Shown here: positions 1-64,000 of the stretch, one piece after another
How the letters are laid out: every line of letters begins with the position of its first letter
Numbering within the stretch: position 1 is the first letter of the stretch
NCBI RefSeq assembly: GCF_009938015.1
Contig: NZ_AP021884.1
Coordinates: 1,971,501 to 2,035,500, forward strand
DNA: 64,000 nt
Direction of reading: 5' to 3'
Source of the DNA: Sulfuriferula plumbiphila
GTDB lineage: Bacteria > Pseudomonadota > Gammaproteobacteria > Burkholderiales > Sulfuriferulaceae
The notes under the pieces: generated by a model
What the model saw: only the letters and a program-made list of their open reading frames with translations
Database searches by the model: none
What the model was told of the DNA's origin: nothing
Translations under genes and position numbers: made by a program

Positions 1-983
1 TACTTGCGCCCGTTCTTGCGCGAGTAGGTCGGGTACATCCGTTCGCCCGAGGGCGCGTACAGCAGACCGCGCAGCAACGCGTCAGTGCGCGACCTGATCT
101 TGGTCTCGACCGACCGAGTGTGACCGTCCTTGGCCAGCACCTCGTGAACCCGGCCCCACAGCCCGGGATCGATGATGGCTTGATGCACTCCCGGGTACCA
201 ACTGCCCTTGTGCGACAACTCCCCGAGGTAGATGCGGTTGCGCAGCAGCTTGTGCAGGTACTTCTTGTCGATGCGCGTGCCCGCCCGCGTCTGGCCGTCC
301 TGTGTCGTCCACGCCTTGGTCGTGATGCCATCGAGCGTCAGGTTGGCGGCAATCTGGGTGGGCGAGCCGATGGTCAGCATCTCCTCAAAGATGCGCCGCA
401 CCACCGCCGCCTCGGTGTCGTTGATGACCAGCAGACGGTTCTCGACGTCGAAGCCGAGCGGCGGCACGCCACCCATCCACATCCCTTTGCGCTTGCTGGC
501 GGCGATCTTGTCGCGGATGCGCTCGCCGGTGACCTCGCGCTCAAACTGGGCGAAGGACAGCAGCACGTTGAGCATCAGCCGCCCCATCGAGGTGGTGGTG
601 TTGAACTGCTGCGTGACCGACACGAACGACACGCCGTGGCGCTCAAACACCTCAACCATCTTGGAGAAGTCGGCAAGGCTGCGCGTCAGGCGGTCAATCT
701 TGTAGACCACTACGATGTCGATCTGGCCGCGCTCGATGTCGGCCATCAGGCGTTTCAGCCCGGGCCGATCCGTGTTGCCGCCGGAGAAGCCGGGATCGTC
801 GTAGTCGTCGGCCACCGGAATCCATCCTTCTGCGCGTTGGCTGGCGACGTAGGCTTGGCCAGCCTCCTTCTGCGCGTCGATGGAGTTGAACTCCTGGTCA
901 AGGCGTTCGTCCGACGACACCCGGCAGTAGACGGCGCAGCGTTTGCGCGCCTTGGGAGAGGCGATGTGGGTGGCGTCGCTCAT
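1..983 (-). CDS. Large serine recombinase (partial, C-terminus outside window)
   Basis: Read on the minus strand from the ATG at 983, the frame stays open to the window edge (327 codons). Residues 16-160 form a resolvase/invertase catalytic domain: YCRVSS near the N-terminus (catalytic Ser23 by analogy with Ser10 of gamma-delta resolvase), a YKIDRLTRS segment with conserved arginines, and the FAQFERE helix. Residues 170-270 resemble the Recombinase domain, and a zinc-ribbon region probably starts at the edge (LLRGLLYAPSG). The start overlaps the DUF2924 stop as ATGA, so the two are translationally coupled. The family does site-specific integration and excision; this one is the candidate prophage integrase, although some relatives sit in defence islands. 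Confidence 0.9.
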   Translation of the reverse strand, partial: MSDATHIASPKARKRCAVYCRVSSDERLDQEFNSIDAQKEAGQAYVASQRAEGWIPVADDYDDPGFSGGNTDRPGLKRLMADIERGQIDIVVVYKIDRLTRSLADFSKMVEVFERHGVSFVSVTQQFNTTTSMGRLMLNVLLSFAQFEREVTGERIRDKIAASKRKGMWMGGVPPLGFDVENRLLVINDTEAAVVRRIFEEMLTIGSPTQIAANLTLDGITTKAWTTQDGQTRAGTRIDKKYLHKLLRNRIYLGELSHKGSWYPGVHQAIIDPGLWGRVHEVLAKDGHTRSVETKIRSRTDALLRGLLYAPSGERMYPTYSRKNGRK

Positions 984-1432
984 TGCGCACCTGCCTTGCC
1001 GGTCAGGCCGAAGAACAGTGGCCCCGACCAGTGCGTGCCCGTGATCTGCCGGGCCACGGCTGTCAGGCTCTTGAAGGTGCTGCCCTCGTACTCGAACAGA
1101 CCTTCGGCGGTGACCGCCACCTTGTGCTCGCGGTCGCCCCATTCGCGCAGCAGCACGGTGCCGGGCGCGAAGTTGGTGTCGCGCGGGCGAGCCCGCAGCT
1201 TGATCTTGGAATGCTTGGCACCGATGGCCTCCAGGCGCTGGCGCGTGTTGTGCGCCAGACCGCCGAAGGCTTCCTCCTGCATCTTGTAGGCGATGCGCGA
1301 CTCGATGAAGACGCGGTTGGGGTTGATGGGGCGGCTGCTGAAGTACCGATCCCACACTGGCCACAACTCGGCGATGGGCAGGCTCGACAGCTCCGCGATC
1401 CGCGCGGCGACGGATGCTTGTTTCTCGTTCAT
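980..1432 (-). CDS. DUF2924 domain protein
   Basis: The 150-residue product carries the DUF2924 pattern: a helical N-terminus with LPIAELWPVWDRYF, a conserved FIESRIAYKMQEEAFGGL helix and a C-terminal beta-rich part with REWGDREHKV and GTHWSGPLFFGL. Proteins of this family commonly sit beside serine recombinases; the molecular role is unknown to me. I chose ATG at 1432 over GTG at 1435 because GGAG at 1441-1444 lies 8 nt upstream and the ATG overlaps the previous stop (TGATG). It overlaps the recombinase by 4 bp. A 27-bp leader element (1465-1491) lies 32 nt upstream of the start. Confidence 0.85.
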   Translation of the reverse strand: MNEKQASVAARIAELSSLPIAELWPVWDRYFSSRPINPNRVFIESRIAYKMQEEAFGGLAHNTRQRLEAIGAKHSKIKLRARPRDTNFAPGTVLLREWGDREHKVAVTAEGLFEYEGSTFKSLTAVARQITGTHWSGPLFFGLTGKAGAQ

Positions 1433-1623
1433 CACAACTTCTCCGTTTGATAGGGGGTTGTATGAACGCGCTGGTCGGGCAGGAAGCCAAGGCCAACTTC
1501 TCTCTGTTTTGGCGCTTCTGCGACGACTGTGCGGACGATGGCGGCCGCAAGGATGGCGGTGATTTCACCAGCGCGGGCGCTAGCGGACATCTCCGAGGGA
1601 GATGCGAGTTCGAGGTTCTTCAT
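1432..1623 (-). CDS. Small hypothetical protein of the recombinase cassette
   Basis: A 63-residue protein starting at ATG 1623, preceded by GGAG with a 5-nt spacer; the upstream in-frame ATG at 1686 lacks such a site. It has an alanine-rich helix (ARAGEITAILAAAIVRTVV) and ends with a charged tail containing LGFLPDQRVH. It overlaps the DUF2924 start, making a three-gene cassette ending in the recombinase. The DNA encoding its C-terminal tail includes copy A of the 27-bp repeat. No domain is recognised; a role with the recombinase is inferred only from position. Confidence 0.7.
   Translation of the reverse strand: MKNLELASPSEMSASARAGEITAILAAAIVRTVVAEAPKQREVGLGFLPDQRVHTTPYQTEKL
1465..1491 (-). 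repeat. 27-bp leader element, copy A
   Basis: On the plus strand AACGCGCTG, then 9 variable bases, then GAAGCCAAG. The same two 9-mers with identical spacing occur at 17002-17028, 18016-18042 and 18308-18334. Here the element lies 32 nt upstream of the DUF2924 start and overlaps the end of the preceding coding sequence. Confidence 0.75.
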
Positions 1624-1785
1624 GACGGCTCCGAGGAATTGCAACCGTCTCAGATGATGTGCGCGATGTTCCGAAGCGGATGGCAATTCCGGGTAATCGG
1701 ACTCGTCCGGTGGCGCGGCCCCGAAGCCCCGGCAGGCCAGCGGCGCTTGCCTGGCAGGGAACCTGATTGCGCGTTAACGAAACAG

Positions 1786-1814
1786 TTGACAGGTGCCGAT
1801 CTGCTCGATACGAT
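1786..1814 (+). promoter_or_regulatory. Sigma70-type promoter for XRE/ImmA operon
   Basis: TTGACA at 1786-1791, a 17-bp spacer and TACGAT at 1809-1814. Transcription would begin near 1821, about 30 nt before the XRE start codon. The rest of the divergent 227-bp gap (1624-1850) holds no gene I can support. Confidence 0.7.
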
Positions 1815-1821
1815 GGCGTCA

Positions 1822-1839
1822 ATTAACTAATCACGCAAC
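1822..1839 (+). promoter_or_regulatory. Candidate XRE operator 1
   Basis: ATTAACTAATCACGCAAC lies just downstream of the predicted transcription start. A close relative (14 of 18 identical) occurs at 3035-3052 ahead of the next transcription unit, which suggests both are bound by the XRE regulator encoded between them. Inference from repetition and position only. Confidence 0.35.
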
Positions 1840-1850
1840 TAGGTCACAAC

Positions 1851-2129
1851 ATGGCATTTGGTGCCTACATCAGACAGAAGAGGGAGGCGAAGGGCATTCA
1901 GATGAATGACTTCGCCCGGCAGCTGGAAATCTCGCCTGCCTACTGGTCGCGCATAGAGCGCGACATCGAGAAGCCGCCCAAGGACGAGCTGATCCGCAAG
2001 GCGGCAGAAATCCTTGGCGAGAATGTCGACGACGCTTTTGTTGAGGCCAGCCGCCTTCCGCCAGACATGCGCGACGACGTGGGGGGCCTGGTACGGATGT
2101 ATCGCAAGCAAGCGACGGGGGACAAGTGA
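1851..2129 (+). CDS. XRE-family HTH transcriptional regulator
   Basis: A 92-residue protein with a Cro/CI-type HTH at residues 5-60: IRQKREAKGIQMNDFARQL, then recognition-helix region ISPAYWSRIERD and closing helix KAAEILGE. It is followed after no gap by the ImmA/IrrE protease gene, a classic pairing in which the protease destroys the repressor on induction. A sigma70 promoter lies 37 bp upstream and a candidate operator between promoter and start suggests autoregulation. It may be the prophage repressor or the switch of a local accessory module. Confidence 0.88.
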   Translation: MAFGAYIRQKREAKGIQMNDFARQLEISPAYWSRIERDIEKPPKDELIRKAAEILGENVDDAFVEASRLPPDMRDDVGGLVRMYRKQATGDK

Positions 2130-2981
2130 ATGCCGGTGTTGACTCTTGGCTACCGGCATTGCGACCGAAAGCGCCCCAGCTACATCAAGAATTCCGAGAT
2201 TGAGGGCATCGCCGTCCTGGCCCGCCAGCAACTGGTGGAGGCGGCTGCCGATGCCATCCCGCTCGCAACCCTGAGCGCCATCTCCGGTCTGAAGATCAAC
2301 GGCGTGGTCTTCGACCTGTTCGTCGGCACCGGGAATGTCGTGCATGACGAGCGCGGCAACCCTGTTCTGGGCATTTGTGAGTACGACCCCGGCGTGCCGG
2401 ACACGGCGATGGTGTCGGTGTCGCCGGTTGGCGTGAACGCCAGCGAGGAACTTGTGCTGAGCACCCTTGGCCACGAACTCGGCCACGCCATTTTCGATGC
2501 GCCAGGATGGATCGTCGATGCCAGCAAGGGGCCGGGTCTGTTCGATGAACCCAGCGACACGGCGCGGCGCGCCTACCGCACGACCACACGCGACGTCGAG
2601 CACTTGGCGAAAGTCACGCCCGTCGCCGAGGCGGCCGCGACGCCCTCCCTGGCGATTCCGGGCCACACCACCAAGGAAGAATACTTCGCCGAGCTGCGTG
2701 CCAACGAGTTCATGGGGTCGTTGCTGGTGCCGCGCCAACGCCTGAATCTGGCGGTCGAAGAGTTGGCTCCGAAACACGGTGTGACGATCCACCGCAGCCC
2801 GTCGCTTGATCCCGATTTGCCCGGCACCTGCCTTCACCTGACGGCTGATGGCGATATCGGGTTCTTCGACATCGAATGTTTGCAGAAGGCCGTGGCCAAG
2901 CGCTTCGGCGTCAACCGGCGGTTCATCCAGGTGCGGATGGAGCGCTATGGCCTTCTCAAGCCGGGGGCCAAGATCTTCTGA
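2130..2981 (+). CDS. ImmA/IrrE family metallo-endopeptidase
   Basis: A 283-residue protein with the zinc protease motif HELGHAIF at about residues 115-122, preceded by a conserved TLG. Downstream, EEYFAELRANEFMGSLLVPRQRL carries the third metal ligand region and the typical family sequence. Members cleave a cognate XRE repressor. It begins on the base after the XRE stop, so expression is coupled. The C-terminal 90 residues have no recognised domain and may sense the inducing signal. It is closed by a strong terminator at 3001-3024. Confidence 0.9.
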   Translation: MPVLTLGYRHCDRKRPSYIKNSEIEGIAVLARQQLVEAAADAIPLATLSAISGLKINGVVFDLFVGTGNVVHDERGNPVLGICEYDPGVPDTAMVSVSPVGVNASEELVLSTLGHELGHAIFDAPGWIVDASKGPGLFDEPSDTARRAYRTTTRDVEHLAKVTPVAEAAATPSLAIPGHTTKEEYFAELRANEFMGSLLVPRQRLNLAVEELAPKHGVTIHRSPSLDPDLPGTCLHLTADGDIGFFDIECLQKAVAKRFGVNRRFIQVRMERYGLLKPGAKIF

Positions 2982-3000
2982 TCAAAGCCTTCATCCCGCC

Positions 3001-3024
3001 GCCGACCGCGTGTCGGCATTTTTT
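3001..3024 (+). terminator. Rho-independent terminator after ImmA/IrrE gene
   Basis: Perfect stem GCCGAC/GTCGGC (3001-3006 and 3012-3017) with a 5-nt loop, then A and six T. It separates the XRE/ImmA pair from the next two genes. Confidence 0.85.
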
Positions 3025-3034
3025 GAACCGTTCA

Positions 3035-3052
3035 GTTAACTACTCGCGCAAT
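3035..3052 (+). promoter_or_regulatory. Candidate XRE operator 2
   Basis: GTTAACTACTCGCGCAAT matches the site at 1822-1839 at 14 of 18 positions. It lies 32 nt ahead of the start of the next gene, beyond the terminator, where a separate promoter would be needed. Confidence 0.35.
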
Positions 3053-3083
3053 CGCGCACTTCGTTTAGTAAAGGAAATTGCCT

Positions 3084-4523
3084 ATGCCAGCGGACGAACA
3101 AATCACAGCTCAAGAACACAACCAGCCGACCGCCGCGCAGCAGCAGCAGTCCGCGAAGCAGGCGCGATCCCGCCAATCGGACGATGGCCCGGAAATCCTG
3201 CCGTGTATGGAGCACTTCGTCACCCTGGTGCGCAAGGCCAAGCGTCCCGGCCTTGCCTTGCTCCTGGTCGAGCGTGCCAGCGCCACGTCGCTGCCGGAAG
3301 TGGCGGCGCTGACAGATGCAGCCAAGGGCATCCTCGCGGTTCAGTCGCGCAAGGTGATGTTCCACGCCGTCGCCAAGCTCGGCGCGGACGTCCAGCAGCA
3401 CATCGAGCGGGCGGCCGAGCGCGTGGTGCTGCTCGATGACGAGTACGGTGCGCAGGCCGTCCAGTCTCTCCTTGACGACGAGGACATCAATGACGCAGCG
3501 ATCATGGCCGCGCCGAGTGATCGCTACAGCCGGGCCCTGTTTCTCTGCCTGCTGCAGGACTTTCCGGAGACCGGTGCCACGCGCGATCAGCGCTTCGACA
3601 ATGCCGAGCGCGTGCAAGTGATGCATCGGCAATGGAAGAGCGAGAACTACTCCAGCCACTACCTCGGCCCGAAGGGCGTGGTGCCGAGCATTGATGCCGA
3701 CGTTGAGGGTGTATTGCGCGGGCGCATTTCGGCGCTGTTCCCGCAAGTGGCTCCCGACCAAATCATCATCGAGCAGTTCACGCGCCGTGATCTCGCGCAT
3801 GCCGACCGCTGCGGCGGCAAGGACTCTGACGAGGTCACGCCCGTGCTCCTGCACACCCTGACTGCAACCTTCAACGGGTCGACGGCGCACTTCCGGCAGG
3901 TTGCCAACGGCGAGGTGGTCGAGCACGAAGAACCTGCAGCGATGTCGGCCAGCTTCTCGTGGGAGCCCGGCACCGGTGCGCTTGGCGTGTTCTGCGAAGA
4001 CCGTGAGGTGCGCCGTGAACTGGCGACCATCTTCCGCGATGTCGTCTTGGCGTGCGACGGGGAGATCAACGACATGCCGATGCGCGAATTCGACCTGTTC
4101 GGATTCTCGACACCGGCGATGCTCAAGCGCATTGAGCAGGAGCGAGTGGCAGGCATCGAAAAGATCTCGATCCTGCAGATCAAGGTCGCCCGACCGTTCG
4201 AGCAGCAAACCACCGATGCGGCCAATGGGCGTGATCTGATCCAGCACCTGTCGAGCACGATGCTGATCGGCAAGGATCGGCGCGACACACGCCAGATTTA
4301 TCAGGTCGCCTACGACGACTATGGCGTCGACGACCTCACGTGCTACATGCTGGCGCAGGTGAAGCTGGTATTCCGAATGGCCAAACAGCCGCACCGCAAG
4401 GCCCACAACGTCGCCGTCCAAATCACGTCGCCGAATGGCCTGAACGACAAGAGCAAGACCGAGGATGACCGCAAGCGAGTGCTGGAACAGCTCACGCGAA
4501 TTGGGGTGCTCCGTGAGTTCTGA
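3084..4523 (+). CDS. Hypothetical protein, 479 aa, first of an orphan pair
   Basis: I do not recognise this protein. Residues 1-30 are glutamine-rich and low in complexity (AAQQQQSAKQ). The rest is soluble, with no signal peptide or membrane segment. A helical part (about 40-140) is followed by a mixed alpha/beta part with a conserved-looking acidic segment and several isolated cysteines. ATG at 3084 is preferred over TTG at 3078 because AAGGAA at 3071-3076 is 7 nt away. It precedes another unknown gene with almost no gap; both lie between the XRE/ImmA switch and the phage replication genes, so they may be its regulated targets. Confidence 0.75.
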   Translation: MPADEQITAQEHNQPTAAQQQQSAKQARSRQSDDGPEILPCMEHFVTLVRKAKRPGLALLLVERASATSLPEVAALTDAAKGILAVQSRKVMFHAVAKLGADVQQHIERAAERVVLLDDEYGAQAVQSLLDDEDINDAAIMAAPSDRYSRALFLCLLQDFPETGATRDQRFDNAERVQVMHRQWKSENYSSHYLGPKGVVPSIDADVEGVLRGRISALFPQVAPDQIIIEQFTRRDLAHADRCGGKDSDEVTPVLLHTLTATFNGSTAHFRQVANGEVVEHEEPAAMSASFSWEPGTGALGVFCEDREVRRELATIFRDVVLACDGEINDMPMREFDLFGFSTPAMLKRIEQERVAGIEKISILQIKVARPFEQQTTDAANGRDLIQHLSSTMLIGKDRRDTRQIYQVAYDDYGVDDLTCYMLAQVKLVFRMAKQPHRKAHNVAVQITSPNGLNDKSKTEDDRKRVLEQLTRIGVLREF

Positions 4524-4536
4524 AGGCACTACCGCG

Positions 4537-5469
4537 ATGTCGGCACATCTGAGCTTTCTGGCGGCGCTGGAGCGGCTGCCCCGGGTTGAGTCCCGCGTCA
4601 TGGCGGCGGCGCTCGGGCGATGCAGACCGGCGTTTCTGCAACGACGATGGATCACGGAGGAGGACTACCTCAGCCATGTGATGGTGCCAGTCCTGGATTC
4701 GGAGCAAGAAGTCGAGGTTGAGATCGATCAGGATGCGGCGGTGTACCGGTACCGCAGTCCGCAGCAGCGATCACGAACATCTGAGCGACCTCTTGCCGAC
4801 ATCGCGCTGTACGCCCTCCAGGTGGATGTGTGGCTCGCCGACTTGGCGTCCTTGATCGGCATCGAAGATCGACGACGTTCCGACTGCCGAAGTCGCGTGC
4901 CGGGCCACCTGTGGCATCTCGGGGAAGTGCGAATCGCGGGCACCCACGACTTCGCCCCGGTGTTCGTTGCCCGAGCGTGGGAGCGTGCTCCTGCTGCCGC
5001 GATGACCTCGGTTTTGAGTGATCCGATCTGGCCGCGTGGAGGCATCGTGTTGCGGCATCAGCGAGATCCAGTTGAGCTGCCCCGCGACCATGTCATGCGC
5101 GGTCTGGACGAGTTCGTTCGCGTGGACGACGGTCAGGACGTTTTCGACGCGAGCGCATTCGACAGGGTGCTGCGTGGCTTCATCACCCCCACCGGTGCGC
5201 CGGAGCCAGAGCAGTTCTTCCAAGGCAATCGTTTGAAGTTGCCGCACTTCTCCGAATCACGCGAGCTGTCTGCGGAGCGGGCCAAGATCGTCAAGCAGAT
5301 GTGGAGTGCCGACGGAAAGAACGCGCCCGAAGTTTCCTGGGCCGAAGTCAACAGGATCGCCAGTACCGGCTACCAGTCGTTCGATGACGCCTTCGGCGGA
5401 AAGGCTGAGCGCGAGGACGTGATCGCATTGGTCAAGCGCGGCAAATACCGCCTGCGACGCAACCCATAA
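4537..5469 (+). CDS. Hypothetical protein, about 310 aa, second of an orphan pair
   Basis: I do not recognise this product. It is rich in arginine and aromatic residues (for example LQRRWITEEDYLSHVM) and has no membrane segment. I chose ATG at 4537 with AAGG 10 nt upstream; GTG at 4513, overlapping the previous stop, is a real alternative that adds eight residues. The short or negative spacing to the 3084 gene indicates one transcript. The C-terminus is basic (KRGKYRLRRN). The pairing with an XRE/ImmA switch resembles regulated accessory or toxin-like modules, but no catalytic motif supports a function. Confidence 0.7.
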   Translation: MSAHLSFLAALERLPRVESRVMAAALGRCRPAFLQRRWITEEDYLSHVMVPVLDSEQEVEVEIDQDAAVYRYRSPQQRSRTSERPLADIALYALQVDVWLADLASLIGIEDRRRSDCRSRVPGHLWHLGEVRIAGTHDFAPVFVARAWERAPAAAMTSVLSDPIWPRGGIVLRHQRDPVELPRDHVMRGLDEFVRVDDGQDVFDASAFDRVLRGFITPTGAPEPEQFFQGNRLKLPHFSESRELSAERAKIVKQMWSADGKNAPEVSWAEVNRIASTGYQSFDDAFGGKAEREDVIALVKRGKYRLRRNP

Positions 5470-5492
5470 ACGCGCCCATAAATCAAACCAGA

Positions 5493-5511
5493 CACGGGCC
5501 ATAAACCCGTG
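5493..5511 (+). other. Short hairpin in intergenic region
   Basis: CACGGG (5493-5498) and CCCGTG (5506-5511) form a 6-bp stem with a 7-nt loop and no T tract. It may be a weak terminator after the 4537 gene or part of the leader of the next gene. Confidence 0.4.
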
Positions 5512-5518
5512 CGGAGAC

Positions 5519-5554
5519 TTCGATGTGCCCATTTCATCTAGGAGGCACATCGAA
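5519..5554 (+). promoter_or_regulatory. RBS-occluding hairpin before HTH gene
   Basis: TTCGATGTGCC (5519-5529) and GGCACATCGAA (5544-5554) are perfect 11-bp complements around a 14-nt loop. The Shine-Dalgarno AGGAGG (5540-5545) spans the loop/stem junction and the stem ends exactly at the start codon (5555). Folding would hide the translation start, so a translational switch is likely; at DNA level it could also be an operator. Confidence 0.65.
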
Positions 5555-5818
5555 ATGCAAACCCAAGTTCCATCAATCGAATCCGGTCGGAATCCCCGCC
5601 GGATGAATCCCGGCGGTGCAACCTGCATCGCCCTCGACGAAAACGAGCTCGCCATCCGCTGGGGGCTCTCCGTCAAGACGCTGCGCCGCTGGCGTCAAGA
5701 GCAGCTCGGCCCCATCTACTGCAAGCTCGGTCGCCGGGTCACCTACCTCCTGCACGAAATCGAAGCCTTCGAGCGCCGCGTCTCGCGCTACTCGAGCTTC
5801 ACTCGTGCGTACCAGTGA
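5555..5818 (+). CDS. Helix-turn-helix DNA-binding protein (AlpA/excisionase-like)
   Basis: An 87-residue protein starting at ATG 5555 after AGGAGG. Residues 29-75 form a small winged-helix HTH of the MerR/excisionase type: ELAIRWGLSVKTLRRW, then CKLGRRVTYLLHEIEAFERR. Such proteins act as phage regulators or recombination directionality factors. Its translation start lies against a perfect hairpin, so expression is probably controlled after transcription. It is first in the rightward replication block, and the next gene begins 11 nt after its stop. Confidence 0.8.
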   Translation: MQTQVPSIESGRNPRRMNPGGATCIALDENELAIRWGLSVKTLRRWRQEQLGPIYCKLGRRVTYLLHEIEAFERRVSRYSSFTRAYQ

Positions 5819-5829
5819 GGAGGACGGCC

Positions 5830-6312
5830 ATGAGCGATCTGACCATCTTCCCCGTCGACATCGCTGAGATGTCTGTGAGCCAACTGGCCGCGCTGCCGCC
5901 CGAGCAGAAGTGCGAGGTCGACAAGAACCTTGATGCTGCCATCGACTGGCTAAAGAAGGCTCGCACCAAGTTCGATGCGGCGCTGGAACAGTGCTACGGC
6001 GAGCAGGCCCGTGTCGCACTGCGTGAATCAGGCCGTGACTTTGGTACCGCCCACATCAGCGACGGCCCGCTGCACATCAAGTTCGAGCTGCCCAAAAAGG
6101 TCAGCTGGAACCAGAAACAGTTGGGCGAAATCGCCGAGCGCATCGTGGCCTCAGGCGAGAAGGTCGAGGGCTACCTCGACGTCAAGCTCTCAGTGTCCGA
6201 GTCCCGGTACATCAACTGGCCGCCTGCATTGCAGCAGCAATTCGCGGCCGCCCGCACGGTCGATTCCGGCAAGCCGTCCTTCACCCTGAGCACCGATGGG
6301 GGTGAGGCATGA
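5830..6312 (+). CDS. Phage protein of the recombination block (unknown function)
   Basis: A 160-residue protein starting at ATG 5830 with GAGGA upstream. Residues 20-60 are helical and charged (EQKCEVDKNLDAAIDWLKKARTKF has coiled-coil character) and a central basic stretch LPKKVSWNQKQLGEIAERIV follows. Its stop overlaps the start of the Sak4-like ATPase (ATGA), implying coupled translation and a role in phage DNA recombination, perhaps as a partner of the ATPase. No domain name can be assigned with confidence. Confidence 0.75.
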   Translation: MSDLTIFPVDIAEMSVSQLAALPPEQKCEVDKNLDAAIDWLKKARTKFDAALEQCYGEQARVALRESGRDFGTAHISDGPLHIKFELPKKVSWNQKQLGEIAERIVASGEKVEGYLDVKLSVSESRYINWPPALQQQFAAARTVDSGKPSFTLSTDGGEA

Positions 6313-7157
6313 AGCGGCTACCCATCGTGTCCGCCGTCGAGCGGATGGCCGAGCGCAAGGGCGTGAAGCTGCTGATGCTGGGCAAGTCCGGCATCGGCAA
6401 GACGTCCCGGCTCAAAGACCTCGACCCCGCCACCACACTGTTCCTTGACATCGAGGCAGGCGACTTGGCGGTCGCCGACTGGCCGGGCGACACCATCCGC
6501 CCGGCGTCCTGGCCCGAGAGCCGCGACTTCTTCGTGTTCCTTGCGGGCCCGGACAAGTCGCTGCCGCCGGAGAGCGCGTTCTCGCAGGCGCACTACGACC
6601 ACGTCATCGAGAAGTTTGGCGATGCGACGCAGCTCGGTCGCTACCAGACCTTCTTCCTTGACTCGATCACGCAACTGTCTCGCCAGTGCTTTGCGTGGTG
6701 CAAGACGCAGCCCGGGGCGGTCAGTGATCGTTCCGGCAAGCCCGATCTGCGCGCGGCCTACGGGCTGCTCGGCCAGGAAATGATCGGCGCGTTGACCCAC
6801 CTGCAGCACGCCCGTGGCAAGAACGTTGTGTTCGTGGCGATCCTCGATGAGCGACTGGATGACTTCAATCGCAAGGTGTTCGTCCCGCAGATCGAAGGCA
6901 GCAAGACCAGCCTGGAGCTGCCCGGCATCGTCGATGAGGTCGTGACGCTGGCCGAGATCAAGGCCGAGGACGGCAGTTCCTACCGCGCCTTCATCACGCA
7001 CACCGTCAATCCCTACGGCTTCCCGGCCAAAGACCGCAGCGGTCGTCTCGACCTGCTGGAGCCGCCGCATCTCGGCGCGCTGATCGCCAAGTGCGCGGGC
7101 GCTGTGCCCGCGCTAGCCAGCGCCGCCAACCCCGCACACATCGAATCTCAGGAGTAA
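6309..7157 (+). CDS. Sak4-like phage ATPase (RecA-fold recombinase)
   Basis: A 282-residue protein with a Walker A motif GKSGIGKT at residues 25-32, a Walker B-like segment FFLDSITQLSR near 115-125, and a RecA-like core. Phage proteins with this pattern (AAA_24/Sak4-like) work with an SSB-like protein in annealing or strand exchange. The following gene encodes a probable ssDNA-binding protein, and a PD-(D/E)XK nuclease and resolvase lie close by, which fits a phage recombination module. Start ATG 6309 overlaps the previous stop. Confidence 0.8.
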   Translation: MKRLPIVSAVERMAERKGVKLLMLGKSGIGKTSRLKDLDPATTLFLDIEAGDLAVADWPGDTIRPASWPESRDFFVFLAGPDKSLPPESAFSQAHYDHVIEKFGDATQLGRYQTFFLDSITQLSRQCFAWCKTQPGAVSDRSGKPDLRAAYGLLGQEMIGALTHLQHARGKNVVFVAILDERLDDFNRKVFVPQIEGSKTSLELPGIVDEVVTLAEIKAEDGSSYRAFITHTVNPYGFPAKDRSGRLDLLEPPHLGALIAKCAGAVPALASAANPAHIESQE

Positions 7158-7162
7158 TCGCA

Positions 7163-7789
7163 ATGACCGCATGGAATGACTTCAACGACGCCGACTCTCA
7201 GCAATCCGGCTTCGATCTGATCCCCAAGGGCACCGTCGTGCCGGTGCGAATGACCATCAAGCCGGGTGGCTATGACGACCCCGAGCAAGGCTGGGGTGGC
7301 GGCTACGCCACCGAATCGTTCGAGACCGGTTCCATCTATCTGGCCGCTGAGTTTGTGGTCACCGCTGGCGATCATGCCAAGCGCAAGATGTGGAGCAACG
7401 TCGGCCTGCTCTCCAAGAAAGGCCCGACCTGGGGCCAGATGGGGCGCAGCTTCATCCGGGCCGCGCTCAACAGCGCCCGCAACGTCCACCCGCAGGACAA
7501 CAGCCCACAGGCCGCCGCCGCGCGCCGCATCAATGGCTTCGCCGAACTGGACGGTCTGGAGTTCTTGGCGCGCGTCGACATCGAGAAGGACGCGAAGGGT
7601 CAAGACCGCAACGTGGTCAAGCTGGCAGTCGAGCCCGACCACCCCGACTACGCCAAGTTGAAAGGTGTGCCGCCGAAGGGCAGTCCGGGCGGTGGCAACT
7701 CCGGCGCTCCGGCGCAGGCGGCCCCGGCCTATTCCGCGCCCACCCCGCAACGCGCACCAGTGACGGGCAAACCGTCCTGGGCTCAGTGA
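7163..7789 (+). CDS. Probable phage ssDNA-binding protein
   Basis: A 208-residue protein starting at ATG 7163 after AGGAG. The N-terminal 150 residues are beta-rich (GTVVPVRMTIKPGG, GSIYLAAEFVVTAG, LEFLARVDIEKD), consistent with an OB-like fold; the C-terminus is a flexible proline/alanine/glycine tail. Unlike bacterial SSB it lacks a terminal acidic DDDIPF-type tip. Position immediately after a Sak4-like ATPase is the main support for an SSB-like role. The function is inferred. Confidence 0.65.
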   Translation: MTAWNDFNDADSQQSGFDLIPKGTVVPVRMTIKPGGYDDPEQGWGGGYATESFETGSIYLAAEFVVTAGDHAKRKMWSNVGLLSKKGPTWGQMGRSFIRAALNSARNVHPQDNSPQAAAARRINGFAELDGLEFLARVDIEKDAKGQDRNVVKLAVEPDHPDYAKLKGVPPKGSPGGGNSGAPAQAAPAYSAPTPQRAPVTGKPSWAQ

Positions 7790-7799
7790 GGAGACGGCT

Positions 7800-8654
7800 A
7801 TGAATGCATCCGTCCTCACTGCCAGTCACTACGGCGTCGTGCGCTTCGGCGATCTGCAATGCGAGGCCGTCGTCCTCAAGGGCGGCGAGCGTGGCTACGT
7901 TCGTCGCCAACTGGCCAAGCTGCTGGGTTTCCACGAGACGCACAAGGGTGGCCGATTTGCCCGGTTTCTTGCCGACTTCGCTCCTAAGTCCTTGTCGGCA
8001 TTGGAGAAAACTCGTGAGCCGATTCTGTTGCCGTCAGGTCGGCAGGCGCAGTTCTTCCCGGCCGGGATCATTGCCGACGTCGCGTCGGCGGTGGTCAGCG
8101 CGGCCATCAACGGCACGCTGCACAAGGCCCGCCAGGGCATCGTGCCCAATTGCATGAAGATCATGCGCGCGCTGGCCACCACCGGCGAGGTCGCGCTGAT
8201 CGACGAGGCGACGGGCTACCAGTACCACCGCGCGCCTGACGCGCTGCAGGAACTGATCTCCAAGCTGCTGCGCCAGTCGTGCTCTTCGTGGGAGCGCCGC
8301 TTCCACCCGGACTACTACCGCGCCCTCTACCGGCTGTTCGGCTGGAAGTACCAGGGCCACGACCAGAACCCGCCCCACGTTGTCGGTCAGATCACGCAGC
8401 GCTGGGTCTACGGCCCGGTGCTGCCCGTCACGCTGATCGACGAGATTCGCGCCCGCAAGGGCATCTCGCAGAAGCACCACCAGTGGCTGTCCGATCAGGG
8501 CCTCGCCCGTCTGGAAACGCAGATTCACGCGGTCACCGCCATTGCGCGCAGCTCGACCTGCTACCGCGACTTCGACCGCCGCTGTGAAGCGGCCTTCGCT
8601 GGCGGCGCGCTGCAGCTGGCGCTGCTGGCCGAAGACTTTGAGGAGGGGGCGTGA
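7800..8654 (+). CDS. P63C domain-containing phage protein
   Basis: A 284-residue protein with the features of P63C domain proteins: an N-terminal antirepressor-like part (RQLAKLLGFHETHKGGRFARFL, LPSGRQAQFFPAGIIADV) and a C-terminal conserved region with FHPDYYRALYRLFGWKY, NPPHVVGQITQRWVYGPVLPVTLIDEI. These proteins are frequent in prophages and resemble antirepressors or DNA-binding regulators. SD sequence GGAG lies just upstream of ATG 7800. It sits in the replication operon, with a 4-bp overlap to the next gene. Confidence 0.8.
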   Translation: MNASVLTASHYGVVRFGDLQCEAVVLKGGERGYVRRQLAKLLGFHETHKGGRFARFLADFAPKSLSALEKTREPILLPSGRQAQFFPAGIIADVASAVVSAAINGTLHKARQGIVPNCMKIMRALATTGEVALIDEATGYQYHRAPDALQELISKLLRQSCSSWERRFHPDYYRALYRLFGWKYQGHDQNPPHVVGQITQRWVYGPVLPVTLIDEIRARKGISQKHHQWLSDQGLARLETQIHAVTAIARSSTCYRDFDRRCEAAFAGGALQLALLAEDFEEGA

Positions 8655-9151
8655 AATGCTGGGTCTGCAAACGACAGGCCCGGGGATTCGGTCACACCGA
8701 CAACCGACACGGTATCGGCGATCCCCGGCGCTACCCCATCGACTGGGTGTTCTGCTCGCAGCGCTGCCAATCCGCGTTCCACGCTATGTACGGCAACTGG
8801 TCGCGCGCCAAGGATGGTCGCAGCGACATCAAGGGGGTCGCCATGATCGATCCCTCTGATATCGAGCTGGCCGCGATGCGCAAGTGCCTCAAGTCCTTCG
8901 GCGAGGCGGCAAGCGAGATCGGCTTCACCAAACCACTGGGCAACTACTCCGAAGCCGAGGCGCTGCAGGTGATCGACGCCATCGTCACTTGCTACACCGA
9001 GGCGATGGTTGAGCACCACGAGGCGAGCAAGTACCCGCCCGTACGCGGCATGACGCCAACGCCCGACCCCATGACACCGAGTGCAGCCAATCCGTTCGCG
9101 GATCTGGACGACGACCTGCCTTGGGAAGAACCGAAGGGGAAGAAGCCATGA
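8651..9151 (+). CDS. DUF6511 zinc-binding phage protein
   Basis: A 166-residue protein starting at GTG 8651, with AGGAGG at 8641-8646 and overlap with the previous stop. The N-terminus has a four-cysteine zinc site, CWVC at residues 3-6 and CSQRC about 30 residues later, the pattern of DUF6511 proteins. The C-terminal half is helical and ends in an acidic/proline-rich tail with PWEEPKGKK. The function is unknown; context suggests DNA replication or recombination. The stop overlaps the following nuclease start. Confidence 0.78.
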   Translation: MKCWVCKRQARGFGHTDNRHGIGDPRRYPIDWVFCSQRCQSAFHAMYGNWSRAKDGRSDIKGVAMIDPSDIELAAMRKCLKSFGEAASEIGFTKPLGNYSEAEALQVIDAIVTCYTEAMVEHHEASKYPPVRGMTPTPDPMTPSAANPFADLDDDLPWEEPKGKKP

Positions 9152-9885
9152 TGGACTTCAACTCCACTTCGAGCATCTCGGGCCAGATCACTGCGCTGGT
9201 CGACGCCGGGATGCAGCGGGCGCGAGCCCAGCAGTCCGAGCGCCAGTACCTTGGTGCCTCGCGGTTGGGCGCTGCCTGCGAGCGTGCGCTGCAGTTTGAG
9301 TACGCCAAGGCTCCCGTCGATCACGGCCGGGACACCCCGGGCCGGATGCTGCGCATCTTCGAGCGCGGCCACGTCATGGAGGACTGCATGGTCGCGTGGC
9401 TGCGCGACGCCGGTTTCGAATTGCGTACCCGCAGGGCCGATGGCGAGCAGTTTGGCTTCTCCGTGGCTGATGGCCGTCTGCAGGGCCACATCGACGGCGT
9501 CATCGTCGATGGCCCGGAGGGCTTTGCCTACCCGGCGCTCTGGGAAAACAAGTGCCTCGGCATGAAGTCCTGGCGCGAGCTGGAGAAGAACCGGCTCGCC
9601 GTGGCCAAGCCCGTCTACGCCGCGCAAGTGGCGATCTACCAAGCCTATCTCGAACTGCACGAGCACCCGGCGATCTTCACGGCGCTCAACGCCGACACGA
9701 TGGAGATCTACACCGAGGCCGTGCCCTTTGACGCAGCCCTGGCCCAGCGAATGTCGGATCGGGCGGTGAAGGTCATCACGGCGACTGAAAGCGCAGATCT
9801 CCTGCCGCGTGCCTTCAATGACCCGACCCACTTCGAGTGCCGGATGTGCGCGTGGCAAGACCGCTGCTGGAGAACACAAGCATGA
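9148..9885 (+). CDS. PD-(D/E)XK phage exonuclease (RecB/Cas4-like)
   Basis: A 245-residue protein. Active-site elements of the PD-(D/E)XK fold are visible: ERGHVMED (motif with conserved Glu/His), GHIDGVIVDG (metal-binding Asp) and LWENKCLG (E-x-K), followed by AAQVAIYQAYL with the conserved Gln of RecB-type nucleases. The C-terminus has a cysteine pair CRMCAWQDRCW, as in Cas4/RecB-like enzymes with an iron-sulphur cluster, although the upstream partner cysteine (CERALQ, near residue 40) is needed to complete four. It probably processes DNA ends for the recombination system. Confidence 0.8.
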   Translation: MMDFNSTSSISGQITALVDAGMQRARAQQSERQYLGASRLGAACERALQFEYAKAPVDHGRDTPGRMLRIFERGHVMEDCMVAWLRDAGFELRTRRADGEQFGFSVADGRLQGHIDGVIVDGPEGFAYPALWENKCLGMKSWRELEKNRLAVAKPVYAAQVAIYQAYLELHEHPAIFTALNADTMEIYTEAVPFDAALAQRMSDRAVKVITATESADLLPRAFNDPTHFECRMCAWQDRCWRTQA

Positions 9886-10136
9886 CCGACAACAACACCC
9901 CGACCACCGGCATCGAGCCGATGATCGATGCCAAGCAGGCGGCCGCCGCGTTGCGCCTGCCGTACTACTGGTTCGCCGACCACGCGATGCGCACCAAGTA
10001 CCGGATTCCGCACTACCTGATGGGCGGTCTGGTGCGCTACCGGCTGTCCGAACTCTCTGCGTGGGCCACGCGTACCACCGCCGTTCAGGGCCGTGATTCC
10101 CAAGATGCGGACGCACCTGTCGAGGGAGCCGAATGA
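9882..10136 (+). CDS. Small HTH-like phage protein
   Basis: An 84-residue protein starting at ATG 9882, overlapping the nuclease stop (ATGA). Residues 14-60 (MIDAKQAAAALRLPYYWFADHAMR, IPHYLMGGLVRYRLSELSAWA) look like a MerR-type HTH used in excisionase-like proteins. It ends in an acidic tail and overlaps the primase start by 4 bp. It may recruit or regulate the replication proteins; the specific role is unknown. Confidence 0.72.
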   Translation: MTDNNTPTTGIEPMIDAKQAAAALRLPYYWFADHAMRTKYRIPHYLMGGLVRYRLSELSAWATRTTAVQGRDSQDADAPVEGAE

Positions 10137-12424
10137 TCGACTTCAACGACACCACCCAACCTGCGGAGCACAACAGGGAATCTGAACGAGACGAGATTCG
10201 CGCCGACTTGCTTGCGCGTCTGGAGTCGGTGCTGACCACGATGTTTCCGGCTGGCAAGAAGCGCCGTGGCAAGTTCCTGATCGGCGACATCCTCGGCAGT
10301 CCAGGTGACAGCCTCGAGGTGGTGCTGGAAGGTGAGAAGGCCGGTCTGTGGACGGATCGTGCCACCGGCGATGGCGGCGACATCTTCGCCCTGATCGCGG
10401 CCTATCTCGGTGCGAACGTCCACACCGATTTCCCTCGCGTGCTGGATGAAGCTGCCGATCTGCTCGGGCGGTCGCGGTCGGTGCCAGTGCGCAAGGCGAA
10501 GAAGGAAGCGCCTGTAGACGACCTCGGCCCGGCCACGGCGAAGTGGGACTACTTCGATGCCGGTGGCAAGCTGATCGCCGTCGTCTACCGCTATGACCCA
10601 CCGGGAGGCAAGAAGGAATTCCGACCGTGGGACGCGAAGCGCCGCAAGATGGCCCCGCCTGAGCCGCGCCCGCTGTTCAACCAGCCGGGCATCGGTGCGG
10701 CCAGCCACGTCGTCCTGGTCGAGGGCGAGAAGTGCGCGCAGGCCTTGATCGCCAGCGGCGTGGTGGCCACCACCGCCATGCACGGTGCCAATGCCCCGGT
10801 CGACAAGACCGACTGGTCGCCACTGGCTGGCAAGACGGTGCTGATCTGGCCCGACCGCGATGCGCCAGGGTGGGACTACGCCGACCGCGCGTCGCAGGCG
10901 ATCTTGCAGGCAGGCGCGACCTCGGTCGCCATCCTCATGCCACCCGACGACAAGCCGGAGGGGTGGGACGCTGCAGATGCCATTCCCGAAGGTTTCGATG
11001 TCGGTGGCTTTCTGGCCGTCGGCGAGCGGATGCCGGTGATGCGCTCGGTGGAGGAAGCGCCTTCGCCAGACTTGCTGACGGGCATTGATTGGACGACCGA
11101 GGATGGCCTGTCCAGCGCTTTCACCCGCCGCTATGGCGAAGACTGGCGCTACTGTGCCCTGTGGGGCAAGTGGCTGGTCTGGACGGGTGTGCGCTGGAAT
11201 CCCGATCAGGTGCTCTACGTGTCGCATCTTTCCAGGGGCATCTGCCGTAACGCCTCGCTGAAAGCGGACACGCCGAGGCTCAAGGGCAAGCTGGCCAGTT
11301 CGGCCACGATTTCGTCGGTTGAAAAGATCGCGCGCTCTGACCCGAAGCACGCATCCACCGCCGAGGAATGGGACGCCGATGTCTGGGCGTTGAACACCCC
11401 CGGTGGCGTGGTCGATCTGCGCACCGGCCGGATGCGCCCGCACCGGCGGGACGACCGAATGACCAAGGTGACCACGGCTACCCCGCAGGGCAATCCGGAC
11501 AGTGCCTGCCCAACGTGGCGAGGGTTCCTGACAGACGTCACCGGCGGCGATGCCGATCTGATGGCCTACCTGCAACTGATGGTTGGCTACTGCCTGACGG
11601 GCGTCACCAGCGAGCACGCGCTGTTCTTCCTGTACGGCACGGGCGCGAACGGCAAGTCGGTGTTCGTCAACGTGCTAACCACCATCCTGGGCGACTACGC
11701 GGCCAACGCCCCGATGGACACTTTCATGGAGGCGCGCAATGACCGACACCCCACCGATCTCGCCGGGTTGCGCGGTGCACGATTCGTGTCATCCATCGAA
11801 ACGGAGCAAGGGCGGCGCTGGAACGAGTCCAAGGTCAAGGCCATCACCGGTGGCGACAAGGTGTCCGCGCGCTTCATGCGCCAGGACTTCTTCGAGTACC
11901 TGCCGCAGTTCAAGTTGGTGATCGCGGGCAATCACAAGCCGTCGATCCGCAACGTCGACGAGGCGATGAAGCGTCGACTGCACCTGATCCCGTTCACGGT
12001 GACGATCCCGCCCGAGCGCCGCGACGGCAGGCTGACCGAGAAGCTGCTCAAGGAACGCGATGGGATTTTGGCGTGGGCCGTCGAGGGCTGCAGCCGCTGG
12101 CAAAGCCAGGGCTTGAAGCCGCCCGCCAGCGTGGTGTCGGCGACCGAGGAGTATTTCGAGGCCGAGGACGCGCTCGGGCAGTGGATCGAAGAACGCTGTC
12201 TGCTGGCCAAGTCGCACCGCGAAGGTGTCTCCGAACTGTTCGCCGATTGGCGTGAATGGGCCGAGCGCGCTGGCGAGTACGTGGGCTCGGTCAAACGCTT
12301 CTCGGAGCTGATGGCGACTCGCAAGTTCGACAAGTGTCGGCTGACCGGAGGGGCTCGCGCCATCGCGGGCATCGCCCTCAGGCCCAAGCCGTACAGCCAC
12401 GCCTACCCCTACCGCGATGACTGA
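10133..12424 (+). CDS. Phage primase-helicase (TOPRIM plus D5/SF3 helicase)
   Basis: A 763-residue replication protein. Residues 30-110 are a primase N-terminal region without an obvious zinc finger; a TOPRIM domain follows with LVEGEKCAQAL near 195 and WPDRDAPGWDYA near 240. The C-terminal half is a D5/P4-type superfamily 3 helicase, with Walker A GTGANGKS near 501-508 and a downstream SIETEQGRRWNESKVKAITGGD and IAGNHKPSI block typical of SF3. It unwinds and primes phage DNA. It is the largest gene in the early operon and its start overlaps the previous stop. Confidence 0.9.
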   Translation: MIDFNDTTQPAEHNRESERDEIRADLLARLESVLTTMFPAGKKRRGKFLIGDILGSPGDSLEVVLEGEKAGLWTDRATGDGGDIFALIAAYLGANVHTDFPRVLDEAADLLGRSRSVPVRKAKKEAPVDDLGPATAKWDYFDAGGKLIAVVYRYDPPGGKKEFRPWDAKRRKMAPPEPRPLFNQPGIGAASHVVLVEGEKCAQALIASGVVATTAMHGANAPVDKTDWSPLAGKTVLIWPDRDAPGWDYADRASQAILQAGATSVAILMPPDDKPEGWDAADAIPEGFDVGGFLAVGERMPVMRSVEEAPSPDLLTGIDWTTEDGLSSAFTRRYGEDWRYCALWGKWLVWTGVRWNPDQVLYVSHLSRGICRNASLKADTPRLKGKLASSATISSVEKIARSDPKHASTAEEWDADVWALNTPGGVVDLRTGRMRPHRRDDRMTKVTTATPQGNPDSACPTWRGFLTDVTGGDADLMAYLQLMVGYCLTGVTSEHALFFLYGTGANGKSVFVNVLTTILGDYAANAPMDTFMEARNDRHPTDLAGLRGARFVSSIETEQGRRWNESKVKAITGGDKVSARFMRQDFFEYLPQFKLVIAGNHKPSIRNVDEAMKRRLHLIPFTVTIPPERRDGRLTEKLLKERDGILAWAVEGCSRWQSQGLKPPASVVSATEEYFEAEDALGQWIEERCLLAKSHREGVSELFADWREWAERAGEYVGSVKRFSELMATRKFDKCRLTGGARAIAGIALRPKPYSHAYPYRDD

Positions 12425-12474
12425 TCAATCCGGTCGAGTGACGGATTTGACGGGTTTCCTGATTGACGCGCTAC

Positions 12475-12488
12475 ACGTGCGCGCACGT
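12475..12488. repeat. 14-bp perfect palindrome in primase-resolvase gap
   Basis: ACGTGCGCGCACGT is perfectly self-complementary. It lies in the 128-bp gap 12425-12552, the only sizeable gap between the primase and resolvase genes. It may be a protein-binding site or part of a replication signal; nothing else is recognisable in this gap. Confidence 0.55.
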
Positions 12489-12552
12489 AAAGGGCGTTGT
12501 CCTGACAAACCGTCGCATCCGTCACTCGCCCACCCAACACGGAGTAAAGACG

Positions 12553-13017
12553 ATGAAAACGACGATCCTCGCCCTCGATCTGGGCACACACACCGGGTGG
12601 GCTCTGCAGCACCTGGACGGCACCATCACCAGCGGCACGGAGCACTTCAAGCCGCAGCGATTTGAAGGCGGCGGGATGCGTTTCCTTCGATTCAAGCGCT
12701 GGCTCAACGAACTGCTGTCGGTCAGCAATCACATCAACGCGGTGTTCTTCGAGGAAGTTCGGAGGCACGCTGGCGTTGACGCAGCGCACGCCTACGGCGG
12801 ATTCATGGGGCACCTGACCGCGTGGTGTGAACATCACAACATCCCCTACCAGGGCGTTCCGGTCGGCACGATCAAGAAGCACGCGACCGGCAAGGGCAAT
12901 GCGAGCAAGGACGAAATGATCACGTCCGTCCGCGAGCGTGGTCACACCCCAGTCGACGACAACGAAGCCGACGCGCTGGCTCTGCTGCACTGGGCAGTCG
13001 AGACGCAGGAGGTGTGA
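12553..13017 (+). CDS. RuvC-like Holliday junction resolvase
   Basis: A 154-residue protein with the RNase H-fold pattern of RuvC-like phage resolvases: ILALDLGTHTGWAL (first catalytic Asp), VFFEEV (Glu), a TIKKHATGKGNASKDEM segment and a C-terminal DDNEADALALL (two further acidic residues). It would cut branched recombination intermediates before packaging. ATG 12553 follows GGAG. The next gene starts just after its stop with a strong GGAGG site inside this gene. Confidence 0.87.
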   Translation: MKTTILALDLGTHTGWALQHLDGTITSGTEHFKPQRFEGGGMRFLRFKRWLNELLSVSNHINAVFFEEVRRHAGVDAAHAYGGFMGHLTAWCEHHNIPYQGVPVGTIKKHATGKGNASKDEMITSVRERGHTPVDDNEADALALLHWAVETQEV

Positions 13018-13018
13018 C

Positions 13019-13228
13019 GTGAAGGTTTCGACACCCCAATACCGCTGCCCCCTTGGTCGGCTGCAACCCCAGACCACCGATCTGGACGCCATCAAGGAAC
13101 GTGGCTGGCGTGACCAGCACATCCTGGTGGTCAACGCGTCCGACGACCGTCTGGACTTCATCGAGCGCGAGATCGTGCGACGCATTGGTGAACGCCTGTA
13201 CGGGCTGGGAGGGACGCGTCATGGCTGA
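13019..13228 (+). CDS. Small phage hypothetical protein
   Basis: A 69-residue protein starting at GTG 13019, with GGAGG at 13008-13012. It contains RCPLGRLQPQTTDLDAIKERGW and ILVVNASDDRLDFIEREIVRRIGERLYG. It is nested between the resolvase and the DUF6362 gene, overlapping the latter by 8 bp, an arrangement consistent with a real gene. No function is recognised. Confidence 0.7.
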   Translation: MKVSTPQYRCPLGRLQPQTTDLDAIKERGWRDQHILVVNASDDRLDFIEREIVRRIGERLYGLGGTRHG

Positions 13229-13637
13229 GTGGACAACCGACGACGTGGCAGCACGCTTCGAGGAGGCCGCCACCACCGGACGACGCTTGCCCCCTGTACG
13301 TGTGCAGGGCTACTTCAACTGCTGGCCTGCCTTCGTCCGCAAGGAGTGGGAAGCCTTTGCTGCTGACGAGAAGGTGTATCGCCCCTTCCCACCAAGCCCC
13401 GAGGCCATCGACCGGATGCTGGAGACGATGCGCTGGGTGCAGTGGCTCGAGGTCGAGCAGCGACACCTCGTGTGGATGCGGGCCAAGCGCTACGGCTGGA
13501 GGGACATCACCATTCGATTTGCCTGCGACCGCACCACGGCGTGGCGGCGTTGGCAGAGGGCAATGGAGATCGTGGCCACGAACCTCAACAGCGAAGGCGT
13601 GCGGTTGCCTTCCAAAAACGTGGGCAATTTAGGGTAA
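13221..13637 (+). CDS. DUF6362 family phage protein
   Basis: A 138-residue protein matching the DUF6362 pattern: an N-terminal WTTDDVAARFEEAA, a central RPFPPSPEAIDRMLETMRWVQWL and a C-terminal HTH-like part with KRYGWRDITIRFACDRTTAWRRW. The C-terminal region looks like a sigma-factor or antiterminator-type DNA-binding helix pair, and related proteins often sit at the end of the early operon near the late promoter, which suggests late-gene control. It ends before a 315-bp non-coding region. Confidence 0.75.
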   Translation: MAEWTTDDVAARFEEAATTGRRLPPVRVQGYFNCWPAFVRKEWEAFAADEKVYRPFPPSPEAIDRMLETMRWVQWLEVEQRHLVWMRAKRYGWRDITIRFACDRTTAWRRWQRAMEIVATNLNSEGVRLPSKNVGNLG

Positions 13638-13842
13638 TGCTTGCCGCGCTTGTCCCTGCTTTGCCTTGATTGTCCGTTTCGAGGCCCGGCAGCCCTGCAA
13701 CAAAACAGCCCGGTCGGGGGTAGTATTTCGGCTATCTTCTGGACAGCGGTGACGGTTGAGGCGATGGGCCCAGGCAAAAGGGGTCCTTCCTTCCCGAATC
13801 GCAATGCGGGGGGCGCGAGCGCGGCATTCGCCTAGCGTCCGA

Positions 13843-13880
13843 CTGCAAACCAAGGTTTGCAGGGTTTGCAGTTTGCACCC
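13843..13880. promoter_or_regulatory. Operator-like palindrome and TTTGCA repeats
   Basis: CTGCAAACC/GGTTTGCAG form a perfect 9-bp palindrome with a 2-bp centre (13843-13862). GGTTTGCAG is then repeated at 13863-13871 and followed by TTTGCA. This lies in the 315-bp gap 13638-13952, a plausible binding site for the late regulator. The rest of the gap holds no convincing gene. Confidence 0.5.
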
Positions 13881-13903
13881 GCACCAGTCCGCACCCATCA
13901 CGA

Positions 13904-13940
13904 GCCCGCCCACGGTTTTCCGTCGGCGGGTTTTCTTTTT
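13904..13940 (+). terminator. Rho-independent terminator before ParB-MTase gene
   Basis: CCCGCC (13905-13910) pairs with GGCGGG (13925-13930), enclosing an inner ACGG/CCGT stem with a TTTT loop, followed by TTTTCTTTTT. It ends the early operon immediately before the ribosome binding site GAGGAA (13941-13946) of the next gene, so the next gene needs readthrough or antitermination. Confidence 0.8.
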
Positions 13941-13952
13941 GAGGAAACGATT

Positions 13953-15362
13953 CTGAACACGCTTAACGTTGAGTACCGCAAGGTCGAGGCGCTGATCCCC
14001 TACGCCCGCAATCCACGCACTCACACCGACGAGCAGGTGGCCAAGATCGCCGCCAGCATCGTCGAGTACGGCTGGACGAATCCGGTGCTGGTGGACGGCG
14101 ACAACGGGATCATTGCGGGCCACGGTCGTTTGGCCGCCGCGCGCAAGCTCGGGCTGGATCAGGTACCGGTCATCGAACTGGCGCACCTCTCACCCACCCA
14201 GAAGCGTGCCTACGTCATCTCCGATAACCGGCTGGCGCTCGACGCCGGTTGGAACGAGGAGATGCTGGCGCTGGAAATGGCCGAGCTGTCCGAGGCCGGG
14301 TACGACCTTGCACTGACCGGTTTCGAGGATGCTGAGATCGAGGCCTTGCTCGCTGACGAAGTCGCCTCCGATGCCGCCGACCAAGAGCCCGATGCCGACG
14401 AGCCGGACGATGGCGACGATGTGCCGGATAGCCCAGTGGTGCCGGTGTCCCGCACCGGCGATTTCTGGGCCATCGGTACCCACCGTCTGATCTGTGGCGA
14501 CGCCACCGACCCGACCGTGGTCGCCACTCTAATGCAGGGTGATGCGGCCCGGCTGTGCTTTACATCACCGCCTTACGGCAACCAGCGCGACTACACCTCC
14601 GGCGGCATCACCGATTGGGATGGCCTGATGCGCGGTGTGTTCGCCAAGGTGCCAATGGACGACGACGGGCAGGTGCTGGTCAACCTCGGGCTGATCCACC
14701 GCGACAACGAAGTCATCCCGTATTGGGATGCGTGGCTGGGCTGGATGCGCACGCAGGGTTGGCGGCGCTTTGCTTGGTACGTCTGGGATCAGGGGCCGGG
14801 GATGCCCGGAGACTGGGCTGGTCGTTTTGCGCCGAGTTTCGAGTTCGTCTTTCACTTCAACCGCTCTAGTCGCAAGCCCAACAAGATCGTGCCCTGCAAG
14901 CACGCGGGCCAGGAATCGCACTTGCGCGCCGACGGGTCGTCCACGGCCATGCGCGGCAAGGACGGCGAAGTCGGTGGCTGGACGCACAAGGGCCAGCCGA
15001 CGCAGGACACCCGGATTCCCGACTCGGTGATCCGCGTGATGCGGCACAAGGGCAAGATTGGTCAGGACATCGACCACCCGGCTGTGTTCCCGGTGGCGTT
15101 GCCCGAGTTCGTGATCGAGGCCTATACGGACGCAGGCGACATCGTGTTCGAACCTTTTGGCGGCAGCGGTACCACGATGCTGGCCGCGCAGCGCAAGGGT
15201 CGTGTGTGCCGCTGCGTGGAGATCGCGCCGGAGTACGTGGACGTCGCCATCAAGCGCTTCCAGCAGAACCACCCCGGCGTGCCCGTCACGCTGCTGGCCA
15301 CAGGCCAGTCCTTCGACGATGTGGTCAATGAACGTCAGGCCACCACGGAGGTAGAGCAATGA
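13953..15362 (+). CDS. ParB N-domain / DNA methyltransferase fusion, SPPY type
   Basis: Residues 5-110 form a ParB N-terminal domain (LIPYARNPRTHTDEQVAKIAASI, NGIIAGHGRLAAARKLGL). An acidic linker (DEPDDGDDVPD) leads to a methyltransferase with TSPPYG near residue 204 and the SAM motif FGGSGTT near 402. SPPY is usual for N4-cytosine enzymes. No ATG/GTG/TTG fits; GAGGAA lies 6 nt before CTG at 13953, which gives the expected N-terminus (NTLNVEYRKVE). TTG at 13857 would require translation through the terminator. It overlaps the next gene by 4 bp. It may protect phage DNA or methylate host sites. Confidence 0.82.
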   Translation: MNTLNVEYRKVEALIPYARNPRTHTDEQVAKIAASIVEYGWTNPVLVDGDNGIIAGHGRLAAARKLGLDQVPVIELAHLSPTQKRAYVISDNRLALDAGWNEEMLALEMAELSEAGYDLALTGFEDAEIEALLADEVASDAADQEPDADEPDDGDDVPDSPVVPVSRTGDFWAIGTHRLICGDATDPTVVATLMQGDAARLCFTSPPYGNQRDYTSGGITDWDGLMRGVFAKVPMDDDGQVLVNLGLIHRDNEVIPYWDAWLGWMRTQGWRRFAWYVWDQGPGMPGDWAGRFAPSFEFVFHFNRSSRKPNKIVPCKHAGQESHLRADGSSTAMRGKDGEVGGWTHKGQPTQDTRIPDSVIRVMRHKGKIGQDIDHPAVFPVALPEFVIEAYTDAGDIVFEPFGGSGTTMLAAQRKGRVCRCVEIAPEYVDVAIKRFQQNHPGVPVTLLATGQSFDDVVNERQATTEVEQ

Positions 15363-16630
15363 CCGCCTCCTGGTTTGCCGACAAGATCGAAAAGTGGCCG
15401 ACTGCCAAGCTGCTGCCCTATGCCCGCAACGCGCGTACTCACTCGGACGATCAGGTGGCGCAGATCGCCGCGTCGATTGCCGAGTTCGGATTCACCAATC
15501 CGATCCTGGCGGGCAGCGATGGCGTGATCGTCGCCGGTCACGGACGGCTTGCTGCTGCGCAGAAGCTTGGGCTGGCGGTGGTGCCGGTGGTGGTGCTCGA
15601 TCATCTGAGCCCGACACAGCGCCGGGCCCTGGTGATCGCAGACAACCGCATCGCCGAGAACGCGGGCTGGGACGATGCGATGCTGCGCATCGAGATCGCA
15701 TCACTGCAGGACGACGACTTCGACGTGTCGCTGACCGGCTTCGATGCAGATGCGCTGGCCGAATTGATGGCGGGCGACGAGCCGGATGGCGAAGGCGAAA
15801 CCGATGACGATGCCGTGCCCGAGTTGTCGGAGACGCCGATCTCTCGTCCGGGTGATGTCTGGTCGCTTGGCGGCCACCGGCTGCTGTGCGGGGACTCCAC
15901 CGTGACTGAGAGCTACGACAGGCTTCTCGATGGCGAGCAGGTCGACATGGTGTTCACCGACCCGCCGTACAACGTGAATTACGCCAACAGCGCCAAGGAC
16001 AAGATGCGTGGCAAGGACCGCGCGATCCTGAACGACAACCTCGGCGACGGCTTCTACGACTTCCTGTTGGCGGCGCTGACGCCGACCATCGCGCATTGCC
16101 GGGGCGGGATCTACGTGGCGATGTCGTCCAGCGAACTGGATGTACTGCAGGCCGCATTCCGCGCCGCCGGTGGCAAGTGGTCGACGTTCATCATCTGGGC
16201 CAAGAACACCTTCACGCTGGGCCGTGCCGATTACCAGCGCCAGTACGAGCCGATCCTGTACGGATGGCCAGAGGGCGCGCAGCGTCACTGGTGCGGCGAC
16301 CGCGACCAGGGCGACGTCTGGAACATCAAGAAGCCGCAGAAGAACGACCTGCATCCGACGATGAAGCCGGTGGAGTTGGTCGAGCGCGCGATCCGCAATT
16401 CGAGCCGACCGGGCAACGTGGTGCTCGACCCGTTCGGGGGCTCCGGCACGACGCTGATTGCCGCCGAAAAGTCAGGACGGCTGGCACGGCTGATCGAACT
16501 CGACCCTAAGTACGCGGACGTGATCGTGCGCCGCTGGCAGGAATGGACTGGCAAGCAAGCCACCCGTGAGTCGGATGGCGCGCTGTTCGATGATCAGGCG
16601 GCGATCGACTCTTCCGCGATCTCGCAATGA
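15359..16630 (+). CDS. ParB N-domain / DNA methyltransferase fusion, DPPY type
   Basis: A 423-residue protein with a ParB N-domain (LLPYARNARTHSDDQVAQIAASIAEFG, GVIVAGHGRLAAAQKLGL), an acidic linker and a methyltransferase with TDPPYNVNY near 200 and FGGSGTT near 358. DPPY is usual for N6-adenine enzymes. The ParB parts of this and the preceding protein are clearly paralogous, but the catalytic halves differ, so the pair may modify two bases. Its 3' end overlaps a convergent minus-strand gene by 37 bp. Confidence 0.9.
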   Translation: MTASWFADKIEKWPTAKLLPYARNARTHSDDQVAQIAASIAEFGFTNPILAGSDGVIVAGHGRLAAAQKLGLAVVPVVVLDHLSPTQRRALVIADNRIAENAGWDDAMLRIEIASLQDDDFDVSLTGFDADALAELMAGDEPDGEGETDDDAVPELSETPISRPGDVWSLGGHRLLCGDSTVTESYDRLLDGEQVDMVFTDPPYNVNYANSAKDKMRGKDRAILNDNLGDGFYDFLLAALTPTIAHCRGGIYVAMSSSELDVLQAAFRAAGGKWSTFIIWAKNTFTLGRADYQRQYEPILYGWPEGAQRHWCGDRDQGDVWNIKKPQKNDLHPTMKPVELVERAIRNSSRPGNVVLDPFGGSGTTLIAAEKSGRLARLIELDPKYADVIVRRWQEWTGKQATRESDGALFDDQAAIDSSAISQ

Positions 16631-16962
16631 ATCACGAACCCCGTCAGGTAAGGCAGGCCGCGCGGGATGCCGTACTGCTTGCTGGTCTGGCGGCCAATCG
16701 TCCAGCCCATCCACTGTTGGGTGGCGGCGTTGATCGCGTCCGCCAGGGTCTGGCCCCGGTACAGCCCGTTTTGCAAATCGTCCGCAAAGTGGCGGCCGTG
16801 GCGACTGTCGAGGAAGACGCGGACTGATTCGAGGGGCTGACCGGTAGCGTCGGAGATGGCGGTCATCGCCAGGGGCCACGCGGTGCTGGCGTGTTCGTTC
16901 ATCGTGCCCCAAAAGCCCCAGGCATCGTTCTGGGTGGCGGGCATTTGCTGGTTGGTGTTCAT
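16594..16962 (-). CDS. Hypothetical protein, minus-strand phage cluster
   Basis: A 122-residue soluble protein starting at ATG 16962 with AAGGAG 6 nt upstream. It has GFWGTMNEHASTAWPLAMTAIS and FLDSRHGRHFADDLQNGLYRG, then LADAINAATQQWMGW. The last 37 bp overlap the convergent methyltransferase gene. Copy B of the 27-bp leader element lies 39 nt upstream. No domain is recognised. Association with DUF3489/DUF6900 genes suggests a small regulatory or accessory module. Confidence 0.75.
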   Translation of the reverse strand: MNTNQQMPATQNDAWGFWGTMNEHASTAWPLAMTAISDATGQPLESVRVFLDSRHGRHFADDLQNGLYRGQTLADAINAATQQWMGWTIGRQTSKQYGIPRGLPYLTGFVIHCEIAEESIAA

Positions 16963-17001
16963 CTCTGGCTCCTTGGGGTTGATCGTTGCGACACCCGTAG
17001 T

Positions 17002-17028
17002 AACGCGCTGTTCGATTGAGAAGCCAAG
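17002..17028 (-). repeat. 27-bp leader element, copy B
   Basis: AACGCGCTG-N9-GAAGCCAAG, as in copies A, C and D. It lies 39 nt upstream of the start of the minus-strand gene ending at 16594. Confidence 0.75.
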
Positions 17029-17052
17029 CTGTTCTTGGCCTCTTTCTCAATC
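17014..17052 (-). other. Long hairpin overlapping leader copy B
   Basis: GATTGAGAA plus GCCAAG (17014-17028) pairs with CTTGGC (17034-17039) and TTCTCAATC (17044-17052): a 15-bp stem with a 4-nt bulge and a 5-nt loop. There is no T tract, so it looks more like a structured leader than a terminator. Confidence 0.6.
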
Positions 17053-17060
17053 AATTTCGA

Positions 17061-17420
17061 TTACCCGAGACGGGCCACGTACCGGGCGTAGTCGCCGCCC
17101 TCTGGATTCACGTAAAGGTAGGGGCGACCCGGTGCGGTGACCTCGACGCAAAGATAGCCGTCGCCGGTGCCGCCACCTTTGCCGCGCAGCCAGTCGCGCG
17201 ATACCAACAGGCTGCGGGCAAAGGCATCGAACTCGTCGACGGTCAGTTCCTTGGTCTCGGTGACATAGACCTTGGTCTGACCCTGGCCGCCAACTTCGTC
17301 CAAGTCGGCAGGCTTACGGGCAAACGGCAATCGGACGCTCAACTCCTCGACCTGGAAGGTGGTGTCGCCAAACTGCAGGGTGCGCGGGGTGCGTTCGATG
17401 GTGATGGTCATGGTGCTCAT
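17061..17420 (-). CDS. Hypothetical protein, minus-strand phage cluster
   Basis: A 119-residue protein starting at ATG 17420 after AGGAG. The N-terminus repeats short beta-strand-like segments (TMTITIERTPRTLQFGDTTF), followed by KELTVDEFDAFARSLLVSRDWL and a C-terminal LCVEVTAPGRPYLYVNPEG. It is probably cytoplasmic. It is directly downstream of the DUF3489 gene (29-bp gap) and lacks its own leader element. Function unknown. Confidence 0.75.
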   Translation of the reverse strand: MSTMTITIERTPRTLQFGDTTFQVEELSVRLPFARKPADLDEVGGQGQTKVYVTETKELTVDEFDAFARSLLVSRDWLRGKGGGTGDGYLCVEVTAPGRPYLYVNPEGGDYARYVARLG

Positions 17421-17449
17421 GAATGTTCTCCTGGGTGTTGGCGTTGCGA

Positions 17450-17974
17450 TCAGGCTTCTGCGGCGATCCGGTAGACCCGCTCGCTGCCCTGGGCCTTGTC
17501 CGAGACGATGGTCAGCCCGAGCTTCTTCTTGAAGGCACCGGCAAAGGTGCCGCGCACCGTGTGCGCCTGCCAGCCGGTGGTCTCGCAGATCTGCTGCACC
17601 GTTGCCCCTTCGGGGCGCTGCAGCATCTGGATCACCGTGGCCTGCTTGCTGTTCTCGCGGGTGCGAGGTTTGGCGGCCGCCTTTTCTTGCGCCCACGCGG
17701 CCTCGGCTGCCGTCACGGCTGCGTCGAGTTCAGGGTCTGCGGCCACTGGCGCAGGCGTTGGCCGGGCGCGCCCCATCGCGTCGTAGCCCTCGGCGGCGAC
17801 GAACCAGTGGGTGCCGTCGGAGGTGATCAGCGCGCGGTTGAACAGGCCGTCGAGCACCTTCTTGCGTGCGCCGCCTTTGATGTTGTCGGGGAACCAGTCG
17901 ATCTTGCCGTCGGTGTGTTCGAGGGCGTAAGCCAGGATCGCGTGCTGGGCCGGGGTCAGTTGGGTGGTGGTCAT
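17450..17974 (-). CDS. DUF3489 domain protein
   Basis: A 174-residue protein starting at ATG 17974 after AAGGAG. The N-terminal half (TPAQHAILAYALEHTDGKIDWFP, NRALITSDGTHWFV) looks like a winged-helix unit. An alanine-rich linker leads to the C-terminal DUF3489 domain, SKQATVIQMLQRPEGATVQQICETTGWQAHTVRGTFAGAFKKKLG, itself a winged helix. It is probably DNA-binding. In many genomes such genes lie beside DUF2924 and serine recombinase genes; here they are about 15.5 kb apart but share the leader element. Confidence 0.85.
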   Translation of the reverse strand: MTTTQLTPAQHAILAYALEHTDGKIDWFPDNIKGGARKKVLDGLFNRALITSDGTHWFVAAEGYDAMGRARPTPAPVAADPELDAAVTAAEAAWAQEKAAAKPRTRENSKQATVIQMLQRPEGATVQQICETTGWQAHTVRGTFAGAFKKKLGLTIVSDKAQGSERVYRIAAEA

Positions 17975-18015
17975 TTGCTTCTCCTTGTGCAAGGGGTTGA
18001 TGGGGTGACGTGATG

Positions 18016-18042
18016 AACGCGCTGTTCGGGAGTGAAGCCAAG
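18016..18042 (-). repeat. 27-bp leader element, copy C
   Basis: AACGCGCTG-N9-GAAGCCAAG, 41 nt upstream of the DUF3489 start. The right block is also the left arm of the hairpin at 18034-18060. Confidence 0.75.
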
Positions 18043-18060
18043 CGTTTTCTGCTTGGCTTC
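18034..18060 (-). other. Perfect hairpin overlapping leader copy C
   Basis: GAAGCCAAGC (18034-18043) and GCTTGGCTTC (18051-18060) form a perfect 10-bp stem with a 7-nt loop. It lies between the DUF6900 stop and the DUF3489 start. Without a T tract it is a weak terminator candidate; a structured leader is equally possible. Confidence 0.65.
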
Positions 18061-18072
18061 GAAGGTTCTTGA

Positions 18073-18270
18073 TCAGCTGTTGGCCTTGTCCGACTTCGTC
18101 GCCTTGCGGCCTTGTTCGACGCCTGCGTTGAACGCGGCCTCCAGGGCGTCGCGCAGGCACCAGACCGCCACGTCGTGGAAGTCGAGGCTGTCTGACTTGC
18201 GGGTTTCCAGGGTTTCGATGCCCAGCTTGTTTTGTGCGATCTGGGTCAGGAGTTGTTCGAACTTGCTCAT
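18073..18270 (-). CDS. DUF6900 domain protein
   Basis: A 65-residue protein starting at ATG 18270. Its sequence fits DUF6900: FEQLLTQIAQNKLGIETLETRKSDSLDFHDVAVW, then LRDALEAAFNAGVEQG. Small phage and plasmid proteins of this family have no assigned function. It is the first gene of the minus-strand cluster; copy D of the 27-bp element is 37 nt upstream. Confidence 0.8.
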   Translation of the reverse strand: MSKFEQLLTQIAQNKLGIETLETRKSDSLDFHDVAVWCLRDALEAAFNAGVEQGRKATKSDKANS

Positions 18271-18307
18271 TGCTGCTTCCTTTGATGGTGTTGATGACGT
18301 CCGTATG

Positions 18308-18334
18308 AACGCGCTGTTCCAGAGAGAAGCCAAG
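18308..18334 (-). repeat. 27-bp leader element, copy D
   Basis: AACGCGCTG-N9-GAAGCCAAG, 37 nt upstream of the DUF6900 start. Unlike copies B and C it lacks an adjoining inverted complement, so the conserved part is the two 9-mers rather than the hairpin. Confidence 0.72.
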
Positions 18335-18387
18335 CTGATTTCGAGTGAAGGTCGAAAAAATGATTGAAGGGGTAACCGGTTCTCAAA

Positions 18388-18927
18388 ATGGGCATTTCGA
18401 TTCGCGCTTACGCCCGTCACCGTGGTGTGACCGACACCGCTGTTCACAAGGCAATTCGCGCAGGTCGGATCACGCCGGAGGCTGACGGCACCATTGATGC
18501 CGACCGTGCTGATCGCGAGTGGGCTCGCAACTCCGATGTGCCGAAGACCGGTACGCGGGCCAAGGCCGCAAAGGTCGCCGTGCCGGAAGGCGGTACGGGT
18601 GTTGGCGGTGATGGGCCCGCCGCATTACCCGCTGGCGGCGCGTCCTTACTTCAGGCGCGCACGGTCAACGAGGTCGTCAAGGCGCAGACGAACAAGGTGC
18701 GTCTGGCCCGACTGAAGGGCGAGTTGGTGGATCGGCCGCAGGCCATCGCCCACGTCTTCAAGTTGGCGCGCTCCGAGCGTGATGCGTGGCTGAACTGGCC
18801 CGCGCGCATCTCTGCGCAGATGGCGGCCAAGCTCAATATCGATCCGCACACGATGCACGTCGCCCTGGAGGCGGCGATACGTGAGCACCTGCAGGAACTG
18901 GGCGAACTCCGGCCCCGGGTGGACTGA
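18388..18927 (+). CDS. Phage terminase small subunit-like protein
   Basis: A 179-residue protein. The N-terminus has an HTH (ISIRAYARHRGVTDTAVHKAIRAGRITP) and DADRADREWARN, as in phage Nu1-type 'element of external origin' proteins. The C-terminal half is helical (VNEVVKAQTNKVRLARLKGELVDR), used for oligomerisation. It recognises packaging sites and recruits the large subunit, whose gene starts on the last base of its stop codon (TGATG). Confidence 0.85.
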   Translation: MGISIRAYARHRGVTDTAVHKAIRAGRITPEADGTIDADRADREWARNSDVPKTGTRAKAAKVAVPEGGTGVGGDGPAALPAGGASLLQARTVNEVVKAQTNKVRLARLKGELVDRPQAIAHVFKLARSERDAWLNWPARISAQMAAKLNIDPHTMHVALEAAIREHLQELGELRPRVD

Positions 18928-20894
18928 TGCTGAATGTTGAATACGAAGGCGCTGCCGAAATCGAGCGCGCGTGGCGTGAAGGGCTGACACCTGATCCTCT
19001 GCTCTCGGTCTCTGAATGGTCGGATCGCCACAGGATGCTATCGAGCAAGGCGTCCGCTGAGCCTGGGCGCTGGCGCACCAGCCGCACGCCGTACCTGAAG
19101 GCCATCATGGACTGCCTGTCGCCGACCTCGCCGGTCGAGCGCGTGGTGTTCATGAAAGCCGCACAGCTCGGTGCGACTGAAATGGGCTCGAACTGGATTG
19201 GCTATGTGATTCACCACGCACCGGGGCCGATGATGGCGGTGTGGCCAACGGTGGATATGGCTAAGCGCAATTCCAAGCAGCGGATCGATCCGTTGATCGA
19301 GGAGTCGGCGGCACTGAGCGAATTGATCTCCCCAGCACGGTCACGCGACTCGGGCAACACCATTCTGGCCAAGGAGTTCCGGGGCGGCGTGCTGGTGATG
19401 ACCGGGGCGAACAGCGCGGTGGGCTTGCGCTCGATGCCGGTGCGCTACCTGTTCCTCGATGAGGTTGACGGGTATCCGCTGGACGTCGAGGGTGAAGGTG
19501 ATGCGATCTCGCTGGCCGAGGCGCGCACGCGAACCTTTGCCCGGCGCAAGATCTTCATCGTGTCGACGCCGACGATCTCGGGGGCGAGCGCCATCGAACG
19601 CGAGTACGAGGCCAGTGACCAACGTCGCTACTTCTTGCCTTGTCCGCACTGCTCGCATCGCCAATGGCTGCGCTTCGAGCAGTTGCGATGGGAAAAGGGG
19701 CAACCGGACACGGCGTCCTACATCTGCGAGTCCTGCGATAAGTCGATTGCCGAGCACCACAAGACCTGGATGCTGGAGCACGGTGAGTGGCGCGCGATGA
19801 TCAGCGACGGCACGGGCAAGACAGCGGGGTTTCACCTGTCGTCGCTTTACAGCCCGGTTGGCTGGCGCGGTTGGCGCGACATTGCTGCCGCGTGGGAAAG
19901 CTCTGTGAACAAGGAATCGGGGTCGGCGGCCGCCATCAAGACCTTCAAAAACACCGAACTGGGTGAAACCTGGGTTGAGGAAGGCGAAGCGCCAGATTGG
20001 CAACGGCTGGTCGAACGCCGCGAGGACTACCGGGTTGGCACGGTGCCGCCGGGTGGGTTGCTCCTGGTGGGCGCTGCCGACGTGCAGAAGGATCGCATCG
20101 AGGCGTCCATCTGGGCCTTCGGGCGCGGCAAGGAGTCCTGGTTGGTCGAACACCGCGTGCTGATGGGCGACACCGCCCGAGACGCCGTGTGGAAGCGACT
20201 CGCCGAGTTGCTCGCCGAAAACTGGACGCACGCCTCGGGCGCGGCGATGCCGCTGGCCCGTTTCGCTCTGGACACCGGCTTTGCGACGCAGGAGGCCTAC
20301 GCCTTCGTGCGGGCCTGCCGTGACCCGCGCGTGATGCCGGTCAAGGGGGTGCCGCGCGGCGCGGCCCTGATCGGCACGCCGACGGCCATCGATGTTTCGC
20401 AGGGCGGCAAGAAGCTGCGCCGGGGCATCAAGGTGTTCACGGTGGCGGTTGGCATCGCCAAGCTGGAGTTCTACAACAACCTGCGCAAGGGCGCGGACGT
20501 CAGCGAGGACGGCGTGACCACCGTCTACCCGACGGGGTTCGTTCACTTGCCAAAGATTGACGCGGAGTTCATTCAGCAGCTCTGCGCCGAACAGTTGATT
20601 ACCCGTCGCGACCGCAACGGCTTCCCGGTGCGCGAATGGCAAAAGATGCGCGAGCGCAATGAAGCGCTCGATTGCTACGTGTACGCCCGCGCGGCCGCAT
20701 CGGCGGCGGGCCTGGATCGCTTCGAGGAACGCCACTGGCGCGAACTGGAACGCCAACTCGGGATGGAACGGCCACCGGATGAGCCACCCCCGATTCAAGC
20801 ATTCGACCCAAACGAGGCCACCCAACGCGGTGGCCTCTCTGTTTCTGCAAACCCACCACGGCGGCGCGTCATCAAGAGCCGCTGGTTGTCCTGA
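18927..20894 (+). CDS. Phage terminase large subunit (GpA family)
   Basis: A 655-residue lambda GpA-type packaging motor. The ATPase has a Walker A-like KAAQLGATE at 77-85 and Walker B YLFLDEVDGYP near 174-184. A zinc-binding cysteine set (CPHC and CESC) lies near 235-270. The nuclease domain is in the C-terminal half, with acidic residues in GAADVQKDRIE and FALDTGF. It cuts and translocates DNA into proheads. A strong hairpin (20814-20837) lies inside its last 30 codons. Confidence 0.93.
   Translation: MLNVEYEGAAEIERAWREGLTPDPLLSVSEWSDRHRMLSSKASAEPGRWRTSRTPYLKAIMDCLSPTSPVERVVFMKAAQLGATEMGSNWIGYVIHHAPGPMMAVWPTVDMAKRNSKQRIDPLIEESAALSELISPARSRDSGNTILAKEFRGGVLVMTGANSAVGLRSMPVRYLFLDEVDGYPLDVEGEGDAISLAEARTRTFARRKIFIVSTPTISGASAIEREYEASDQRRYFLPCPHCSHRQWLRFEQLRWEKGQPDTASYICESCDKSIAEHHKTWMLEHGEWRAMISDGTGKTAGFHLSSLYSPVGWRGWRDIAAAWESSVNKESGSAAAIKTFKNTELGETWVEEGEAPDWQRLVERREDYRVGTVPPGGLLLVGAADVQKDRIEASIWAFGRGKESWLVEHRVLMGDTARDAVWKRLAELLAENWTHASGAAMPLARFALDTGFATQEAYAFVRACRDPRVMPVKGVPRGAALIGTPTAIDVSQGGKKLRRGIKVFTVAVGIAKLEFYNNLRKGADVSEDGVTTVYPTGFVHLPKIDAEFIQQLCAEQLITRRDRNGFPVREWQKMRERNEALDCYVYARAAASAAGLDRFEERHWRELERQLGMERPPDEPPPIQAFDPNEATQRGGLSVSANPPRRRVIKSRWLS
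20814..20837 (+). other. Intragenic hairpin near end of terminase gene
   Basis: GAGGCCACC (20814-20822) and GGTGGCCTC (20829-20837) form a perfect 9-bp stem with a 6-nt loop, followed by the T-rich TCTGTTTCT. It resembles a terminator but lies inside the coding sequence, 57 bp before the stop. It may attenuate transcription into downstream genes. Confidence 0.5.
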
Positions 20895-20911
20895 TTTTCA
20901 GAGGAGTTTTC

Positions 20912-21403
20912 ATGAGTCTTGCCACCCGTATCGAGAGCCTGGTCATCCGGGTTGCCCAGGAGTTCAACGACGTCCGCGCGACGGCAGGCAGTCTGGCCAG
21001 CCTGTCCACCAACGACAAGTCGAGTCTGGTCGCCGCCATCAACGAGCTCAAGGCAGCGGTTCTGTCCGCGATGGCCATCGATGACAACCAGATCGCCACC
21101 ACCAGCACCTACTCGTCGAACAAGATCGTGTCGCTGCTGGACGCGCTCAAGACCGACATCCTGGGCGGAGCCGATGCTGCCTACGACACCCTGGTGGAAA
21201 TCCAGCAGGCGCTGCAGAGCGGTACCAGCGGCCTGGACGCGATTCTGGCTGCGGTCAATCTCCGTGTCCGCTTCGATGCGGCGCAGACCCTGACCGTGGC
21301 CGAGCAACTGCAAGCACGTACCAACATTGGTGCGGTCGCTGTCAGTGATGTCGGCAACACCGACACCGATTTCGTCGTGATCTTTGACGGCGCGCTGGCC
21401 TGA
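20912..21403 (+). CDS. Fibre-shaft-like phage structural protein
   Basis: A 163-residue protein after GAGGAG. The N-terminus (SLATRIESLVIRVAQEF) is amphipathic. The remainder is rich in Ser, Ala and Asn with features seen in tail fibre or collar segments: LVAAINELKAAVL, a TLVEIQQALQSG helix, then FDAAQTLTVAEQLQARTNIGA and a C-terminal beta segment. It shares N-terminal style with the next gene. I infer a virion fibre or decoration component; position between terminase and connector is unusual. Confidence 0.6.
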   Translation: MSLATRIESLVIRVAQEFNDVRATAGSLASLSTNDKSSLVAAINELKAAVLSAMAIDDNQIATTSTYSSNKIVSLLDALKTDILGGADAAYDTLVEIQQALQSGTSGLDAILAAVNLRVRFDAAQTLTVAEQLQARTNIGAVAVSDVGNTDTDFVVIFDGALA

Positions 21404-21795
21404 TGAGCCTCGCTTCCAGCATCGCCGCTTTGGCGGCGCGCATCGGCTTCGAGGTCAAAACCAAGATCGACGCCACGCATCCCGGCATTGCCCGGGTGTG
21501 GGTCAGCTTCGGCTACGTGGGCGGTCAGGTCGTGATCGCCAGCGCGCACAACGTCGCCAGCGTGGTGCGCACGGCGGCGGGCCGGTACCGCGTGCATTTC
21601 GCTGTGGCGATGCCGGATGCGAATTACTGCTGGACGGCGCTCGCGCGCAGCAGCACCAACACCGGTCAGCAGCGCTTGGCCCTGGTACGTGCCAGCTCCG
21701 ACCTGAAGACCGCGCAGTACGTCGACGTCTCGTGTGCGACGGCCGCGTCGTCGTTTGACGACTCCTCTGAAATCAACCTCGTGGTGTACCGCTGA
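21403..21795 (+). CDS. Fibre-knob-like phage structural protein
   Basis: A 130-residue protein starting at ATG 21403 (TGATG overlap). After a short helix (SLASSIAALAARIG) it has a compact beta domain like the C-terminal knob of many phage tail fibres: RVWVSFGYVGGQVVIASAHNVASV, then YRVHFAVAMPDANYCWTALA, and a closing SSEINLVVYR strand. Probably host-interacting or decorative. The stop overlaps the connector start (TGATGG). Confidence 0.65.
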   Translation: MSLASSIAALAARIGFEVKTKIDATHPGIARVWVSFGYVGGQVVIASAHNVASVVRTAAGRYRVHFAVAMPDANYCWTALARSSTNTGQQRLALVRASSDLKTAQYVDVSCATAASSFDDSSEINLVVYR

Positions 21796-22016
21796 TGGCC
21801 TACACAGAAGCCCAACTCCAGGCATTGGAGACCGCGCTCGCCAAGGGCGAACACCGCGTCAGCTTCGGCGACAAGACCGTCGAGTACCGCTCGGTCGATG
21901 AACTGAAAGCTGCGATCCGCGAAGTCAAGCGCGGCATCCTGGAGCAGGCAGCCGCCACCGGACTATGGCCGGGTGCGCCGCGCCAGATCCGGGTCACGAC
22001 CTCGAAGGGGTTCTGA
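21795..22016 (+). CDS. gpW-like head-tail connector protein
   Basis: A 73-residue protein matching lambda gpW-type connectors: YTEAQLQALETALAKGEHRVSFGDKTVEYRSVDEL, then AIREVKRGI. It joins the portal to the tail-completion proteins. As in lambda it lies between terminase and portal genes. It overlaps both neighbours by one base. Confidence 0.87.
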   Translation: MAYTEAQLQALETALAKGEHRVSFGDKTVEYRSVDELKAAIREVKRGILEQAAATGLWPGAPRQIRVTTSKGF

Positions 22017-23527
22017 TGGCCTGGTATTCGAAGATCCGAAGCCTGTTCGGCCAGCAACCCGTCCACGAAGCGGCTGGCCGTGGTCGCCGCTCGTTGGCTT
22101 GGATGCCCGGCAACCCGGGCGCGGTCGCCGCGATGCTGGCGACCAACACCGAACTGCGCATCAAGAGCCGCGACCTCGTGCGCCGCAACGCGTGGGCGCA
22201 AGCCGGTATCGAGGCCTTCGTGTCCAACGCGGTCGGCACTGGCATCAAGCCGCAGAGTCTTGCTGCAGACGAGCGCTTCAAGACCGACGTGCAGGCGCTG
22301 TGGCGTGACTGGACAGAAGAAGCCGACGCCGCAGGACAGACCGATTTCTACGGCCTGCAGGCATTGGCCTGTCGCGCGATGCTCGAAGGCGGTGAATGCC
22401 TGATCCGGCTGCGCCCGCGCCGCCCGGAGGACGGACTGGTCGTTCCTCTGCAGCTTCAGTTGCTGGAGCCCGAGCATCTGCCGATCAGCCTCAACCTCGA
22501 TCTGCCTTCGGGCAACGTGGTGCGCTCTGGCATCGAATTCGACAGCCTCGGGCGGCGCGTCGCTTACCACCTGTACCGCTCGCACCCCGAAGACGGTCGG
22601 CTGGCTCCGATGTCGGGCCAGGGCGGGATGGACACGGTGCGCATCGATGCGAAGGAAATCATCCACCTGTTCCGCGTCCTGCGTCCCGGCCAGATCCGGG
22701 GCGAGCCGTGGTTGTCGCGGGCCCTGGTCAAGCTCAACGAACTTGACCAGTACGACGACGCAGAACTGGTGCGCAAGAAGACCGCCGCGATGTTCGCCGG
22801 GTTCGTGACACGGCAGAACCCGGAGGACAACCTGATGGGTGAAGGTGCGGCCGATGGCGATGGCATTGCGCTCGCCGGGCTGGAACCGGGCACTTTGCAG
22901 ATTCTGGAGCCCGGCGAGGACATCAAGTTCTCCGACCCGGCCGACGTCGGTGGCTCGTATGGCGAGTTCCTGCGCACGCAGTTCCGCGCGGTCGCCGCTG
23001 CCATCGGTGTCACCTACGAGCAGTTGACCGGCGACCTCACAGGCGTGAACTACTCGTCCATCCGCGCCGGGATGCTGGAGTTTCGGCGTCGCTGCGAGAT
23101 GGTGCAGCACGGGGTGCTTGTGCATCAGATGTGCCGTCCGGTTTGGGCCGCGTGGATGAAGCAGGCAGTGCTCGCCGGTGCCATCGATGCTCCCGGCTTC
23201 GCGCGTGGCGGCCCAGCCCGTCGCCGCCGGTACCTGCAGGTGAAGTGGATTCCACAGGGCTGGCAGTGGGTCGATCCTGAGAAGGAGTTCAAGGCCATGC
23301 TGCTGGCCATCAGGGCGGGACTGATGAGCCGCTCGGAAGCCATTTCCGCCTTTGGCTACGACGCCGAGGACGTTGACCGCGAGATCGCCGCCGACAACCA
23401 GCGCGCCGACGACCTGGGGTTGATCTTCGACTCCGACCCGCGCCGCACCTCCAAGGACGGCGGAAGCGCCGAGCCGAACAAGAACGCTGCCGACACCACG
23501 CAAACCGGCAGCTCATCGTCTGCCTGA
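22016..23527 (+). CDS. Phage portal protein, lambda family
   Basis: A 503-residue lambda gpB-type portal. Recognisable parts are NTELRIKSRDLVRRNAWAQAGIEAFVSNAVGTGIKP at the N-terminus, the IIHLFRVLRPGQIRGEPWLSRAL segment, and GVTYEQLTGDLTGVNYSSIRAG. It forms the dodecameric DNA channel at one vertex. ATG 22016 follows the connector stop as TGATGG. The last 30 residues are polar and low in complexity. Confidence 0.92.
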   Translation: MAWYSKIRSLFGQQPVHEAAGRGRRSLAWMPGNPGAVAAMLATNTELRIKSRDLVRRNAWAQAGIEAFVSNAVGTGIKPQSLAADERFKTDVQALWRDWTEEADAAGQTDFYGLQALACRAMLEGGECLIRLRPRRPEDGLVVPLQLQLLEPEHLPISLNLDLPSGNVVRSGIEFDSLGRRVAYHLYRSHPEDGRLAPMSGQGGMDTVRIDAKEIIHLFRVLRPGQIRGEPWLSRALVKLNELDQYDDAELVRKKTAAMFAGFVTRQNPEDNLMGEGAADGDGIALAGLEPGTLQILEPGEDIKFSDPADVGGSYGEFLRTQFRAVAAAIGVTYEQLTGDLTGVNYSSIRAGMLEFRRRCEMVQHGVLVHQMCRPVWAAWMKQAVLAGAIDAPGFARGGPARRRRYLQVKWIPQGWQWVDPEKEFKAMLLAIRAGLMSRSEAISAFGYDAEDVDREIAADNQRADDLGLIFDSDPRRTSKDGGSAEPNKNAADTTQTGSSSSA

Positions 23528-23536
23528 AGGATTTCC

Positions 23537-24772
23537 ATGACCCTGTTGCCCCATTTGGCGGCGCGCCTCTACGGTGTGCCGCTGGCGATCCATCGCCCAA
23601 AACTTGACGTGATCCTGGCCGTGCTCGGCCCCCGGATCGGCTTGGCTGATTTGGCTGCACCCTCGGGCTTCACGCCGCCCGCACGTCCCGCATCCACCCA
23701 GACGACGAAGGTCGCGGTCATCCCCATCCACGGCACGCTGGTGCGCCGCACAGTGGGCCTGGAAGCCGAATCCGGCTTGACCAGCTACGCAGGGCTGACC
23801 GCGCAGTTGGACGCCGCGCTGGCCAGCCCGGATGTCGCTGCCATCCTGCTCGATGTCGACTCACCGGGTGGCGAGTCGGGCGGCGTGTTCGATCTGGCCG
23901 ACCGCATCCGTGCGGCTGCTAAGACGAAGCCGGTCTGGGCTGTAGCCAATGACATGGCGTTCTCGGCAGCTTACGCCCTGGCGTCTGCGGCCAGCAAGGT
24001 GTTCGTGTCGCGCACCGGCGGCGTCGGCTCGATTGGCGTCATTGCGATGCACGTCGACCAGTCCGAGAAGGATGCGCAGGACGGCGTTCGGTACACGGCG
24101 GTCTTTGCGGGCGACCGCAAGAACGATCTGAACCCACACGAGCCGATTTCCAGCGAAGCCCACGCCTTTCTCAAGGGTGAGGTGAATCGCGTCTACGGCC
24201 TGTTCGTCGAGACGGTGGCCCGCAACCGTGGCATCGAGGCATCTGCCGTGCGCGACACCGAGGCGGGGCTGTTCTTCGGGCAGGCCGCCGTGGCTATCGG
24301 GTTGGCCGATGCCATCGGCACCTTCGACGACGCCCTTGCGCAGCTTTGCGAATCCGTTTCCCCACTCCCGAAGTTGGCGGCAAGCCACTCCGGTCTTTTT
24401 AGCAACCCCCAGATGGAGTCATCAATGAATGATCGAACCGACCCCGCTGCTCCTGATCGGCTTGCTGCTGATCCTGCTGGCAGTCCTTCTCAACCGGCGG
24501 CCGCCACCGCCATGACCGTGGCTGACGCGATTGAGGTCGCCCAGACCTGCACCCTGGCCGGGCGCACCGACCTGATCGCGGGCTTCCTCGAAGCGAAGGC
24601 ACCACCCGCCAAGGTACGCAGCCAGTTGCTGGCCACCCAGGCCGAAGCCAGTCCCGAAATCGTCAGCCGCATCGACCCGCAGTCGGCCATGTCGGCGAGT
24701 AGCACTGGCCATCCTGCCTCTTCCCACAACCCTCTGATCCAGGCCGTCAAAAGTCGCCTGGGCACAAAGTAA
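23537..24772 (+). CDS. S49 family head maturation protease with scaffold tail
   Basis: A 411-residue protein of the lambda gpC type. Residues 55-270 form a ClpP/SppA-like S49 serine protease; the catalytic Ser143 lies in AFSAAYA and the general-base Lys195 in GDRKND, with LDVDSPGGESGG near 105-116. The C-terminal about 115 residues are scaffold-like (DAIEVAQTCTLAGRTDLIAGFLEAKA) and can be made separately from an internal start at 24425. It matures the capsid. Confidence 0.9.
   Translation: MTLLPHLAARLYGVPLAIHRPKLDVILAVLGPRIGLADLAAPSGFTPPARPASTQTTKVAVIPIHGTLVRRTVGLEAESGLTSYAGLTAQLDAALASPDVAAILLDVDSPGGESGGVFDLADRIRAAAKTKPVWAVANDMAFSAAYALASAASKVFVSRTGGVGSIGVIAMHVDQSEKDAQDGVRYTAVFAGDRKNDLNPHEPISSEAHAFLKGEVNRVYGLFVETVARNRGIEASAVRDTEAGLFFGQAAVAIGLADAIGTFDDALAQLCESVSPLPKLAASHSGLFSNPQMESSMNDRTDPAAPDRLAADPAGSPSQPAAATAMTVADAIEVAQTCTLAGRTDLIAGFLEAKAPPAKVRSQLLATQAEASPEIVSRIDPQSAMSASSTGHPASSHNPLIQAVKSRLGTK
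24425..24772 (+). CDS. Nested scaffold protein (Nu3-like), internal start
   Basis: An internal ATG at 24425, in frame with the protease gene (codon 297), has GGAG at 24415-24418 with a 6-nt spacer. The 115-residue product contains only the scaffold-like helical tail. Lambda Nu3 is made in exactly this way from within gene C. I see the start signal directly; production is inferred from the lambda analogy. Confidence 0.65.
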   Translation: MNDRTDPAAPDRLAADPAGSPSQPAAATAMTVADAIEVAQTCTLAGRTDLIAGFLEAKAPPAKVRSQLLATQAEASPEIVSRIDPQSAMSASSTGHPASSHNPLIQAVKSRLGTK

Positions 24773-24790
24773 CCCAAAAAGGAGCATCCC

Positions 24791-25168
24791 GTGCCCGCAA
24801 TGCAAGAACCAATCAACCTCGGCGACCTCCTGAAGTACGAGGCGCCCAATCTCTATTCGCGCGACCGCGTGACCGTGGCAGCTGGCCAGACCTTGCCGCT
24901 GGGTACGGTGCTCGGGCAGATCACGGCGACGGGCAAGGTCAAGCAGATCGACCCGTCGGCCACCGATGGCAGCCAGTACTCCGCTGGTGTGCTGATGCAG
25001 GACGCCGATGCTGCTCTCGCCGACCGCAACGACGGGCTGATGGTGGCGCGTCACGCCATCGTGTCAGACCACGCACTGCATTGGCCCACCGGCATCACGA
25101 CTGCGGAGCAGCAAGCAGCGATCCAACAACTCAAAGCACTGGGCGTCCTGGTGCGTATCGGCGCCTAA
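24791..25168 (+). CDS. Head decoration protein (gpD-like)
   Basis: A 125-residue protein starting at GTG 24791 after AAGGAG. It has the gpD-type layout: an N-terminal arm, a LPLGTVLGQIT strand, DGSQYSAGVLMQD and VRIGA at the end. It binds at capsid three-fold sites after expansion. Position between scaffold and capsid genes is diagnostic. Confidence 0.88.
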   Translation: MPAMQEPINLGDLLKYEAPNLYSRDRVTVAAGQTLPLGTVLGQITATGKVKQIDPSATDGSQYSAGVLMQDADAALADRNDGLMVARHAIVSDHALHWPTGITTAEQQAAIQQLKALGVLVRIGA

Positions 25169-25185
25169 CGCCAAGGAGACTCAAT

Positions 25186-26205
25186 ATGCAAAACCCATTC
25201 ATCAGTCCGGCATTTTCGATGGCATCAATGACTGCAGCCATCAACTTGATCCCCAACCGCTACGGACGCCTGGAGGAGTTGAATCTGTTTCCGCCCAAGC
25301 CGGTTCGAACGCGCCAGGTGATTGTTGAAGAACGCGCCGGTGTCCTGAACCTCCTTCCGACCCAGCCGCCAGGCTCTCCGGGAACAGTGAATGTGCGTGG
25401 CAAGCGAACCGTCCGGTCCTTCGTCGTTCCGCACATTCCGCACGACGACGTTGTGTTGCCCGAAGAGGTTCAAGGTCTACGTGCTTTTGGCAGCGAAACC
25501 GAAATGGAGTCGATTGCCGGAGTGCTGGCCCAACACTTAGAGACGATGCGCAACAAGCACGCCATCACCCTAGAGCACTTGCGTATGGGGGCGTTGAAAG
25601 GCGAGATTCTCGACGCCGACGGCAGCCGTATCTACAACCTGTTTGACGAGTTTGGCATCGATCAACAGAGTGTGGACTTCGAAATCAGCAGCCCGACTAC
25701 TGGCACTGATGTCAAGGGCAAGTGCACTGATGTGTTGGGCATCATCGAAGAAGCCCTTCTCGGCGAGTTCATGACGGGAGTCCACTGCTTGTGTTCTCCA
25801 GAGTTTTTCAAGGCATTGACCGGCCACAAGGATGTCAAGACTGCCTTCACGAACTGGCAGCAAGGCGCCGTCCTTATCAATGATGTTCGCCGTGGCTTCA
25901 CTTTTGGCGGCATCACTTTCGAGGAGTACCGAGGTAAGGCGACTGATGTCAACAAGACGGTTCGTCGCTTCATCGCTGCTGGCGAAGCACATGCGTTCCC
26001 TCTTGGCACTATCGACACCTTCGGAACTTACTTTGCACCGGCCGACTTCAACGAGACTGTCAACACGATGGGCCAGCCGCTTTATGCGAAGCAGGAGCCG
26101 CGCAAATTCGACAGGGGCACAGATCTGCACACGCAGGCCAACCCGCTACCGATGTGCCATCGTCCCGGGGTTCTGGTCAGGCTCGTCATGGGTGGTGGCG
26201 TATGA
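25186..26205 (+). CDS. Major capsid protein (gpE-like)
   Basis: A 339-residue lambda E-type capsid protein starting at ATG 25186 after AAGGAG. Typical segments include PNRYGRLEELNLFPPKPVRTRQVIVEE near the start, IPHDDVVLPEEVQGLRAFG, and FPLGTIDTFGTYFAPADFNETVNTMG and VLVRL at the end. Its third codon positions are visibly less GC-rich than those of the flanking genes, a sign of separate descent. Confidence 0.93.
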   Translation: MQNPFISPAFSMASMTAAINLIPNRYGRLEELNLFPPKPVRTRQVIVEERAGVLNLLPTQPPGSPGTVNVRGKRTVRSFVVPHIPHDDVVLPEEVQGLRAFGSETEMESIAGVLAQHLETMRNKHAITLEHLRMGALKGEILDADGSRIYNLFDEFGIDQQSVDFEISSPTTGTDVKGKCTDVLGIIEEALLGEFMTGVHCLCSPEFFKALTGHKDVKTAFTNWQQGAVLINDVRRGFTFGGITFEEYRGKATDVNKTVRRFIAAGEAHAFPLGTIDTFGTYFAPADFNETVNTMGQPLYAKQEPRKFDRGTDLHTQANPLPMCHRPGVLVRLVMGGGV

Positions 26206-26504
26206 GTTTGGTCGCCCAGATCTATGAGTCGGCCGCGAACGCTGGGCTGCTGAAGGAATGCCTTTGGTATCCGTCGAACGGTGCGCCATCGCAACTACAT
26301 CAGATCGGCTTTGCCGCGCCCGATGAATCACTGCTCGATGGCCTGGCCCTGAGCACCGACTACGAGATGACCTACCCGGTCACGGCATTCGGGGGTCTTG
26401 CAGTCCGCGAGGTTGTCGAAATCGGTGGCACGTCCTTCCAGGTGCGAGACATCCGATCGTTAAGCGACGGCTCCGAGATCCGCGCCAAGCTCACCCGGCT
26501 GTAA
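26202..26504 (+). CDS. Head-tail attachment protein (FII-like)
   Basis: A 100-residue protein starting at ATG 26202, overlapping the capsid stop. The length, position and beta-rich sequence (DYEMTYPVTAFGGLAVREVVEIGGTSFQVRDIR) fit small lambda FII-type proteins that complete the head neck. No catalytic motif is expected. Confidence 0.72.
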   Translation: MSLVAQIYESAANAGLLKECLWYPSNGAPSQLHQIGFAAPDESLLDGLALSTDYEMTYPVTAFGGLAVREVVEIGGTSFQVRDIRSLSDGSEIRAKLTRL

Positions 26505-26508
26505 ACCC

Positions 26509-26955
26509 ATGGCAGATAACTCGATCCGCGAGCGGATTCTGCTGGCGGTGATGGCGGCTGCCCGTCCGGCGGTCGAAGGTCTCGGGGCCACTTTGCACCG
26601 GTCGCCCACGGTGGCCATCAGCCGCGAACTTTGCCCGGCGCTCGCGGTGTTTCCCGAGTCGGAGTCCATCACTGAGCGCGCCAACGACCGCGTCACACGC
26701 GAACTGACCGTTCGCGTTGTGGCTCTGGCTCGGGCCGTTCCACCCGCGTCCCCCGAAACCGAGGCCGACCGTCTGCTCACCGCTGCCCACGCTGCCTTGT
26801 TCGGGGACGGCACGTTCGGTGGGTTGGCGCTGGGCATCCGTGAACAAGAGAGCGAGTGGGAGGTCGAGGACGCCGACGCGGTGGCCGTGGCCCTCCCGGC
26901 GCGCTATCGGCTGACGTACCGGACGCTGGCCAATGACCTTTCAACTCTTGGATGA
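26509..26955 (+). CDS. Tail terminator/completion-like protein
   Basis: A 148-residue protein whose pattern (IRERILLAVMAAARPAV, FPESESITERANDRVTRELTVRVVALAR, ADRLLTAAHAALFGD) resembles minor tail proteins of the gpU/gpZ group that cap the tail tube. It lies between head attachment and tube genes as expected. Overlaps the next gene by 4 bp. Confidence 0.7.
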   Translation: MADNSIRERILLAVMAAARPAVEGLGATLHRSPTVAISRELCPALAVFPESESITERANDRVTRELTVRVVALARAVPPASPETEADRLLTAAHAALFGDGTFGGLALGIREQESEWEVEDADAVAVALPARYRLTYRTLANDLSTLG

Positions 26956-27155
26956 CACCTATGACCCAACTTGTCCTGACGCGCCCGCACACCCACGCGG
27001 GCAAGACCTATGGCGTCGGTGACCGGATCGAGATCGACGCGACATCAGCCGACTGGCTGATCGCGCACGACATCGCCACGCCGGAGCCGACCGCCCCAAC
27101 TGCTGAACCCGTCCCCGAACCCAAACCCCTCCAACGCAAGGAACCCAAGCAATGA
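26952..27155 (+). CDS. Small DUF7210-like phage protein
   Basis: A 67-residue protein. The first 45 residues (VLTRPHTHAGKTYGVGDRIEIDATSADWLIAHDIATP) form a small conserved unit found in phage tail operons; the tail is proline-rich. ATG 26952 overlaps the previous stop and ATG 26961 is an alternative. It overlaps the tube gene by 4 bp. Function unknown. Confidence 0.68.
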   Translation: MTPMTQLVLTRPHTHAGKTYGVGDRIEIDATSADWLIAHDIATPEPTAPTAEPVPEPKPLQRKEPKQ

Positions 27156-27904
27156 GCACCTATGCCAGTTTTCAAGGCCGCGTCTTCCTCGGCAAGCGCG
27201 ACACCGACGGCCTTCCCATCGAAGTGCGCTCGCCCGGCAACGTCGCAGAGCTGAAGCTCTCCCTCAAGACCGACGTCCTGGAGCATTACGAGAGCCAGAC
27301 CGGCCAGCGCTCGCTGGATCACCGGATGGTCAAGCAGAAGTCCGCCACCGTGAACCTCACCATCGAGGAATTCACCAAGGAGAATCTCGCGCTGGCCCTG
27401 TACGGCAACCACGTCGTCGGCACGCCGGGCACGGTCACCGCCGAGCCAGTGGGCGGTGCCACGCCGATTGCGGGCGACCGCTACTTCCTTGCCCACCCGA
27501 AGGTATCGTCCTTGGTCGTGACGGATTCGGCTGGCACGCCCGCGACCCTGGCCTTGGGCACGAACTACACGGCTGATCCCGACTTCGGTGCCCTCCAGTT
27601 TCTGGATACCACCGGCTTCACTGCGCCGTTCAAGGCCAGTTACGCCTACGGTGTGGCCACCGAGATCGGCATCTTCACGCAGGCGCTGCCGGAACGCTTC
27701 CTGCGGCTCGAAGGCATCAACACGGCCCAGGGCAATGCCAAGGTGCTGGTCGAGCTCTACCGCGTGGCATTCGATCCGCTGAAGGAAATCTCCTTCATCT
27801 CGGACGAGTACAACAAATTCGAGCTGGAGGGATCGCTGCTGGCCGACACCACCAAGCCCTTCGACGCGGTGCTGGGCCAGTTCGGCCGCATCGTGCAACT
27901 GTGA
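27152..27904 (+). CDS. Major tail tube protein
   Basis: A 250-residue protein. The sequence starts YASFQGRVFLGKRD and continues with tube-type segments LKLSLKTDVLEHYESQTG, KSATVNLTIEEFTKENLALALYG, then ERFLRLEGIN and ISFISDEYNKFELEGSLLAD near the end. It polymerises around the tape measure. The frameshifted chaperone gene follows directly, as expected. Confidence 0.87.
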   Translation: MSTYASFQGRVFLGKRDTDGLPIEVRSPGNVAELKLSLKTDVLEHYESQTGQRSLDHRMVKQKSATVNLTIEEFTKENLALALYGNHVVGTPGTVTAEPVGGATPIAGDRYFLAHPKVSSLVVTDSAGTPATLALGTNYTADPDFGALQFLDTTGFTAPFKASYAYGVATEIGIFTQALPERFLRLEGINTAQGNAKVLVELYRVAFDPLKEISFISDEYNKFELEGSLLADTTKPFDAVLGQFGRIVQL

Positions 27905-27915
27905 TGGGTGCCGCC

Positions 27916-28317
27916 ATGAGTGATCTGGACACCCTGATTCCGCAGGCGGTCGAACTGGTGATCGACGGTGAGCCGCTGGCCATCAAACCGCTGAAGGTCG
28001 GGCAGATGCCCGGTTTTCTGCGAGCGATGTCGCCGGTGATGCAGCAGCTCACTGCCTCCAACATCGACTGGCTGGCGTTGTTCGGCGAGCGCGGCGACGA
28101 CCTGCTGTCGGCCATCGCCATTGCCGTCGGCAAGCCTCGGGCGTGGGTCGATGAGCTGGCTGCCGACGAGGCCATCCTGCTGGCGGCCAAGGTGATCGAG
28201 GTGAACGCCGATTTTTTTACCCAGACGGTGATTCCGAAGCTCGACGGGCTGTTCGGCCAAGTGAAGCTGCCGCCCATCGTGAAAGCGGCGGCTGGTTCGA
28301 TGCCGTCCAGCACCTGA
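27916..28317 (+). CDS. Tail assembly chaperone (gpG-like, zero frame)
   Basis: A 133-residue protein (ATG 27916; GTG 27901 and ATG 27904 are alternatives). It begins with a beta segment (VELVIDGEPLAIKPLKVGQMPGFLRAM), followed by helices. A run of seven T at 28212-28218 falls near its 3' end, and the -1 frame is open from there to 28517 without a good start codon of its own. That is the G/GT chaperone arrangement between tube and tape measure genes. Confidence 0.8.
   Translation: MSDLDTLIPQAVELVIDGEPLAIKPLKVGQMPGFLRAMSPVMQQLTASNIDWLALFGERGDDLLSAIAIAVGKPRAWVDELAADEAILLAAKVIEVNADFFTQTVIPKLDGLFGQVKLPPIVKAAAGSMPSST
28212..28218 (+). other. Candidate -1 ribosomal frameshift site (T7)
   Basis: The zero-frame codons are TTT TTT preceded by T, a perfect X XXY YYZ slippery heptamer and conspicuous in such GC-rich DNA. 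Slipping back by one base joins the -1 frame starting TAC CCA at 28218. Confidence 0.6.
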
Positions 28318-28517
28318 TCGAGCACGGTCACCGCTTGCCCGACATCCTCGACTACACGTTGGCGCAGGTGCGCGGCTTCGTCGTAGCGACGGCGCGCACC
28401 GATGCGGCCCGCGATGCACGGCTGCTGTCCGTGATTGCCATCGGCACGCGCAGCGATGCCCGCCAGCTCGACCAAACCCTCGACCGACTTACTGACAAGG
28501 CCACCGACCGTGCCTGA
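28218..28517 (+). CDS. Tail assembly chaperone -1 frame extension (GT-like)
   Basis: After a -1 slip at the T7 run, translation continues for 99 codons to TGA at 28515-28517, including the segment GGWFDAVQHLIEHGHRLPDILDYTLAQVRGF. The only in-frame initiation codon in the conserved part is a TTG at 28335 that would remove the conserved start of this segment. I therefore read it as the T part of a G-T fusion. A slip slightly further downstream, around 28279-28290, is possible. Confidence 0.62.
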   Translation, partial: YPDGDSEARRAVRPSEAAAHRESGGWFDAVQHLIEHGHRLPDILDYTLAQVRGFVVATARTDAARDARLLSVIAIGTRSDARQLDQTLDRLTDKATDRA

Positions 28518-29167
28518 TGACCATGCGCATTTCCGTCCAGATCGATAGCGCCGCAGCCCAGGCGCAATTGCGCCGCTGGGGCGGCGAATTCCGCGACAAG
28601 GTCAAGAAGGCGGTGTCGCGGGCGATTGCCAGCGAGGCGGTCGAACTCAAGCAGGACGTGCGCAGCCACGTCGCCAGCCAGATGGCCGTGGTCAAGAAGT
28701 CCTTCCTCAAGGGCTTCACCGCCAAGGTGCTGGACAAAGACCTGAACCGACTGCCCGCGCTGTACGTGGGTTCGCGCATTCCGTGGTCGGCGATGCACGA
28801 GACCGGCGGCCAGATTGCCGGGCGGATGCTGATTCCACTGAACGGTCGGGTGGGCCGCAAGCGCTTCAAGGCGCAGGTGGCCGAGCTGATGCGCGGCGGC
28901 AATGCCTATTTCATCAAGAACGCGAAGGGAAACATCGTCCTGATGGCCGAGAACATCAAAGAGCACGACCGGCCACTGGCGGGCTTCAAGCGCCGCTACC
29001 GCAAGGCAGAGGGCATCAAGCGCCTCAAGCGCGGCGCGGACATCCCGATTGCCGTCCTAGTGCCCAAGGTCGTACTCAAGAAGCGCCTCGATGTCGAGCG
29101 GCTGGTCGCGAGTCGCATCCCGCGTCTGGCGGCGGCCGTCGAGAATCAGATCAGTACGGTGGATTGA
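28517..29167 (+). CDS. DUF6441 phage tail protein
   Basis: A 216-residue basic protein starting at ATG 28517 (TGATG overlap). It has VKKAVSRAIASEAVELKQDVRSHV, then KSFLKGFTAKV and RIPWSAMHETGGQIAG, fitting the DUF6441 family found before tape measure genes. It resembles minor tail completion proteins. The C-terminus is lysine-rich (KRLKRGADIPIAVLVPKVV). Confidence 0.78.
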   Translation: MTMRISVQIDSAAAQAQLRRWGGEFRDKVKKAVSRAIASEAVELKQDVRSHVASQMAVVKKSFLKGFTAKVLDKDLNRLPALYVGSRIPWSAMHETGGQIAGRMLIPLNGRVGRKRFKAQVAELMRGGNAYFIKNAKGNIVLMAENIKEHDRPLAGFKRRYRKAEGIKRLKRGADIPIAVLVPKVVLKKRLDVERLVASRIPRLAAAVENQISTVD

Positions 29168-29170
29168 TTC

Positions 29171-32100
29171 ATGGCCAAGCGAATTTCCATCCTCGTCGCG
29201 CTCGAAGGGGCCGACGAGGGGCTCAAACGCGCCATCACGTCGGCCGAGCGCAGTCTCGGTGAGCTGTCGACCACCGCCAAGACCGCCGGAGCCAAGGCTG
29301 CCGCCGGAATGGCCGAGGTCAAGGCCGGGATGTCGGCCTTCGGCGATCAGGTGGCGACGGCCAAGACGCAATTGCTGGCCTTCCTATCGATCAGCTGGGC
29401 GGCAGGAAAGGTGCAAGAGATCGTCCAGATCGCCGACGCATGGAACATGATGTCGGCGCGCTTGAAGTTGGCGACGGCGGGACAGCGTGAATTCACGACC
29501 GCGCAAGCGGCCCTGTTCGACATCGCCCAGCGCATCGGTGTGCCGATTCAGGAAACGGCCACGCTGTACGGCAAGCTCCAGCAGGCAATTCGGATGCTGG
29601 GTGGCGAGCAGAAGGACGCGCTCACGATCGCCGAGAGCATTTCGCAGGCACTGCGCCTGTCGGGCGCTTCGGCCACCGAGGCGCAGTCCTCTTTGCTGCA
29701 ATTCGGGCAGGCGCTCGCCTCTGGTGTGCTGCGAGGCGAGGAATTCAACTCCGTCGTCGAAAACAGCCCCCGTCTGGCGCAGGCACTGGCCGATGGCCTG
29801 AATGTGCCCATCGGGCGACTGCGCAAGCTGGCCGAAGAAGGCCGCCTGACCGCTGACGTGGTGGTCAACGCGCTGATGAGCCAGAAGGACAAGCTGGCCA
29901 GCGAGTACGCCCAACTGCCGCAGACGGTGAGCCAGGCCTTCGAGCGCCTGCGCAATGCCTTCGGGCAGTGGATCAACCGGGTCGATGAATCGACGGGTTT
30001 GACCAAGAAGCTGGCCGAGGCTCTGACCATTCTCGCCAACAACCTCGACACGGTCATGCAGTGGTTGAAGCGCATCGCCGAAGTCGGTCTGGCGGTGCTG
30101 ATCTACCGCCTGATCCCGGCGCTCATCACCGCGTGGCAGACCGCCGGTGCGGCGGCCGTCACGGCCGCCAGTGCCACCGCTGCGGCGTGGACGACGGCCA
30201 ACCTGTCGGTGTCGGCCGCCGTGGCCAGCGTCGGCTTGCTCAAGACGGCATTCGCCGTGCTGGGTGCCTTCCTGGTCGGCTGGGAGATCGGCACGTGGCT
30301 GTCGGAGAAGTTCGAGATCGTCCGCAAGGCGGGCATCTTCATGGTCGAGATGCTGGTCAAGGCGGTCGAGCAGTTGCGCTACCGCTGGGAGGCATTCGCC
30401 GCCATCTTCACCTCGGACACGATTGCCGAGGCGACCCAGCGCCACGAGGCCCGTCTCGCGGAGATGAACCAGATCTTCGCGCAGATGTACGCCGACGCGA
30501 CCAAGGGGGCGGATGCTGCCAAGGGCGCGATGAATACCGCCGCGACGGCTGCGGAGGAAATCGCCAAGCGGCTCGAAGCCGTGCGTCAGGGCACGCAGGA
30601 GGCAGTCGGGCGCGGTATCGAGGCTGTCCACAGCGCCCTGGAGAAGCTGAAATCCCGCCTCGGTGAGGTTGAGCAGGCTGTCGGCAAGGCCAATCAGACA
30701 GTCAACGACGCCACCGCCAAAATGGCCGAGGCCTATAAGGGCCTGACGTCCATCGTTGAGGCCAACCTGCTGCGCCAGATCGAAGCGGTCAAGGCGCGCT
30801 ATCAGCAGGAACAGTCGGCGCTGGAGACATCCAAGCAGTCCGAAGCGGCGCTGATCACCAAGTCGACACAGTTGCTGACGGAAGCCCTCACGCAGCAGAC
30901 CACGTTGCGGCGGCAGTCCACGACAGACACGCTGAAGCTCATTGACGATGAGTCCAAGGCGCGGATCGAGTCGGCCCGCCGCCAGGGTCAGACGGAAGAA
31001 GAGCGCCGCGCCAACGTCCAGCGGGTCGAAAACGACATCCTGGCCACCAAGCGCCAGACGATGACGCAGGCGCTGGCCGAGTACCGGCAGCACATCGATG
31101 CGCTCAACGCAGAGGCCAACCGGCATCTGACTGAGATCAAGCGCATCGAGGAGGAGAAGCGCCAGCTCTCGATGACGACCGAGGAACGTGTCCGCGACAT
31201 CCGTCGGCAGGGCATGACCGATTTCGAGGCGACGGAAGATCGCAAGCGCCAGATCGCCGAGTACCAGGGGAAGGCACGTGAGGCGCTGGCCAACGGCGAG
31301 TTCGAGCAGGCTCGGCAACTCGCCCAGAAAGCGATGGACTTGGCCGCACAGGTGGCCAGCTCGCAAACCAGTGAAGCCAAGCGCGGCGAAGATGCCCGCA
31401 AGCAGTCCGAGCAGGCGGTTTCGCAGGTCACCCAGCTCGAATCGCAGTCACGCGATGCCTATCGCAAGCAGGAATACGCGCAAGCCGAAGCCCTGATGCG
31501 CCAAGCGGACGCATTGCGCGCCGAACTGGCCCAGAAGACCAAGGATGCCGACGCACAGATCGCACAGGGCAAGGATGGCGTCAATCAAGCCATCCAGCGC
31601 ATCCGCGAGTCCGAGGAGATTCTCAACAAGACCCTGGATGCCGAAGCCAAGGCGCACCAGACCGCCGCGCAGTCGGCATTGACCGCGCGCGACCAGATCC
31701 AGCAGACCCTCACCCAGACCGAAACCCAGATCGACCAAATCACAGCCAAGCTAAAAGACGGTCTGAAGGTCACGCTGGATGCCGACACGACCCGCTTCGA
31801 CAAAGCCATCGCTGATCTCGACAAGGCCCTGGCAGAAAAAGAGTACCTGCTCAAGATTCAGGCCGACTTGCAGGAGGCCGAGAAGAAGCTGCAGCAGTAC
31901 GAACAACTGCTGAAAGAGGGCAAGACACTCCCGGTCGATGCCGACGTGTCCAAGGCCAAGGAGGCGCTGGACAAACTCAAGACCTACGCCGACCAGAACT
32001 CGCAGTTCGAACTGAAGGTGGCGACCGAGAAGGCGCAGGCCGCGATCACCAAAGTCGAAGGGATGATCAAGGCGCTGGACCGCATCCAGACCGAGTCCCG

Positions 32101-33214
32101 GCATCAGGTCAGCACCAATGCCGACGCAGCCCGCTCGGAAATCATGAGTCTCAACTGGGCCAACACCTCGAGCACGCACACGATCTATGTGCGCAAGGTA
32201 GAGGCAAACGCGACTGGCGGTTTGGTGGGCGGTGGCGTGCGCCGCTACGCCGATGGCGGCGCTGTGGCCCCGGCCTTTCCTCGGATGAGTGGTGGCTCGG
32301 TTCCGGGCTCGGGCCACCACGACACCGTGCCACGCACCCTGGATGCCGGTGCCTTCGTGATTCGCAAGGCGGCGGTGCAGAAGTACGGCGGCGGCGCGCT
32401 CTCGCGTCTGGCCAATGGCGTGGCACGGTTTGCCACTGGCGGCGCGGTGATGCTGGGTGGCGGCAAGCGCCCATCCGGCAACGATGCTGATGGCACGCCC
32501 AGCACACCAAAGAAGAACCGGGAGGCAGTCGAGGCGATGAAGATGATCGACCTCGGCCTGCAGGGGATGAACGAGTACACCAATTGGCTCCAGTGGAACT
32601 ACGGTGCCTCGGTCAGTCTGGATATGCGTAGCAAGACGATGGATAGCTACGGCAAGCAGGCCCAACAGGATCGGCGCGCGCTGGAGGACTTCATCAGCCG
32701 CAAGACGCTCACCGGCAACGAGCGCCAGAACCTGGAGCGCATCAAGCAGACGTGGCGGCAGGCAATGGCCCAGCCGCTGCTTTGGGGCAAAGACCTAGAG
32801 CGCGAGCTGATCGACTATATGGAGCAGAACCAGGGCGAGTTCTACCGTCGCGGTGGCATGGCCAAGTCCGACACCGTCCCGGCGATGCTCACGCCGGGCG
32901 AGTTCGTCGTGAACAAGGATGCCGTTTCCCGCTACGGCGCTGGCTTCTTCGAAGCGATCAACAACCTGTCTGCCCCGGCACAAGCTCTGGCCGGTCGCGC
33001 GCTTGCGGGCGTTCAGGGCTTCGCCACCGGCGGTCTGGTGCAGCCAAGTGGCTCGCGGTTGGCCCGACCGGTGTTGGCGGCCGATGCCGGGCCCAGCCGC
33101 ACGGTACGCGTGGAACTGTCCTCGGGGCAGCAGAAGGTCAATGCCACCGTCGACGCACGAGACGAGTCTCGTCTGCTGCAACTTCTGGACGCTGCCCGCG
33201 CCCGCACTGCCTGA
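29171..33214 (+). CDS. Tail tape measure protein
   Basis: A 1347-residue protein, the longest in the window. Residues 60-280 form the tape measure domain ([12 protein letters not shown]-like segment, [49 protein letters not shown]). Hydrophobic segments around 295-375 are followed by about 550 residues of coiled coil. Near the C-terminus two related blocks ([14 protein letters not shown] and [14 protein letters not shown], each followed by FATGG) are typical. It sets tail length and helps DNA entry. Confidence 0.93.
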   Translation: [1347 protein letters not shown]

Positions 33215-33224
33215 AGGATTCCCG

Positions 33225-33632
33225 ATGCAACTGACGAACCTCGATGCCGGGGTGGCTTTGCCATTGCCTGACGATTTGCTGTGGAGTGATGAGCACGCGT
33301 GGTCGCCCGCCGTGGCGACCACGTCTTACCTCATCACCGGAGCCTTGCTTATCCAGTCTGCCACCCGGCAAGCCGGTCGCCCCATCACGCTGGTGGGCGC
33401 ACCCGATATGGCCTGGGTGACGCGGGCCACGGTCGAGCAACTGCAGGCCTGGGCCGCGCTTCCAGTGGGCAGCGCCACAGGTCGCTTCGGCTTGACCTTC
33501 TCCGATGGCCGCTCGTTCACCGTGGCATTCCGCCACGCAGAAACGGCCATCGAAGCCGAGCCCGTGCTGGGCATCCCGGCCCGTGCCGCTACCGACTTCT
33601 ATCGCCTGACCCTTCGATTCCTGGAGATTTGA
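33225..33632 (+). CDS. Minor tail protein, tip region
   Basis: A 135-residue protein starting at ATG 33225 after AAGGA. It has a beta-rich core (TTSYLITGALLIQSATRQAGRPITLVG, RFGLTFSDGRSFTVAFRH) and ends YRLTLRFLEI. Such proteins follow the tape measure in siphoviruses and start the distal tail. The next gene begins immediately after its stop. Confidence 0.68.
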   Translation: MQLTNLDAGVALPLPDDLLWSDEHAWSPAVATTSYLITGALLIQSATRQAGRPITLVGAPDMAWVTRATVEQLQAWAALPVGSATGRFGLTFSDGRSFTVAFRHAETAIEAEPVLGIPARAATDFYRLTLRFLEI

Positions 33633-33633
33633 A

Positions 33634-36600
33634 ATGCCGATCCAATCCGGCGACGTGAAACTGCTGAAGTCCGCCGTGATGGCGGATGTGCCCGAGGGCG
33701 GTGGCGCGCCCACGGGCAACACCATTGCCGATGGCGTCTCGAACGCCATCTTTCCTGACATCTCCGAGCTGGATCGCGCCGGGGGTCGGGTCAACCTGCG
33801 CAAGTCCTTCGTGTCGGTGCAGACCGACGACACCGACACCTACTTCGGTGCCAACGTGATCGTGGCAGAGCCGCCGCAGGATGCGCGCGTCAGCGTCACG
33901 CTGTTCAGCACCGAGAAGACCTTCGACACCCGCGAGCAGGCGCAAGTCCGCATCGAGGCCTACCTCAACAAGGGCCCGGAGTGGGCTGGCTACCTGTTCG
34001 AGAACCACATCGCCGGTCAGCGGGTGATTCAGCTTTTCCAGCGCACCACCGACACCGTTCCCAATGTCGGCCAGACCTTGGTCTTGATCGAGAACGAGGG
34101 CCTGGGCACCCAGAAGGAGCAGTACATCCGGGCCACCTCGGTGTCCGTCGTCGAGCGCACGTTCACTTACGACGGCGACAAGGACTACAAGGCCAGCATC
34201 GTCACGGTCGACATCAGCGACGCACTGCGCTACGACTTCACCGGCTCGCCTGCAAGCCGCACGTTCACCCGGGCCGCGAACAGCACCAAGACGCGCGACA
34301 CGGTCGTGGCGGACGCCGGAACCTACGTCGGCGTAGTACCGCTGACGCAGGCCGCCGCCGTCGGCGACTTCACGATCAAGGGCACCTCGATCTACACGCA
34401 GCTGGTGCCAAGCGCGCAAACCGAGACGCCCATTTCCTTCGTTCCTCCCTACGCGGCCGCCGGACTGCCGGTGCCGGGGGCCGTCGCGGTGAGCTACACA
34501 GCCAGCCACGCGTGGACGACCAGCATCAAATTCAATCTCCCGGGCGGTTGCTTGCCGGGGTCACTGACCATCGGCACGGACGGCATCACGATATTTGACG
34601 ACGCGGGCCTGCTCAAGACCGCCAGCGGGACGGTCGGAACCATCGACTACGCCAACGGCATCCTGACCCTGAACTCGGGGACGATGTCGAACGCGAAGGC
34701 CATCACCTACACGCCCGCCGCGCAGATTCTGCGTGCTCCGCAAAGCTCGGAGATCCCGGTCACGCCCGAGTCGCGCAGCCAGTCCTACGTGGGCACGGTC
34801 AACCCGGTGCCGCAGCCCGGAACGCTGTCCATCAGCTACATGGCCCAAGGGCGCTGGTATGTGCTTTCCGACAGTGGCAACGGCTCGCTCAAGGGCCTGG
34901 ACGCCAGCTACGGCGCGGGCACCTTCAACAGGAATACCGGAGCCTTCGTGGTCACGCTGGGTGCGTTGCCCGACGTGGGCAGTTCGCTCGTGCTGACCTG
35001 GAACGTGCCGACGCAGGAGACGCAGCAGCCATCCACCACCCTGAAGGCCACCCAGAGCCTGGCATTGAACCCACCTGCAGGGACGGCGGTGCAACCCGGG
35101 TCGCTCACCGTGTCCTGGGAGTACGGCGGCACCAAGACCTCAACGGCGGCCACGTCGGGCGTGCTGTCGGGTGCCGCCACGGGCAGTCTGAGCGTGGCGC
35201 AGAACCGCGTGGACTTCGCGCCCAATGTGCTGCCAGCGGTGGGCACGCAACTCACCGTGAGCTACGTCGCGGGCCCGAAGCAGGAGGACTCGTTTGCTCA
35301 CCCCTCCCGCAATGGTGCGGGGACGCTGCCAGTCACCGCGACCTTGGGGGCCATCGAACCGGGCTCGCTCGAAGTCGAGTGGAACACGTTCACCGACGAG
35401 GCGGTTCTCGGTGCGTACACCTTCGCTCAATTGCAGGAGATGGGTATCGCCGTCTCGATCTGGCGCGACCCCACCCAGATCGCCCGAGATGACGGGAACG
35501 GCGGTGTAGTGCTGAACGGGATCTCGATTGGCACCGTCAACTACGCAACCGGTCAGGTGACCTTCAATCCGGATGTCTCGATCCGTATCCCACGCCCGGT
35601 CTACACGGCAGTCGCCATCAACGGCACCGGTCGGTGGCGATTGAACTACGGCGGCATCGCCTACGTCGATGCGCCATCGCTGTACCCCAACGACGAATCC
35701 GGCTACGTCAAGCTGCGCTACAACAGCGCGGGCTCGACCAGCAACCAGACCGAGACGTTCCAGTTCCTACCGGCCTTCAAGCTGGTACCGGGGGTGAATG
35801 CCCAGGTGGTGACAGGCACGGTGCTTCTCTCCATCAGTGGCGCGCAGCCTTGGGGCGACAACGGCCAGGGCACCCTGCGCGAGTTCACCACCAGTGGCTG
35901 GGTCACGCGCGGCACGATTAACTACCTATCCGGGGACGTGGCGCTGACGTCCTGGACGGCGGGCACGAACAACGCGATCACACGAGCCAGTTGCGTGACC
36001 ACGGTCGGCGAGAACATCTCCAGCGAGTTCGTGTTCCGAACTGGCGCGGCACCGCTTCGTCCTGGGTCGCTGTCGATCCAGTACGCCCGCGCGGTTGGTG
36101 GCACGCAAAACGTGACGGCCGGGATTGACGGCAAGATCGAGGCAACCGGCATCAGCGGCAGCGTCGACTACGAGACCGGTCTGGTGCGCGTTCGCTTCGG
36201 AACGATGGTCACGGCGGCCGGGAACGAGAGCCAGCCTTGGTACGCCGCCGACCGGGTGGGCACGGACGGCAAGATCTTCCGACCCGAGCCGGTGGCCGCA
36301 TCCAGCGTGCGTTACAGCGCGGTCGCCTACAGCTATCTGCCGCTGGATGCTGATTTGCTTGGCATCGATCCGGTGCGCCTGCCCAGTGATGGGCGGGTGC
36401 CGATCTTCCGCCCCGGCGGCTTCGCCGTGGTGGGCCACACCGGCAAGATCACCTCCTCGGTCAGCAACGGCCAGACCATCAACTGCGCTCGGGTGCGCCT
36501 GTCGCGCGTGCGCGTCGTCGGCCACGACGGAGCGGTGATCCACACCGGGTACTCCACCGATCTGGAAGCGGGCACCGTCACCTTCATCAACGTGTCGGGC

Positions 36601-37197
36601 TACAGCCAGCCCGTGACCATCGAGCACCGGATCGAGGACATGGCCGTGGTGCGGGATGTGCAGATCAGCGGCGAGATCAGTTTCACGCGCGCCCTGACGC
36701 ACGAATATCCGCTGGGGAGTCACGTCTCCAGCGCCCTGGTGGCCGGTGACCTGTTTGCCCGCGTGAATCTGGTGTTCGACCAGTCAACGTGGAACGGCGC
36801 GTGGTCAGATGCCTTGTCAGGCAGTTCCGCAACAGCAACGTTCAACAACACGCAGTACCCGATCCGCGTGACGAACCGGGGGGCACTGACCGAGCGTTGG
36901 ATCGTGCGCCTGACCAACAGCACCTCGTTCGAAGTCATCGGCGAGAACGTCGGCGTGATCGCCACGGGCAACACCAGTGCGGATTGCGCGCCCAACAACC
37001 CGGCGACCGGCGTGCCGTACTTCCATCTGCCCGCACTTGGCTGGGGCAATGGCTGGGCCACCGGCAACGTGCTGCGCTTCAACACCATCGGCGCGCAGTT
37101 CCCGGTCTGGGTGGTGCGCACCGTTCAGCAGGGGCCGGAGTCCGTGCCCGACGACAACTTCACGTTGCTGATTCGCGGCGACGTGGACACCCCCTGA
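33634..37197 (+). CDS. Very large tail structural protein, 1187 aa
   Basis: A long beta-rich virion protein with repeated units of about 90-100 residues; each contains a phrase such as PGTLSISYMAQGRWYV, PGSLTVSWEYGG, PGSLEVEWNTFT or PGSLSIQYARAVGG followed by GSVDYETGLV-like or GTINYLSGDV-like turns. This indicates tandem Ig/fibronectin-like or beta-sandwich modules. It lacks signal peptide or membrane segments. It probably forms the tail tip or a side decoration; the exact role cannot be assigned. Confidence 0.75.
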   Translation: MPIQSGDVKLLKSAVMADVPEGGGAPTGNTIADGVSNAIFPDISELDRAGGRVNLRKSFVSVQTDDTDTYFGANVIVAEPPQDARVSVTLFSTEKTFDTREQAQVRIEAYLNKGPEWAGYLFENHIAGQRVIQLFQRTTDTVPNVGQTLVLIENEGLGTQKEQYIRATSVSVVERTFTYDGDKDYKASIVTVDISDALRYDFTGSPASRTFTRAANSTKTRDTVVADAGTYVGVVPLTQAAAVGDFTIKGTSIYTQLVPSAQTETPISFVPPYAAAGLPVPGAVAVSYTASHAWTTSIKFNLPGGCLPGSLTIGTDGITIFDDAGLLKTASGTVGTIDYANGILTLNSGTMSNAKAITYTPAAQILRAPQSSEIPVTPESRSQSYVGTVNPVPQPGTLSISYMAQGRWYVLSDSGNGSLKGLDASYGAGTFNRNTGAFVVTLGALPDVGSSLVLTWNVPTQETQQPSTTLKATQSLALNPPAGTAVQPGSLTVSWEYGGTKTSTAATSGVLSGAATGSLSVAQNRVDFAPNVLPAVGTQLTVSYVAGPKQEDSFAHPSRNGAGTLPVTATLGAIEPGSLEVEWNTFTDEAVLGAYTFAQLQEMGIAVSIWRDPTQIARDDGNGGVVLNGISIGTVNYATGQVTFNPDVSIRIPRPVYTAVAINGTGRWRLNYGGIAYVDAPSLYPNDESGYVKLRYNSAGSTSNQTETFQFLPAFKLVPGVNAQVVTGTVLLSISGAQPWGDNGQGTLREFTTSGWVTRGTINYLSGDVALTSWTAGTNNAITRASCVTTVGENISSEFVFRTGAAPLRPGSLSIQYARAVGGTQNVTAGIDGKIEATGISGSVDYETGLVRVRFGTMVTAAGNESQPWYAADRVGTDGKIFRPEPVAASSVRYSAVAYSYLPLDADLLGIDPVRLPSDGRVPIFRPGGFAVVGHTGKITSSVSNGQTINCARVRLSRVRVVGHDGAVIHTGYSTDLEAGTVTFINVSGYSQPVTIEHRIEDMAVVRDVQISGEISFTRALTHEYPLGSHVSSALVAGDLFARVNLVFDQSTWNGAWSDALSGSSATATFNNTQYPIRVTNRGALTERWIVRLTNSTSFEVIGENVGVIATGNTSADCAPNNPATGVPYFHLPALGWGNGWATGNVLRFNTIGAQFPVWVVRTVQQGPESVPDDNFTLLIRGDVDTP

Positions 37198-37220
37198 TTT
37201 CGTAGACAGGAACCCATGAA

Positions 37221-38486
37221 ATGATCGACCTGACCGTCAAATACTTCAACAGCGGCATGACCGGCGCGCCACAGATCTCCAACAACTGGGGCGATCTGGT
37301 GACGATGCTCGATGCCTGCCTCGTCAATGGCTTCGCGCTGAAAGCCATCGACACCTTGACCTTCGCCGATGGCATCGCCACAGCCACCATTTCCACCGGC
37401 CACGCCTATCGGCCTTTTCAGGTGGTCGAGATCGCTGGAGCCGAGCAGCCTGAGTACAACGGTTCATTCCGTGTGCTGTCGACGACCACGACCGCCTTCA
37501 CCTATGCGGTGACCGGAGCGCCGGTGTCGCCCGCGACGACGACCACTAACCTGAGCGCCAAAGTGGCTCCACTTGGGTGGGAGAAGCCGTTCGCGGGGAC
37601 GAGCAAGGCCGCCTATCGCAGCAAAAACCCACAGTCGCCGCAGAACATCCTGCTGATCGACAACAGCCTCAAGACGCCCAACTACACGACGGGGTGGGCG
37701 AAGTGGGCCAACGTCGGGATCGTGGAAGACCTGTCCGACATCGACACCATCGTTGGCGCACAGGCTCCGTATGACCCGAACAACCCGACGCAGAACTGGA
37801 AACAGGTCACCGCTAGCCAGTGGGGTTGGTACAAATGGTTCCACGCACGTGGCCCCCAGTACGAAAGCAACGGCGACAGCGGCGGCGGAGGTCGCAACTG
37901 GGTGTTGATCGGTGACGACCGTCTGTTCTTCCTGTTCTGCACCAATGCAGCGGGCTACGGCTGGTATGGCCGCAACAGCTATTGCTTCGGCGATCTGATC
38001 AGCTTCAAACCCGGTGACAACTACGCGACGGTGCTGGCCGCCGACGACAACTACTCGGGGATGAGCAACTACTGGAGCTATCCAGGGCAGTTCAGCGGCT
38101 ACGGGCTGGTTTCGTCCCTGGACTTCACCGGCAAGGTGCTGCTGCGCAATCACACCCAACTCGGCAATCCCGTCCGGTTCGGACTCACGTCGCTGAACAC
38201 CAACAACGGCCAGCAGATCTGCGGTCGGGGCCCGATGCCGTTCCCGAATGGAGCCGACTACAGTTTGTGGCTGTTGCCCACCTACGTGCGGCAGGAGGAC
38301 GGCCATATGCGCGGCATCCTGCCCGGGATGCTGTGGATGCCCCAGGACCGGCCCTATAGCGATCAGACCATCGTGGACAACGTGGTGGGTCAGGCGGGTA
38401 AGCGCTTCTTGCTGGTCAGGACGCAGTACAGCTCGGAAACCGAAGGCGCACAGATCGCGTTCGACATCACTGGCCCGTGGAGGTAA
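37221..38486 (+). CDS. Tail-tip associated protein, 421 aa
   Basis: A 421-residue protein. It is rich in Trp, Tyr, Asn and Gly (GWYGRNSYCFGDLISFKPGD, YSGMSNYWSYPGQFSGYG) as in carbohydrate-binding or receptor-binding virion domains. The N-terminus (KYFNSGMTGAPQISNNWGDLVTMLDACLVNGF) resembles segments that attach to the tail. It may contribute to host binding. The short upstream ATG at 37216 is out of frame. Confidence 0.68.
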   Translation: MIDLTVKYFNSGMTGAPQISNNWGDLVTMLDACLVNGFALKAIDTLTFADGIATATISTGHAYRPFQVVEIAGAEQPEYNGSFRVLSTTTTAFTYAVTGAPVSPATTTTNLSAKVAPLGWEKPFAGTSKAAYRSKNPQSPQNILLIDNSLKTPNYTTGWAKWANVGIVEDLSDIDTIVGAQAPYDPNNPTQNWKQVTASQWGWYKWFHARGPQYESNGDSGGGGRNWVLIGDDRLFFLFCTNAAGYGWYGRNSYCFGDLISFKPGDNYATVLAADDNYSGMSNYWSYPGQFSGYGLVSSLDFTGKVLLRNHTQLGNPVRFGLTSLNTNNGQQICGRGPMPFPNGADYSLWLLPTYVRQEDGHMRGILPGMLWMPQDRPYSDQTIVDNVVGQAGKRFLLVRTQYSSETEGAQIAFDITGPWR

Positions 38487-38489
38487 GCC

Positions 38490-39575
38490 ATGAGCTACCC
38501 GCTGAGCGAGTCTTTCGCCACGGCTCCTGCGACCGGCTACACCGCCGTCCTCGGCGGAATGGCCGCGACACACAACAACGTGCAGCAGTCCATCGATATC
38601 TCGGCCCCCAATAGCCAGTCCATCCTGCGCTTCAACGAAACCGCCCACGGTGACTTCTGGTTCGAGGCGGATGTTGAGTTTCTGACCGACCCGAGCGCCC
38701 GCAAGCACATCGGCCTGTGGATGACCACCGGCAACGGTTCCGAGGGCTACCGGTTCGCACATATTGACGGTGCCTGGAGCGTGACACGCTGGAACAGCGG
38801 CTTTGGCGACGGCGCGGCAGTGACGGGCGGTGTCAACGATGGAGCGAAGCCGGTCGCGGGCGTTATAGACGTGGCCCCGACCTTCAACGTCGGCCAGCGG
38901 ATGCCCCTGCGCTGTGAGGTCATCGTCGGAGCCTTTGACGCCAACGGCGTTCCGTGGGCGCGCCTGATCCAGTTCAAGGCCGGTGGGGTGCTGATGTTCC
39001 AGGTCGGGGATGCTGCCTACAGGGGCAAGCTGATCCCGGGCGTGTTCCTGTATGGGGCCACGGCGCGCGTCCACGCGATTGCGGGTGACACGCCGTCAGG
39101 TCTGCCCGCGTTTCCGGCAACCGTGGGCGTGAACGCCGCCGATGACCTGCTGCCGCTCGCGGGTGGGTCGACTTCGGTGCCCCCTGATCCGGCCGCCAAC
39201 ATCGCCGTCAACGCCGACTGCGACCTGATGCGCTTGAACAGCCCCAACTCTGAGCTGTGGAACCGGGGTGGTGGCTACGACTGGCACTTTCACGCGATTC
39301 CGAATGGCCGCAAGAACATCCACTTCAGCGGCCACGGCTTCATCGCCGGAACCGTCAAGGAGAAGGGCCAGCCCGACCAGCCCCTGGTGCGGCGGGTGCA
39401 ACTGGTCAGCGAGAACACCCGCGTCCTGGTGGCCGAGACCTGGAGCGACACCACGGGCGCGTACCGGTTCGAGCTTATCGACCCGGCCCAGAGATACACC
39501 GTGGTCAGCTACGACCACAAGCAGATGTACCGCGCCGTGATCGCGGACAACCTTCATCCGGAGATGATGCCGTGA
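38490..39575 (+). CDS. Tail-associated protein with jelly-roll-like region
   Basis: A 361-residue protein. Residues 1-190 resemble a concanavalin-like jelly roll (FWFEADVEFLTDPSARKHIGLWMTTGNGSEGYRFAHIDGAW). The C-terminal 110 residues (FIAGTVKEKGQPDQPLVRRVQLVSENTRVLVAET, TGAYRFELIDPAQRYTVVSYDHKQMYRAVIAD) look like a transthyretin/carboxypeptidase-regulatory type beta domain common in tail proteins. Glycan binding is a reasonable guess. Confidence 0.68.
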   Translation: MSYPLSESFATAPATGYTAVLGGMAATHNNVQQSIDISAPNSQSILRFNETAHGDFWFEADVEFLTDPSARKHIGLWMTTGNGSEGYRFAHIDGAWSVTRWNSGFGDGAAVTGGVNDGAKPVAGVIDVAPTFNVGQRMPLRCEVIVGAFDANGVPWARLIQFKAGGVLMFQVGDAAYRGKLIPGVFLYGATARVHAIAGDTPSGLPAFPATVGVNAADDLLPLAGGSTSVPPDPAANIAVNADCDLMRLNSPNSELWNRGGGYDWHFHAIPNGRKNIHFSGHGFIAGTVKEKGQPDQPLVRRVQLVSENTRVLVAETWSDTTGAYRFELIDPAQRYTVVSYDHKQMYRAVIADNLHPEMMP

Positions 39576-39967
39576 CCGTTGCCATCACTGTCGAACACAA
39601 CGAGGCGCGACTGGCGGGCACCCTGGCATTCCTGGATGCCGGTAGCAATCCGGCGCGTCTGCGCATCTACGGCGGGACACGACCCGCCAACCCGGCCACG
39701 ACGCCGACCAGCGCGATGCTGGTCGAGATCAGGCTGACCAAACCCGCAGGCACGATTGCAGGTGGACTCTTGACGCTGACGCAGCAAGAAGACGGGCTGA
39801 TCACGGCGACCGGCATCGCCACCTGGGCGCGGCTGGTCAACGGCAACGAAGTCACGGCCCTGGATCTGGACTGCAGCGGTACCGACGGCAGCGGTGACGT
39901 GAAGCTGGCCAGCACCAACCTCTATCTGGGCGGCGATGCCCGGATGGTGTCTGCGATCCTGGGGTAG
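39572..39967 (+). CDS. Small tail-tip protein
   Basis: A 131-residue protein starting at GTG 39572, overlapping the previous stop (GTGA). It is beta-rich (ARLAGTLAFLDAGSNPARLRIYGGTRP, GGLLTLTQQEDGLITATGIATWARLVNGNEVTALDLDCSG). It lies between the jelly-roll-like protein and the hub gene. No domain name is assigned. Confidence 0.68.
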   Translation: MTVAITVEHNEARLAGTLAFLDAGSNPARLRIYGGTRPANPATTPTSAMLVEIRLTKPAGTIAGGLLTLTQQEDGLITATGIATWARLVNGNEVTALDLDCSGTDGSGDVKLASTNLYLGGDARMVSAILG

Positions 39968-39970
39968 TCC

Positions 39971-41986
39971 GTGCCTGCCGTTCTCAACGAGGTGACCCTG
40001 GTCGCCGCGTTGCCTGCGCCCACCGCCAGCGTGGCGGTCGGGCCTCCGCTGGTCGATCTGCTGTTTGACCAACCGGCTGCCACCGACGCCAACTTGGTGT
40101 TCGGGGCCAACTACATCGCGCCGCGCGACGACGTCGTGGTGCTGGCCAGCCTGCCGTTGCCGGTCGTGGCGATCAAGTTCATCCCGCCAGCGCGGGCCGC
40201 ACTGCTGGCCGAGCTACCTGCATTGACGGTGACCACGCTGTTGCTGCGCCCGAGCGTCCCCTTGGACGTGACCGGTGCAAGTCTTCCTGGTGTCGTGTTC
40301 TCCGGCGAGGTCAGGTACTACTCGCGCACGCAGCGACCGACAGTCGGCCAGACCGCACACGCTTGGCAGGTGGCAGCGCAGACGGAAGATGGTTCGACAC
40401 AGGGCCAGCAGGACGCTGCCGCTACACCCGCAGGCTGGGACACGTTCTGGCGACGCACCTTGGGTGTTCCTCAAGGCATCGAGCACAGGTTGCCGCCGGT
40501 GCTGGCGGCAGCGCCCGAGCAACGAGGCGCTCGCCACCAGGATGCGACCCGGCTGCAGGATTCGACGTGGTTTGCGCACCAGGACGCCACGCGTTTTGCG
40601 GCGACCCGACAAGGTCTGTTCCAGAACGCAGGCCCGTTGCGGGACACCACGCGATTTCGGCATCAGGACGGCGACCGCACCAAACGCGCGGGGCGGGTGA
40701 GCTTTTGGCAAATCGCGCGTCTGCTCACCGAGCGCCAGGGGAGTGATTTTCAGATTGCCAGCCCGTCACTCAAGGGCTGGAGTGTCCGGTATCAGGACGC
40801 CGTGCCGCCACCGCTGGGGATCAGCGTCTGGGTGGTTCCACAACCGCCAGCGCCGATACCTTGCTACACGCCGAGCGCGCATCTGCTGTTCGCCGCTTTG
40901 GCCCCAGCGGACAGCCACTTGCTGTTCGTCTGTGAAAACCACATCAACCCACCGCCTCCCGATGGGGAGCCGGTGGTCGTTCCTGTTCGGAGGGTCTATT
41001 TCGTGATCAACAACGTGACCCTGTACCGCGTGTCCGATGGCGCGCCGGTGCCGGTGTTCAACCTTTCGCTGTCGCTCGATGCATCGTCCTGGGCGTGGGG
41101 CTTCGATGCGGTGCTCCCTGCGAAAGCCGAGGCGCTGGTCGCGGGCAGCGCTTCCGGGCCCGTCGAACTCGTGGCCAGCGTCAACGGCACCCCGTTTCGC
41201 GTGCTGGCCGAGAGCATCAGCCGCGAGCGCATCTTTGGTGACGCCAGCATCCGCATCTCCGGACGGGGGCGCAACGCCGTTCTGGCCGCGCCCTACGCGC
41301 CGGTGATGACGTTCTCGAATACCGAAGGCCGCACTGCTCGGCAGTTGATGGACGATGTGCTCACGGTCAATGGCATCCCGCTGGGCTGGGCGGTCGATTG
41401 GGGCCTGACGGACTGGAACGTCCCCGCCGGTGCGTTCGCGCAGCAGGGGTCGTGGATCGACGCACTGACCGCCATTGCCGGTGCTGCAGGTGGCTACTTG
41501 ATTCCGCATCCCTCGGCCCAGAGCATCCGCGTGCGTCACCGCTACCCGGTCGCGCCTTGGGAATGGAGCACGGTCACGCCCGACTTCGTGTTGCCCGTCG
41601 ATGCTGTCGCCCGCGAGTCGCTGCGCTGGTTGGAAAAGCCTGCGTACAACCGCGTGTTCGTTTCCGGGCAGGACGTAGGCGTGCTCGGGCAGGTGACCCG
41701 GGCCGGGACTGCCGGAGAAGTGCTGGCACCGATGGTCGTCGACCCGCTGATCACCGAGGCGGCCGCCGCGCGGCAGCGTGGCGTAGCCGTGCTCGCCGAC
41801 ACGGGTCACCAGCTCGAGGTCAGCCTGCGCCTGCCGGTGCTCGCCGAGACCGGGATCATCGAGCCCGGTGCGTTCGTGGAGTACCAGGACGGCAGCGTCA
41901 CGCGATTGGGCATTGTCCGCGCGACCCAAGTGGAAGCCGGGTTGCCCGAGGTCTGGCAGACGCTGGGAGTGCAGGCCTATGCGTAA
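39971..41986 (+). CDS. Tail hub/baseplate-like protein with HQDATR repeats
   Basis: A 671-residue protein starting at GTG 39971. The N-terminal third is unusual: residues about 186-235 repeat HQDATR-like units (RHQDATRLQDSTWF, AHQDATRFAATRQ, RHQDGDR). The C-terminal half has gp27/gpD-like hub features (LLSLSLDASSWAWGFDAVLP-like strands, GRTARQLMDDVLTVNGIPLGWAVDW, WEWSTVTPDFVLP, YNRVFVSGQDVGVLG). It probably forms the tail hub, with the repeat region facing outward. Confidence 0.72.
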   Translation: MPAVLNEVTLVAALPAPTASVAVGPPLVDLLFDQPAATDANLVFGANYIAPRDDVVVLASLPLPVVAIKFIPPARAALLAELPALTVTTLLLRPSVPLDVTGASLPGVVFSGEVRYYSRTQRPTVGQTAHAWQVAAQTEDGSTQGQQDAAATPAGWDTFWRRTLGVPQGIEHRLPPVLAAAPEQRGARHQDATRLQDSTWFAHQDATRFAATRQGLFQNAGPLRDTTRFRHQDGDRTKRAGRVSFWQIARLLTERQGSDFQIASPSLKGWSVRYQDAVPPPLGISVWVVPQPPAPIPCYTPSAHLLFAALAPADSHLLFVCENHINPPPPDGEPVVVPVRRVYFVINNVTLYRVSDGAPVPVFNLSLSLDASSWAWGFDAVLPAKAEALVAGSASGPVELVASVNGTPFRVLAESISRERIFGDASIRISGRGRNAVLAAPYAPVMTFSNTEGRTARQLMDDVLTVNGIPLGWAVDWGLTDWNVPAGAFAQQGSWIDALTAIAGAAGGYLIPHPSAQSIRVRHRYPVAPWEWSTVTPDFVLPVDAVARESLRWLEKPAYNRVFVSGQDVGVLGQVTRAGTAGEVLAPMVVDPLITEAAAARQRGVAVLADTGHQLEVSLRLPVLAETGIIEPGAFVEYQDGSVTRLGIVRATQVEAGLPEVWQTLGVQAYA

Positions 41987-42200
41987 CCTCTACGAGCAGT
42001 TTCGCCAACTGATCCCCGACCCGCCGCTGCAGGCGGGCACAGTGAGCGACGTCGGCTCTGGCGTGGTCACGGTCGCATTGCCCGGTGGCGGCCGAATCAA
42101 GGCGAGGGGCTCTGCGGCCCTTGGCCAGAAGGTGTTCGTGCGCGACGACGCCATCGAAGGCATTGCGCCCAGCCTGACGCTGGAAATCATCGAGATCTGA
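41979..42200 (+). CDS. Small tail-tip protein with OB-like domain
   Basis: A 73-residue protein starting at ATG 41979, overlapping the hub gene by 8 bp. The core (AGTVSDVGSGVVTVALPGGGRIKARGSAALGQKVFVRDDAIEG) resembles the OB-fold domain of phage spike proteins. It is the last gene of the tail operon and is followed by a terminator hairpin. Confidence 0.72.
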   Translation: MRNLYEQFRQLIPDPPLQAGTVSDVGSGVVTVALPGGGRIKARGSAALGQKVFVRDDAIEGIAPSLTLEIIEI

Positions 42201-42224
42201 AACCCAACTGATTCAACCCTGAGA

Positions 42225-42256
42225 CCCGCCCTGATGCTCACGCATCGGGCGGGTTT
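42225..42256 (+). terminator. Terminator between tail and lysis genes
   Basis: CCCGCCC (42225-42231) pairs with GGGCGGG (42247-42253); an inner GATGC/GCATC stem (42233-42237, 42242-42246) encloses a 4-nt loop, with one bulged T. TTT follows, so the T tract is short. Confidence 0.75.
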
Positions 42257-42276
42257 CGTATTTCTGGAGAAAGCAA

Positions 42277-42579
42277 ATGACCGAACCTGAACAACAACCG
42301 GCGCTCGTCGAGAACATGCTCCTGCTGCGCAAGGAGGATTTCGACGATCTGCTCGACCGTGCCGCCGAACGTGGTGCTGAACGCTGCCTCGCCCATCTTG
42401 GACTGGAGAACGGCCACGCTGCCCGCGACATCCGGGAGCTGCGCGATCTGCTGGAAGCTTGGCGCGACGCCCGCCGCACGGCTTGGCAGACGACCATCAA
42501 GGTGGCCACCACAGGCATCCTGGCCGCGTTGCTGGTCGGTGCCGCCATCAAGCTCAAGCTGATGGGAGGCCCCCAATGA
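42277..42579 (+). CDS. DUF6127 membrane-anchored lysis-region protein
   Basis: A 100-residue protein with a cytoplasmic helical part (LLLRKEDFDDLLDRAAERGAERCLAHLGL), a basic stretch and one C-terminal membrane helix (VATTGILAALLVGAAIKLKLM). It matches the DUF6127 family, common beside holin and endolysin genes. It may be a holin partner or a signal-arrest regulator. Overlaps the next gene by 4 bp. Confidence 0.75.
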   Translation: MTEPEQQPALVENMLLLRKEDFDDLLDRAAERGAERCLAHLGLENGHAARDIRELRDLLEAWRDARRTAWQTTIKVATTGILAALLVGAAIKLKLMGGPQ

Positions 42580-43052
42580 TCGAAACCCTCCTCGGTGGCC
42601 TCCTGGGCGGGGTCTTCCGTCTTGCGCCCGAAATCCTCAAGTGGCTGGACCGCAAGGGCGAACGCGGCCACGAGCTGGCCATGCAGGACAAGGCGCTGGA
42701 GTTCGAGAAAATTCGCGGCGCGCAGCGGATGGCCGAGATCGGTGCGAGCGCCGAAGCCGCCTGGAACGTCGGTGCCGTCGATGCGCTGCGTGAGGCCGTC
42801 CGCACCCAAGGTGAGAAGACCGGTGTGCGCTGGGCCGATGCGTTGTCTATCAGCGTGCGACCGGTAATCACCTACTGGTTCATGGCGCTGTACTGTGCGG
42901 CCAAGACGGCTGCTTTCGCGGCCGCCGTCACCGCTGGCTCTGGCTGGGGCACGGCCATCCTGCACGCATGGACGGAAGCCGATCAGGCGCTGTGGGCCGG
43001 GGTTCTGAACTTCTGGTTCCTCGGGCGCGTGTTCGACCGGGTGCGCTCGTGA
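42576..43052 (+). CDS. Holin-like membrane protein
   Basis: A 158-residue protein beginning with a glycine-rich hydrophobic stretch (TLLGGLLGGVF), then an amphipathic helix, two membrane segments (VITYWFMALYCAAKTAAFAAAV and a C-terminal AVLNFWFLGRVF-like segment) and a basic end. Related phage holin-type proteins have this plan. It overlaps the DUF6127 gene and the endolysin gene, and would release the endolysin to the periplasm. Confidence 0.7.
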   Translation: MIETLLGGLLGGVFRLAPEILKWLDRKGERGHELAMQDKALEFEKIRGAQRMAEIGASAEAAWNVGAVDALREAVRTQGEKTGVRWADALSISVRPVITYWFMALYCAAKTAAFAAAVTAGSGWGTAILHAWTEADQALWAGVLNFWFLGRVFDRVRS

Positions 43053-43516
43053 CCGGGGTGCCGAAAACGGCCATCGAGCTGGCCAAGCGCTTTGAGGGGT
43101 TCCACCGGGTGCCGAGGATCGATCCGGGCCGCGCGCATCCGTACATCTGCCCAGCGGGCTACTGGACGATTGGCTACGGCCATCTGTGCGAGTCGACGCA
43201 CCCGCCGATCACGGAGTCCGAGGCCGAGGTCTATCTTACGCACGACCTGCAAACGGCGCTCGCCGCAACGCTGCGCTACTGCCCGGTGCTCGCAACCGAA
43301 CCCGAAGGGCGACTTTCGGCCATTGTGGATTTCACCTTCAACCTTGGCGCGGGGCGGCTGCAGACATCGACGCTTCGGCGACGGATCAACCAGCGGGATT
43401 GGGCGGTATCAGCTCAGGAGCTCTGCCGATGGATCTATGGTGGCGGAAAGGTCTTGCCAGGTTTGGTGGCAAGGCGAAAGGTCGAGGCGGCGCTGATGTC
43501 TGGCCTTCACTACTGA
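43049..43516 (+). CDS. Endolysin, GH24 lysozyme
   Basis: A 155-residue muramidase starting at GTG 43049 (GTGA overlap). Catalytic elements are Glu16 in RFEGF, Cys34 in ICPAGYWT and Thr40 in WTIGYG, the E-C-T triad of P21-type endolysins with the expected five residues between Cys and Thr. No signal anchor is seen, so it depends on the holin. The last 7 bp overlap the convergent mcrC gene, joining the phage and defence blocks. Confidence 0.9.
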   Translation: MTGVPKTAIELAKRFEGFHRVPRIDPGRAHPYICPAGYWTIGYGHLCESTHPPITESEAEVYLTHDLQTALAATLRYCPVLATEPEGRLSAIVDFTFNLGAGRLQTSTLRRRINQRDWAVSAQELCRWIYGGGKVLPGLVARRKVEAALMSGLHY

Positions 43517-44634
43517 AGCGCTGGCTCACACAAGCGCAGCAATTGCGATCGAATCTCGCCGGGCGATGCTGTCAGATCCACCGTCGCAAATCGGATGCCA
43601 TGCCCCTGGATGACAACCGTCTCATCAACGGCGTCGCCGACGGAAGGGTGAAGCAACAGCCCACTGGCGTCATCCGCAAGCGGATCGCCGCGCCCGACCT
43701 GGGATCGCAGGTAGGCGTAGATCTGGTACACGTACCCGCTGCGCAGCGTCTCCTCTCGATACCATCCGCTCGTCACGATCGACGTGAACTTGGTGTCGAT
43801 GACGATTCGCCGGCCAGAAGGCGCATGGTCGAGTACCACGTCGGTTCGCATCGTCGGCAAGATCTTGTCGATTCCCGATGTCTTCTGTTCGATTTGCCAG
43901 CCCAGCGTACCGCCACAGCGAACCCGCCATCCCTGCGGTTGCAGTACCACGTCATAGAAGCCGCCCACGGCCTTCTCGAACAGTCGCCGGACCCAGGTGA
44001 CCTCGCGTTCCGGCAGAGTCAACACGTTCGTCCCTGCCACCTCAGTTGGCAAGGCAAGATCAAAAGCCAGCTTCGCCGCAGCCACCATGAATCTGTCATC
44101 AGCGTCGTTGCGGCCAAAGCGATCTGTGCTCATCTGCGCGCGAGTGGGTACATCGCCGGAAACACCCATGGCCTTCATGCCGCTGGCAAGTGAGCGGCAG
44201 CGATGAGACACGTCCTTCCTTTGCACAATTCGGGCGATGGTCTCTAGTGCCGCGCGCACAAAGCGATTGCGTGGCGTGTCGACGGTCAGCTCATCAAATC
44301 GACAGGCCACTAAGCCACGATCCAGCAATCGATGCCGCTCCGTATTCAGGACATCAATTCGCCCGCGCACGCGATTTAGGACAGCATCCCGAGATCGGTA
44401 GCCCAGGTTGAGGCGGCGGCGCTGCCTGACTTCGACTGCGTGGGCCAGAATCTCGGCGACCAGATCGGGGAGATCGTCAGGGTTGTCCTCCAGGCCAACC
44501 TTGCCGATGCCGCGAGTGCGGAACAATTCCGACGCGTACAGCATCAGCAGCCACAGATTGCGCACCGGAATACGTCCGATGTAGCCATTTGCGTCGACCG
44601 ACGCGCTCTCGACCTGCTCCGCGACCACACCCAT
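43510..44634 (-). CDS. mcrC: McrC nuclease subunit of McrBC type IV restriction system
   Basis: A 374-residue McrC protein starting at ATG 44634 in a TAATG overlap with mcrB; the upstream GTG-type extension is not needed. The N-terminal part has IGRIPVRNLWLLMLYASELF and helical DNA-handling regions. The nuclease core is PD-(D/E)XK: TDVVLD followed by RRIVIDTKF near residues 262-285. It cuts DNA when driven by the McrB GTPase ring. The 3' end overlaps the phage endolysin gene by 7 bp. Confidence 0.87.
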   Translation of the reverse strand: MGVVAEQVESASVDANGYIGRIPVRNLWLLMLYASELFRTRGIGKVGLEDNPDDLPDLVAEILAHAVEVRQRRRLNLGYRSRDAVLNRVRGRIDVLNTERHRLLDRGLVACRFDELTVDTPRNRFVRAALETIARIVQRKDVSHRCRSLASGMKAMGVSGDVPTRAQMSTDRFGRNDADDRFMVAAAKLAFDLALPTEVAGTNVLTLPEREVTWVRRLFEKAVGGFYDVVLQPQGWRVRCGGTLGWQIEQKTSGIDKILPTMRTDVVLDHAPSGRRIVIDTKFTSIVTSGWYREETLRSGYVYQIYAYLRSQVGRGDPLADDASGLLLHPSVGDAVDETVVIQGHGIRFATVDLTASPGEIRSQLLRLCEPALQ

Positions 44635-46865
44635 TACCAGCCCTGAAGCAGCCGCGCACACGCCTTCTGCGCTTCGTCAGGGGCGTCAAACCAATACTCA
44701 TCGAGCAGTGGCCCGATCTCAGTCTCGACCACCTGCTGGAACCACTTTTTCGTGTCCCCGGCCTCCAGCCTATGGGCGGGCGTCACGTAGCTATGGCCGA
44801 TCCGGAACTGCTTTCCAAGGCGAGCGTCAGCCGCTATCTGGTCATTTAGCTCTGCAATCCGGTGCTCAATATCCGCGACCAGAGCAGGATCGACAGCACA
44901 CTCCTTGACAGCCCAATCCCGCCATGCGGTGCCAAGCCTTGGCTCGAGCCCCACGAAGGCGAAACGCCGACGCAACGCGAGATCGACCAGGGCCAACGAC
45001 CTGTCGGCGATATTCATCGTGCCGACGACGTAGAGGTTTTCCGGAATGTGGACGGGGCGACGTTTGCCATCCGCGTCCGGGTAGCACAGTTCCAGTGCCT
45101 CATTGGGCGTGCGCTTTCCAGCTTCAAGCAGCGTCAGGAGTTCGCCGAAGATCTGCGCCGGGTTGCCACGGTTGATCTCCTCGATCACCACGACGAACTT
45201 CGACGATGGGTCCTTCGACGCTGCCTTGATCGCTTCCATGAATACGCCGTCGGCTAGCGACAATTTCCCCTCGCCGGTCGGCCGCCATCCTCTGACGAAA
45301 TCCTCGTAGGACAGGTTGGGGTGAAACTGCACCGCACGGACTTTGCTTTCGTCCTTTTGACCCATCAGCGCAAACGCCAGGCGCTTCGCAAGCCACGTCT
45401 TGCCGGTGCCTGGTGGCCCCTGAAGGATCAGGTTCTTCTTGGTGCGAAGGCGGTCCAGAAGCCGATCGATCTCGTTGCGTTCAAGGAAGCATCCGTCCTT
45501 GAGAATGTCGTCGACCGAGTACGGCACGATCGGCACGGCAACATGAACGTCCTCTGGTGCAGTTGCCTCGGTAGCATCGTCACCATCATCGACGTCACCA
45601 GCGTCGTCTTCGCCGACCGGAGACTTCTCATCGGTGGGGTCCTTGTACAGCCATGCTTCCAGCGAAAGCTCAGGGTAGGAATGGACCGGGTAAGCGGTCT
45701 CCTGGAAGCGCGGCTCCAATACATCCATCACGGCAAGGTAGTCTGCCGAATTGCAGCGCCTCTTCGGGCCGTGCATGCCAATCGGCACACCGAGCTTCTT
45801 GCTGACATAGAGCTGAGAGTTGTGATCAAGGCTCAGGAACGCCCAAGGCCTGATCCAATACAGGCCGAACGTCAGATTCCATGCAACGCCTCGCCGACCG
45901 TTCGCGCTGTCGAAAGCCTTGGCGAACTCCTCGCGGGCAAGGTCATCGTCGGTATCTGCGTACGCGATACCCGCTGCGAAGACCCCCCAAAGCGCGTCAA
46001 TGTGGTCGGTGGCGCGATTGATCTCGAATGGAAAGTACCAGGACTTCAAGTTGTTCAGCAGCGGGATGCCTTCGAACGTCTCTGGAACCGGCTCGTCGAC
46101 GCCCAGGAATTTTGCCAACTCGGTCGCGATGATCTTGCGGTTGGAGTCCTTGATGCCCCGATTGAACAGACCCATCGTCGTGAACGGGCAGATGTCCTTT
46201 ACGAAGCCCGTAGTGCCGTCTGCATACTTATCCTCTGCCAGATGGCCGAGTCCGTCGACGCGAACGGAGATCTCCCGGATTCCCTCCACAAGGGCTGCCC
46301 TGTTGGCGCGATAGGTGAGCAGCTTGTCCGCGATTGCTTCATAGAACTTTGTCCAGCCGAAGCGATGTTTGTCTGCTGCCACCGTCCCGAATCGCTCCCG
46401 CCAGTAGGGAGCGTTTCGGAAACGCTCAACGTCCTGCGGCTTGTTGTGGAAGGCGAAGCTGATCAAACCATCGGTCATCCATTCACCAGGCAAAACGCGC
46501 CACACCGTTCCCCGGTGGGTATAGAAATACCACTCACGCACCGGTTCGATTTTTGTCCAGTCAACCTTAACTCGCTGACCATCATTCAGGTTCTCAGTGA
46601 TCGTACCAATTGCCTTGATCGCCATCACCGAAACCGCTTGTCCACGGCTGTCAAAGGGTAGCCCATGCTTGCGCGTGTAGGACGACTTGATGGCGATCTG
46701 ATCTCCTGGTCGCATCGATCGCACCACGTCGAGATGCTTGTCCTCGTAGCCGTTCTCCCAAATCCCCTCGGACAGAAAGCGTGGCAACTGATCGTCCGTG
46801 CCCCCGTAGCTTGCGCCAACAAACCAGCTCGCCTGTGCGCTCGAGTTCTCTGTTTTTATGTTCAT
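44634..46865 (-). CDS. mcrB: McrB-type AAA+ GTPase with EVE/PUA-like reader domain
   Basis: A 743-residue protein. The C-terminal AAA+ domain has Walker A GPPGTGKT at 483-490, Walker B IEEINRG at 561-567, the GTMN signature near 615-618 used for GTP selectivity, and LRRRF near 631. The N-terminal about 150 residues (ASWFVGASYGG, FLSEGIWENGYEDKHLDVVRSMRPGDQIAIK) resemble EVE/PUA-like domains that read modified bases, not the E. coli DUF3578 domain. It starts 8 bp after brxA with SD GAGG. It should recognise modified phage DNA. Confidence 0.85.
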   Translation of the reverse strand: MNIKTENSSAQASWFVGASYGGTDDQLPRFLSEGIWENGYEDKHLDVVRSMRPGDQIAIKSSYTRKHGLPFDSRGQAVSVMAIKAIGTITENLNDGQRVKVDWTKIEPVREWYFYTHRGTVWRVLPGEWMTDGLISFAFHNKPQDVERFRNAPYWRERFGTVAADKHRFGWTKFYEAIADKLLTYRANRAALVEGIREISVRVDGLGHLAEDKYADGTTGFVKDICPFTTMGLFNRGIKDSNRKIIATELAKFLGVDEPVPETFEGIPLLNNLKSWYFPFEINRATDHIDALWGVFAAGIAYADTDDDLAREEFAKAFDSANGRRGVAWNLTFGLYWIRPWAFLSLDHNSQLYVSKKLGVPIGMHGPKRRCNSADYLAVMDVLEPRFQETAYPVHSYPELSLEAWLYKDPTDEKSPVGEDDAGDVDDGDDATEATAPEDVHVAVPIVPYSVDDILKDGCFLERNEIDRLLDRLRTKKNLILQGPPGTGKTWLAKRLAFALMGQKDESKVRAVQFHPNLSYEDFVRGWRPTGEGKLSLADGVFMEAIKAASKDPSSKFVVVIEEINRGNPAQIFGELLTLLEAGKRTPNEALELCYPDADGKRRPVHIPENLYVVGTMNIADRSLALVDLALRRRFAFVGLEPRLGTAWRDWAVKECAVDPALVADIEHRIAELNDQIAADARLGKQFRIGHSYVTPAHRLEAGDTKKWFQQVVETEIGPLLDEYWFDAPDEAQKACARLLQGW

Positions 46866-46873
46866 GGATGTCC

Positions 46874-47596
46874 TCAGATAGTGCTGCGCAAAGCGACGAA
46901 CTGGTTACTCGGCCCCTCCGACCGTAGGTCGAGGTATGGGGAGTTCGAGACGACGTAGGCCAAAGGTCTCGTTAAACGGAATGGAAACAGGACAGGCAGT
47001 GATTGCAGGCTATGAACTGAAACAGGCTTGCCGACGTAGCGCACAGCCGCCTCGATCAGCCATACCGTGAGTTCGTCGCTGTCGATAGGCGTCGCTGCAA
47101 GACGGATGACGCGCTTGCCTTTCTCGACACGCTCTACCGCGCCCCAGCTTGCTTGTGTCTGGATGACCATATTGGTCATGCGTCGCGTGCCTTCGCGTTC
47201 GCCGTAGATCTCGCTCATACGGCGATGCACTTCGGCAGCTGCGCAGTCGTCTTGGATGGCCGACAAGCGACCCACCAACTCAGACACTTTCCCGAAAAAC
47301 GGATAGCAGGCTATGGCCACGCCCCAGCACAGTACCGGAATTGGTGTGTCGGGCTGGCTTTTGTAAAGAGCCGCCGCCCGGTCGGCGAAGTCCACCAGCT
47401 CGGCGCGTGGCTCCAACCACAGCCGGTTCAAGACGGTTCGTGTTTTTTTCTTGGCTTCCACGCCAAGTTCGGCTGCGTCGAGCAGTGCATTCAGATCATC
47501 TAGCCCAGCTGTACCCGCACGAACCCGCAGTGCCGCAGCCGCCCAATCAAGCTGAATGAACCGATCGAACCCAATCTGAGGGGCTGATGTATTCAT
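46874..47596 (-). CDS. brxA: BrxA-like protein of BREX type 3
   Basis: A 240-residue protein starting at ATG 47596 in an ATGA overlap with pglZ. The fold appears helical, with a central part (MTNMVIQTQASWGAVERVEKGKRVIRL) like a winged helix. Sequence similarity to BrxA is weak by eye; the call rests mainly on position after pglZ, size and predicted composition. It would be a DNA-binding scaffold subunit. An unrelated BREX-3 accessory is the alternative. Confidence 0.58.
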   Translation of the reverse strand: MNTSAPQIGFDRFIQLDWAAAALRVRAGTAGLDDLNALLDAAELGVEAKKKTRTVLNRLWLEPRAELVDFADRAAALYKSQPDTPIPVLCWGVAIACYPFFGKVSELVGRLSAIQDDCAAAEVHRRMSEIYGEREGTRRMTNMVIQTQASWGAVERVEKGKRVIRLAATPIDSDELTVWLIEAAVRYVGKPVSVHSLQSLPVLFPFRLTRPLAYVVSNSPYLDLRSEGPSNQFVALRSTI

Positions 47597-49614
47597 TCGT
47601 TTCCAATCACATATTTAACTTTCACAAACGGCACGATCAGCTCTTCTACCGAGATGCCGCCGTGGACAACCACTTGCTCGCCATCGGGAACAAAAGCCGT
47701 TCGGCCACCCGCGAATAAGGGCATATAGCCCGCCGGTAGTCCAGCGATGTCCAAGTGCACTGAGTTGGCATTTGCCGCTGCGGATTTAGCCAACAACGAT
47801 TCACTGCGATACACGCGCACCCGTTCGCCACGGGCTTCTGGAACATCCCCTTCAGATGGACGTCCCACGCCAACAGCTTCAACGTTGCCGTGATCCGCTG
47901 TCAGGTAAATATGAAAGCCTCTGTCGAGCAGCATCGCAAACAAGCGATCGACGAAGCCTGTTTTCAACCAGTTCGCGATCCACAAGGCCACATCTTGTTT
48001 GGAGCGTTCCTTGTGCAGTCGGTCATCCACCTCGTCGACCACCAACCCGACCACCTTGGGCCGACGATCGTCCAGCGCTGCTTGCAAGGCATCCAGCTGC
48101 TCAATCTGCCGCAACGAGCGCTGGTAGTAGATTTCGCCCGGCTTGACGCCTTGCTCCTGCCAGTAGGCCTTCCACAGGTACTCTTCTTTGTTGGTATGGC
48201 CGATCGACTCTTCGAATTCCCGCGGTTTACGGCCAGAGAACAGGGCCTGCCGCGACACCGAGGTCACGGTGGGGAGCCAAGCGAAGGAAGTACCTTCATC
48301 AAACGCAAAGCGCTTCGTCGCCTCGACTAACCGCTCCCGAATCTGTACCCACTGGTCCAAGGCTAAGCCATCAAAAACCAGGAGTGCGATCTTGTCGGCC
48401 CCGAGCGCTTTCCGGCGAGAGCTCAGATAGTCGGGAATCCGATGCACCATCACCGGCCCGTTGTGGAACGAGAGCGTGCTCAGATCCGCATAGTGCTTGG
48501 CAGCCACCCACGCATGTAGCTGCGCATCCGACTGTTCTTGCAGTGTTTTCACGAGAGCCTGCACCTCTGCCAAACCGTCTGTGCCATAGGCATTGCCCAG
48601 ATCGTGCACGCGGGCGAGAGTTTCGCCGTACTGCTTGGCAAACTCGCTCCAGGCCTTGTGCGTAGCCGTCGCGCTTGGAATCGCGTCAATCAGCTTGGCA
48701 ATTCCCTTTTTCACAAAAGCGTTGCGCGCTTGCGGGTCTTGCACAATCCCGGCCTTGATCCAGCCTGGCGCGTCAGCTGGCACAACCTCAACGACCAGCG
48801 GGTGCAAGGAGCCATTCAAGAACATCGAATCAACGATGGATTGCACATCCGAGTGCGCAAACGGAATATCGACTTTGGCCACGTAATCGGGGGGTGGTGG
48901 CTCGCCAATGCGTGAGCCTTCCATGCCCAAGTTCGCCAGGTAGCGATGCCAAGCCTCCTGCACCACGCGCAGCAACGCACTCTTCGACGACAGCCACGCG
49001 GCCACCGGAAGGCCTGCAAGCAGTCCCTTGCTCTGGATGATGCTGGCTGCGTGCTCGGCAAAGACCAGGGGCAGCGCACGGTTAGCAAAGTGCATCCGCA
49101 GCACATCACGCCAGAAATCACTTTCCGTGCGAATGCTGGAGCGCGGTGCCAGGTGGTAGACCCGCTCCAGTATGAAATCTTTGGACTCGTTCTCGCCGCG
49201 AATACCCTGCAGCTCGGTGTCGTGCGCCTCCAGCAAGGCGGCAAAGTGCTCGGGTTCAAGCTGCTTGACCACGTTGTAAGCCAAACGCGGAAACAACTGT
49301 GCCAAGCCCAGACTTACGACACGACCATAGTGCCCAAGGTCCCAAGGCAGCTCATTGGGATCTGCACCGCGCCAATGCACAACCACAGCGGGCGTGGGGC
49401 CGGGCTCGCCTCGGTCCCAGGCGGCGCGATAGCGCTCCTCAAACTCTGTACGGAACACAAAGGGGTCTTCGTACAACAGCACCTCGAAGCCACGGCTGCG
49501 CAGTTCGGCCAGCAAACGCTCGTCCAGCAAGACGTCGTCCGGATCGCAGGCCACCCACAGCCGGTCGAGATCAGCTGTGAAGCGACTGAGAATTCGTTCA
49601 ATCCACTGGCTCAT
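47593..49614 (-). CDS. pglZ: BREX-3 PglZ, alkaline phosphatase superfamily
   Basis: A 673-residue protein. PglZ-domain metal-site sequences are visible as LLVFDGLALDQW near residue 410 and LTADHGNVEAVG near 574. The N-terminal half is specific to the BREX-3 group (WIERILSRFTADLDRLWVACDPDDVL, PTPAVVVHWRGADPNELPWDL). PglZ is essential in BREX but its substrate is not settled. It overlaps both neighbours by 4 bp, so stoichiometry is probably coupled. Confidence 0.9.
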   Translation of the reverse strand: MSQWIERILSRFTADLDRLWVACDPDDVLLDERLLAELRSRGFEVLLYEDPFVFRTEFEERYRAAWDRGEPGPTPAVVVHWRGADPNELPWDLGHYGRVVSLGLAQLFPRLAYNVVKQLEPEHFAALLEAHDTELQGIRGENESKDFILERVYHLAPRSSIRTESDFWRDVLRMHFANRALPLVFAEHAASIIQSKGLLAGLPVAAWLSSKSALLRVVQEAWHRYLANLGMEGSRIGEPPPPDYVAKVDIPFAHSDVQSIVDSMFLNGSLHPLVVEVVPADAPGWIKAGIVQDPQARNAFVKKGIAKLIDAIPSATATHKAWSEFAKQYGETLARVHDLGNAYGTDGLAEVQALVKTLQEQSDAQLHAWVAAKHYADLSTLSFHNGPVMVHRIPDYLSSRRKALGADKIALLVFDGLALDQWVQIRERLVEATKRFAFDEGTSFAWLPTVTSVSRQALFSGRKPREFEESIGHTNKEEYLWKAYWQEQGVKPGEIYYQRSLRQIEQLDALQAALDDRRPKVVGLVVDEVDDRLHKERSKQDVALWIANWLKTGFVDRLFAMLLDRGFHIYLTADHGNVEAVGVGRPSEGDVPEARGERVRVYRSESLLAKSAAANANSVHLDIAGLPAGYMPLFAGGRTAFVPDGEQVVVHGGISVEELIVPFVKVKYVIGNE

Positions 49615-52454
49615 GTGCTTTGTGTCTCCCTCACGTTCTCGCCAGGCTGAACCTCGGCGGAGACGCGTACCATCATTACCGCGTTCAGATCCGGCACACT
49701 GGCCGCAGCCTCGGCCAAGGCGGCCAGTCTGGCGTCGTGTTCTTGTTGCAGACGCTTGCGACGATGCTCGCGGACAGCAGGCAGCCCGATGCGGCCGATA
49801 GCCTGTTGCCTTGCTTCAAAGGCGTAGTCAGCACGCTCCCGCTCCTCTTGCAGTCGGGTCCGATGCGCCTCCAGCATCTCGGTAAAGATCCGCTCGCCTT
49901 GGGCTTTTGCCGCCGTGAGTGCTGCGTCAAACCATTTCACAGCCTCTTCGGTGCCGCTGACCCCGTGTACGACCACTGTTTCGGTCAGCAGCAAATCCCA
50001 CACGCGTTTGGCCGTCGGCACAAAAGCGCGGCCCTCTTCGTTGGTAAAAACGGGCAGGTAACGCTTGCGGTTCAAGCCTTCCGCCGCAAGGCTGATCTCC
50101 CAGAGGGACCACACTCCGCTCACAGAATCAGGCAGGCCCGTCACCCGTATCACTGGCAAGGGTTGGCCTGCCACAAAGCGGGGCAACTCGCTGATCACTG
50201 CGCGCGCGCGCGGGTCTTCCAGCGTCACCCACTCAATGTCATGGTTCTCGTCAGCGGTACGCGCGTCAAAGCAAACCTGCGCTGCTTCGCTGCCATCCGC
50301 CCAAGTCACACGCCACGCCTTGCCCACCTTGGTTGCTGCACCGCCGCGTGCGGCCAAGCCAGAGGTGATGGCTCGCTCCAGCCAGAACTGTGCCGGGTGG
50401 TCGCGCCATTTGCGGGCATCGTCCGCTTCCAGCTCGTGCGCGTCCGAGAGCAATTCGCTGCTCTTTTTTGACTCGGCCAAGGTCTCGCGCAACTGCGAAA
50501 CCACCGCATCGCATTCCTGCTCTATCGAAGCCGGGTTCTGCAAACCATGCACGAACAGCTCTTCGAACAAAGGCTCTGCTTCCGCCGAGTCCATCACGTC
50601 GGACGCCTTGTCCACGCCGAACTGTTGGGCGATCACTTCCAGCTTTTCTTCCAGCACCTGGCGAACCCGGTGCTCCACGGTGTCTTCCAGCACAAAGTTG
50701 ATGGCGCGCACCACGTGCCGCTGGCCAATACGGTCGACGCGGCCGATGCGCTGTTCAATGCGCATCGGGTTCCAAGGCATGTCGAAATTGACGATGACGT
50801 GGCAGAACTGCAGGTTCAAACCTTCGCCGCCAGCGTCTGTCGAGATCAGTACGCGCACGTCTTGAGAGAACGCCTTTTGCGCCTTGCTGCGTGCATCCAG
50901 ATCCATGCCGCCGTTAAGGGTGGCCACCGAAAAGCCACGGCTTTCCAGGTAATTGGCCAGCATGGCTTGGGTCGGCACAAACTCGGTGAAGAGCAGCACC
51001 TTCAGGGCAGGGTCGTTTTCTTCCTGCTGCAGTTTGTAGATCAGCTCCAGCAAGGCTTCTGCCTTGGCATCGGTGCCCGAGGCTTCGGTCTCGCGGGCCA
51101 GAGCGAGCAGTATTTCCACTTCGGACTTTTCCAGCTCCCAGCCGGTGGCCTGCATGGCCAAATCCACCTGCGACTGGCCGTCCAGGTCAGCCCAGTCTTC
51201 CTCGCTGGTGTTCTCAAACAACGAGGGTTGTGGCTGGGGCTCCTCCAGCAATGCCAGCCGCTTTTCCAGCGTCGTGCGAATAGCGGCAGTGCTGGACGTC
51301 ACTAAACGCTGCATCAGAATCATCAAAAACCCGATATGACGCTGCTTGGCGGCCATTGCCTGGTTGTAGCCATGGCGCACGTAGTCGGTCACGGCCTCAT
51401 ACAAGCGCCGCTGCGCGTTGTGGCGCGCCTGCCAGGCCACGGCCTGCAGCCGGGTGACTCGCGGCTTGAAGAGTGGCTGACCATCGGCGTTGATCGACAG
51501 CCGCTTTTCTGTACGAATCACAAACGGCCGCACGCGATCGCGGTTCACGCTGCTTTCGTCAGGGAAGGCGTCGCGGTCCAGCAACTGCATCAAGCGCAGG
51601 AACTGGTCGGTCTTTCCCTGGTGCGGCGTGGCTGACAGCAACAGGAGGTAGGGCGATGCTTCTGCCAATGCTGCACCCAGCTTGTAGCGCGCCACCTGTT
51701 CGGTGCTGCCGCCCATACGGTGGGCTTCATCGATGATGACCAAATCCCAAGAGGCCGAGATCAGGTCTTCAAAGCGTTCGCGGTTGTAGTTGTTGAGCTG
51801 CTCCAGACTCCAGCCGCGCCGACTCTCCATCGGTTTGACCGAATCCAGTGAGCAGATCACCTGGTCATGCATACGCCACAGGTTGTCTTCATCCCCCTGG
51901 TTGCCACTGCGCCATTGGCGAAATGCAGCCAACTCAGAGGGCTCGATGAACTGCAGATGCTCACCGAAATGCAAACGCATTTCCGCCTGCCACTGGCGCA
52001 CCAACCCCTTAGGCGCGACCACCAGCACTCTTTTCACCCGGCCGCGTAGCTTCAATTCCCGCAACACCAGCCCGGCTTCGATGGTCTTGCCCAAGCCCAC
52101 CTCATCTGCCAGCAGGTAACGAATACGGTCGCGGCTGATGGCGCGATTCAGTGCGTACAACTGATGCGGCAGTGGCACCACGCTGGACTGGATGGGCGCG
52201 AGCAACAAGTTGTCTTCCAGCGCATCCAGCAGCTTGGCCGCCGCCGTGGTGTGCAGGATTTCCTCCACCGTAGGGCGAACGCTGTCCAACGGCGCAAGAT
52301 CTGAGGCACGTGCCCGCACCACTGCGTCTTTGGCTGGCAGCCAGACGCGGTAAGCACTCTCACCCCATACCTCTTGCCGATCGATGACGCGACAAGACGC
52401 AGCCTGTCGCGTCAGCCAGCACCAATCGCCAACGTTGAAGCCGCCGCCCGCCAC
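49611..52454 (-). CDS. brxHII: BREX-3 helicase BrxH, SNF2/RapA-like
   Basis: A 947-residue superfamily 2 enzyme. Motif I is DEVGLGKT at 117-124, motif II DEAH at 242-245, and the C-terminal lobe holds LFTEFVPTQ, STDAGGEGLNLQ and the QRIGRVDRIGQ motif VI. This is the SNF2/RapA pattern used by BrxHII in type 3 systems. It probably remodels or translocates on DNA. The region after about 620 is helical and specific to the family. Confidence 0.87.
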   Translation of the reverse strand: MAGGGFNVGDWCWLTRQAASCRVIDRQEVWGESAYRVWLPAKDAVVRARASDLAPLDSVRPTVEEILHTTAAAKLLDALEDNLLLAPIQSSVVPLPHQLYALNRAISRDRIRYLLADEVGLGKTIEAGLVLRELKLRGRVKRVLVVAPKGLVRQWQAEMRLHFGEHLQFIEPSELAAFRQWRSGNQGDEDNLWRMHDQVICSLDSVKPMESRRGWSLEQLNNYNRERFEDLISASWDLVIIDEAHRMGGSTEQVARYKLGAALAEASPYLLLLSATPHQGKTDQFLRLMQLLDRDAFPDESSVNRDRVRPFVIRTEKRLSINADGQPLFKPRVTRLQAVAWQARHNAQRRLYEAVTDYVRHGYNQAMAAKQRHIGFLMILMQRLVTSSTAAIRTTLEKRLALLEEPQPQPSLFENTSEEDWADLDGQSQVDLAMQATGWELEKSEVEILLALARETEASGTDAKAEALLELIYKLQQEENDPALKVLLFTEFVPTQAMLANYLESRGFSVATLNGGMDLDARSKAQKAFSQDVRVLISTDAGGEGLNLQFCHVIVNFDMPWNPMRIEQRIGRVDRIGQRHVVRAINFVLEDTVEHRVRQVLEEKLEVIAQQFGVDKASDVMDSAEAEPLFEELFVHGLQNPASIEQECDAVVSQLRETLAESKKSSELLSDAHELEADDARKWRDHPAQFWLERAITSGLAARGGAATKVGKAWRVTWADGSEAAQVCFDARTADENHDIEWVTLEDPRARAVISELPRFVAGQPLPVIRVTGLPDSVSGVWSLWEISLAAEGLNRKRYLPVFTNEEGRAFVPTAKRVWDLLLTETVVVHGVSGTEEAVKWFDAALTAAKAQGERIFTEMLEAHRTRLQEERERADYAFEARQQAIGRIGLPAVREHRRKRLQQEHDARLAALAEAAASVPDLNAVMMVRVSAEVQPGENVRETQST

Positions 52455-52456
52455 GC

Positions 52457-55237
52457 TCAGAGCCCGTCCTCTGTGCGGGTCAACGCCATGTCATAGAGGG
52501 TGAGCAGCTTTTCATCTTCCTGAAGCGTCTCCTCGGGCAGCTTGTTGGCGACGTTGATGATGGTCTGGTATTCCTTGGTCGCCCACGCCGCCCGGAAACC
52601 AGCACGCAGCACCTCCAGACGCGACTCTTTGATCTTGCGTCCGGTGAAGGCCTTGTAGGTCTCGAACTCTTTCAGCAGTGCTTTTTCGCGCTTCATTTCC
52701 AAGTCTTGCGCCTTGTTCGGGTCAGGCACGTACCAGCGATCTTTGGCCTTTGTCATCAGGGCCGGGTCATTCTTTTCGAGGCCACGCTGGTCTTTGTGGT
52801 TCGAGGAGAGGTAGCTGTGAATCTGGCTGGGTACTTCACCCTTGCCATCGTATTGAATGAAGTTTTCATCCAGCAGTCGGGCGAGCTCAGGTATCACTTC
52901 ACCTTTCTTTTTCGCCGCGCCAATAATTGGCATGTATTCCGATGTAATTTCTGCATATGTTGACGGACGTTTCTTCAAGAAATCAGATAGCCAGTCGATA
53001 GCACTTCGCTCGTCAGAAACGAACATTTCAATCTGAGGTGCCACAGCCACCTGCAGCCGCTTTTTGTCATATTCCGCAGCTTGCTCAGGTAGAAAAATCA
53101 TCCCGTCACGCGGTTCAAAACGCTGGCTGAGACCTGACTGAAATTCCTGACTGGACAATGGCACGACAAAGTCATGCTTCACAAACCACGCCACCATGCG
53201 GTCAAAGATGATTCGCGGGTCGCGCTCCTGAATAAATTCAAGTTCGCCACCCTTCATTTTGACGGACGGAAGATACCCTAAGTGCGTTCGAACAAAGTCC
53301 CACACAGAATCGACTTGACCTCCCGCTTTGATGAACCGCGCTTCCAGTCCGCCATTGGGTTTATAGGCAGTGATGACCAAGTCCTGTTTGACAGATGTTG
53401 CGTTTGAAACCGCATTAAAGCTGCCCTGCACCTTGTTCAGCGCGGATACGTTGGCGATGACGAATCCCGCCTCCTGCAGAGCGGTTCGAATTCCGTTCCA
53501 AACGGCAGCTTGGGTGTTCGAAAAAACGACCGTCATCCAGCGCCCGGGTTTGAGTACGCGGTAATACTCCGCAAAACAGGACTTCATCAGCCGGTAGTAC
53601 TCGTGCAAGCCTTTTTGTTGGCTGTCACTCATAACCGCTTCAGGCCCTTGGTGTGTAAATACGCGATGGAAGGCCTCGACGATAAAATTCAGTTCGGAAT
53701 ACGCGAGGTTGTCGCCGAAAGGTGGGTCGGTAAAGATGTAATCAATGCTGCTGTCGGGCAGTCCGAGCTGGGCGGCCGTGCCTGTAGTGATCGCCGTATT
53801 GCCAGCACCGACTTTGTAATCACTGAACGCTTTGATCAGGCGGTCGAGTTTGCCGCCCAAGTTGTACCAAGGGCTGCATTCGGAATGTTGTGATGCGACG
53901 TAGTAAACGCCGGTCAAAATGCGGTTAACTTGAGAAAAGTGCGTGGGCCCATACCGATTCAATACTGATAGGCCGGCAATCGCCTGCTCGACCATGTACA
54001 ACAAGAAAGCGCGGATGCGAGGATCTGGGTTTGCATTGGCTTTCTCCCAAAGTTTCCCAACGGCTTGTGCAGCGCGCGGAAGAAAAAGGTGATGAACGTG
54101 TGAAAAAGACGCCGATCCGGCACGCCATTTGTCACCCCACTTCTGCTGATCTTCTGCGGCATGCATCATTCGACTGGCCGGGAAAGCTGCAGGAAAACTC
54201 AGTGCCGCAATTTTCCCCAATACCTGACGATCGAAGTTGTCAGGTTTTTTCTCATACTTTTTGCCACTCGCTATATAGAAGATCAGGCTCGGTACCCGTT
54301 TTGCGGTTTTGAGAGCTTTTCCTGAAACGGGGTCGACTGTCGTTTCGAAGAGTTTTTCGAGCTTCTTCTTGGTAAGTTCAGCACCACAATGTGGGCAAGG
54401 GAAGTCGTCTCGGACCCGCTTGGTCTCCTCGTCCAATGCTTCATCAAGGAAGTTGACCTCCCCAGCGCAATGCGGGCAGGTGAAAACCTCACTCCACACC
54501 GTGTACTCAATCCGTCCCTTGGTTTTGCCGTCGGTGTGAGTGGTTTCGTACATCCAGCCAATATCTTGTTCCAGCTCTTTGAGCATTTGCTTGCCAGCTT
54601 TGGCAAAGACTGCGACATCGAGCGGAATGTTGTAGTTGGCACCAATGAAGGTGGCGGCTGGCGACAAATCATTGATGACGGCGCGCCGTGCGCCCCATTT
54701 GGGCGCTGGCTTGCCTTGTTTTTTCCATTCCATCTCCAATTCATGCCGATAGGTCGCCGGTGCCAAGCCACACCACTGCGCGGCAACCCCTGTCATTCCT
54801 GACCCGCCGAAAGCATCGAGAACGATGTCACCGGGTTCTGTGTAGTGCAGGATCGACGGCACGATTGCAAGATGGGGCACCTTGGTGTGATACGAGTGGG
54901 CTTTATAAAGCGCGTCTGTTTTACCAACCGTCACGTCGACTGTTTGTGGTTCCCTGCTGTACTTTGCGCTCGGGTCGTAAGGCTTGCCGTAGTGACGCAC
55001 GAAGTCCTCAAGAAACGGGTTCGGGCAGGCTGTGTAGTACGGCGGATCAGACATCGCCAGGATGGCTTCATCCGTGCCCTGTGGGAATCCTTCGATCTTG
55101 CGGAACGCCGGATCTTTTAGCTTCTCGGCCAACAGCTTCAGAAAATGGTCGCGGCGCGCATTCTCGTTCGGGAATGTTTGGCCCAGACATTCCACCGGAC
55201 CGGATTTTGACGATTGGCTCTGAAAAAAATCATTCAT
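52457..55237 (-). CDS. pglXI: BREX-3 DNA methyltransferase PglX
   Basis: A 926-residue protein. DPPY lies at 64-67, the SAM motif DAFGGSGMTG at 141-150, and a second DPPFGDN near 505. Two CPHC knuckles (254-257, 281-284) form a zinc ribbon. It is the host-marking N6-adenine enzyme of type 3 BREX, with a DUF1156-like layout. Its start overlaps the preceding unknown gene by 8 bp. Base composition across this gene is visibly less GC-rich than in brxC or pglZ. Confidence 0.87.
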   Translation of the reverse strand: MNDFFQSQSSKSGPVECLGQTFPNENARRDHFLKLLAEKLKDPAFRKIEGFPQGTDEAILAMSDPPYYTACPNPFLEDFVRHYGKPYDPSAKYSREPQTVDVTVGKTDALYKAHSYHTKVPHLAIVPSILHYTEPGDIVLDAFGGSGMTGVAAQWCGLAPATYRHELEMEWKKQGKPAPKWGARRAVINDLSPAATFIGANYNIPLDVAVFAKAGKQMLKELEQDIGWMYETTHTDGKTKGRIEYTVWSEVFTCPHCAGEVNFLDEALDEETKRVRDDFPCPHCGAELTKKKLEKLFETTVDPVSGKALKTAKRVPSLIFYIASGKKYEKKPDNFDRQVLGKIAALSFPAAFPASRMMHAAEDQQKWGDKWRAGSASFSHVHHLFLPRAAQAVGKLWEKANANPDPRIRAFLLYMVEQAIAGLSVLNRYGPTHFSQVNRILTGVYYVASQHSECSPWYNLGGKLDRLIKAFSDYKVGAGNTAITTGTAAQLGLPDSSIDYIFTDPPFGDNLAYSELNFIVEAFHRVFTHQGPEAVMSDSQQKGLHEYYRLMKSCFAEYYRVLKPGRWMTVVFSNTQAAVWNGIRTALQEAGFVIANVSALNKVQGSFNAVSNATSVKQDLVITAYKPNGGLEARFIKAGGQVDSVWDFVRTHLGYLPSVKMKGGELEFIQERDPRIIFDRMVAWFVKHDFVVPLSSQEFQSGLSQRFEPRDGMIFLPEQAAEYDKKRLQVAVAPQIEMFVSDERSAIDWLSDFLKKRPSTYAEITSEYMPIIGAAKKKGEVIPELARLLDENFIQYDGKGEVPSQIHSYLSSNHKDQRGLEKNDPALMTKAKDRWYVPDPNKAQDLEMKREKALLKEFETYKAFTGRKIKESRLEVLRAGFRAAWATKEYQTIINVANKLPEETLQEDEKLLTLYDMALTRTEDGL

Positions 55238-56576
55238 TGGGTGTGATCTCGCTAAAGTCGATCGGCGTATTGACAGCCGACTGATCTGATTTTTTTGGTT
55301 TTACCGCGATGGCAACAGCCTTCCCGGTTTCAAGTGTTTGACGGATGGCTTCTTTAAGAACAACTGACTGAGCCGGTGTCGTGCCTACCCATGCTTTGGC
55401 AACGATTGAGGTGAATGCTGAGTTGTCGAAGTGTCGGCCAACGTTATCGTAGTTAATCCGCAGCCCACCCCGAGGCCCTTTGATGCCTGGGTGTTGCTCA
55501 AGTAGCTTCCAGTAGTCCAGTGGCAAGTACATGCCGGGCACCAAACCTATGTCATCTGGATTGAAAACCAGTCTTGGGCACAGCTTCAGGAAAAAGGGGT
55601 TCTCGATCAGGCGAAAACCGTCATGGGAGTCGTTGGCCGGACAAGCCTTGATCGCCGCAAGCAGCGCATCCATCCTTGCAATTTCTTCTGTGAGCTGGGT
55701 ATTGGGAAGCCGAAAAACGGCTTGCGAGACACCGTCAGCTCCATCTTCACGCTCCATCGCTTTGTACTGGACCATGACGAAACTCTGGAACGTCTCATTG
55801 AAATAGATGAGATCGGTGCCGGTTTGCTCTTCCAGGGGGAGCCTGTTGGCAAGGATGACAGTGAGTCGTTCAGACGTCGCCCCTGATTCAAATACCGCTG
55901 CGTTGTATGGGTAGGTCTTGATGATGTCAAAACCGGGCAGATGCATCAGGTCATGAATGACCATCGGGTCCTCACGCAAACGCGTGTTGGGCAGTCCATC
56001 AAGAAAAGAGACAGGGGGACGATCAGTCGGCGTCCATTCCTGTACTGATTCCCTGCTCAGGTTGGCAATCGACAAAGCGGTTAGCAGTGCTTCTTTCTGC
56101 TGCGCCAGGCCGTTTCGGGTTTTGGCAGACAGCCGCTGAATACGCTCTGCGCGCTCCTGGCTGAATCGCTCAAGTAGTGAGCTGGCTTTCGGCGCAAGCT
56201 TACGGATTGCCTCAACAACGACGGCGAAACCTTTTTCAGTAAGCAGCCCGCCAGACTCGAACCGCTTTTGGACTGACGACAGGTTGCGCTTTGGCAATAG
56301 CTTGAATATCCGGTGTAGTGCCAATGGCTCCGGTAGCGTCTCTGCTTTGTCGAAATTGAGTCGTCGAAGGCCAGTACCCGCGCGACTACCTCTGCGCCCC
56401 ATTGCAATATGCGTAATCTTTCGGCCATCGAGAATGAAGCAGACCAAAGCCGCATTGCGACTATGTTGAAAGTCTGCCACGGGCTCGGCAAACGGCTGTT
56501 CCTCCTCGACACACGCGAGGAAAGCTGTCATCCGACTCTTGGAGAGAACAGCGACGAAGCCGCTTGCTTTAGCCAT
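55230..56576 (-). CDS. Unrecognised 448-aa protein inserted in BREX-3 operon
   Basis: This gene is not part of the standard BREX-3 set. It is soluble, with an N-terminal part (GFVAVLSKSRMTAFLACVEEEQPF, ALVCFILDGRKITHIAMGRR) that may form a beta-rich domain, a helical middle, and a C-terminal half with HDLMHLPGFDIIKTYPYNAAVFES, LIYFNETFQSFVMVQYKAME and FFLKLCPRLVFNPDDIGLVPGMYLPLDYW. The YNETFQSFVMVQYK pattern recalls nuclease-like E-x-K/Q-x-K strands but I cannot prove it. It lies 11 bp after brxC and overlaps pglX by 8 bp, so it belongs to the operon. Low GC here matches pglX. Confidence 0.82.
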   Translation of the reverse strand: MAKASGFVAVLSKSRMTAFLACVEEEQPFAEPVADFQHSRNAALVCFILDGRKITHIAMGRRGSRAGTGLRRLNFDKAETLPEPLALHRIFKLLPKRNLSSVQKRFESGGLLTEKGFAVVVEAIRKLAPKASSLLERFSQERAERIQRLSAKTRNGLAQQKEALLTALSIANLSRESVQEWTPTDRPPVSFLDGLPNTRLREDPMVIHDLMHLPGFDIIKTYPYNAAVFESGATSERLTVILANRLPLEEQTGTDLIYFNETFQSFVMVQYKAMEREDGADGVSQAVFRLPNTQLTEEIARMDALLAAIKACPANDSHDGFRLIENPFFLKLCPRLVFNPDDIGLVPGMYLPLDYWKLLEQHPGIKGPRGGLRINYDNVGRHFDNSAFTSIVAKAWVGTTPAQSVVLKEAIRQTLETGKAVAIAVKPKKSDQSAVNTPIDFSEITPNE

Positions 56577-56587
56577 TTGCTTTCACA

Positions 56588-59500
56588 TTACTCAATGATG
56601 AAGCGTAGCTTTTCGGGATCTTCCTTGCCCTTGCAGCGCTCTTTCAGGAAGGCTTCGAAGCGCTCGCGCACATCCTTGAGCGTGGCAGGTGACCCCCCCA
56701 GCAGCAGTGCCTGCTTTATCTCGTCAGCTTTGACCACCACTTTCTCCAAGCCAACCAGCGCCATCTGCACTGCGTTGGCAAACTCGCTGGTGACTGGGTC
56801 TGGCAACGTGCGTGACGACAGGAAGGAGTTGATCAGCTTCTTGCTGGCGTCCGGCAGCAGGCCGAGGCTTTCCTGTGTGAAGGGGTCTTCCAGGTTTTCC
56901 AGCAAGGTTTGCTGCCAGTTGGCGACGAGCTGATCCAGATCGTCATCCAGCTTGTGCAGTGCTTTGGCTGCAGGGATGCTGAGCTCCAACTGTTCGGCCG
57001 AGGGGCGGTATTGGCAGTGCGGGCACACGGCGACCGTGTTGAGGGTGGGCTCGTCCAGTGCAGAGCAGCTCTTGAGGCCATTCAGCGCTTCTTCAAACGT
57101 GGTGAGCTGGCTGACATTCATCATTTCCACACCAGCCAGAACGCGCAGGCCTTGCAGACGCGGGTCGTTACGCAGGGTGTTCCGGCTCTTTTCTTCCGAC
57201 ACGCCAAGCCGCGCCTTGGTGTGGCTGGCGATGTAGGCTTTTTTGTAGTCTTCCTTGAGCTGGTTGAGCGTTTGGCGGTACTCGCTGGCGTGTTCGGTCG
57301 TGCGGTCCTTGCTCAGCTTTTCTTGCATCGCCTTGCGCGCGGCTTCGGCCTGCTTGACCCACTCGTGCCCTGCAGGCAGCACCATTTCGGCCTGCGAGAG
57401 GTAGGCAGCCGTGCTGCCCAGCTCCACCACCAGATCGAGCATGCGCTCAACGGCGGCCAGGACCTCCAGATTCTTTTTCTGCGCTTCGATGTCCTCTTGG
57501 GTGACGCGCAGATTCTTCAGCTTGCCGACGGTGTTGTACGGCGACAGGTCTTCGGTGAACTTCTTGAGCGAATCCAGCCGGGCGTGCCAGCCCTTGGATT
57601 CTTCTTCGCGCAGCAGGTTTTGGCCCCAAAAGCCGAGCTTGCCTTGTTGCAGATCCGAGCCCGCCTTAAGCACACGCGGCGTCATGGCGCTGATGCGGTC
57701 TTGCAGTTCACGCACTGCCTCTGGGTCGCCTTGCGTGGCCTTTTGCGCCCAGCCGGAGGCCAAGCCAAAGAACTCGAACAAGGCTTTCAGGACGGCGACA
57801 TTGATTTCCTTGGGCGCTTCGATGTGTTTGAACTGCTTGAGATCTTCCAGCGAGCGCTCAGCCAGTTGCGCCAGCTTGCCGGAATCGATCTTGTCGCCGG
57901 TGATGGACAGCACCAAGTCACCGGAGTACACCAAGCCGCTCAACACGGTGACCAGCAGGTCGGGTTCCAAACGGTACTTAATGGGCGCAAAGTATTCGAC
58001 ATCCGCATTGCCCGAGAGTAGTTCGCTGCGGTTGAGTACCTGGCCGTGGCCTTTTTCCTTCAAGCGCTTCAGCACCTCCTGGGCATAGCGGGAGTTGGCT
58101 GGCTCGACACGATCGCCATCCAGCAACTCCAGTGCATCCAGAACGGCAATGGCGTCTTTGGTGCGGTTGCCACCGGCCAGGGCGCGCAGTGCGTTGCCGA
58201 CCAGTTGCTTGCGGTTGCCTTCGGTGAACAGAACCGAGAACGTGGGGTACTCCGGGGCCAGATCGACGAAGTGCTGGCTCAGGGCCAGACCGGAGGTGAT
58301 GTTGACCACGTCGCGGAAGTTGATGCGCTCATCCGGCCCAAGGCGCGCACGGTCACGCAGGGAGATGCCTTTGGACCAGTCTTGCAGAGTCTTGGTTTTG
58401 CCCTGGTAGGTCACTTCGAAGGCAGTCATCTGCTTTTCCTGCAGCCATTTGCCCATGGCCTTGAGGAAGTCCTGGGCCTTGGACATGTAGATGGCCTTGG
58501 CTCCGCCACTGGCGGTGGAAGCCAACTCCAGCGCCGCAGCGTAGGAAGACAGGTGGCGTTTGATGTCTTCGTCCAGGCCTTTCAGGCGGAAGAAGACCTC
58601 ATCGGCCAGGTTGTTGTCCGTGAACTTACGCTTCTCGAACGGCGGGATGAAGTAGATGTAGAAGTCCCGCTCGGGCTGGGCTGTGGGCCGGTCGTTCGGT
58701 GCGCCAAAGAACAGGTAACCGATGCGATCGGCACGGCGTTCTTGCCATTCGATTTGGTACTGCCAGATCTGGAAACCCGAGACATAGCTCGGGTCGTTCG
58801 GGTTTTCTCGAACCAACTGCAGCAGTGCCGCGTAATAGGCGCGGTCAAGCTGGTCGTCATCAAGGCTGCCGGTGCGGTTTTCGATTTGCGCATCGTAATC
58901 GATGTCTTTCTTCAGGTCGAGGTAGTACTGCTCGGTGTCAGCGGCCTTGGAAATGAACTGGCCGTTGACGGTTTTGAGCACTTCCCGCAGGACCGTGACG
59001 ACCTTGGAGAGCAGGTTCTCCGCAGCATCACCCGGCAAATCAGCAATGGTCGGGTCAAACAAGCAAAGCGCATCACGCAACTCTGCTGCCGTGGGGCCGA
59101 TCGGCACATGGATGTCACCGCCGGTGGTCAAGCGATGCACGGCCAGTGCGTTGATGACGCGCAGTGCCATCCCTTTGTAGGCCGGGCGCGTGAACGACTG
59201 CTGCACGCGAGACTCCAGCACGTCGGAGACGCGCAGAACCTCCTTGATGTTGGCATCTGGGCGCAGAGCGGAATTCTTCTTGATGGTCTGCCAGTACGTC
59301 TCATAGCTGATGAGCTCTGGCTTGTCGGTTGGCACTTCCTGATCGAGGAGCGCCTTCATCGCGGCTTCGATGGTGGTCAGTGCGCCCCGCTTTTCGGCGA
59401 AGTGGATCTGCTCAAAGGTTTTGAGGTAGTCCGGGTGAACGGGGAACAGCCGGACGTACTCGTCCATGCGTTCGTTCATGGAGCCGTAGAACTTGGTGAA

Positions 59501-60340
59501 GGGCGTGAGGTACTCGCGGATCTTGTTTTGCTGATCGGCACTCTTTTTCAGCAAACGCGCGGCGACCACAAAGCTGACGTCATTGCGGTCGATCAGAATT
59601 TGCGTAAAGCGTTCGTGCACGCGGCGCATGCTGCTGGCCACGTGCTCGAAGCGGGCACTATCAAAAATGGCTTCCTGCACACCTGCAACAAAGCGGAACT
59701 TGAGGTGCTTGGTGACTTCGCCAATCTGGCGCAGGATGGCCAGATCGAGTGCCAGTTCGTGGCCGCGACGCGAATCGAGGTATTCAAGGAACTCGTCCAC
59801 CACCAACAGGATGCCCTGGCCCGGGTAGACGTCTTCAAACGCTCCCATCATTTCTTCGAAGGAGTGCTTGTTGTCCAGCTCCTGGTCAGCCGTGGGGAAC
59901 GTGTAGGAGACGCCAAGGTTGGCCAGGAACTCTTGCAGCCTACGGGTGATGATCTGGCGCAGGGGCATCTCCAGACCACCCACCTCGATACGCAGCACCT
60001 TGAACTTGCCCGCGATGGACGCAGCGGCTTCGGCCACCTTCGGATGGCGAAGCATCGGGGCGTAGGCCGCATCTTCGGCCACCAGCGACAACACCGACAT
60101 CAGGTGCGACTTACCCGTTCCGTAGTTGCCGACGATCAGCACACCTTTATGGTCAACGGTGTCGTCGAAGCTGATTTGAGGAATCATGAGCTTGGCGATC
60201 CGCTCGGCCATGTCATCGGAAATGACATAGGTGGTGACGAGCTTCTTTGCCTCATCGGGCCGCCCGGCGTCGAGCAATTGAATGACCGATTCGATTTGTT
60301 CGAACTGGACCAGATCACCGTATTTCATCTTGTTAGCCAT
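56588..60340 (-). CDS. brxC: BREX-3 ATPase BrxC (DUF6079)
   Basis: A 1250-residue AAA-type ATPase. Walker A is GNYGTGKSH at 71-79 and Walker B ILLVVDEFLEYLD at 177-189. Beyond about residue 450 it is a long helical array, with a single CPHC knuckle near the C-terminus (VAVCPHCQYRPS). BrxC is a core motor or scaffold of BREX complexes. It follows brxF by 22 bp. Confidence 0.9.
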   Translation of the reverse strand: MANKMKYGDLVQFEQIESVIQLLDAGRPDEAKKLVTTYVISDDMAERIAKLMIPQISFDDTVDHKGVLIVGNYGTGKSHLMSVLSLVAEDAAYAPMLRHPKVAEAAASIAGKFKVLRIEVGGLEMPLRQIITRRLQEFLANLGVSYTFPTADQELDNKHSFEEMMGAFEDVYPGQGILLVVDEFLEYLDSRRGHELALDLAILRQIGEVTKHLKFRFVAGVQEAIFDSARFEHVASSMRRVHERFTQILIDRNDVSFVVAARLLKKSADQQNKIREYLTPFTKFYGSMNERMDEYVRLFPVHPDYLKTFEQIHFAEKRGALTTIEAAMKALLDQEVPTDKPELISYETYWQTIKKNSALRPDANIKEVLRVSDVLESRVQQSFTRPAYKGMALRVINALAVHRLTTGGDIHVPIGPTAAELRDALCLFDPTIADLPGDAAENLLSKVVTVLREVLKTVNGQFISKAADTEQYYLDLKKDIDYDAQIENRTGSLDDDQLDRAYYAALLQLVRENPNDPSYVSGFQIWQYQIEWQERRADRIGYLFFGAPNDRPTAQPERDFYIYFIPPFEKRKFTDNNLADEVFFRLKGLDEDIKRHLSSYAAALELASTASGGAKAIYMSKAQDFLKAMGKWLQEKQMTAFEVTYQGKTKTLQDWSKGISLRDRARLGPDERINFRDVVNITSGLALSQHFVDLAPEYPTFSVLFTEGNRKQLVGNALRALAGGNRTKDAIAVLDALELLDGDRVEPANSRYAQEVLKRLKEKGHGQVLNRSELLSGNADVEYFAPIKYRLEPDLLVTVLSGLVYSGDLVLSITGDKIDSGKLAQLAERSLEDLKQFKHIEAPKEINVAVLKALFEFFGLASGWAQKATQGDPEAVRELQDRISAMTPRVLKAGSDLQQGKLGFWGQNLLREEESKGWHARLDSLKKFTEDLSPYNTVGKLKNLRVTQEDIEAQKKNLEVLAAVERMLDLVVELGSTAAYLSQAEMVLPAGHEWVKQAEAARKAMQEKLSKDRTTEHASEYRQTLNQLKEDYKKAYIASHTKARLGVSEEKSRNTLRNDPRLQGLRVLAGVEMMNVSQLTTFEEALNGLKSCSALDEPTLNTVAVCPHCQYRPSAEQLELSIPAAKALHKLDDDLDQLVANWQQTLLENLEDPFTQESLGLLPDASKKLINSFLSSRTLPDPVTSEFANAVQMALVGLEKVVVKADEIKQALLLGGSPATLKDVRERFEAFLKERCKGKEDPEKLRFIIE

Positions 60341-60362
60341 GTTTTCCTCGTTCCCCTAAGCT

Positions 60363-60818
60363 TTAAATCTCAAGTGCGACCACGCCATCAGCGTCGTAGT
60401 CGCGGTATTCCGGGTGCGTCATCTCGGCGTAATACAGCCGATTCCCGCGCAGTTCGCCGGGCCAAACGGCCACGACGCGCTTGGAGTGCGCCAGCCGTTT
60501 GATCAGATCCAGCGGATTGATCTCCAAGCCACGCTCAAACAACAACTCGATGTTGTCGAGCAGCAGCACCGCTTCTTTACCCTGCTTGTCAGCGATATCC
60601 CGCAGCAGCTGGCCCGCAGAAAAGCCACGCGCTGCGTGCGGCGTAGCCGACAAGCGACGCCCCAACTCCAGGTTGACGTTCAGCGGCTGGACACCCAGTT
60701 TGGCTCCCAACTCTTGCAGCAACTTGGTTTTGCCACTGCCGCGCGGCCCAGCCAGCACGATGAGTTTTGTGTGTAGCTCGCCAAGCTGGTCTACGTACCG
60801 TTCCAGTTTTGTCAGCAT
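60363..60818 (-). CDS. brxF: BREX-3 small ATPase BrxF
   Basis: A 151-residue P-loop protein. Walker A is GPRGSGKT near 24-31 and Walker B LLLDN near 85-89. This minimal NTPase is specific to type 3 BREX and identifies the subtype. It follows brxR by 10 bp and precedes brxC, the canonical order. Confidence 0.88.
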   Translation of the reverse strand: MLTKLERYVDQLGELHTKLIVLAGPRGSGKTKLLQELGAKLGVQPLNVNLELGRRLSATPHAARGFSAGQLLRDIADKQGKEAVLLLDNIELLFERGLEINPLDLIKRLAHSKRVVAVWPGELRGNRLYYAEMTHPEYRDYDADGVVALEI

Positions 60819-60828
60819 CAGCAGCCCC

Positions 60829-61743
60829 TCATTCCACTTCGGCTTCTGGCCGAAGGTGGTCAGGCGAGCGGTAGCCGGGAGCGAGCAGCGCGTTCTTCAC
60901 GCCATAGAGCGCCAGGTGATCCCGCAGCCACAGTCGATATTCAGGGCCTCGCAGGCTGTGATCGGGGGAGCAGTCCACGCTCCACTTGCGCAACACATAA
61001 CCGGCAGTGGCGGCGCGCAGATTCATCTTGAGCAGGCCATCGCGCATGCCGTAGTCCAGCAGTGTGACCTCTGGTCGTGACTGATCTGGGTGGGGAACGA
61101 GCTCCAGTTCAACGATACGAGTCCACTGGATATCCTGATCAGGACGCTCATGTGCCTCAACCGGGGCATCTTTCAACACGGCAGGATCTTGAATCCGGGT
61201 CAGCACAAAGTCTCGAAACTCACCCGACTTGCGGTCGAAGGCGCGGGTGTGCCAGCGCAAGCCAGTGTCCAGTAAGGCGAAAGGGACGATCTCACGCTCG
61301 CTTTGGCCGTTTTCGACAGATTGGTACTTGATACGCACGGGGCACTTGTGACTGATGGCCCGGGTGATGCTGGCCAGCGTGCTGAGATCGGGCTGCCCCA
61401 GTTTGTTGGGAATGTCGCAGGTGATACCGGTGCGGGAGCGGACCGGTTCTCCATCCCCAAAGCCTTCAGCCAGCCACGTCAGGACTCGCTCGGCTGGAAA
61501 GTCAAACAGGGGTGTGAACGCTCGCCCAATGATGTATGTCTTGGAGCTTCCGTCGTACTCGATGTTTGCTGGGGCCATCTCTTTGTAGAGCCCCAGGTCT
61601 CGGGTAGCTGCGGCTGTTTGGATTCCGAAGCGTGACGCCATGTCCTGGCGGCGGATTTCGCCCACGAACCATAGTCGCAGCTCGATGTACGCCATTCGGT
61701 CACGCTGGGCGTGTCCAAGTTCTTGTAGGCGATCTGTGGTCAT
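60829..61743 (-). CDS. brxR: WYL-domain transcriptional regulator BrxR
   Basis: A 304-residue regulator. Residues 15-65 hold a winged HTH (RRQDMASRFGIQTAAATRDLGLY). The WYL domain follows near 140-215 (VRIKYQSVENGQSEREIVPFALL, GLRWHTRAFDRKSGEFRDFVLTRI), and the WCX-like C-terminus has YGMRDGLLKMNLRAATAGYVLRKW. BrxR proteins repress their own BREX operon and are thought to respond to a nucleic-acid ligand. An inverted repeat around its promoter is a likely binding site. Confidence 0.88.
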   Translation of the reverse strand: MTTDRLQELGHAQRDRMAYIELRLWFVGEIRRQDMASRFGIQTAAATRDLGLYKEMAPANIEYDGSSKTYIIGRAFTPLFDFPAERVLTWLAEGFGDGEPVRSRTGITCDIPNKLGQPDLSTLASITRAISHKCPVRIKYQSVENGQSEREIVPFALLDTGLRWHTRAFDRKSGEFRDFVLTRIQDPAVLKDAPVEAHERPDQDIQWTRIVELELVPHPDQSRPEVTLLDYGMRDGLLKMNLRAATAGYVLRKWSVDCSPDHSLRGPEYRLWLRDHLALYGVKNALLAPGYRSPDHLRPEAEVE

Positions 61744-61776
61744 CTTCTGTTACTCGATTCCAAGTGGACTGGTGTA

Positions 61777-61822
61777 GATCGTCGAGAGTATAAGGGAGCG
61801 ATTGTTGTGTGTCGATACGATC
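61777..61822. promoter_or_regulatory. Candidate BrxR operator (inverted repeat)
   Basis: GATCGTCGA (61777-61785) and TCGATACGATC (61812-61822) are inverted arms with a 2-base insertion. One arm overlaps the -35 and the other abuts the -10 of the brxR promoter. The right arm also lies in the spacer of a weak plus-strand promoter candidate (TTGTGT 61805, TTAAAT 61829), so one protein could control both directions. Confidence 0.5.
61787..61815 (-). promoter_or_regulatory. Sigma70 promoter of the brxR-BREX-McrBC operon
   Basis: On the minus strand, TCGACA (-35; plus coordinates 61810-61815), a 17-bp spacer and TATACT (-10; 61787-61792). It would start transcription about 36 nt before the brxR start codon. 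Confidence 0.7.
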
Positions 61823-61894
61823 CGGTAGTTAAATAATCAGCATCAAAAAGAGTCTGATTGAAGTATGATTGTGCAAGTCAAGGAGAGCAAAACT

Positions 61895-63895
61895 ATGTGG
61901 CTCATCACCTCCATCGGATTTTTCAGCGTTGTACAGAAGCCGGGCGACAAGCAAAACGGCACGTTGACGGTGCGCTCGCGAGTCCGTAGCGACCTGGCAG
62001 CTCTCAAGCAGCACTATCTTCCTGGCTTGGGGCCGATCCAGGAGAGTCTCGATACCGACTACCGTTTCAGGGCGGTCGCGCCGCGCGCCGAGGTCTCCGC
62101 CGCGATGGCGCGGATGATCGAAGACTTGGACTATGGCAACTTCAAGTCAGAGGTGGCCAAAAAGCAGGGGCCCAAGCGCGCGAGCCTGTATCACCAGGTT
62201 TGGGATGTGCTCTACCAGTTGCAGACCTCCCCAAATTTTGTCGAAACAGAACCCACCGCAGACAGCTATGGTGGCGTGGTGGTCAGTGGTGGGCACAAAG
62301 TTCTTCTTCGCGAGCCAGCCAAGCACCACGGTGGGTATGCCTGGACCTTTGCCAAGACCGTGGCCAAGGAGGGAGAGTCACCGCGCGATGCTGCCATCCG
62401 CGCCGTGCGAGAGAAAACGGGCTACGACGCGGAAATCCGCATCAGCGTCCCGGGCGTCTTCAAAGGCTCCTCGTCCAACACCTGCTACTACGTGATGGAT
62501 GCCAAGCATCCCCCTGCGAAGCCGAGCTGGCAGACCGCTGCCTTGCGTTGGGTAAATTTTGATGAGGCTCGCGATCTGCTTCGGCAGTCACCGAACGCCG
62601 AAGGTCGCGATCGGGATCTGGCCATTCTTGACGCGGCGGAGAAGGTGGCCGGGATCATCGCTTACAAGGAACACCCGAATGTCCAGCCGGAAGACTGGAC
62701 GGACCTCAAGTCCATGCCTGAGCGGCACACCGTGCTCTATCCGAAGCTGTGCTTCAACCCCGATGAGATGGCGAACATCCGTCGCGGCTTCTTCCCCACG
62801 GTAATGGAGCAGAAGTGGTTTTTGTACTTCACCGGCGAACGGCTAAGGATGCACCGGAGCTGGACTGGCGTCCTGATCTTTGACGTGGGATTCGCCTTTG
62901 ACCCCAAGGGTGCCGCCTACGTCGCCGACGTGATCGTGAACCGGGAAAGCCGGGAGTACAGCAACACGGATGACGATGAAGACCTGAAGTTGCTGGAGGA
63001 GATCATTCGGTCTCACTTGCTTCAGCCGTTGGAGGAGCCGGAGGTGGATGGCTTCGTGAAGGCAATGGGTCTGGCCATGCAACCGAAATACCTCGGATCA
63101 CCAGAGGTGGTGACAGCGCTGGTCAAAGATATTTTCGACGTCGCCATTCGCGCGTTGGCCGAAGTAGCGACCGAGAAAGACTTCGTCGAAGCCGTAGGGA
63201 AGGTGATTGCAGCGTTTACGGATGACAACGCGGGCTACACCCGGATGCCGGGTTGGCACAGCGCCGAGCAGATGGGGGGCTACATCAAAAAGTACCTCAT
63301 CGGCAGCGATCAGGGCGAGCACCTGGCAGAGATCATTGGTAACGGCATGACCGCGTTAATTGCCAAGTTGCAGGAAATGCTGGGTGGTTTCTTGCAGGAC
63401 CCTGCCGCCAATTGGGAGGAGCACGCGCTGGTTCAACTCAACGCGCTTCATCAGTTCGTGGTGACAGTTCTTCTTGGCACCAATACGGTGCTGTCTGGCG
63501 GGAAGACCTTGAGCGACTTTCAGTGGGTGCCGATTGCCGCCGGAGCCGGGAATAAGCAGGTCATCGTCGACGTGGGTTCCGAAGGTGGTTCATTGACCTT
63601 GTACGGCGTGCAGTCTCCCGAGGGCTGGCAGTTCCGGGTTGAAACCAATGAATCTGCACTGGAGGACGATGAGGATATGACGGATCTGCCGGAGCGTCCA
63701 TGGGTGGGAACGTGGCGCAGTGCCCTGAAGCAACTTGATGCACACCCGTGGACTCAACTTCATCCTCTGACGGTTCATTCGGAGTTTTGCGATCGAGTTT
63801 TCAAGGCCTTGCAGACCCGGAAGAAAAAAGGCCTTGTGATCGATTGGGATGAATGGGGCAATGTCCTGAAAATCTTCGTAGATGAAGAACAGTGA
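61895..63895 (+). CDS. Large protein with degenerate Nudix domain
   Basis: A 666-residue protein starting at ATG 61895 after AAGGAG (the upstream ATG 61865 lacks a site). Residues 1-105 form a separate N-domain (MWLITSIGFFSVVQKPGD, DYGNFKSEVAKKQG, SLYHQVWDVLYQL). Residues 125-250 are a Nudix hydrolase fold, but the box reads GESPRDAAIRAVREKTGY: two of the three REUxEE glutamates are Ala170 and Lys174. The rest (250-666) is unrecognised, with a KWFLYFTGERLRMHRSWTG segment. It is divergent from brxR, so it may be a ligand sensor or defence-linked effector. Confidence 0.82.
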   Translation: MWLITSIGFFSVVQKPGDKQNGTLTVRSRVRSDLAALKQHYLPGLGPIQESLDTDYRFRAVAPRAEVSAAMARMIEDLDYGNFKSEVAKKQGPKRASLYHQVWDVLYQLQTSPNFVETEPTADSYGGVVVSGGHKVLLREPAKHHGGYAWTFAKTVAKEGESPRDAAIRAVREKTGYDAEIRISVPGVFKGSSSNTCYYVMDAKHPPAKPSWQTAALRWVNFDEARDLLRQSPNAEGRDRDLAILDAAEKVAGIIAYKEHPNVQPEDWTDLKSMPERHTVLYPKLCFNPDEMANIRRGFFPTVMEQKWFLYFTGERLRMHRSWTGVLIFDVGFAFDPKGAAYVADVIVNRESREYSNTDDDEDLKLLEEIIRSHLLQPLEEPEVDGFVKAMGLAMQPKYLGSPEVVTALVKDIFDVAIRALAEVATEKDFVEAVGKVIAAFTDDNAGYTRMPGWHSAEQMGGYIKKYLIGSDQGEHLAEIIGNGMTALIAKLQEMLGGFLQDPAANWEEHALVQLNALHQFVVTVLLGTNTVLSGGKTLSDFQWVPIAAGAGNKQVIVDVGSEGGSLTLYGVQSPEGWQFRVETNESALEDDEDMTDLPERPWVGTWRSALKQLDAHPWTQLHPLTVHSEFCDRVFKALQTRKKKGLVIDWDEWGNVLKIFVDEEQ

Positions 63896-63922
63896 GGTTT
63901 AAATGCAAAGAAGGGAGCAGAG

Positions 63923-64000
63923 ATGAGTGCAGCAGCGATTGTGAAGGCAGCCCAGTTTGCGGCCGAGAAACACAAGAACCAACGTCGAAAGGATGCCGAT
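63923..64000 (+). CDS. HD-domain (MESH1-like) ppGpp hydrolase, partial
   Basis: The frame opens at ATG 63923 after AGGGAG and runs to the window edge (26 codons). The visible start (IVKAAQFAAEKHKNQRRKDAD) is the typical first helix of RelA/SpoT and MESH1-type HD hydrolases, which continue into PYINHP. It begins 27 bp after the Nudix gene and is probably co-transcribed. Only the N-terminus is seen, so a longer SpoT-like protein is not excluded. Confidence 0.75.
   Translation, partial: MSAAAIVKAAQFAAEKHKNQRRKDAD

Follow-up and report, generated by a model that had tools for sequence, protein, structure and literature searches.

The window examined here, a 64,000-nucleotide stretch of the Sulfuriferula plumbiphila genome, carries ten minus-strand reading frames listed from brxR to mcrC (61743-43510). 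The first-pass annotation had described them as ten genes separated by no more than 22 bp; this holds, and the stated maximum is correct because the gaps, in brxR-to-mcrC order, are 10, 22, 11, -8, 2, -4, -4, 8, and -28 bp. At the head lies brxR (60829..61743), which encodes a 304-aa WYL-domain regulator (PF13280, 2.1e-12) that presumably represses the operon. A promoter-like site matching the consensus (TCGACA-17-TATACT, minus strand, 61787..61815) stops 43 bp short of the brxR start, and a divergent gene for a 676-aa NUDIX-domain protein (plus strand, 61865..63895; PF00293, 6.2e-10) forms that flank. At the other end, mcrC converges with a plus-strand prophage endolysin gene (42968..43516; PF00959, phrog_7), which it overlaps by 7 bp.

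Family searches of the operon proteins in Pfam, PADLOC, and NCBIfam confirmed, at the level of sequence, a BREX type 3 system with six full-length core genes, as had been proposed. The 151-aa BrxF (60363..60818) is of the type 3 kind (NF033453 BREX_3_BrxF, 175.5 bits against a cut-off of 50) and has a Walker A motif, GPRGSGKT, at residue 24. BrxC (56588..60340; 1250 aa, DUF6079) matches PF19557 at 1842 bits and the PADLOC BrxC model over its full length (1768 bits, residues 5-1250), with a Walker A motif, GNYGTGKS, at residue 71, and falls under the curated NCBIfam threshold (NF033441, 49.3 against 400). The 926-aa PglX (52457..55237) is a full-length methyltransferase of the BrxXI type (PADLOC PglXI, 1308 bits) with DPPY at 64, DPPF at 504, and CPHC at both 254 and 281, the four-cysteine motif given as a BrxXI/PglXI hallmark in the cited description (PMC12839542); it would be expected to mark adenine. 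The 947-aa Swi2/Snf2-type helicase (49611..52454) matches the PADLOC BrxHI/BrxHII model over its full length (1452 bits); that model describes itself as BrxHI, and we use the type 3 name, BrxHII, as it appears in PMC12839542. The core is completed by a type 3 PglZ (47593..49614; 673 aa, NF033449, 692.7 bits, cut-off 250) and by BrxA (46874..47596; 240 aa, PADLOC, 235 bits).

Between brxC and pglX lies a gene for a 448-aa protein (55230..56576), counted among the ten by the first-pass annotation and left undescribed, which has no match in Pfam, PADLOC, or NCBIfam. In an alignment of five sequences, the window's own included, E249, D255, and Q270-Y271-K272 are invariant, and the resulting pattern, E249...GxD255...QYK272 (55761..55832), is a putative catalytic motif of a possible PD-(D/E)xK nuclease. 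The gene could thus encode an auxiliary nuclease of the QxK type in the brxC-pglX slot. Its structure model is too poor for a fold search (pLDDT 38.6); relatives occur in three other genomes among the 398 searched, and none was found in the viral_contigs set.

The last two genes encode a canonical McrBC pair, again as had been proposed. The GTPase part of the 743-aa McrB (44634..46865) belongs to AAA_5, carries GPPGTGKT at 483 and the NxxD motif as NIAD at 618, and matches Escherichia coli McrB structures at 4e-73 over residues 449-740, the only region matched by NF008457 (250.7 bits, under the full-protein cut-off of 637). The 383-aa McrC (43510..44661) is the PD-(D/E)xK nuclease subunit: NF007277 (450.6 bits, cut-off 338), PF10117 (73.8, cut-off 23.9), and E. 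coli McrC (1.1e-18) all match, its TD...DTK residues align with TD...DAK of the E. coli protein, and PADLOC returned no match. Membership of McrB in the CoCoNuT group was rejected because it carries NIAD where the CoCoNuT GTPase has NxD. Pfam gives no match in the N-terminal part of McrB; in an AlphaFold2 model (pLDDT 77.5), residues ~9-160 (46386..46841) probably form an EVE-type base-reading domain. The assignment depends on how consistent the Foldseek match list is, headed as it is by the EVE-type structures PH1033, MJECL36, Rpa0253, 2eve, Atu2648, and THYN1, since no match reaches an E value of 0.001 (best 1.8e-3, with rmsd values of 6-7 Å for most EVE-type matches). Residues ~165-412 (45630..46373) are modeled as a helical domain of unknown fold, and it is here that McrB clades differ most; a resemblance of this middle domain to 8-oxoguanine glycosylases is noise (Foldseek probability about 0.1, rmsd about 20 Å).

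Transcription signals are consistent with a single brxR-mcrC transcript. Across 43300-62000 we found two promoter-like sites, against 4.8 expected from shuffling, and the site ahead of brxR is the sole one on the minus strand in 18.7 kb. Terminator-like sites on both strands total 15, no more than chance (17.7 expected), and the five on the minus strand all fall within genes. In the stretch from brxA to mcrB the same scan revealed neither a promoter nor a terminator, either of which, by the first-pass annotation, would have undone the proposed operon. Here mcrB starts 8 bp past brxA, and its likely ribosome site overlaps the brxA stop.

The brxA-mcrBC adjacency, for which a survey of genomes had been suggested beforehand, recurs: brxA is followed by mcrB in 7 of the 41 McrB-relative loci of named genomes, a set found via McrB. 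The first-pass proposal thus survives the test it had set, which was whether any relative has this adjacency. In six of these seven BREX-3 relatives mcrB follows brxA by 8 bp, and in the seventh by 13 bp; relatives of BrxR (64-67%) head all seven operons, so that, together with the window, a WYL regulator heads the defense operon in every case. Among ten BREX-3 loci picked blind to McrB, a small set, none has a McrB relative after brxA. McrBC adjacency is not typical of BREX-3, and BREX-3 does not need McrBC, since all of these blind-sampled loci are without it.

Nor is McrBC bound to BREX-3. A tree of 37 McrB rows rejects a single clade of BREX-3-linked McrB (p-AU 1.1e-73), and in a core tree that includes 3 of the 10 McrBC-less BREX-3 loci, the core of one BREX-3 operon with McrBC, L032, clusters at 100/100 with two of the McrBC-less loci, L085 and L086. 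As judged from these trees, BREX-3 came by McrBC on two or more occasions, through joining or replacement. When L032 is compared by blastn with the Type I operons L031 and L037 of other genera, brxR is 88-90% and mcrBC 95-97% identical in DNA, and the alignments of at least 150 bp comprise only ~0.5 kb plus brxR, and mcrB from nucleotide 29 to near the mcrC end; at this length nothing aligns between brxR and mcrBC. McrB is about 97% identical behind the Type I (L031), Druantia/ARMADA-like (L038), and BREX-3 (L032) cores; when McrB of L032 and L031 is compared in twelve windows of sixty columns, eleven give 95-100% identity and the first gives 83%. On the same strand and at spacings of -4 to 13 bp, mcrBC follows BREX-3, Type I, Druantia/ARMADA-like, and L047 cores; it lies 122-218 bp behind the core in L039, L044, and L100 and has no such core in L042, L046, and L048. 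A brxR gene heads most of the Type I and Druantia/ARMADA-like operons with mcrBC that we looked at; no BrxR turned up in the genomes that hold L030, L034, and L050. The pairing put forward in the first-pass annotation stands as a compact, brxR-headed run and is not confined to BREX-3, with near-identical McrBC behind Type I and Druantia/ARMADA-like cores. Since brxR and mcrBC are common to BREX-3 and Type I operons whose interiors cannot be aligned, mcrBC has the look of a tail that is reused behind cores headed by brxR and built around a methyltransferase.

We consider it likely that brxR heads an intact operon here, with BREX-3 first and an EVE-McrB/McrC pair behind it as a second layer against modified DNA, a reading that draws together gene content, order, and spacing, recurrence, separate histories, and the head and tail DNA common to different cores. 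We posit that PglX marks host DNA at N6-adenine, leaving PglZ, BrxC, BrxF, BrxA, and BrxHII to act on unmarked incoming DNA, while McrB hexamers would read a modified base through the EVE domain, most likely C5-modified cytosine, upon which McrC would cut; the adenine marks would not be a target of McrBC. The EVE domain of VcaM4I is described as binding 5mC/5hmC DNA (PMC7897488). If McrB reads a modified base, phages that escape BREX with modified DNA would meet a second reader encoded on the same transcript; we infer both this base specificity and the complementary action of BREX and McrBC. The partner cores of McrBC that were scanned carry adenine-type methyltransferase domains, which, along with the probable EVE-type domain, fits what tolerance of PglX marks would need. 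Near-identical McrBC behind unrelated methyltransferases is unlikely to read the sites of those methyltransferases, and McrBC most likely acts independently of them, as a second layer that deals with modified DNA. Were all C5-methylated DNA a substrate of McrBC, one would expect its hosts to be without C5-cytosine methyltransferases (PF00145). None is present in the S. plumbiphila genome, and carriers of mcrBC show no depletion (PF00145 occurs in 14 of the 30, compared with 58 of 150 genomes from the same order), the carriers being hand-chosen, representing 30 of the 41 genome loci, and unmatched for taxonomy or completeness.

Could the tail instead serve BREX directly? LlaJI is described as an McrBC relative (PMC12707154) of the kind that would here cut unmodified DNA at the PglX site, supplying BREX with its nuclease arm and relying on PglX for protective methylation, and the fast-diverging middle domain of McrB could read sequence. 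The near-identity of McrB behind cores with unrelated methyltransferases means that McrB cannot be aimed at the site of any single partner and led us to reject this as the main reading; together with the probable EVE-type fold, it makes such a cognate role very improbable. Alternatively, mcrBC may travel with whichever defense operon fills a prophage or island site, its spacing a by-product of recombination and its link to BREX not selected. Prophage genes of the endolysin/gp250 type do border the cassette in 13 of 48 other loci, which comprise 7 of the 41 genome loci and 6 of the 7 viral contigs (these last being phage-derived by the way they were selected), and mcrBC stands behind varied cores, at times none, and is missing from every blind-sampled BREX-3 locus. 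As for the ends of the island, a tmRNA lies 2.9 kb left of the window; no repeat of its 3' end of at least 14 bases was found up to genome position 2055399, and repeats of at least 16 bases out to 2075299 comprise only a group of stretches that resemble one another at a distance of 77 kb and a lone 16-mer, none at the tmRNA. Near-identical DNA on plasmids amounts to one 67-base match. Against such hitchhiking stand the constant strand, position, and close spacing behind four kinds of core, wider as it is in L039, L044, and L100, and at least two separate McrBC histories with BREX-3, and we regard it as unlikely.

It is also conceivable that the tail bars competing mobile DNA with other modification systems and so guards the prophage or island itself. 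The genomic setting and the published statement that McrBC restricts modified DNA however it enters the cell (PMC12707154) would suit this explanation, which is compatible with an independent second layer; yet nothing in the data separates protection of the element from an action against phages, mcrBC carriers have C5-methyltransferases no less often than others, and we think it improbable. In a more novel reading, less likely than not, brxR and mcrBC could delimit a dedicated exchange frame for phage defense, with the promoter and brxR at one end and mcrBC at the other acting as homology arms for swapping cores between prophages and also supplying constant functions, dose control by BrxR and capture of modification escapees by McrBC; that BREX-3, Type I, and Druantia/ARMADA-like cores are what is swapped in this frame is an equally tentative proposal. 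Whatever its origin, the arrangement shows naturally occurring modification-based systems that differ from one another yet are followed by an almost unchanged modification-dependent nuclease and placed under a single kind of regulator. The proposed "belt and braces" link of BREX or RM to Type IV restriction becomes testable by varying the core alone, and the loci suggest how defense operons swap their core yet keep their regulation and backup layer.

The general principle has precedents. In the pEFER island of E. fergusonii, as the cited accounts describe it, BREX and the GmrSD Type IV enzyme BrxU are placed under BrxR (PMC8565348, PMC9122601), and BREX with Type IV is given as the commonest BrxR-linked cluster (PMC9122601). 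The window resembles that island in uniting a BrxR-type regulator, BREX, and a modification-dependent nuclease, for which a two-layer logic was proposed, and in having an accessory gene between brxC and pglX; it differs in its BREX type (type 3, whereas pEFER is type 1 according to PMC12839542), in its Type IV component, a probable EVE-McrBC at the 3' end after brxA rather than BrxU, and in the possible QxK nuclease that fills the brxC-pglX slot. Among the BREX auxiliary nucleases classified in PMC12839542, the main text of which does not mention McrBC, the 448-aa protein would fit the embedded PD-(D/E)XK effector class, and the OLD-ATPase class may accommodate the HEC-01A/B pair of relative L026. 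A second DNA-targeting system also accompanies canonical NxxD McrBC in the McrBC-Type I RM and McrBC-DISARM-like operons outlined in PMC11090510 and PMC12458937, which the Type I and Druantia/ARMADA-like loci found here resemble; the abstract pairs BREX with CoCoNuTs, whose McrB has NxD, whereas the window combines a BREX-3 core with a brxR head and mcrBC tail that are shared around exchanged cores. Like hotspot 5 of SXT ICEs, where one cargo site interchanges BREX, RM, or DISARM, these loci vary their core, but here homologous brxR and mcrBC bracket it, and the cited accounts of hotspot 5 describe no shared McrBC tail (PMC12409358, PMC9040626). Complementation of BREX by Type IV restriction under BrxR is thus known, having been published for another pair (PMC8565348, PMC9122601); its realization as BREX-3 with a probable EVE-McrBC tail is new.

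The brxR...mcrBC locus is real, recurrent and modular. In the window it forms a compact minus-strand run of ten genes, from 61743 to 43510 (brxR, brxF, brxC, a gene for a 448-aa protein, pglX, brxHII, pglZ, brxA, mcrB and mcrC), with successive gaps of 10, 22, 11, -8, 2, -4, -4, 8 and -28 bp. Within CTGAGGACATCCATG, which spans the end of brxA and the beginning of mcrB, a likely GAGGA ribosome site for mcrB overlaps the brxA stop codon, and ATCTGAGG is kept in five of the seven BREX-3 relatives (L024-L028). A promoter scan found one minus-strand promoter-like site, immediately 5′ of brxR, and a terminator scan found terminator-like sites at a frequency not above chance expectation. The gaps, the ribosome site and the two scans make co-transcription of the ten genes likely; the first-pass annotation had described a ten-gene run with gaps of at most 22 bp and no internal terminator, and gene coordinates and scans bear this out. 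The six BREX-3 core proteins have full-length family matches; BrxC and McrB fall below the curated NCBIfam cut-offs of NF033441 and NF008457, respectively. BrxR has a WYL domain, McrB has GPPGTGKT and NIAD motifs, and the TD...DTK pattern of McrC aligns with TD...DAK of E. coli McrC. PglX carries DPPY and a CPHC...CPHC cysteine pair, akin to the four-cysteine motif given for type-3 enzymes in the available text of a 2026 BREX census (PMC12839542).

A scan for McrB relatives, limited to one genome per species, yielded 41 loci, and the brxA-mcrB adjacency proposed in the first-pass annotation recurs among them: BREX-3 brxA lies directly 5′ of mcrB in seven (L024-L029, L032). Type I hsdR, named by family scans in L031 and by clustering in the remaining loci, lies upstream of mcrB in eleven (L030, L031, L033-L037, L040, L041, L050, L057), and Type I genes are likewise upstream in L055 and L056. 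Partners in L039, L044 and L047 are Type III-like or Type I-like, across gaps of 126, 218 and -4 bp, respectively; L042, with a tRNA synthetase gene upstream, L046 and L048 have no such partner. The partners in L038 and L049, a type IIG/DrmMI-like methyltransferase and a DruE-like protein, form cores resembling the ARMADA-type arrays in the accessible part of PMC12458937. McrB relatives also occur on seven IMG/VR contigs.

BREX-3 loci were also drawn blind to McrB: six others above the PglZ-3 cut-off in 369 genomes of the class (L067-L072) and four with a closely related BrxA (77-87%; one contains an inner stop) in 399 genomes of the order (L084-L087). In none of these ten did tblastn (E 1e-5) detect a relative of the window's McrBC within the 4.6-10.4 kb of sequence available downstream of brxA, and mcrBC is therefore an optional tail of BREX-3. 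Two more distant loci (L088, L089) are likewise without one; L090-L092, cut or fragmentary, were excluded from the count. DUF4917 (PADLOC PDC-S21) follows brxA in L085 and L086, two of the four close-BrxA loci, and lies 3′ of mcrC in 8 of 48 other McrB loci, being the next gene in L024; the 3′ end of the operon is thus an accessory slot.

An McrB tree of 37 rows (12 of 49 loci, partial or most distant, omitted) splits BREX-3-linked McrB between the window's clade and, in the case of L032, a position among Type I-linked McrB; constraining the nine BREX-3-linked sequences to one clade was rejected (lnL 353 lower, p-AU 1.1e-73; the BREX-3 label of L097 is based on a brxA fragment). The BREX core of L032, from a Comamonas MAG, groups 100/100 with McrBC-less L085 and L086 in a tree holding three of the ten McrBC-less loci. 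The DNA of the L032 operon as a whole aligns with that of two Type I operons, L031 from Pseudomonas indica and L037 from Dechloromonas, over about 0.5 kb plus brxR at 88-90% and from mcrB nucleotide 29 to near the mcrC end at 95-97%, with no other alignment of at least 150 bp; against L038, brxR is 83% and mcrBC 95.5% identical. McrB proteins of L032, L031 and L038 are ~97% identical. Type I-linked L030 joins the McrB clade of the window by a long branch, and its position there is weak. The window and L024 share 87-92% DNA identity over most of core and tail, save the brxC-pglX slot and much of pglX, and their brxR genes align over only 209 bp (64% as protein); such divergence beside a similar core and tail indicates that the head is exchangeable too. 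A BrxR search of 16 genomes gave 64-68% matches in 12, a 34% match in that of L039 and none in those of L030, L034 and L050. BrxR heads the run in all 12 of these, namely all seven BREX-3 loci, four Type I loci (L031, L037, L041, L057) and L038, the link from head to tail being drawn from contig coordinates, since the stretches examined mostly end before mcrB; L035 and L036 have BrxR at 60%. In L125, a BREX-3 and mcrBC operon from the genome of L025, brxR is followed by a 692-aa helicase gene, which by eye resembles RecQ, and a DprA-like gene, the three being 75% identical in DNA over 4.5 kb to the same position of the L031 operon; a Type I operon in the genome of L057 (L134) has three extra large ORFs among its hsdM and hsdS genes.

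The brxC-pglX slot is variable, its contents differing from the window's across the seven BREX-3 relatives: for instance, L029 has a PD-T7-3 relative, L026 a HEC-01A/B pair, and L028 a relative of the 448-aa protein plus two further ORFs. The 448-aa gene has no family match in Pfam, PADLOC or NCBIfam and none by sequence among solved structures, and its structure model failed (mean pLDDT 38.6). An alignment of five sequences, that of the window and four others, with one of the five partial, shows no variation at E249, D255 and Q270-Y271-K272, and we take these residues to be a putative QxK-type PD-(D/E)xK site. Among 398 genomes searched, three others have relatives of the protein with no BREX relative among the surrounding ORFs.

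A structure model of McrB residues 1-455 (23 sequences, pLDDT 77.5) has EVE-kind proteins as its top five Foldseek matches (best E 1.8e-3, none at or below 0.001) and THYN1 with 5mC DNA as its eighth; EVE is the family name for most of these, with 2eve its namesake. Between the window and L031, McrB is 66-90% identical over the first 180 alignment columns, 44-60% in the middle (68% at its end) and 95-100% in the GTPase. The same McrB adjoins unrelated methyltransferases, which argues against its reading partner methyltransferase sites. PF00145 was not found in the window's own genome and occurs in 14 of 30 McrBC carriers versus 58 of 150 order-mates, a genome-wide comparison of no help on specificity. 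In the portions available, EVE-McrB is described as the most frequent EVE architecture among defence systems (PMC7641849), and the VcaM4I EVE domain binds 5mC/5hmC DNA (PMC7897488).

At coordinates below those of the operon the window has a phage region with terminase gpA (18927-20894), tape measure (29171-33214), a tail gene (39971-41986) and endolysin (42968-43516). In 13 of 48 other loci, 7 of the 41 from genomes and 6 of the 7 on viral contigs, the cassette is flanked by relatives of the endolysin, of the adjacent gp250 gene or of genes neighbouring these; several loci end too early to judge. Two adjoining phage genes at 13857-16630 are an apparent tandem duplication: each has matches both to phrog_498 (DNA methyltransferase) and to ParB-like families. 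Short same-orientation repeats at window 457-695 and genome 2048951-2049189, 77 kb apart, bracket prophage and defence operon, the right-hand copy lying inside a gene whose product looks by eye like a serine recombinase. Right of the operon, L065 (window 71987-76164 by extension) has an ATPase with an RloB-like neighbour and a further island gene that is AbiEii-like, both by eye.

In open-licence papers, as far as their available text extends, we came across no account of either BREX-3 combined with McrBC or the brxR...mcrBC frame, and "Mcr" is absent from the main text of the 2026 census (PMC12839542). The accessible text of earlier papers already reports BREX and Type IV complementation and BrxR control (PMC8565348, PMC9122601, PMC9122589), McrBC with Type I RM, DISARM-like systems and methyltransferases (PMC11090510), and interchange of BREX, RM and DISARM at SXT hotspot 5 (PMC12409358, PMC9040626). 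BREX-3 with McrBC in this frame is a modular variant of a type of system already known. In the Escherichia fergusonii island pEFER, the available description places BrxU between brxC and pglX (PMC8565348), the same slot that holds the 448-aa protein in the window.
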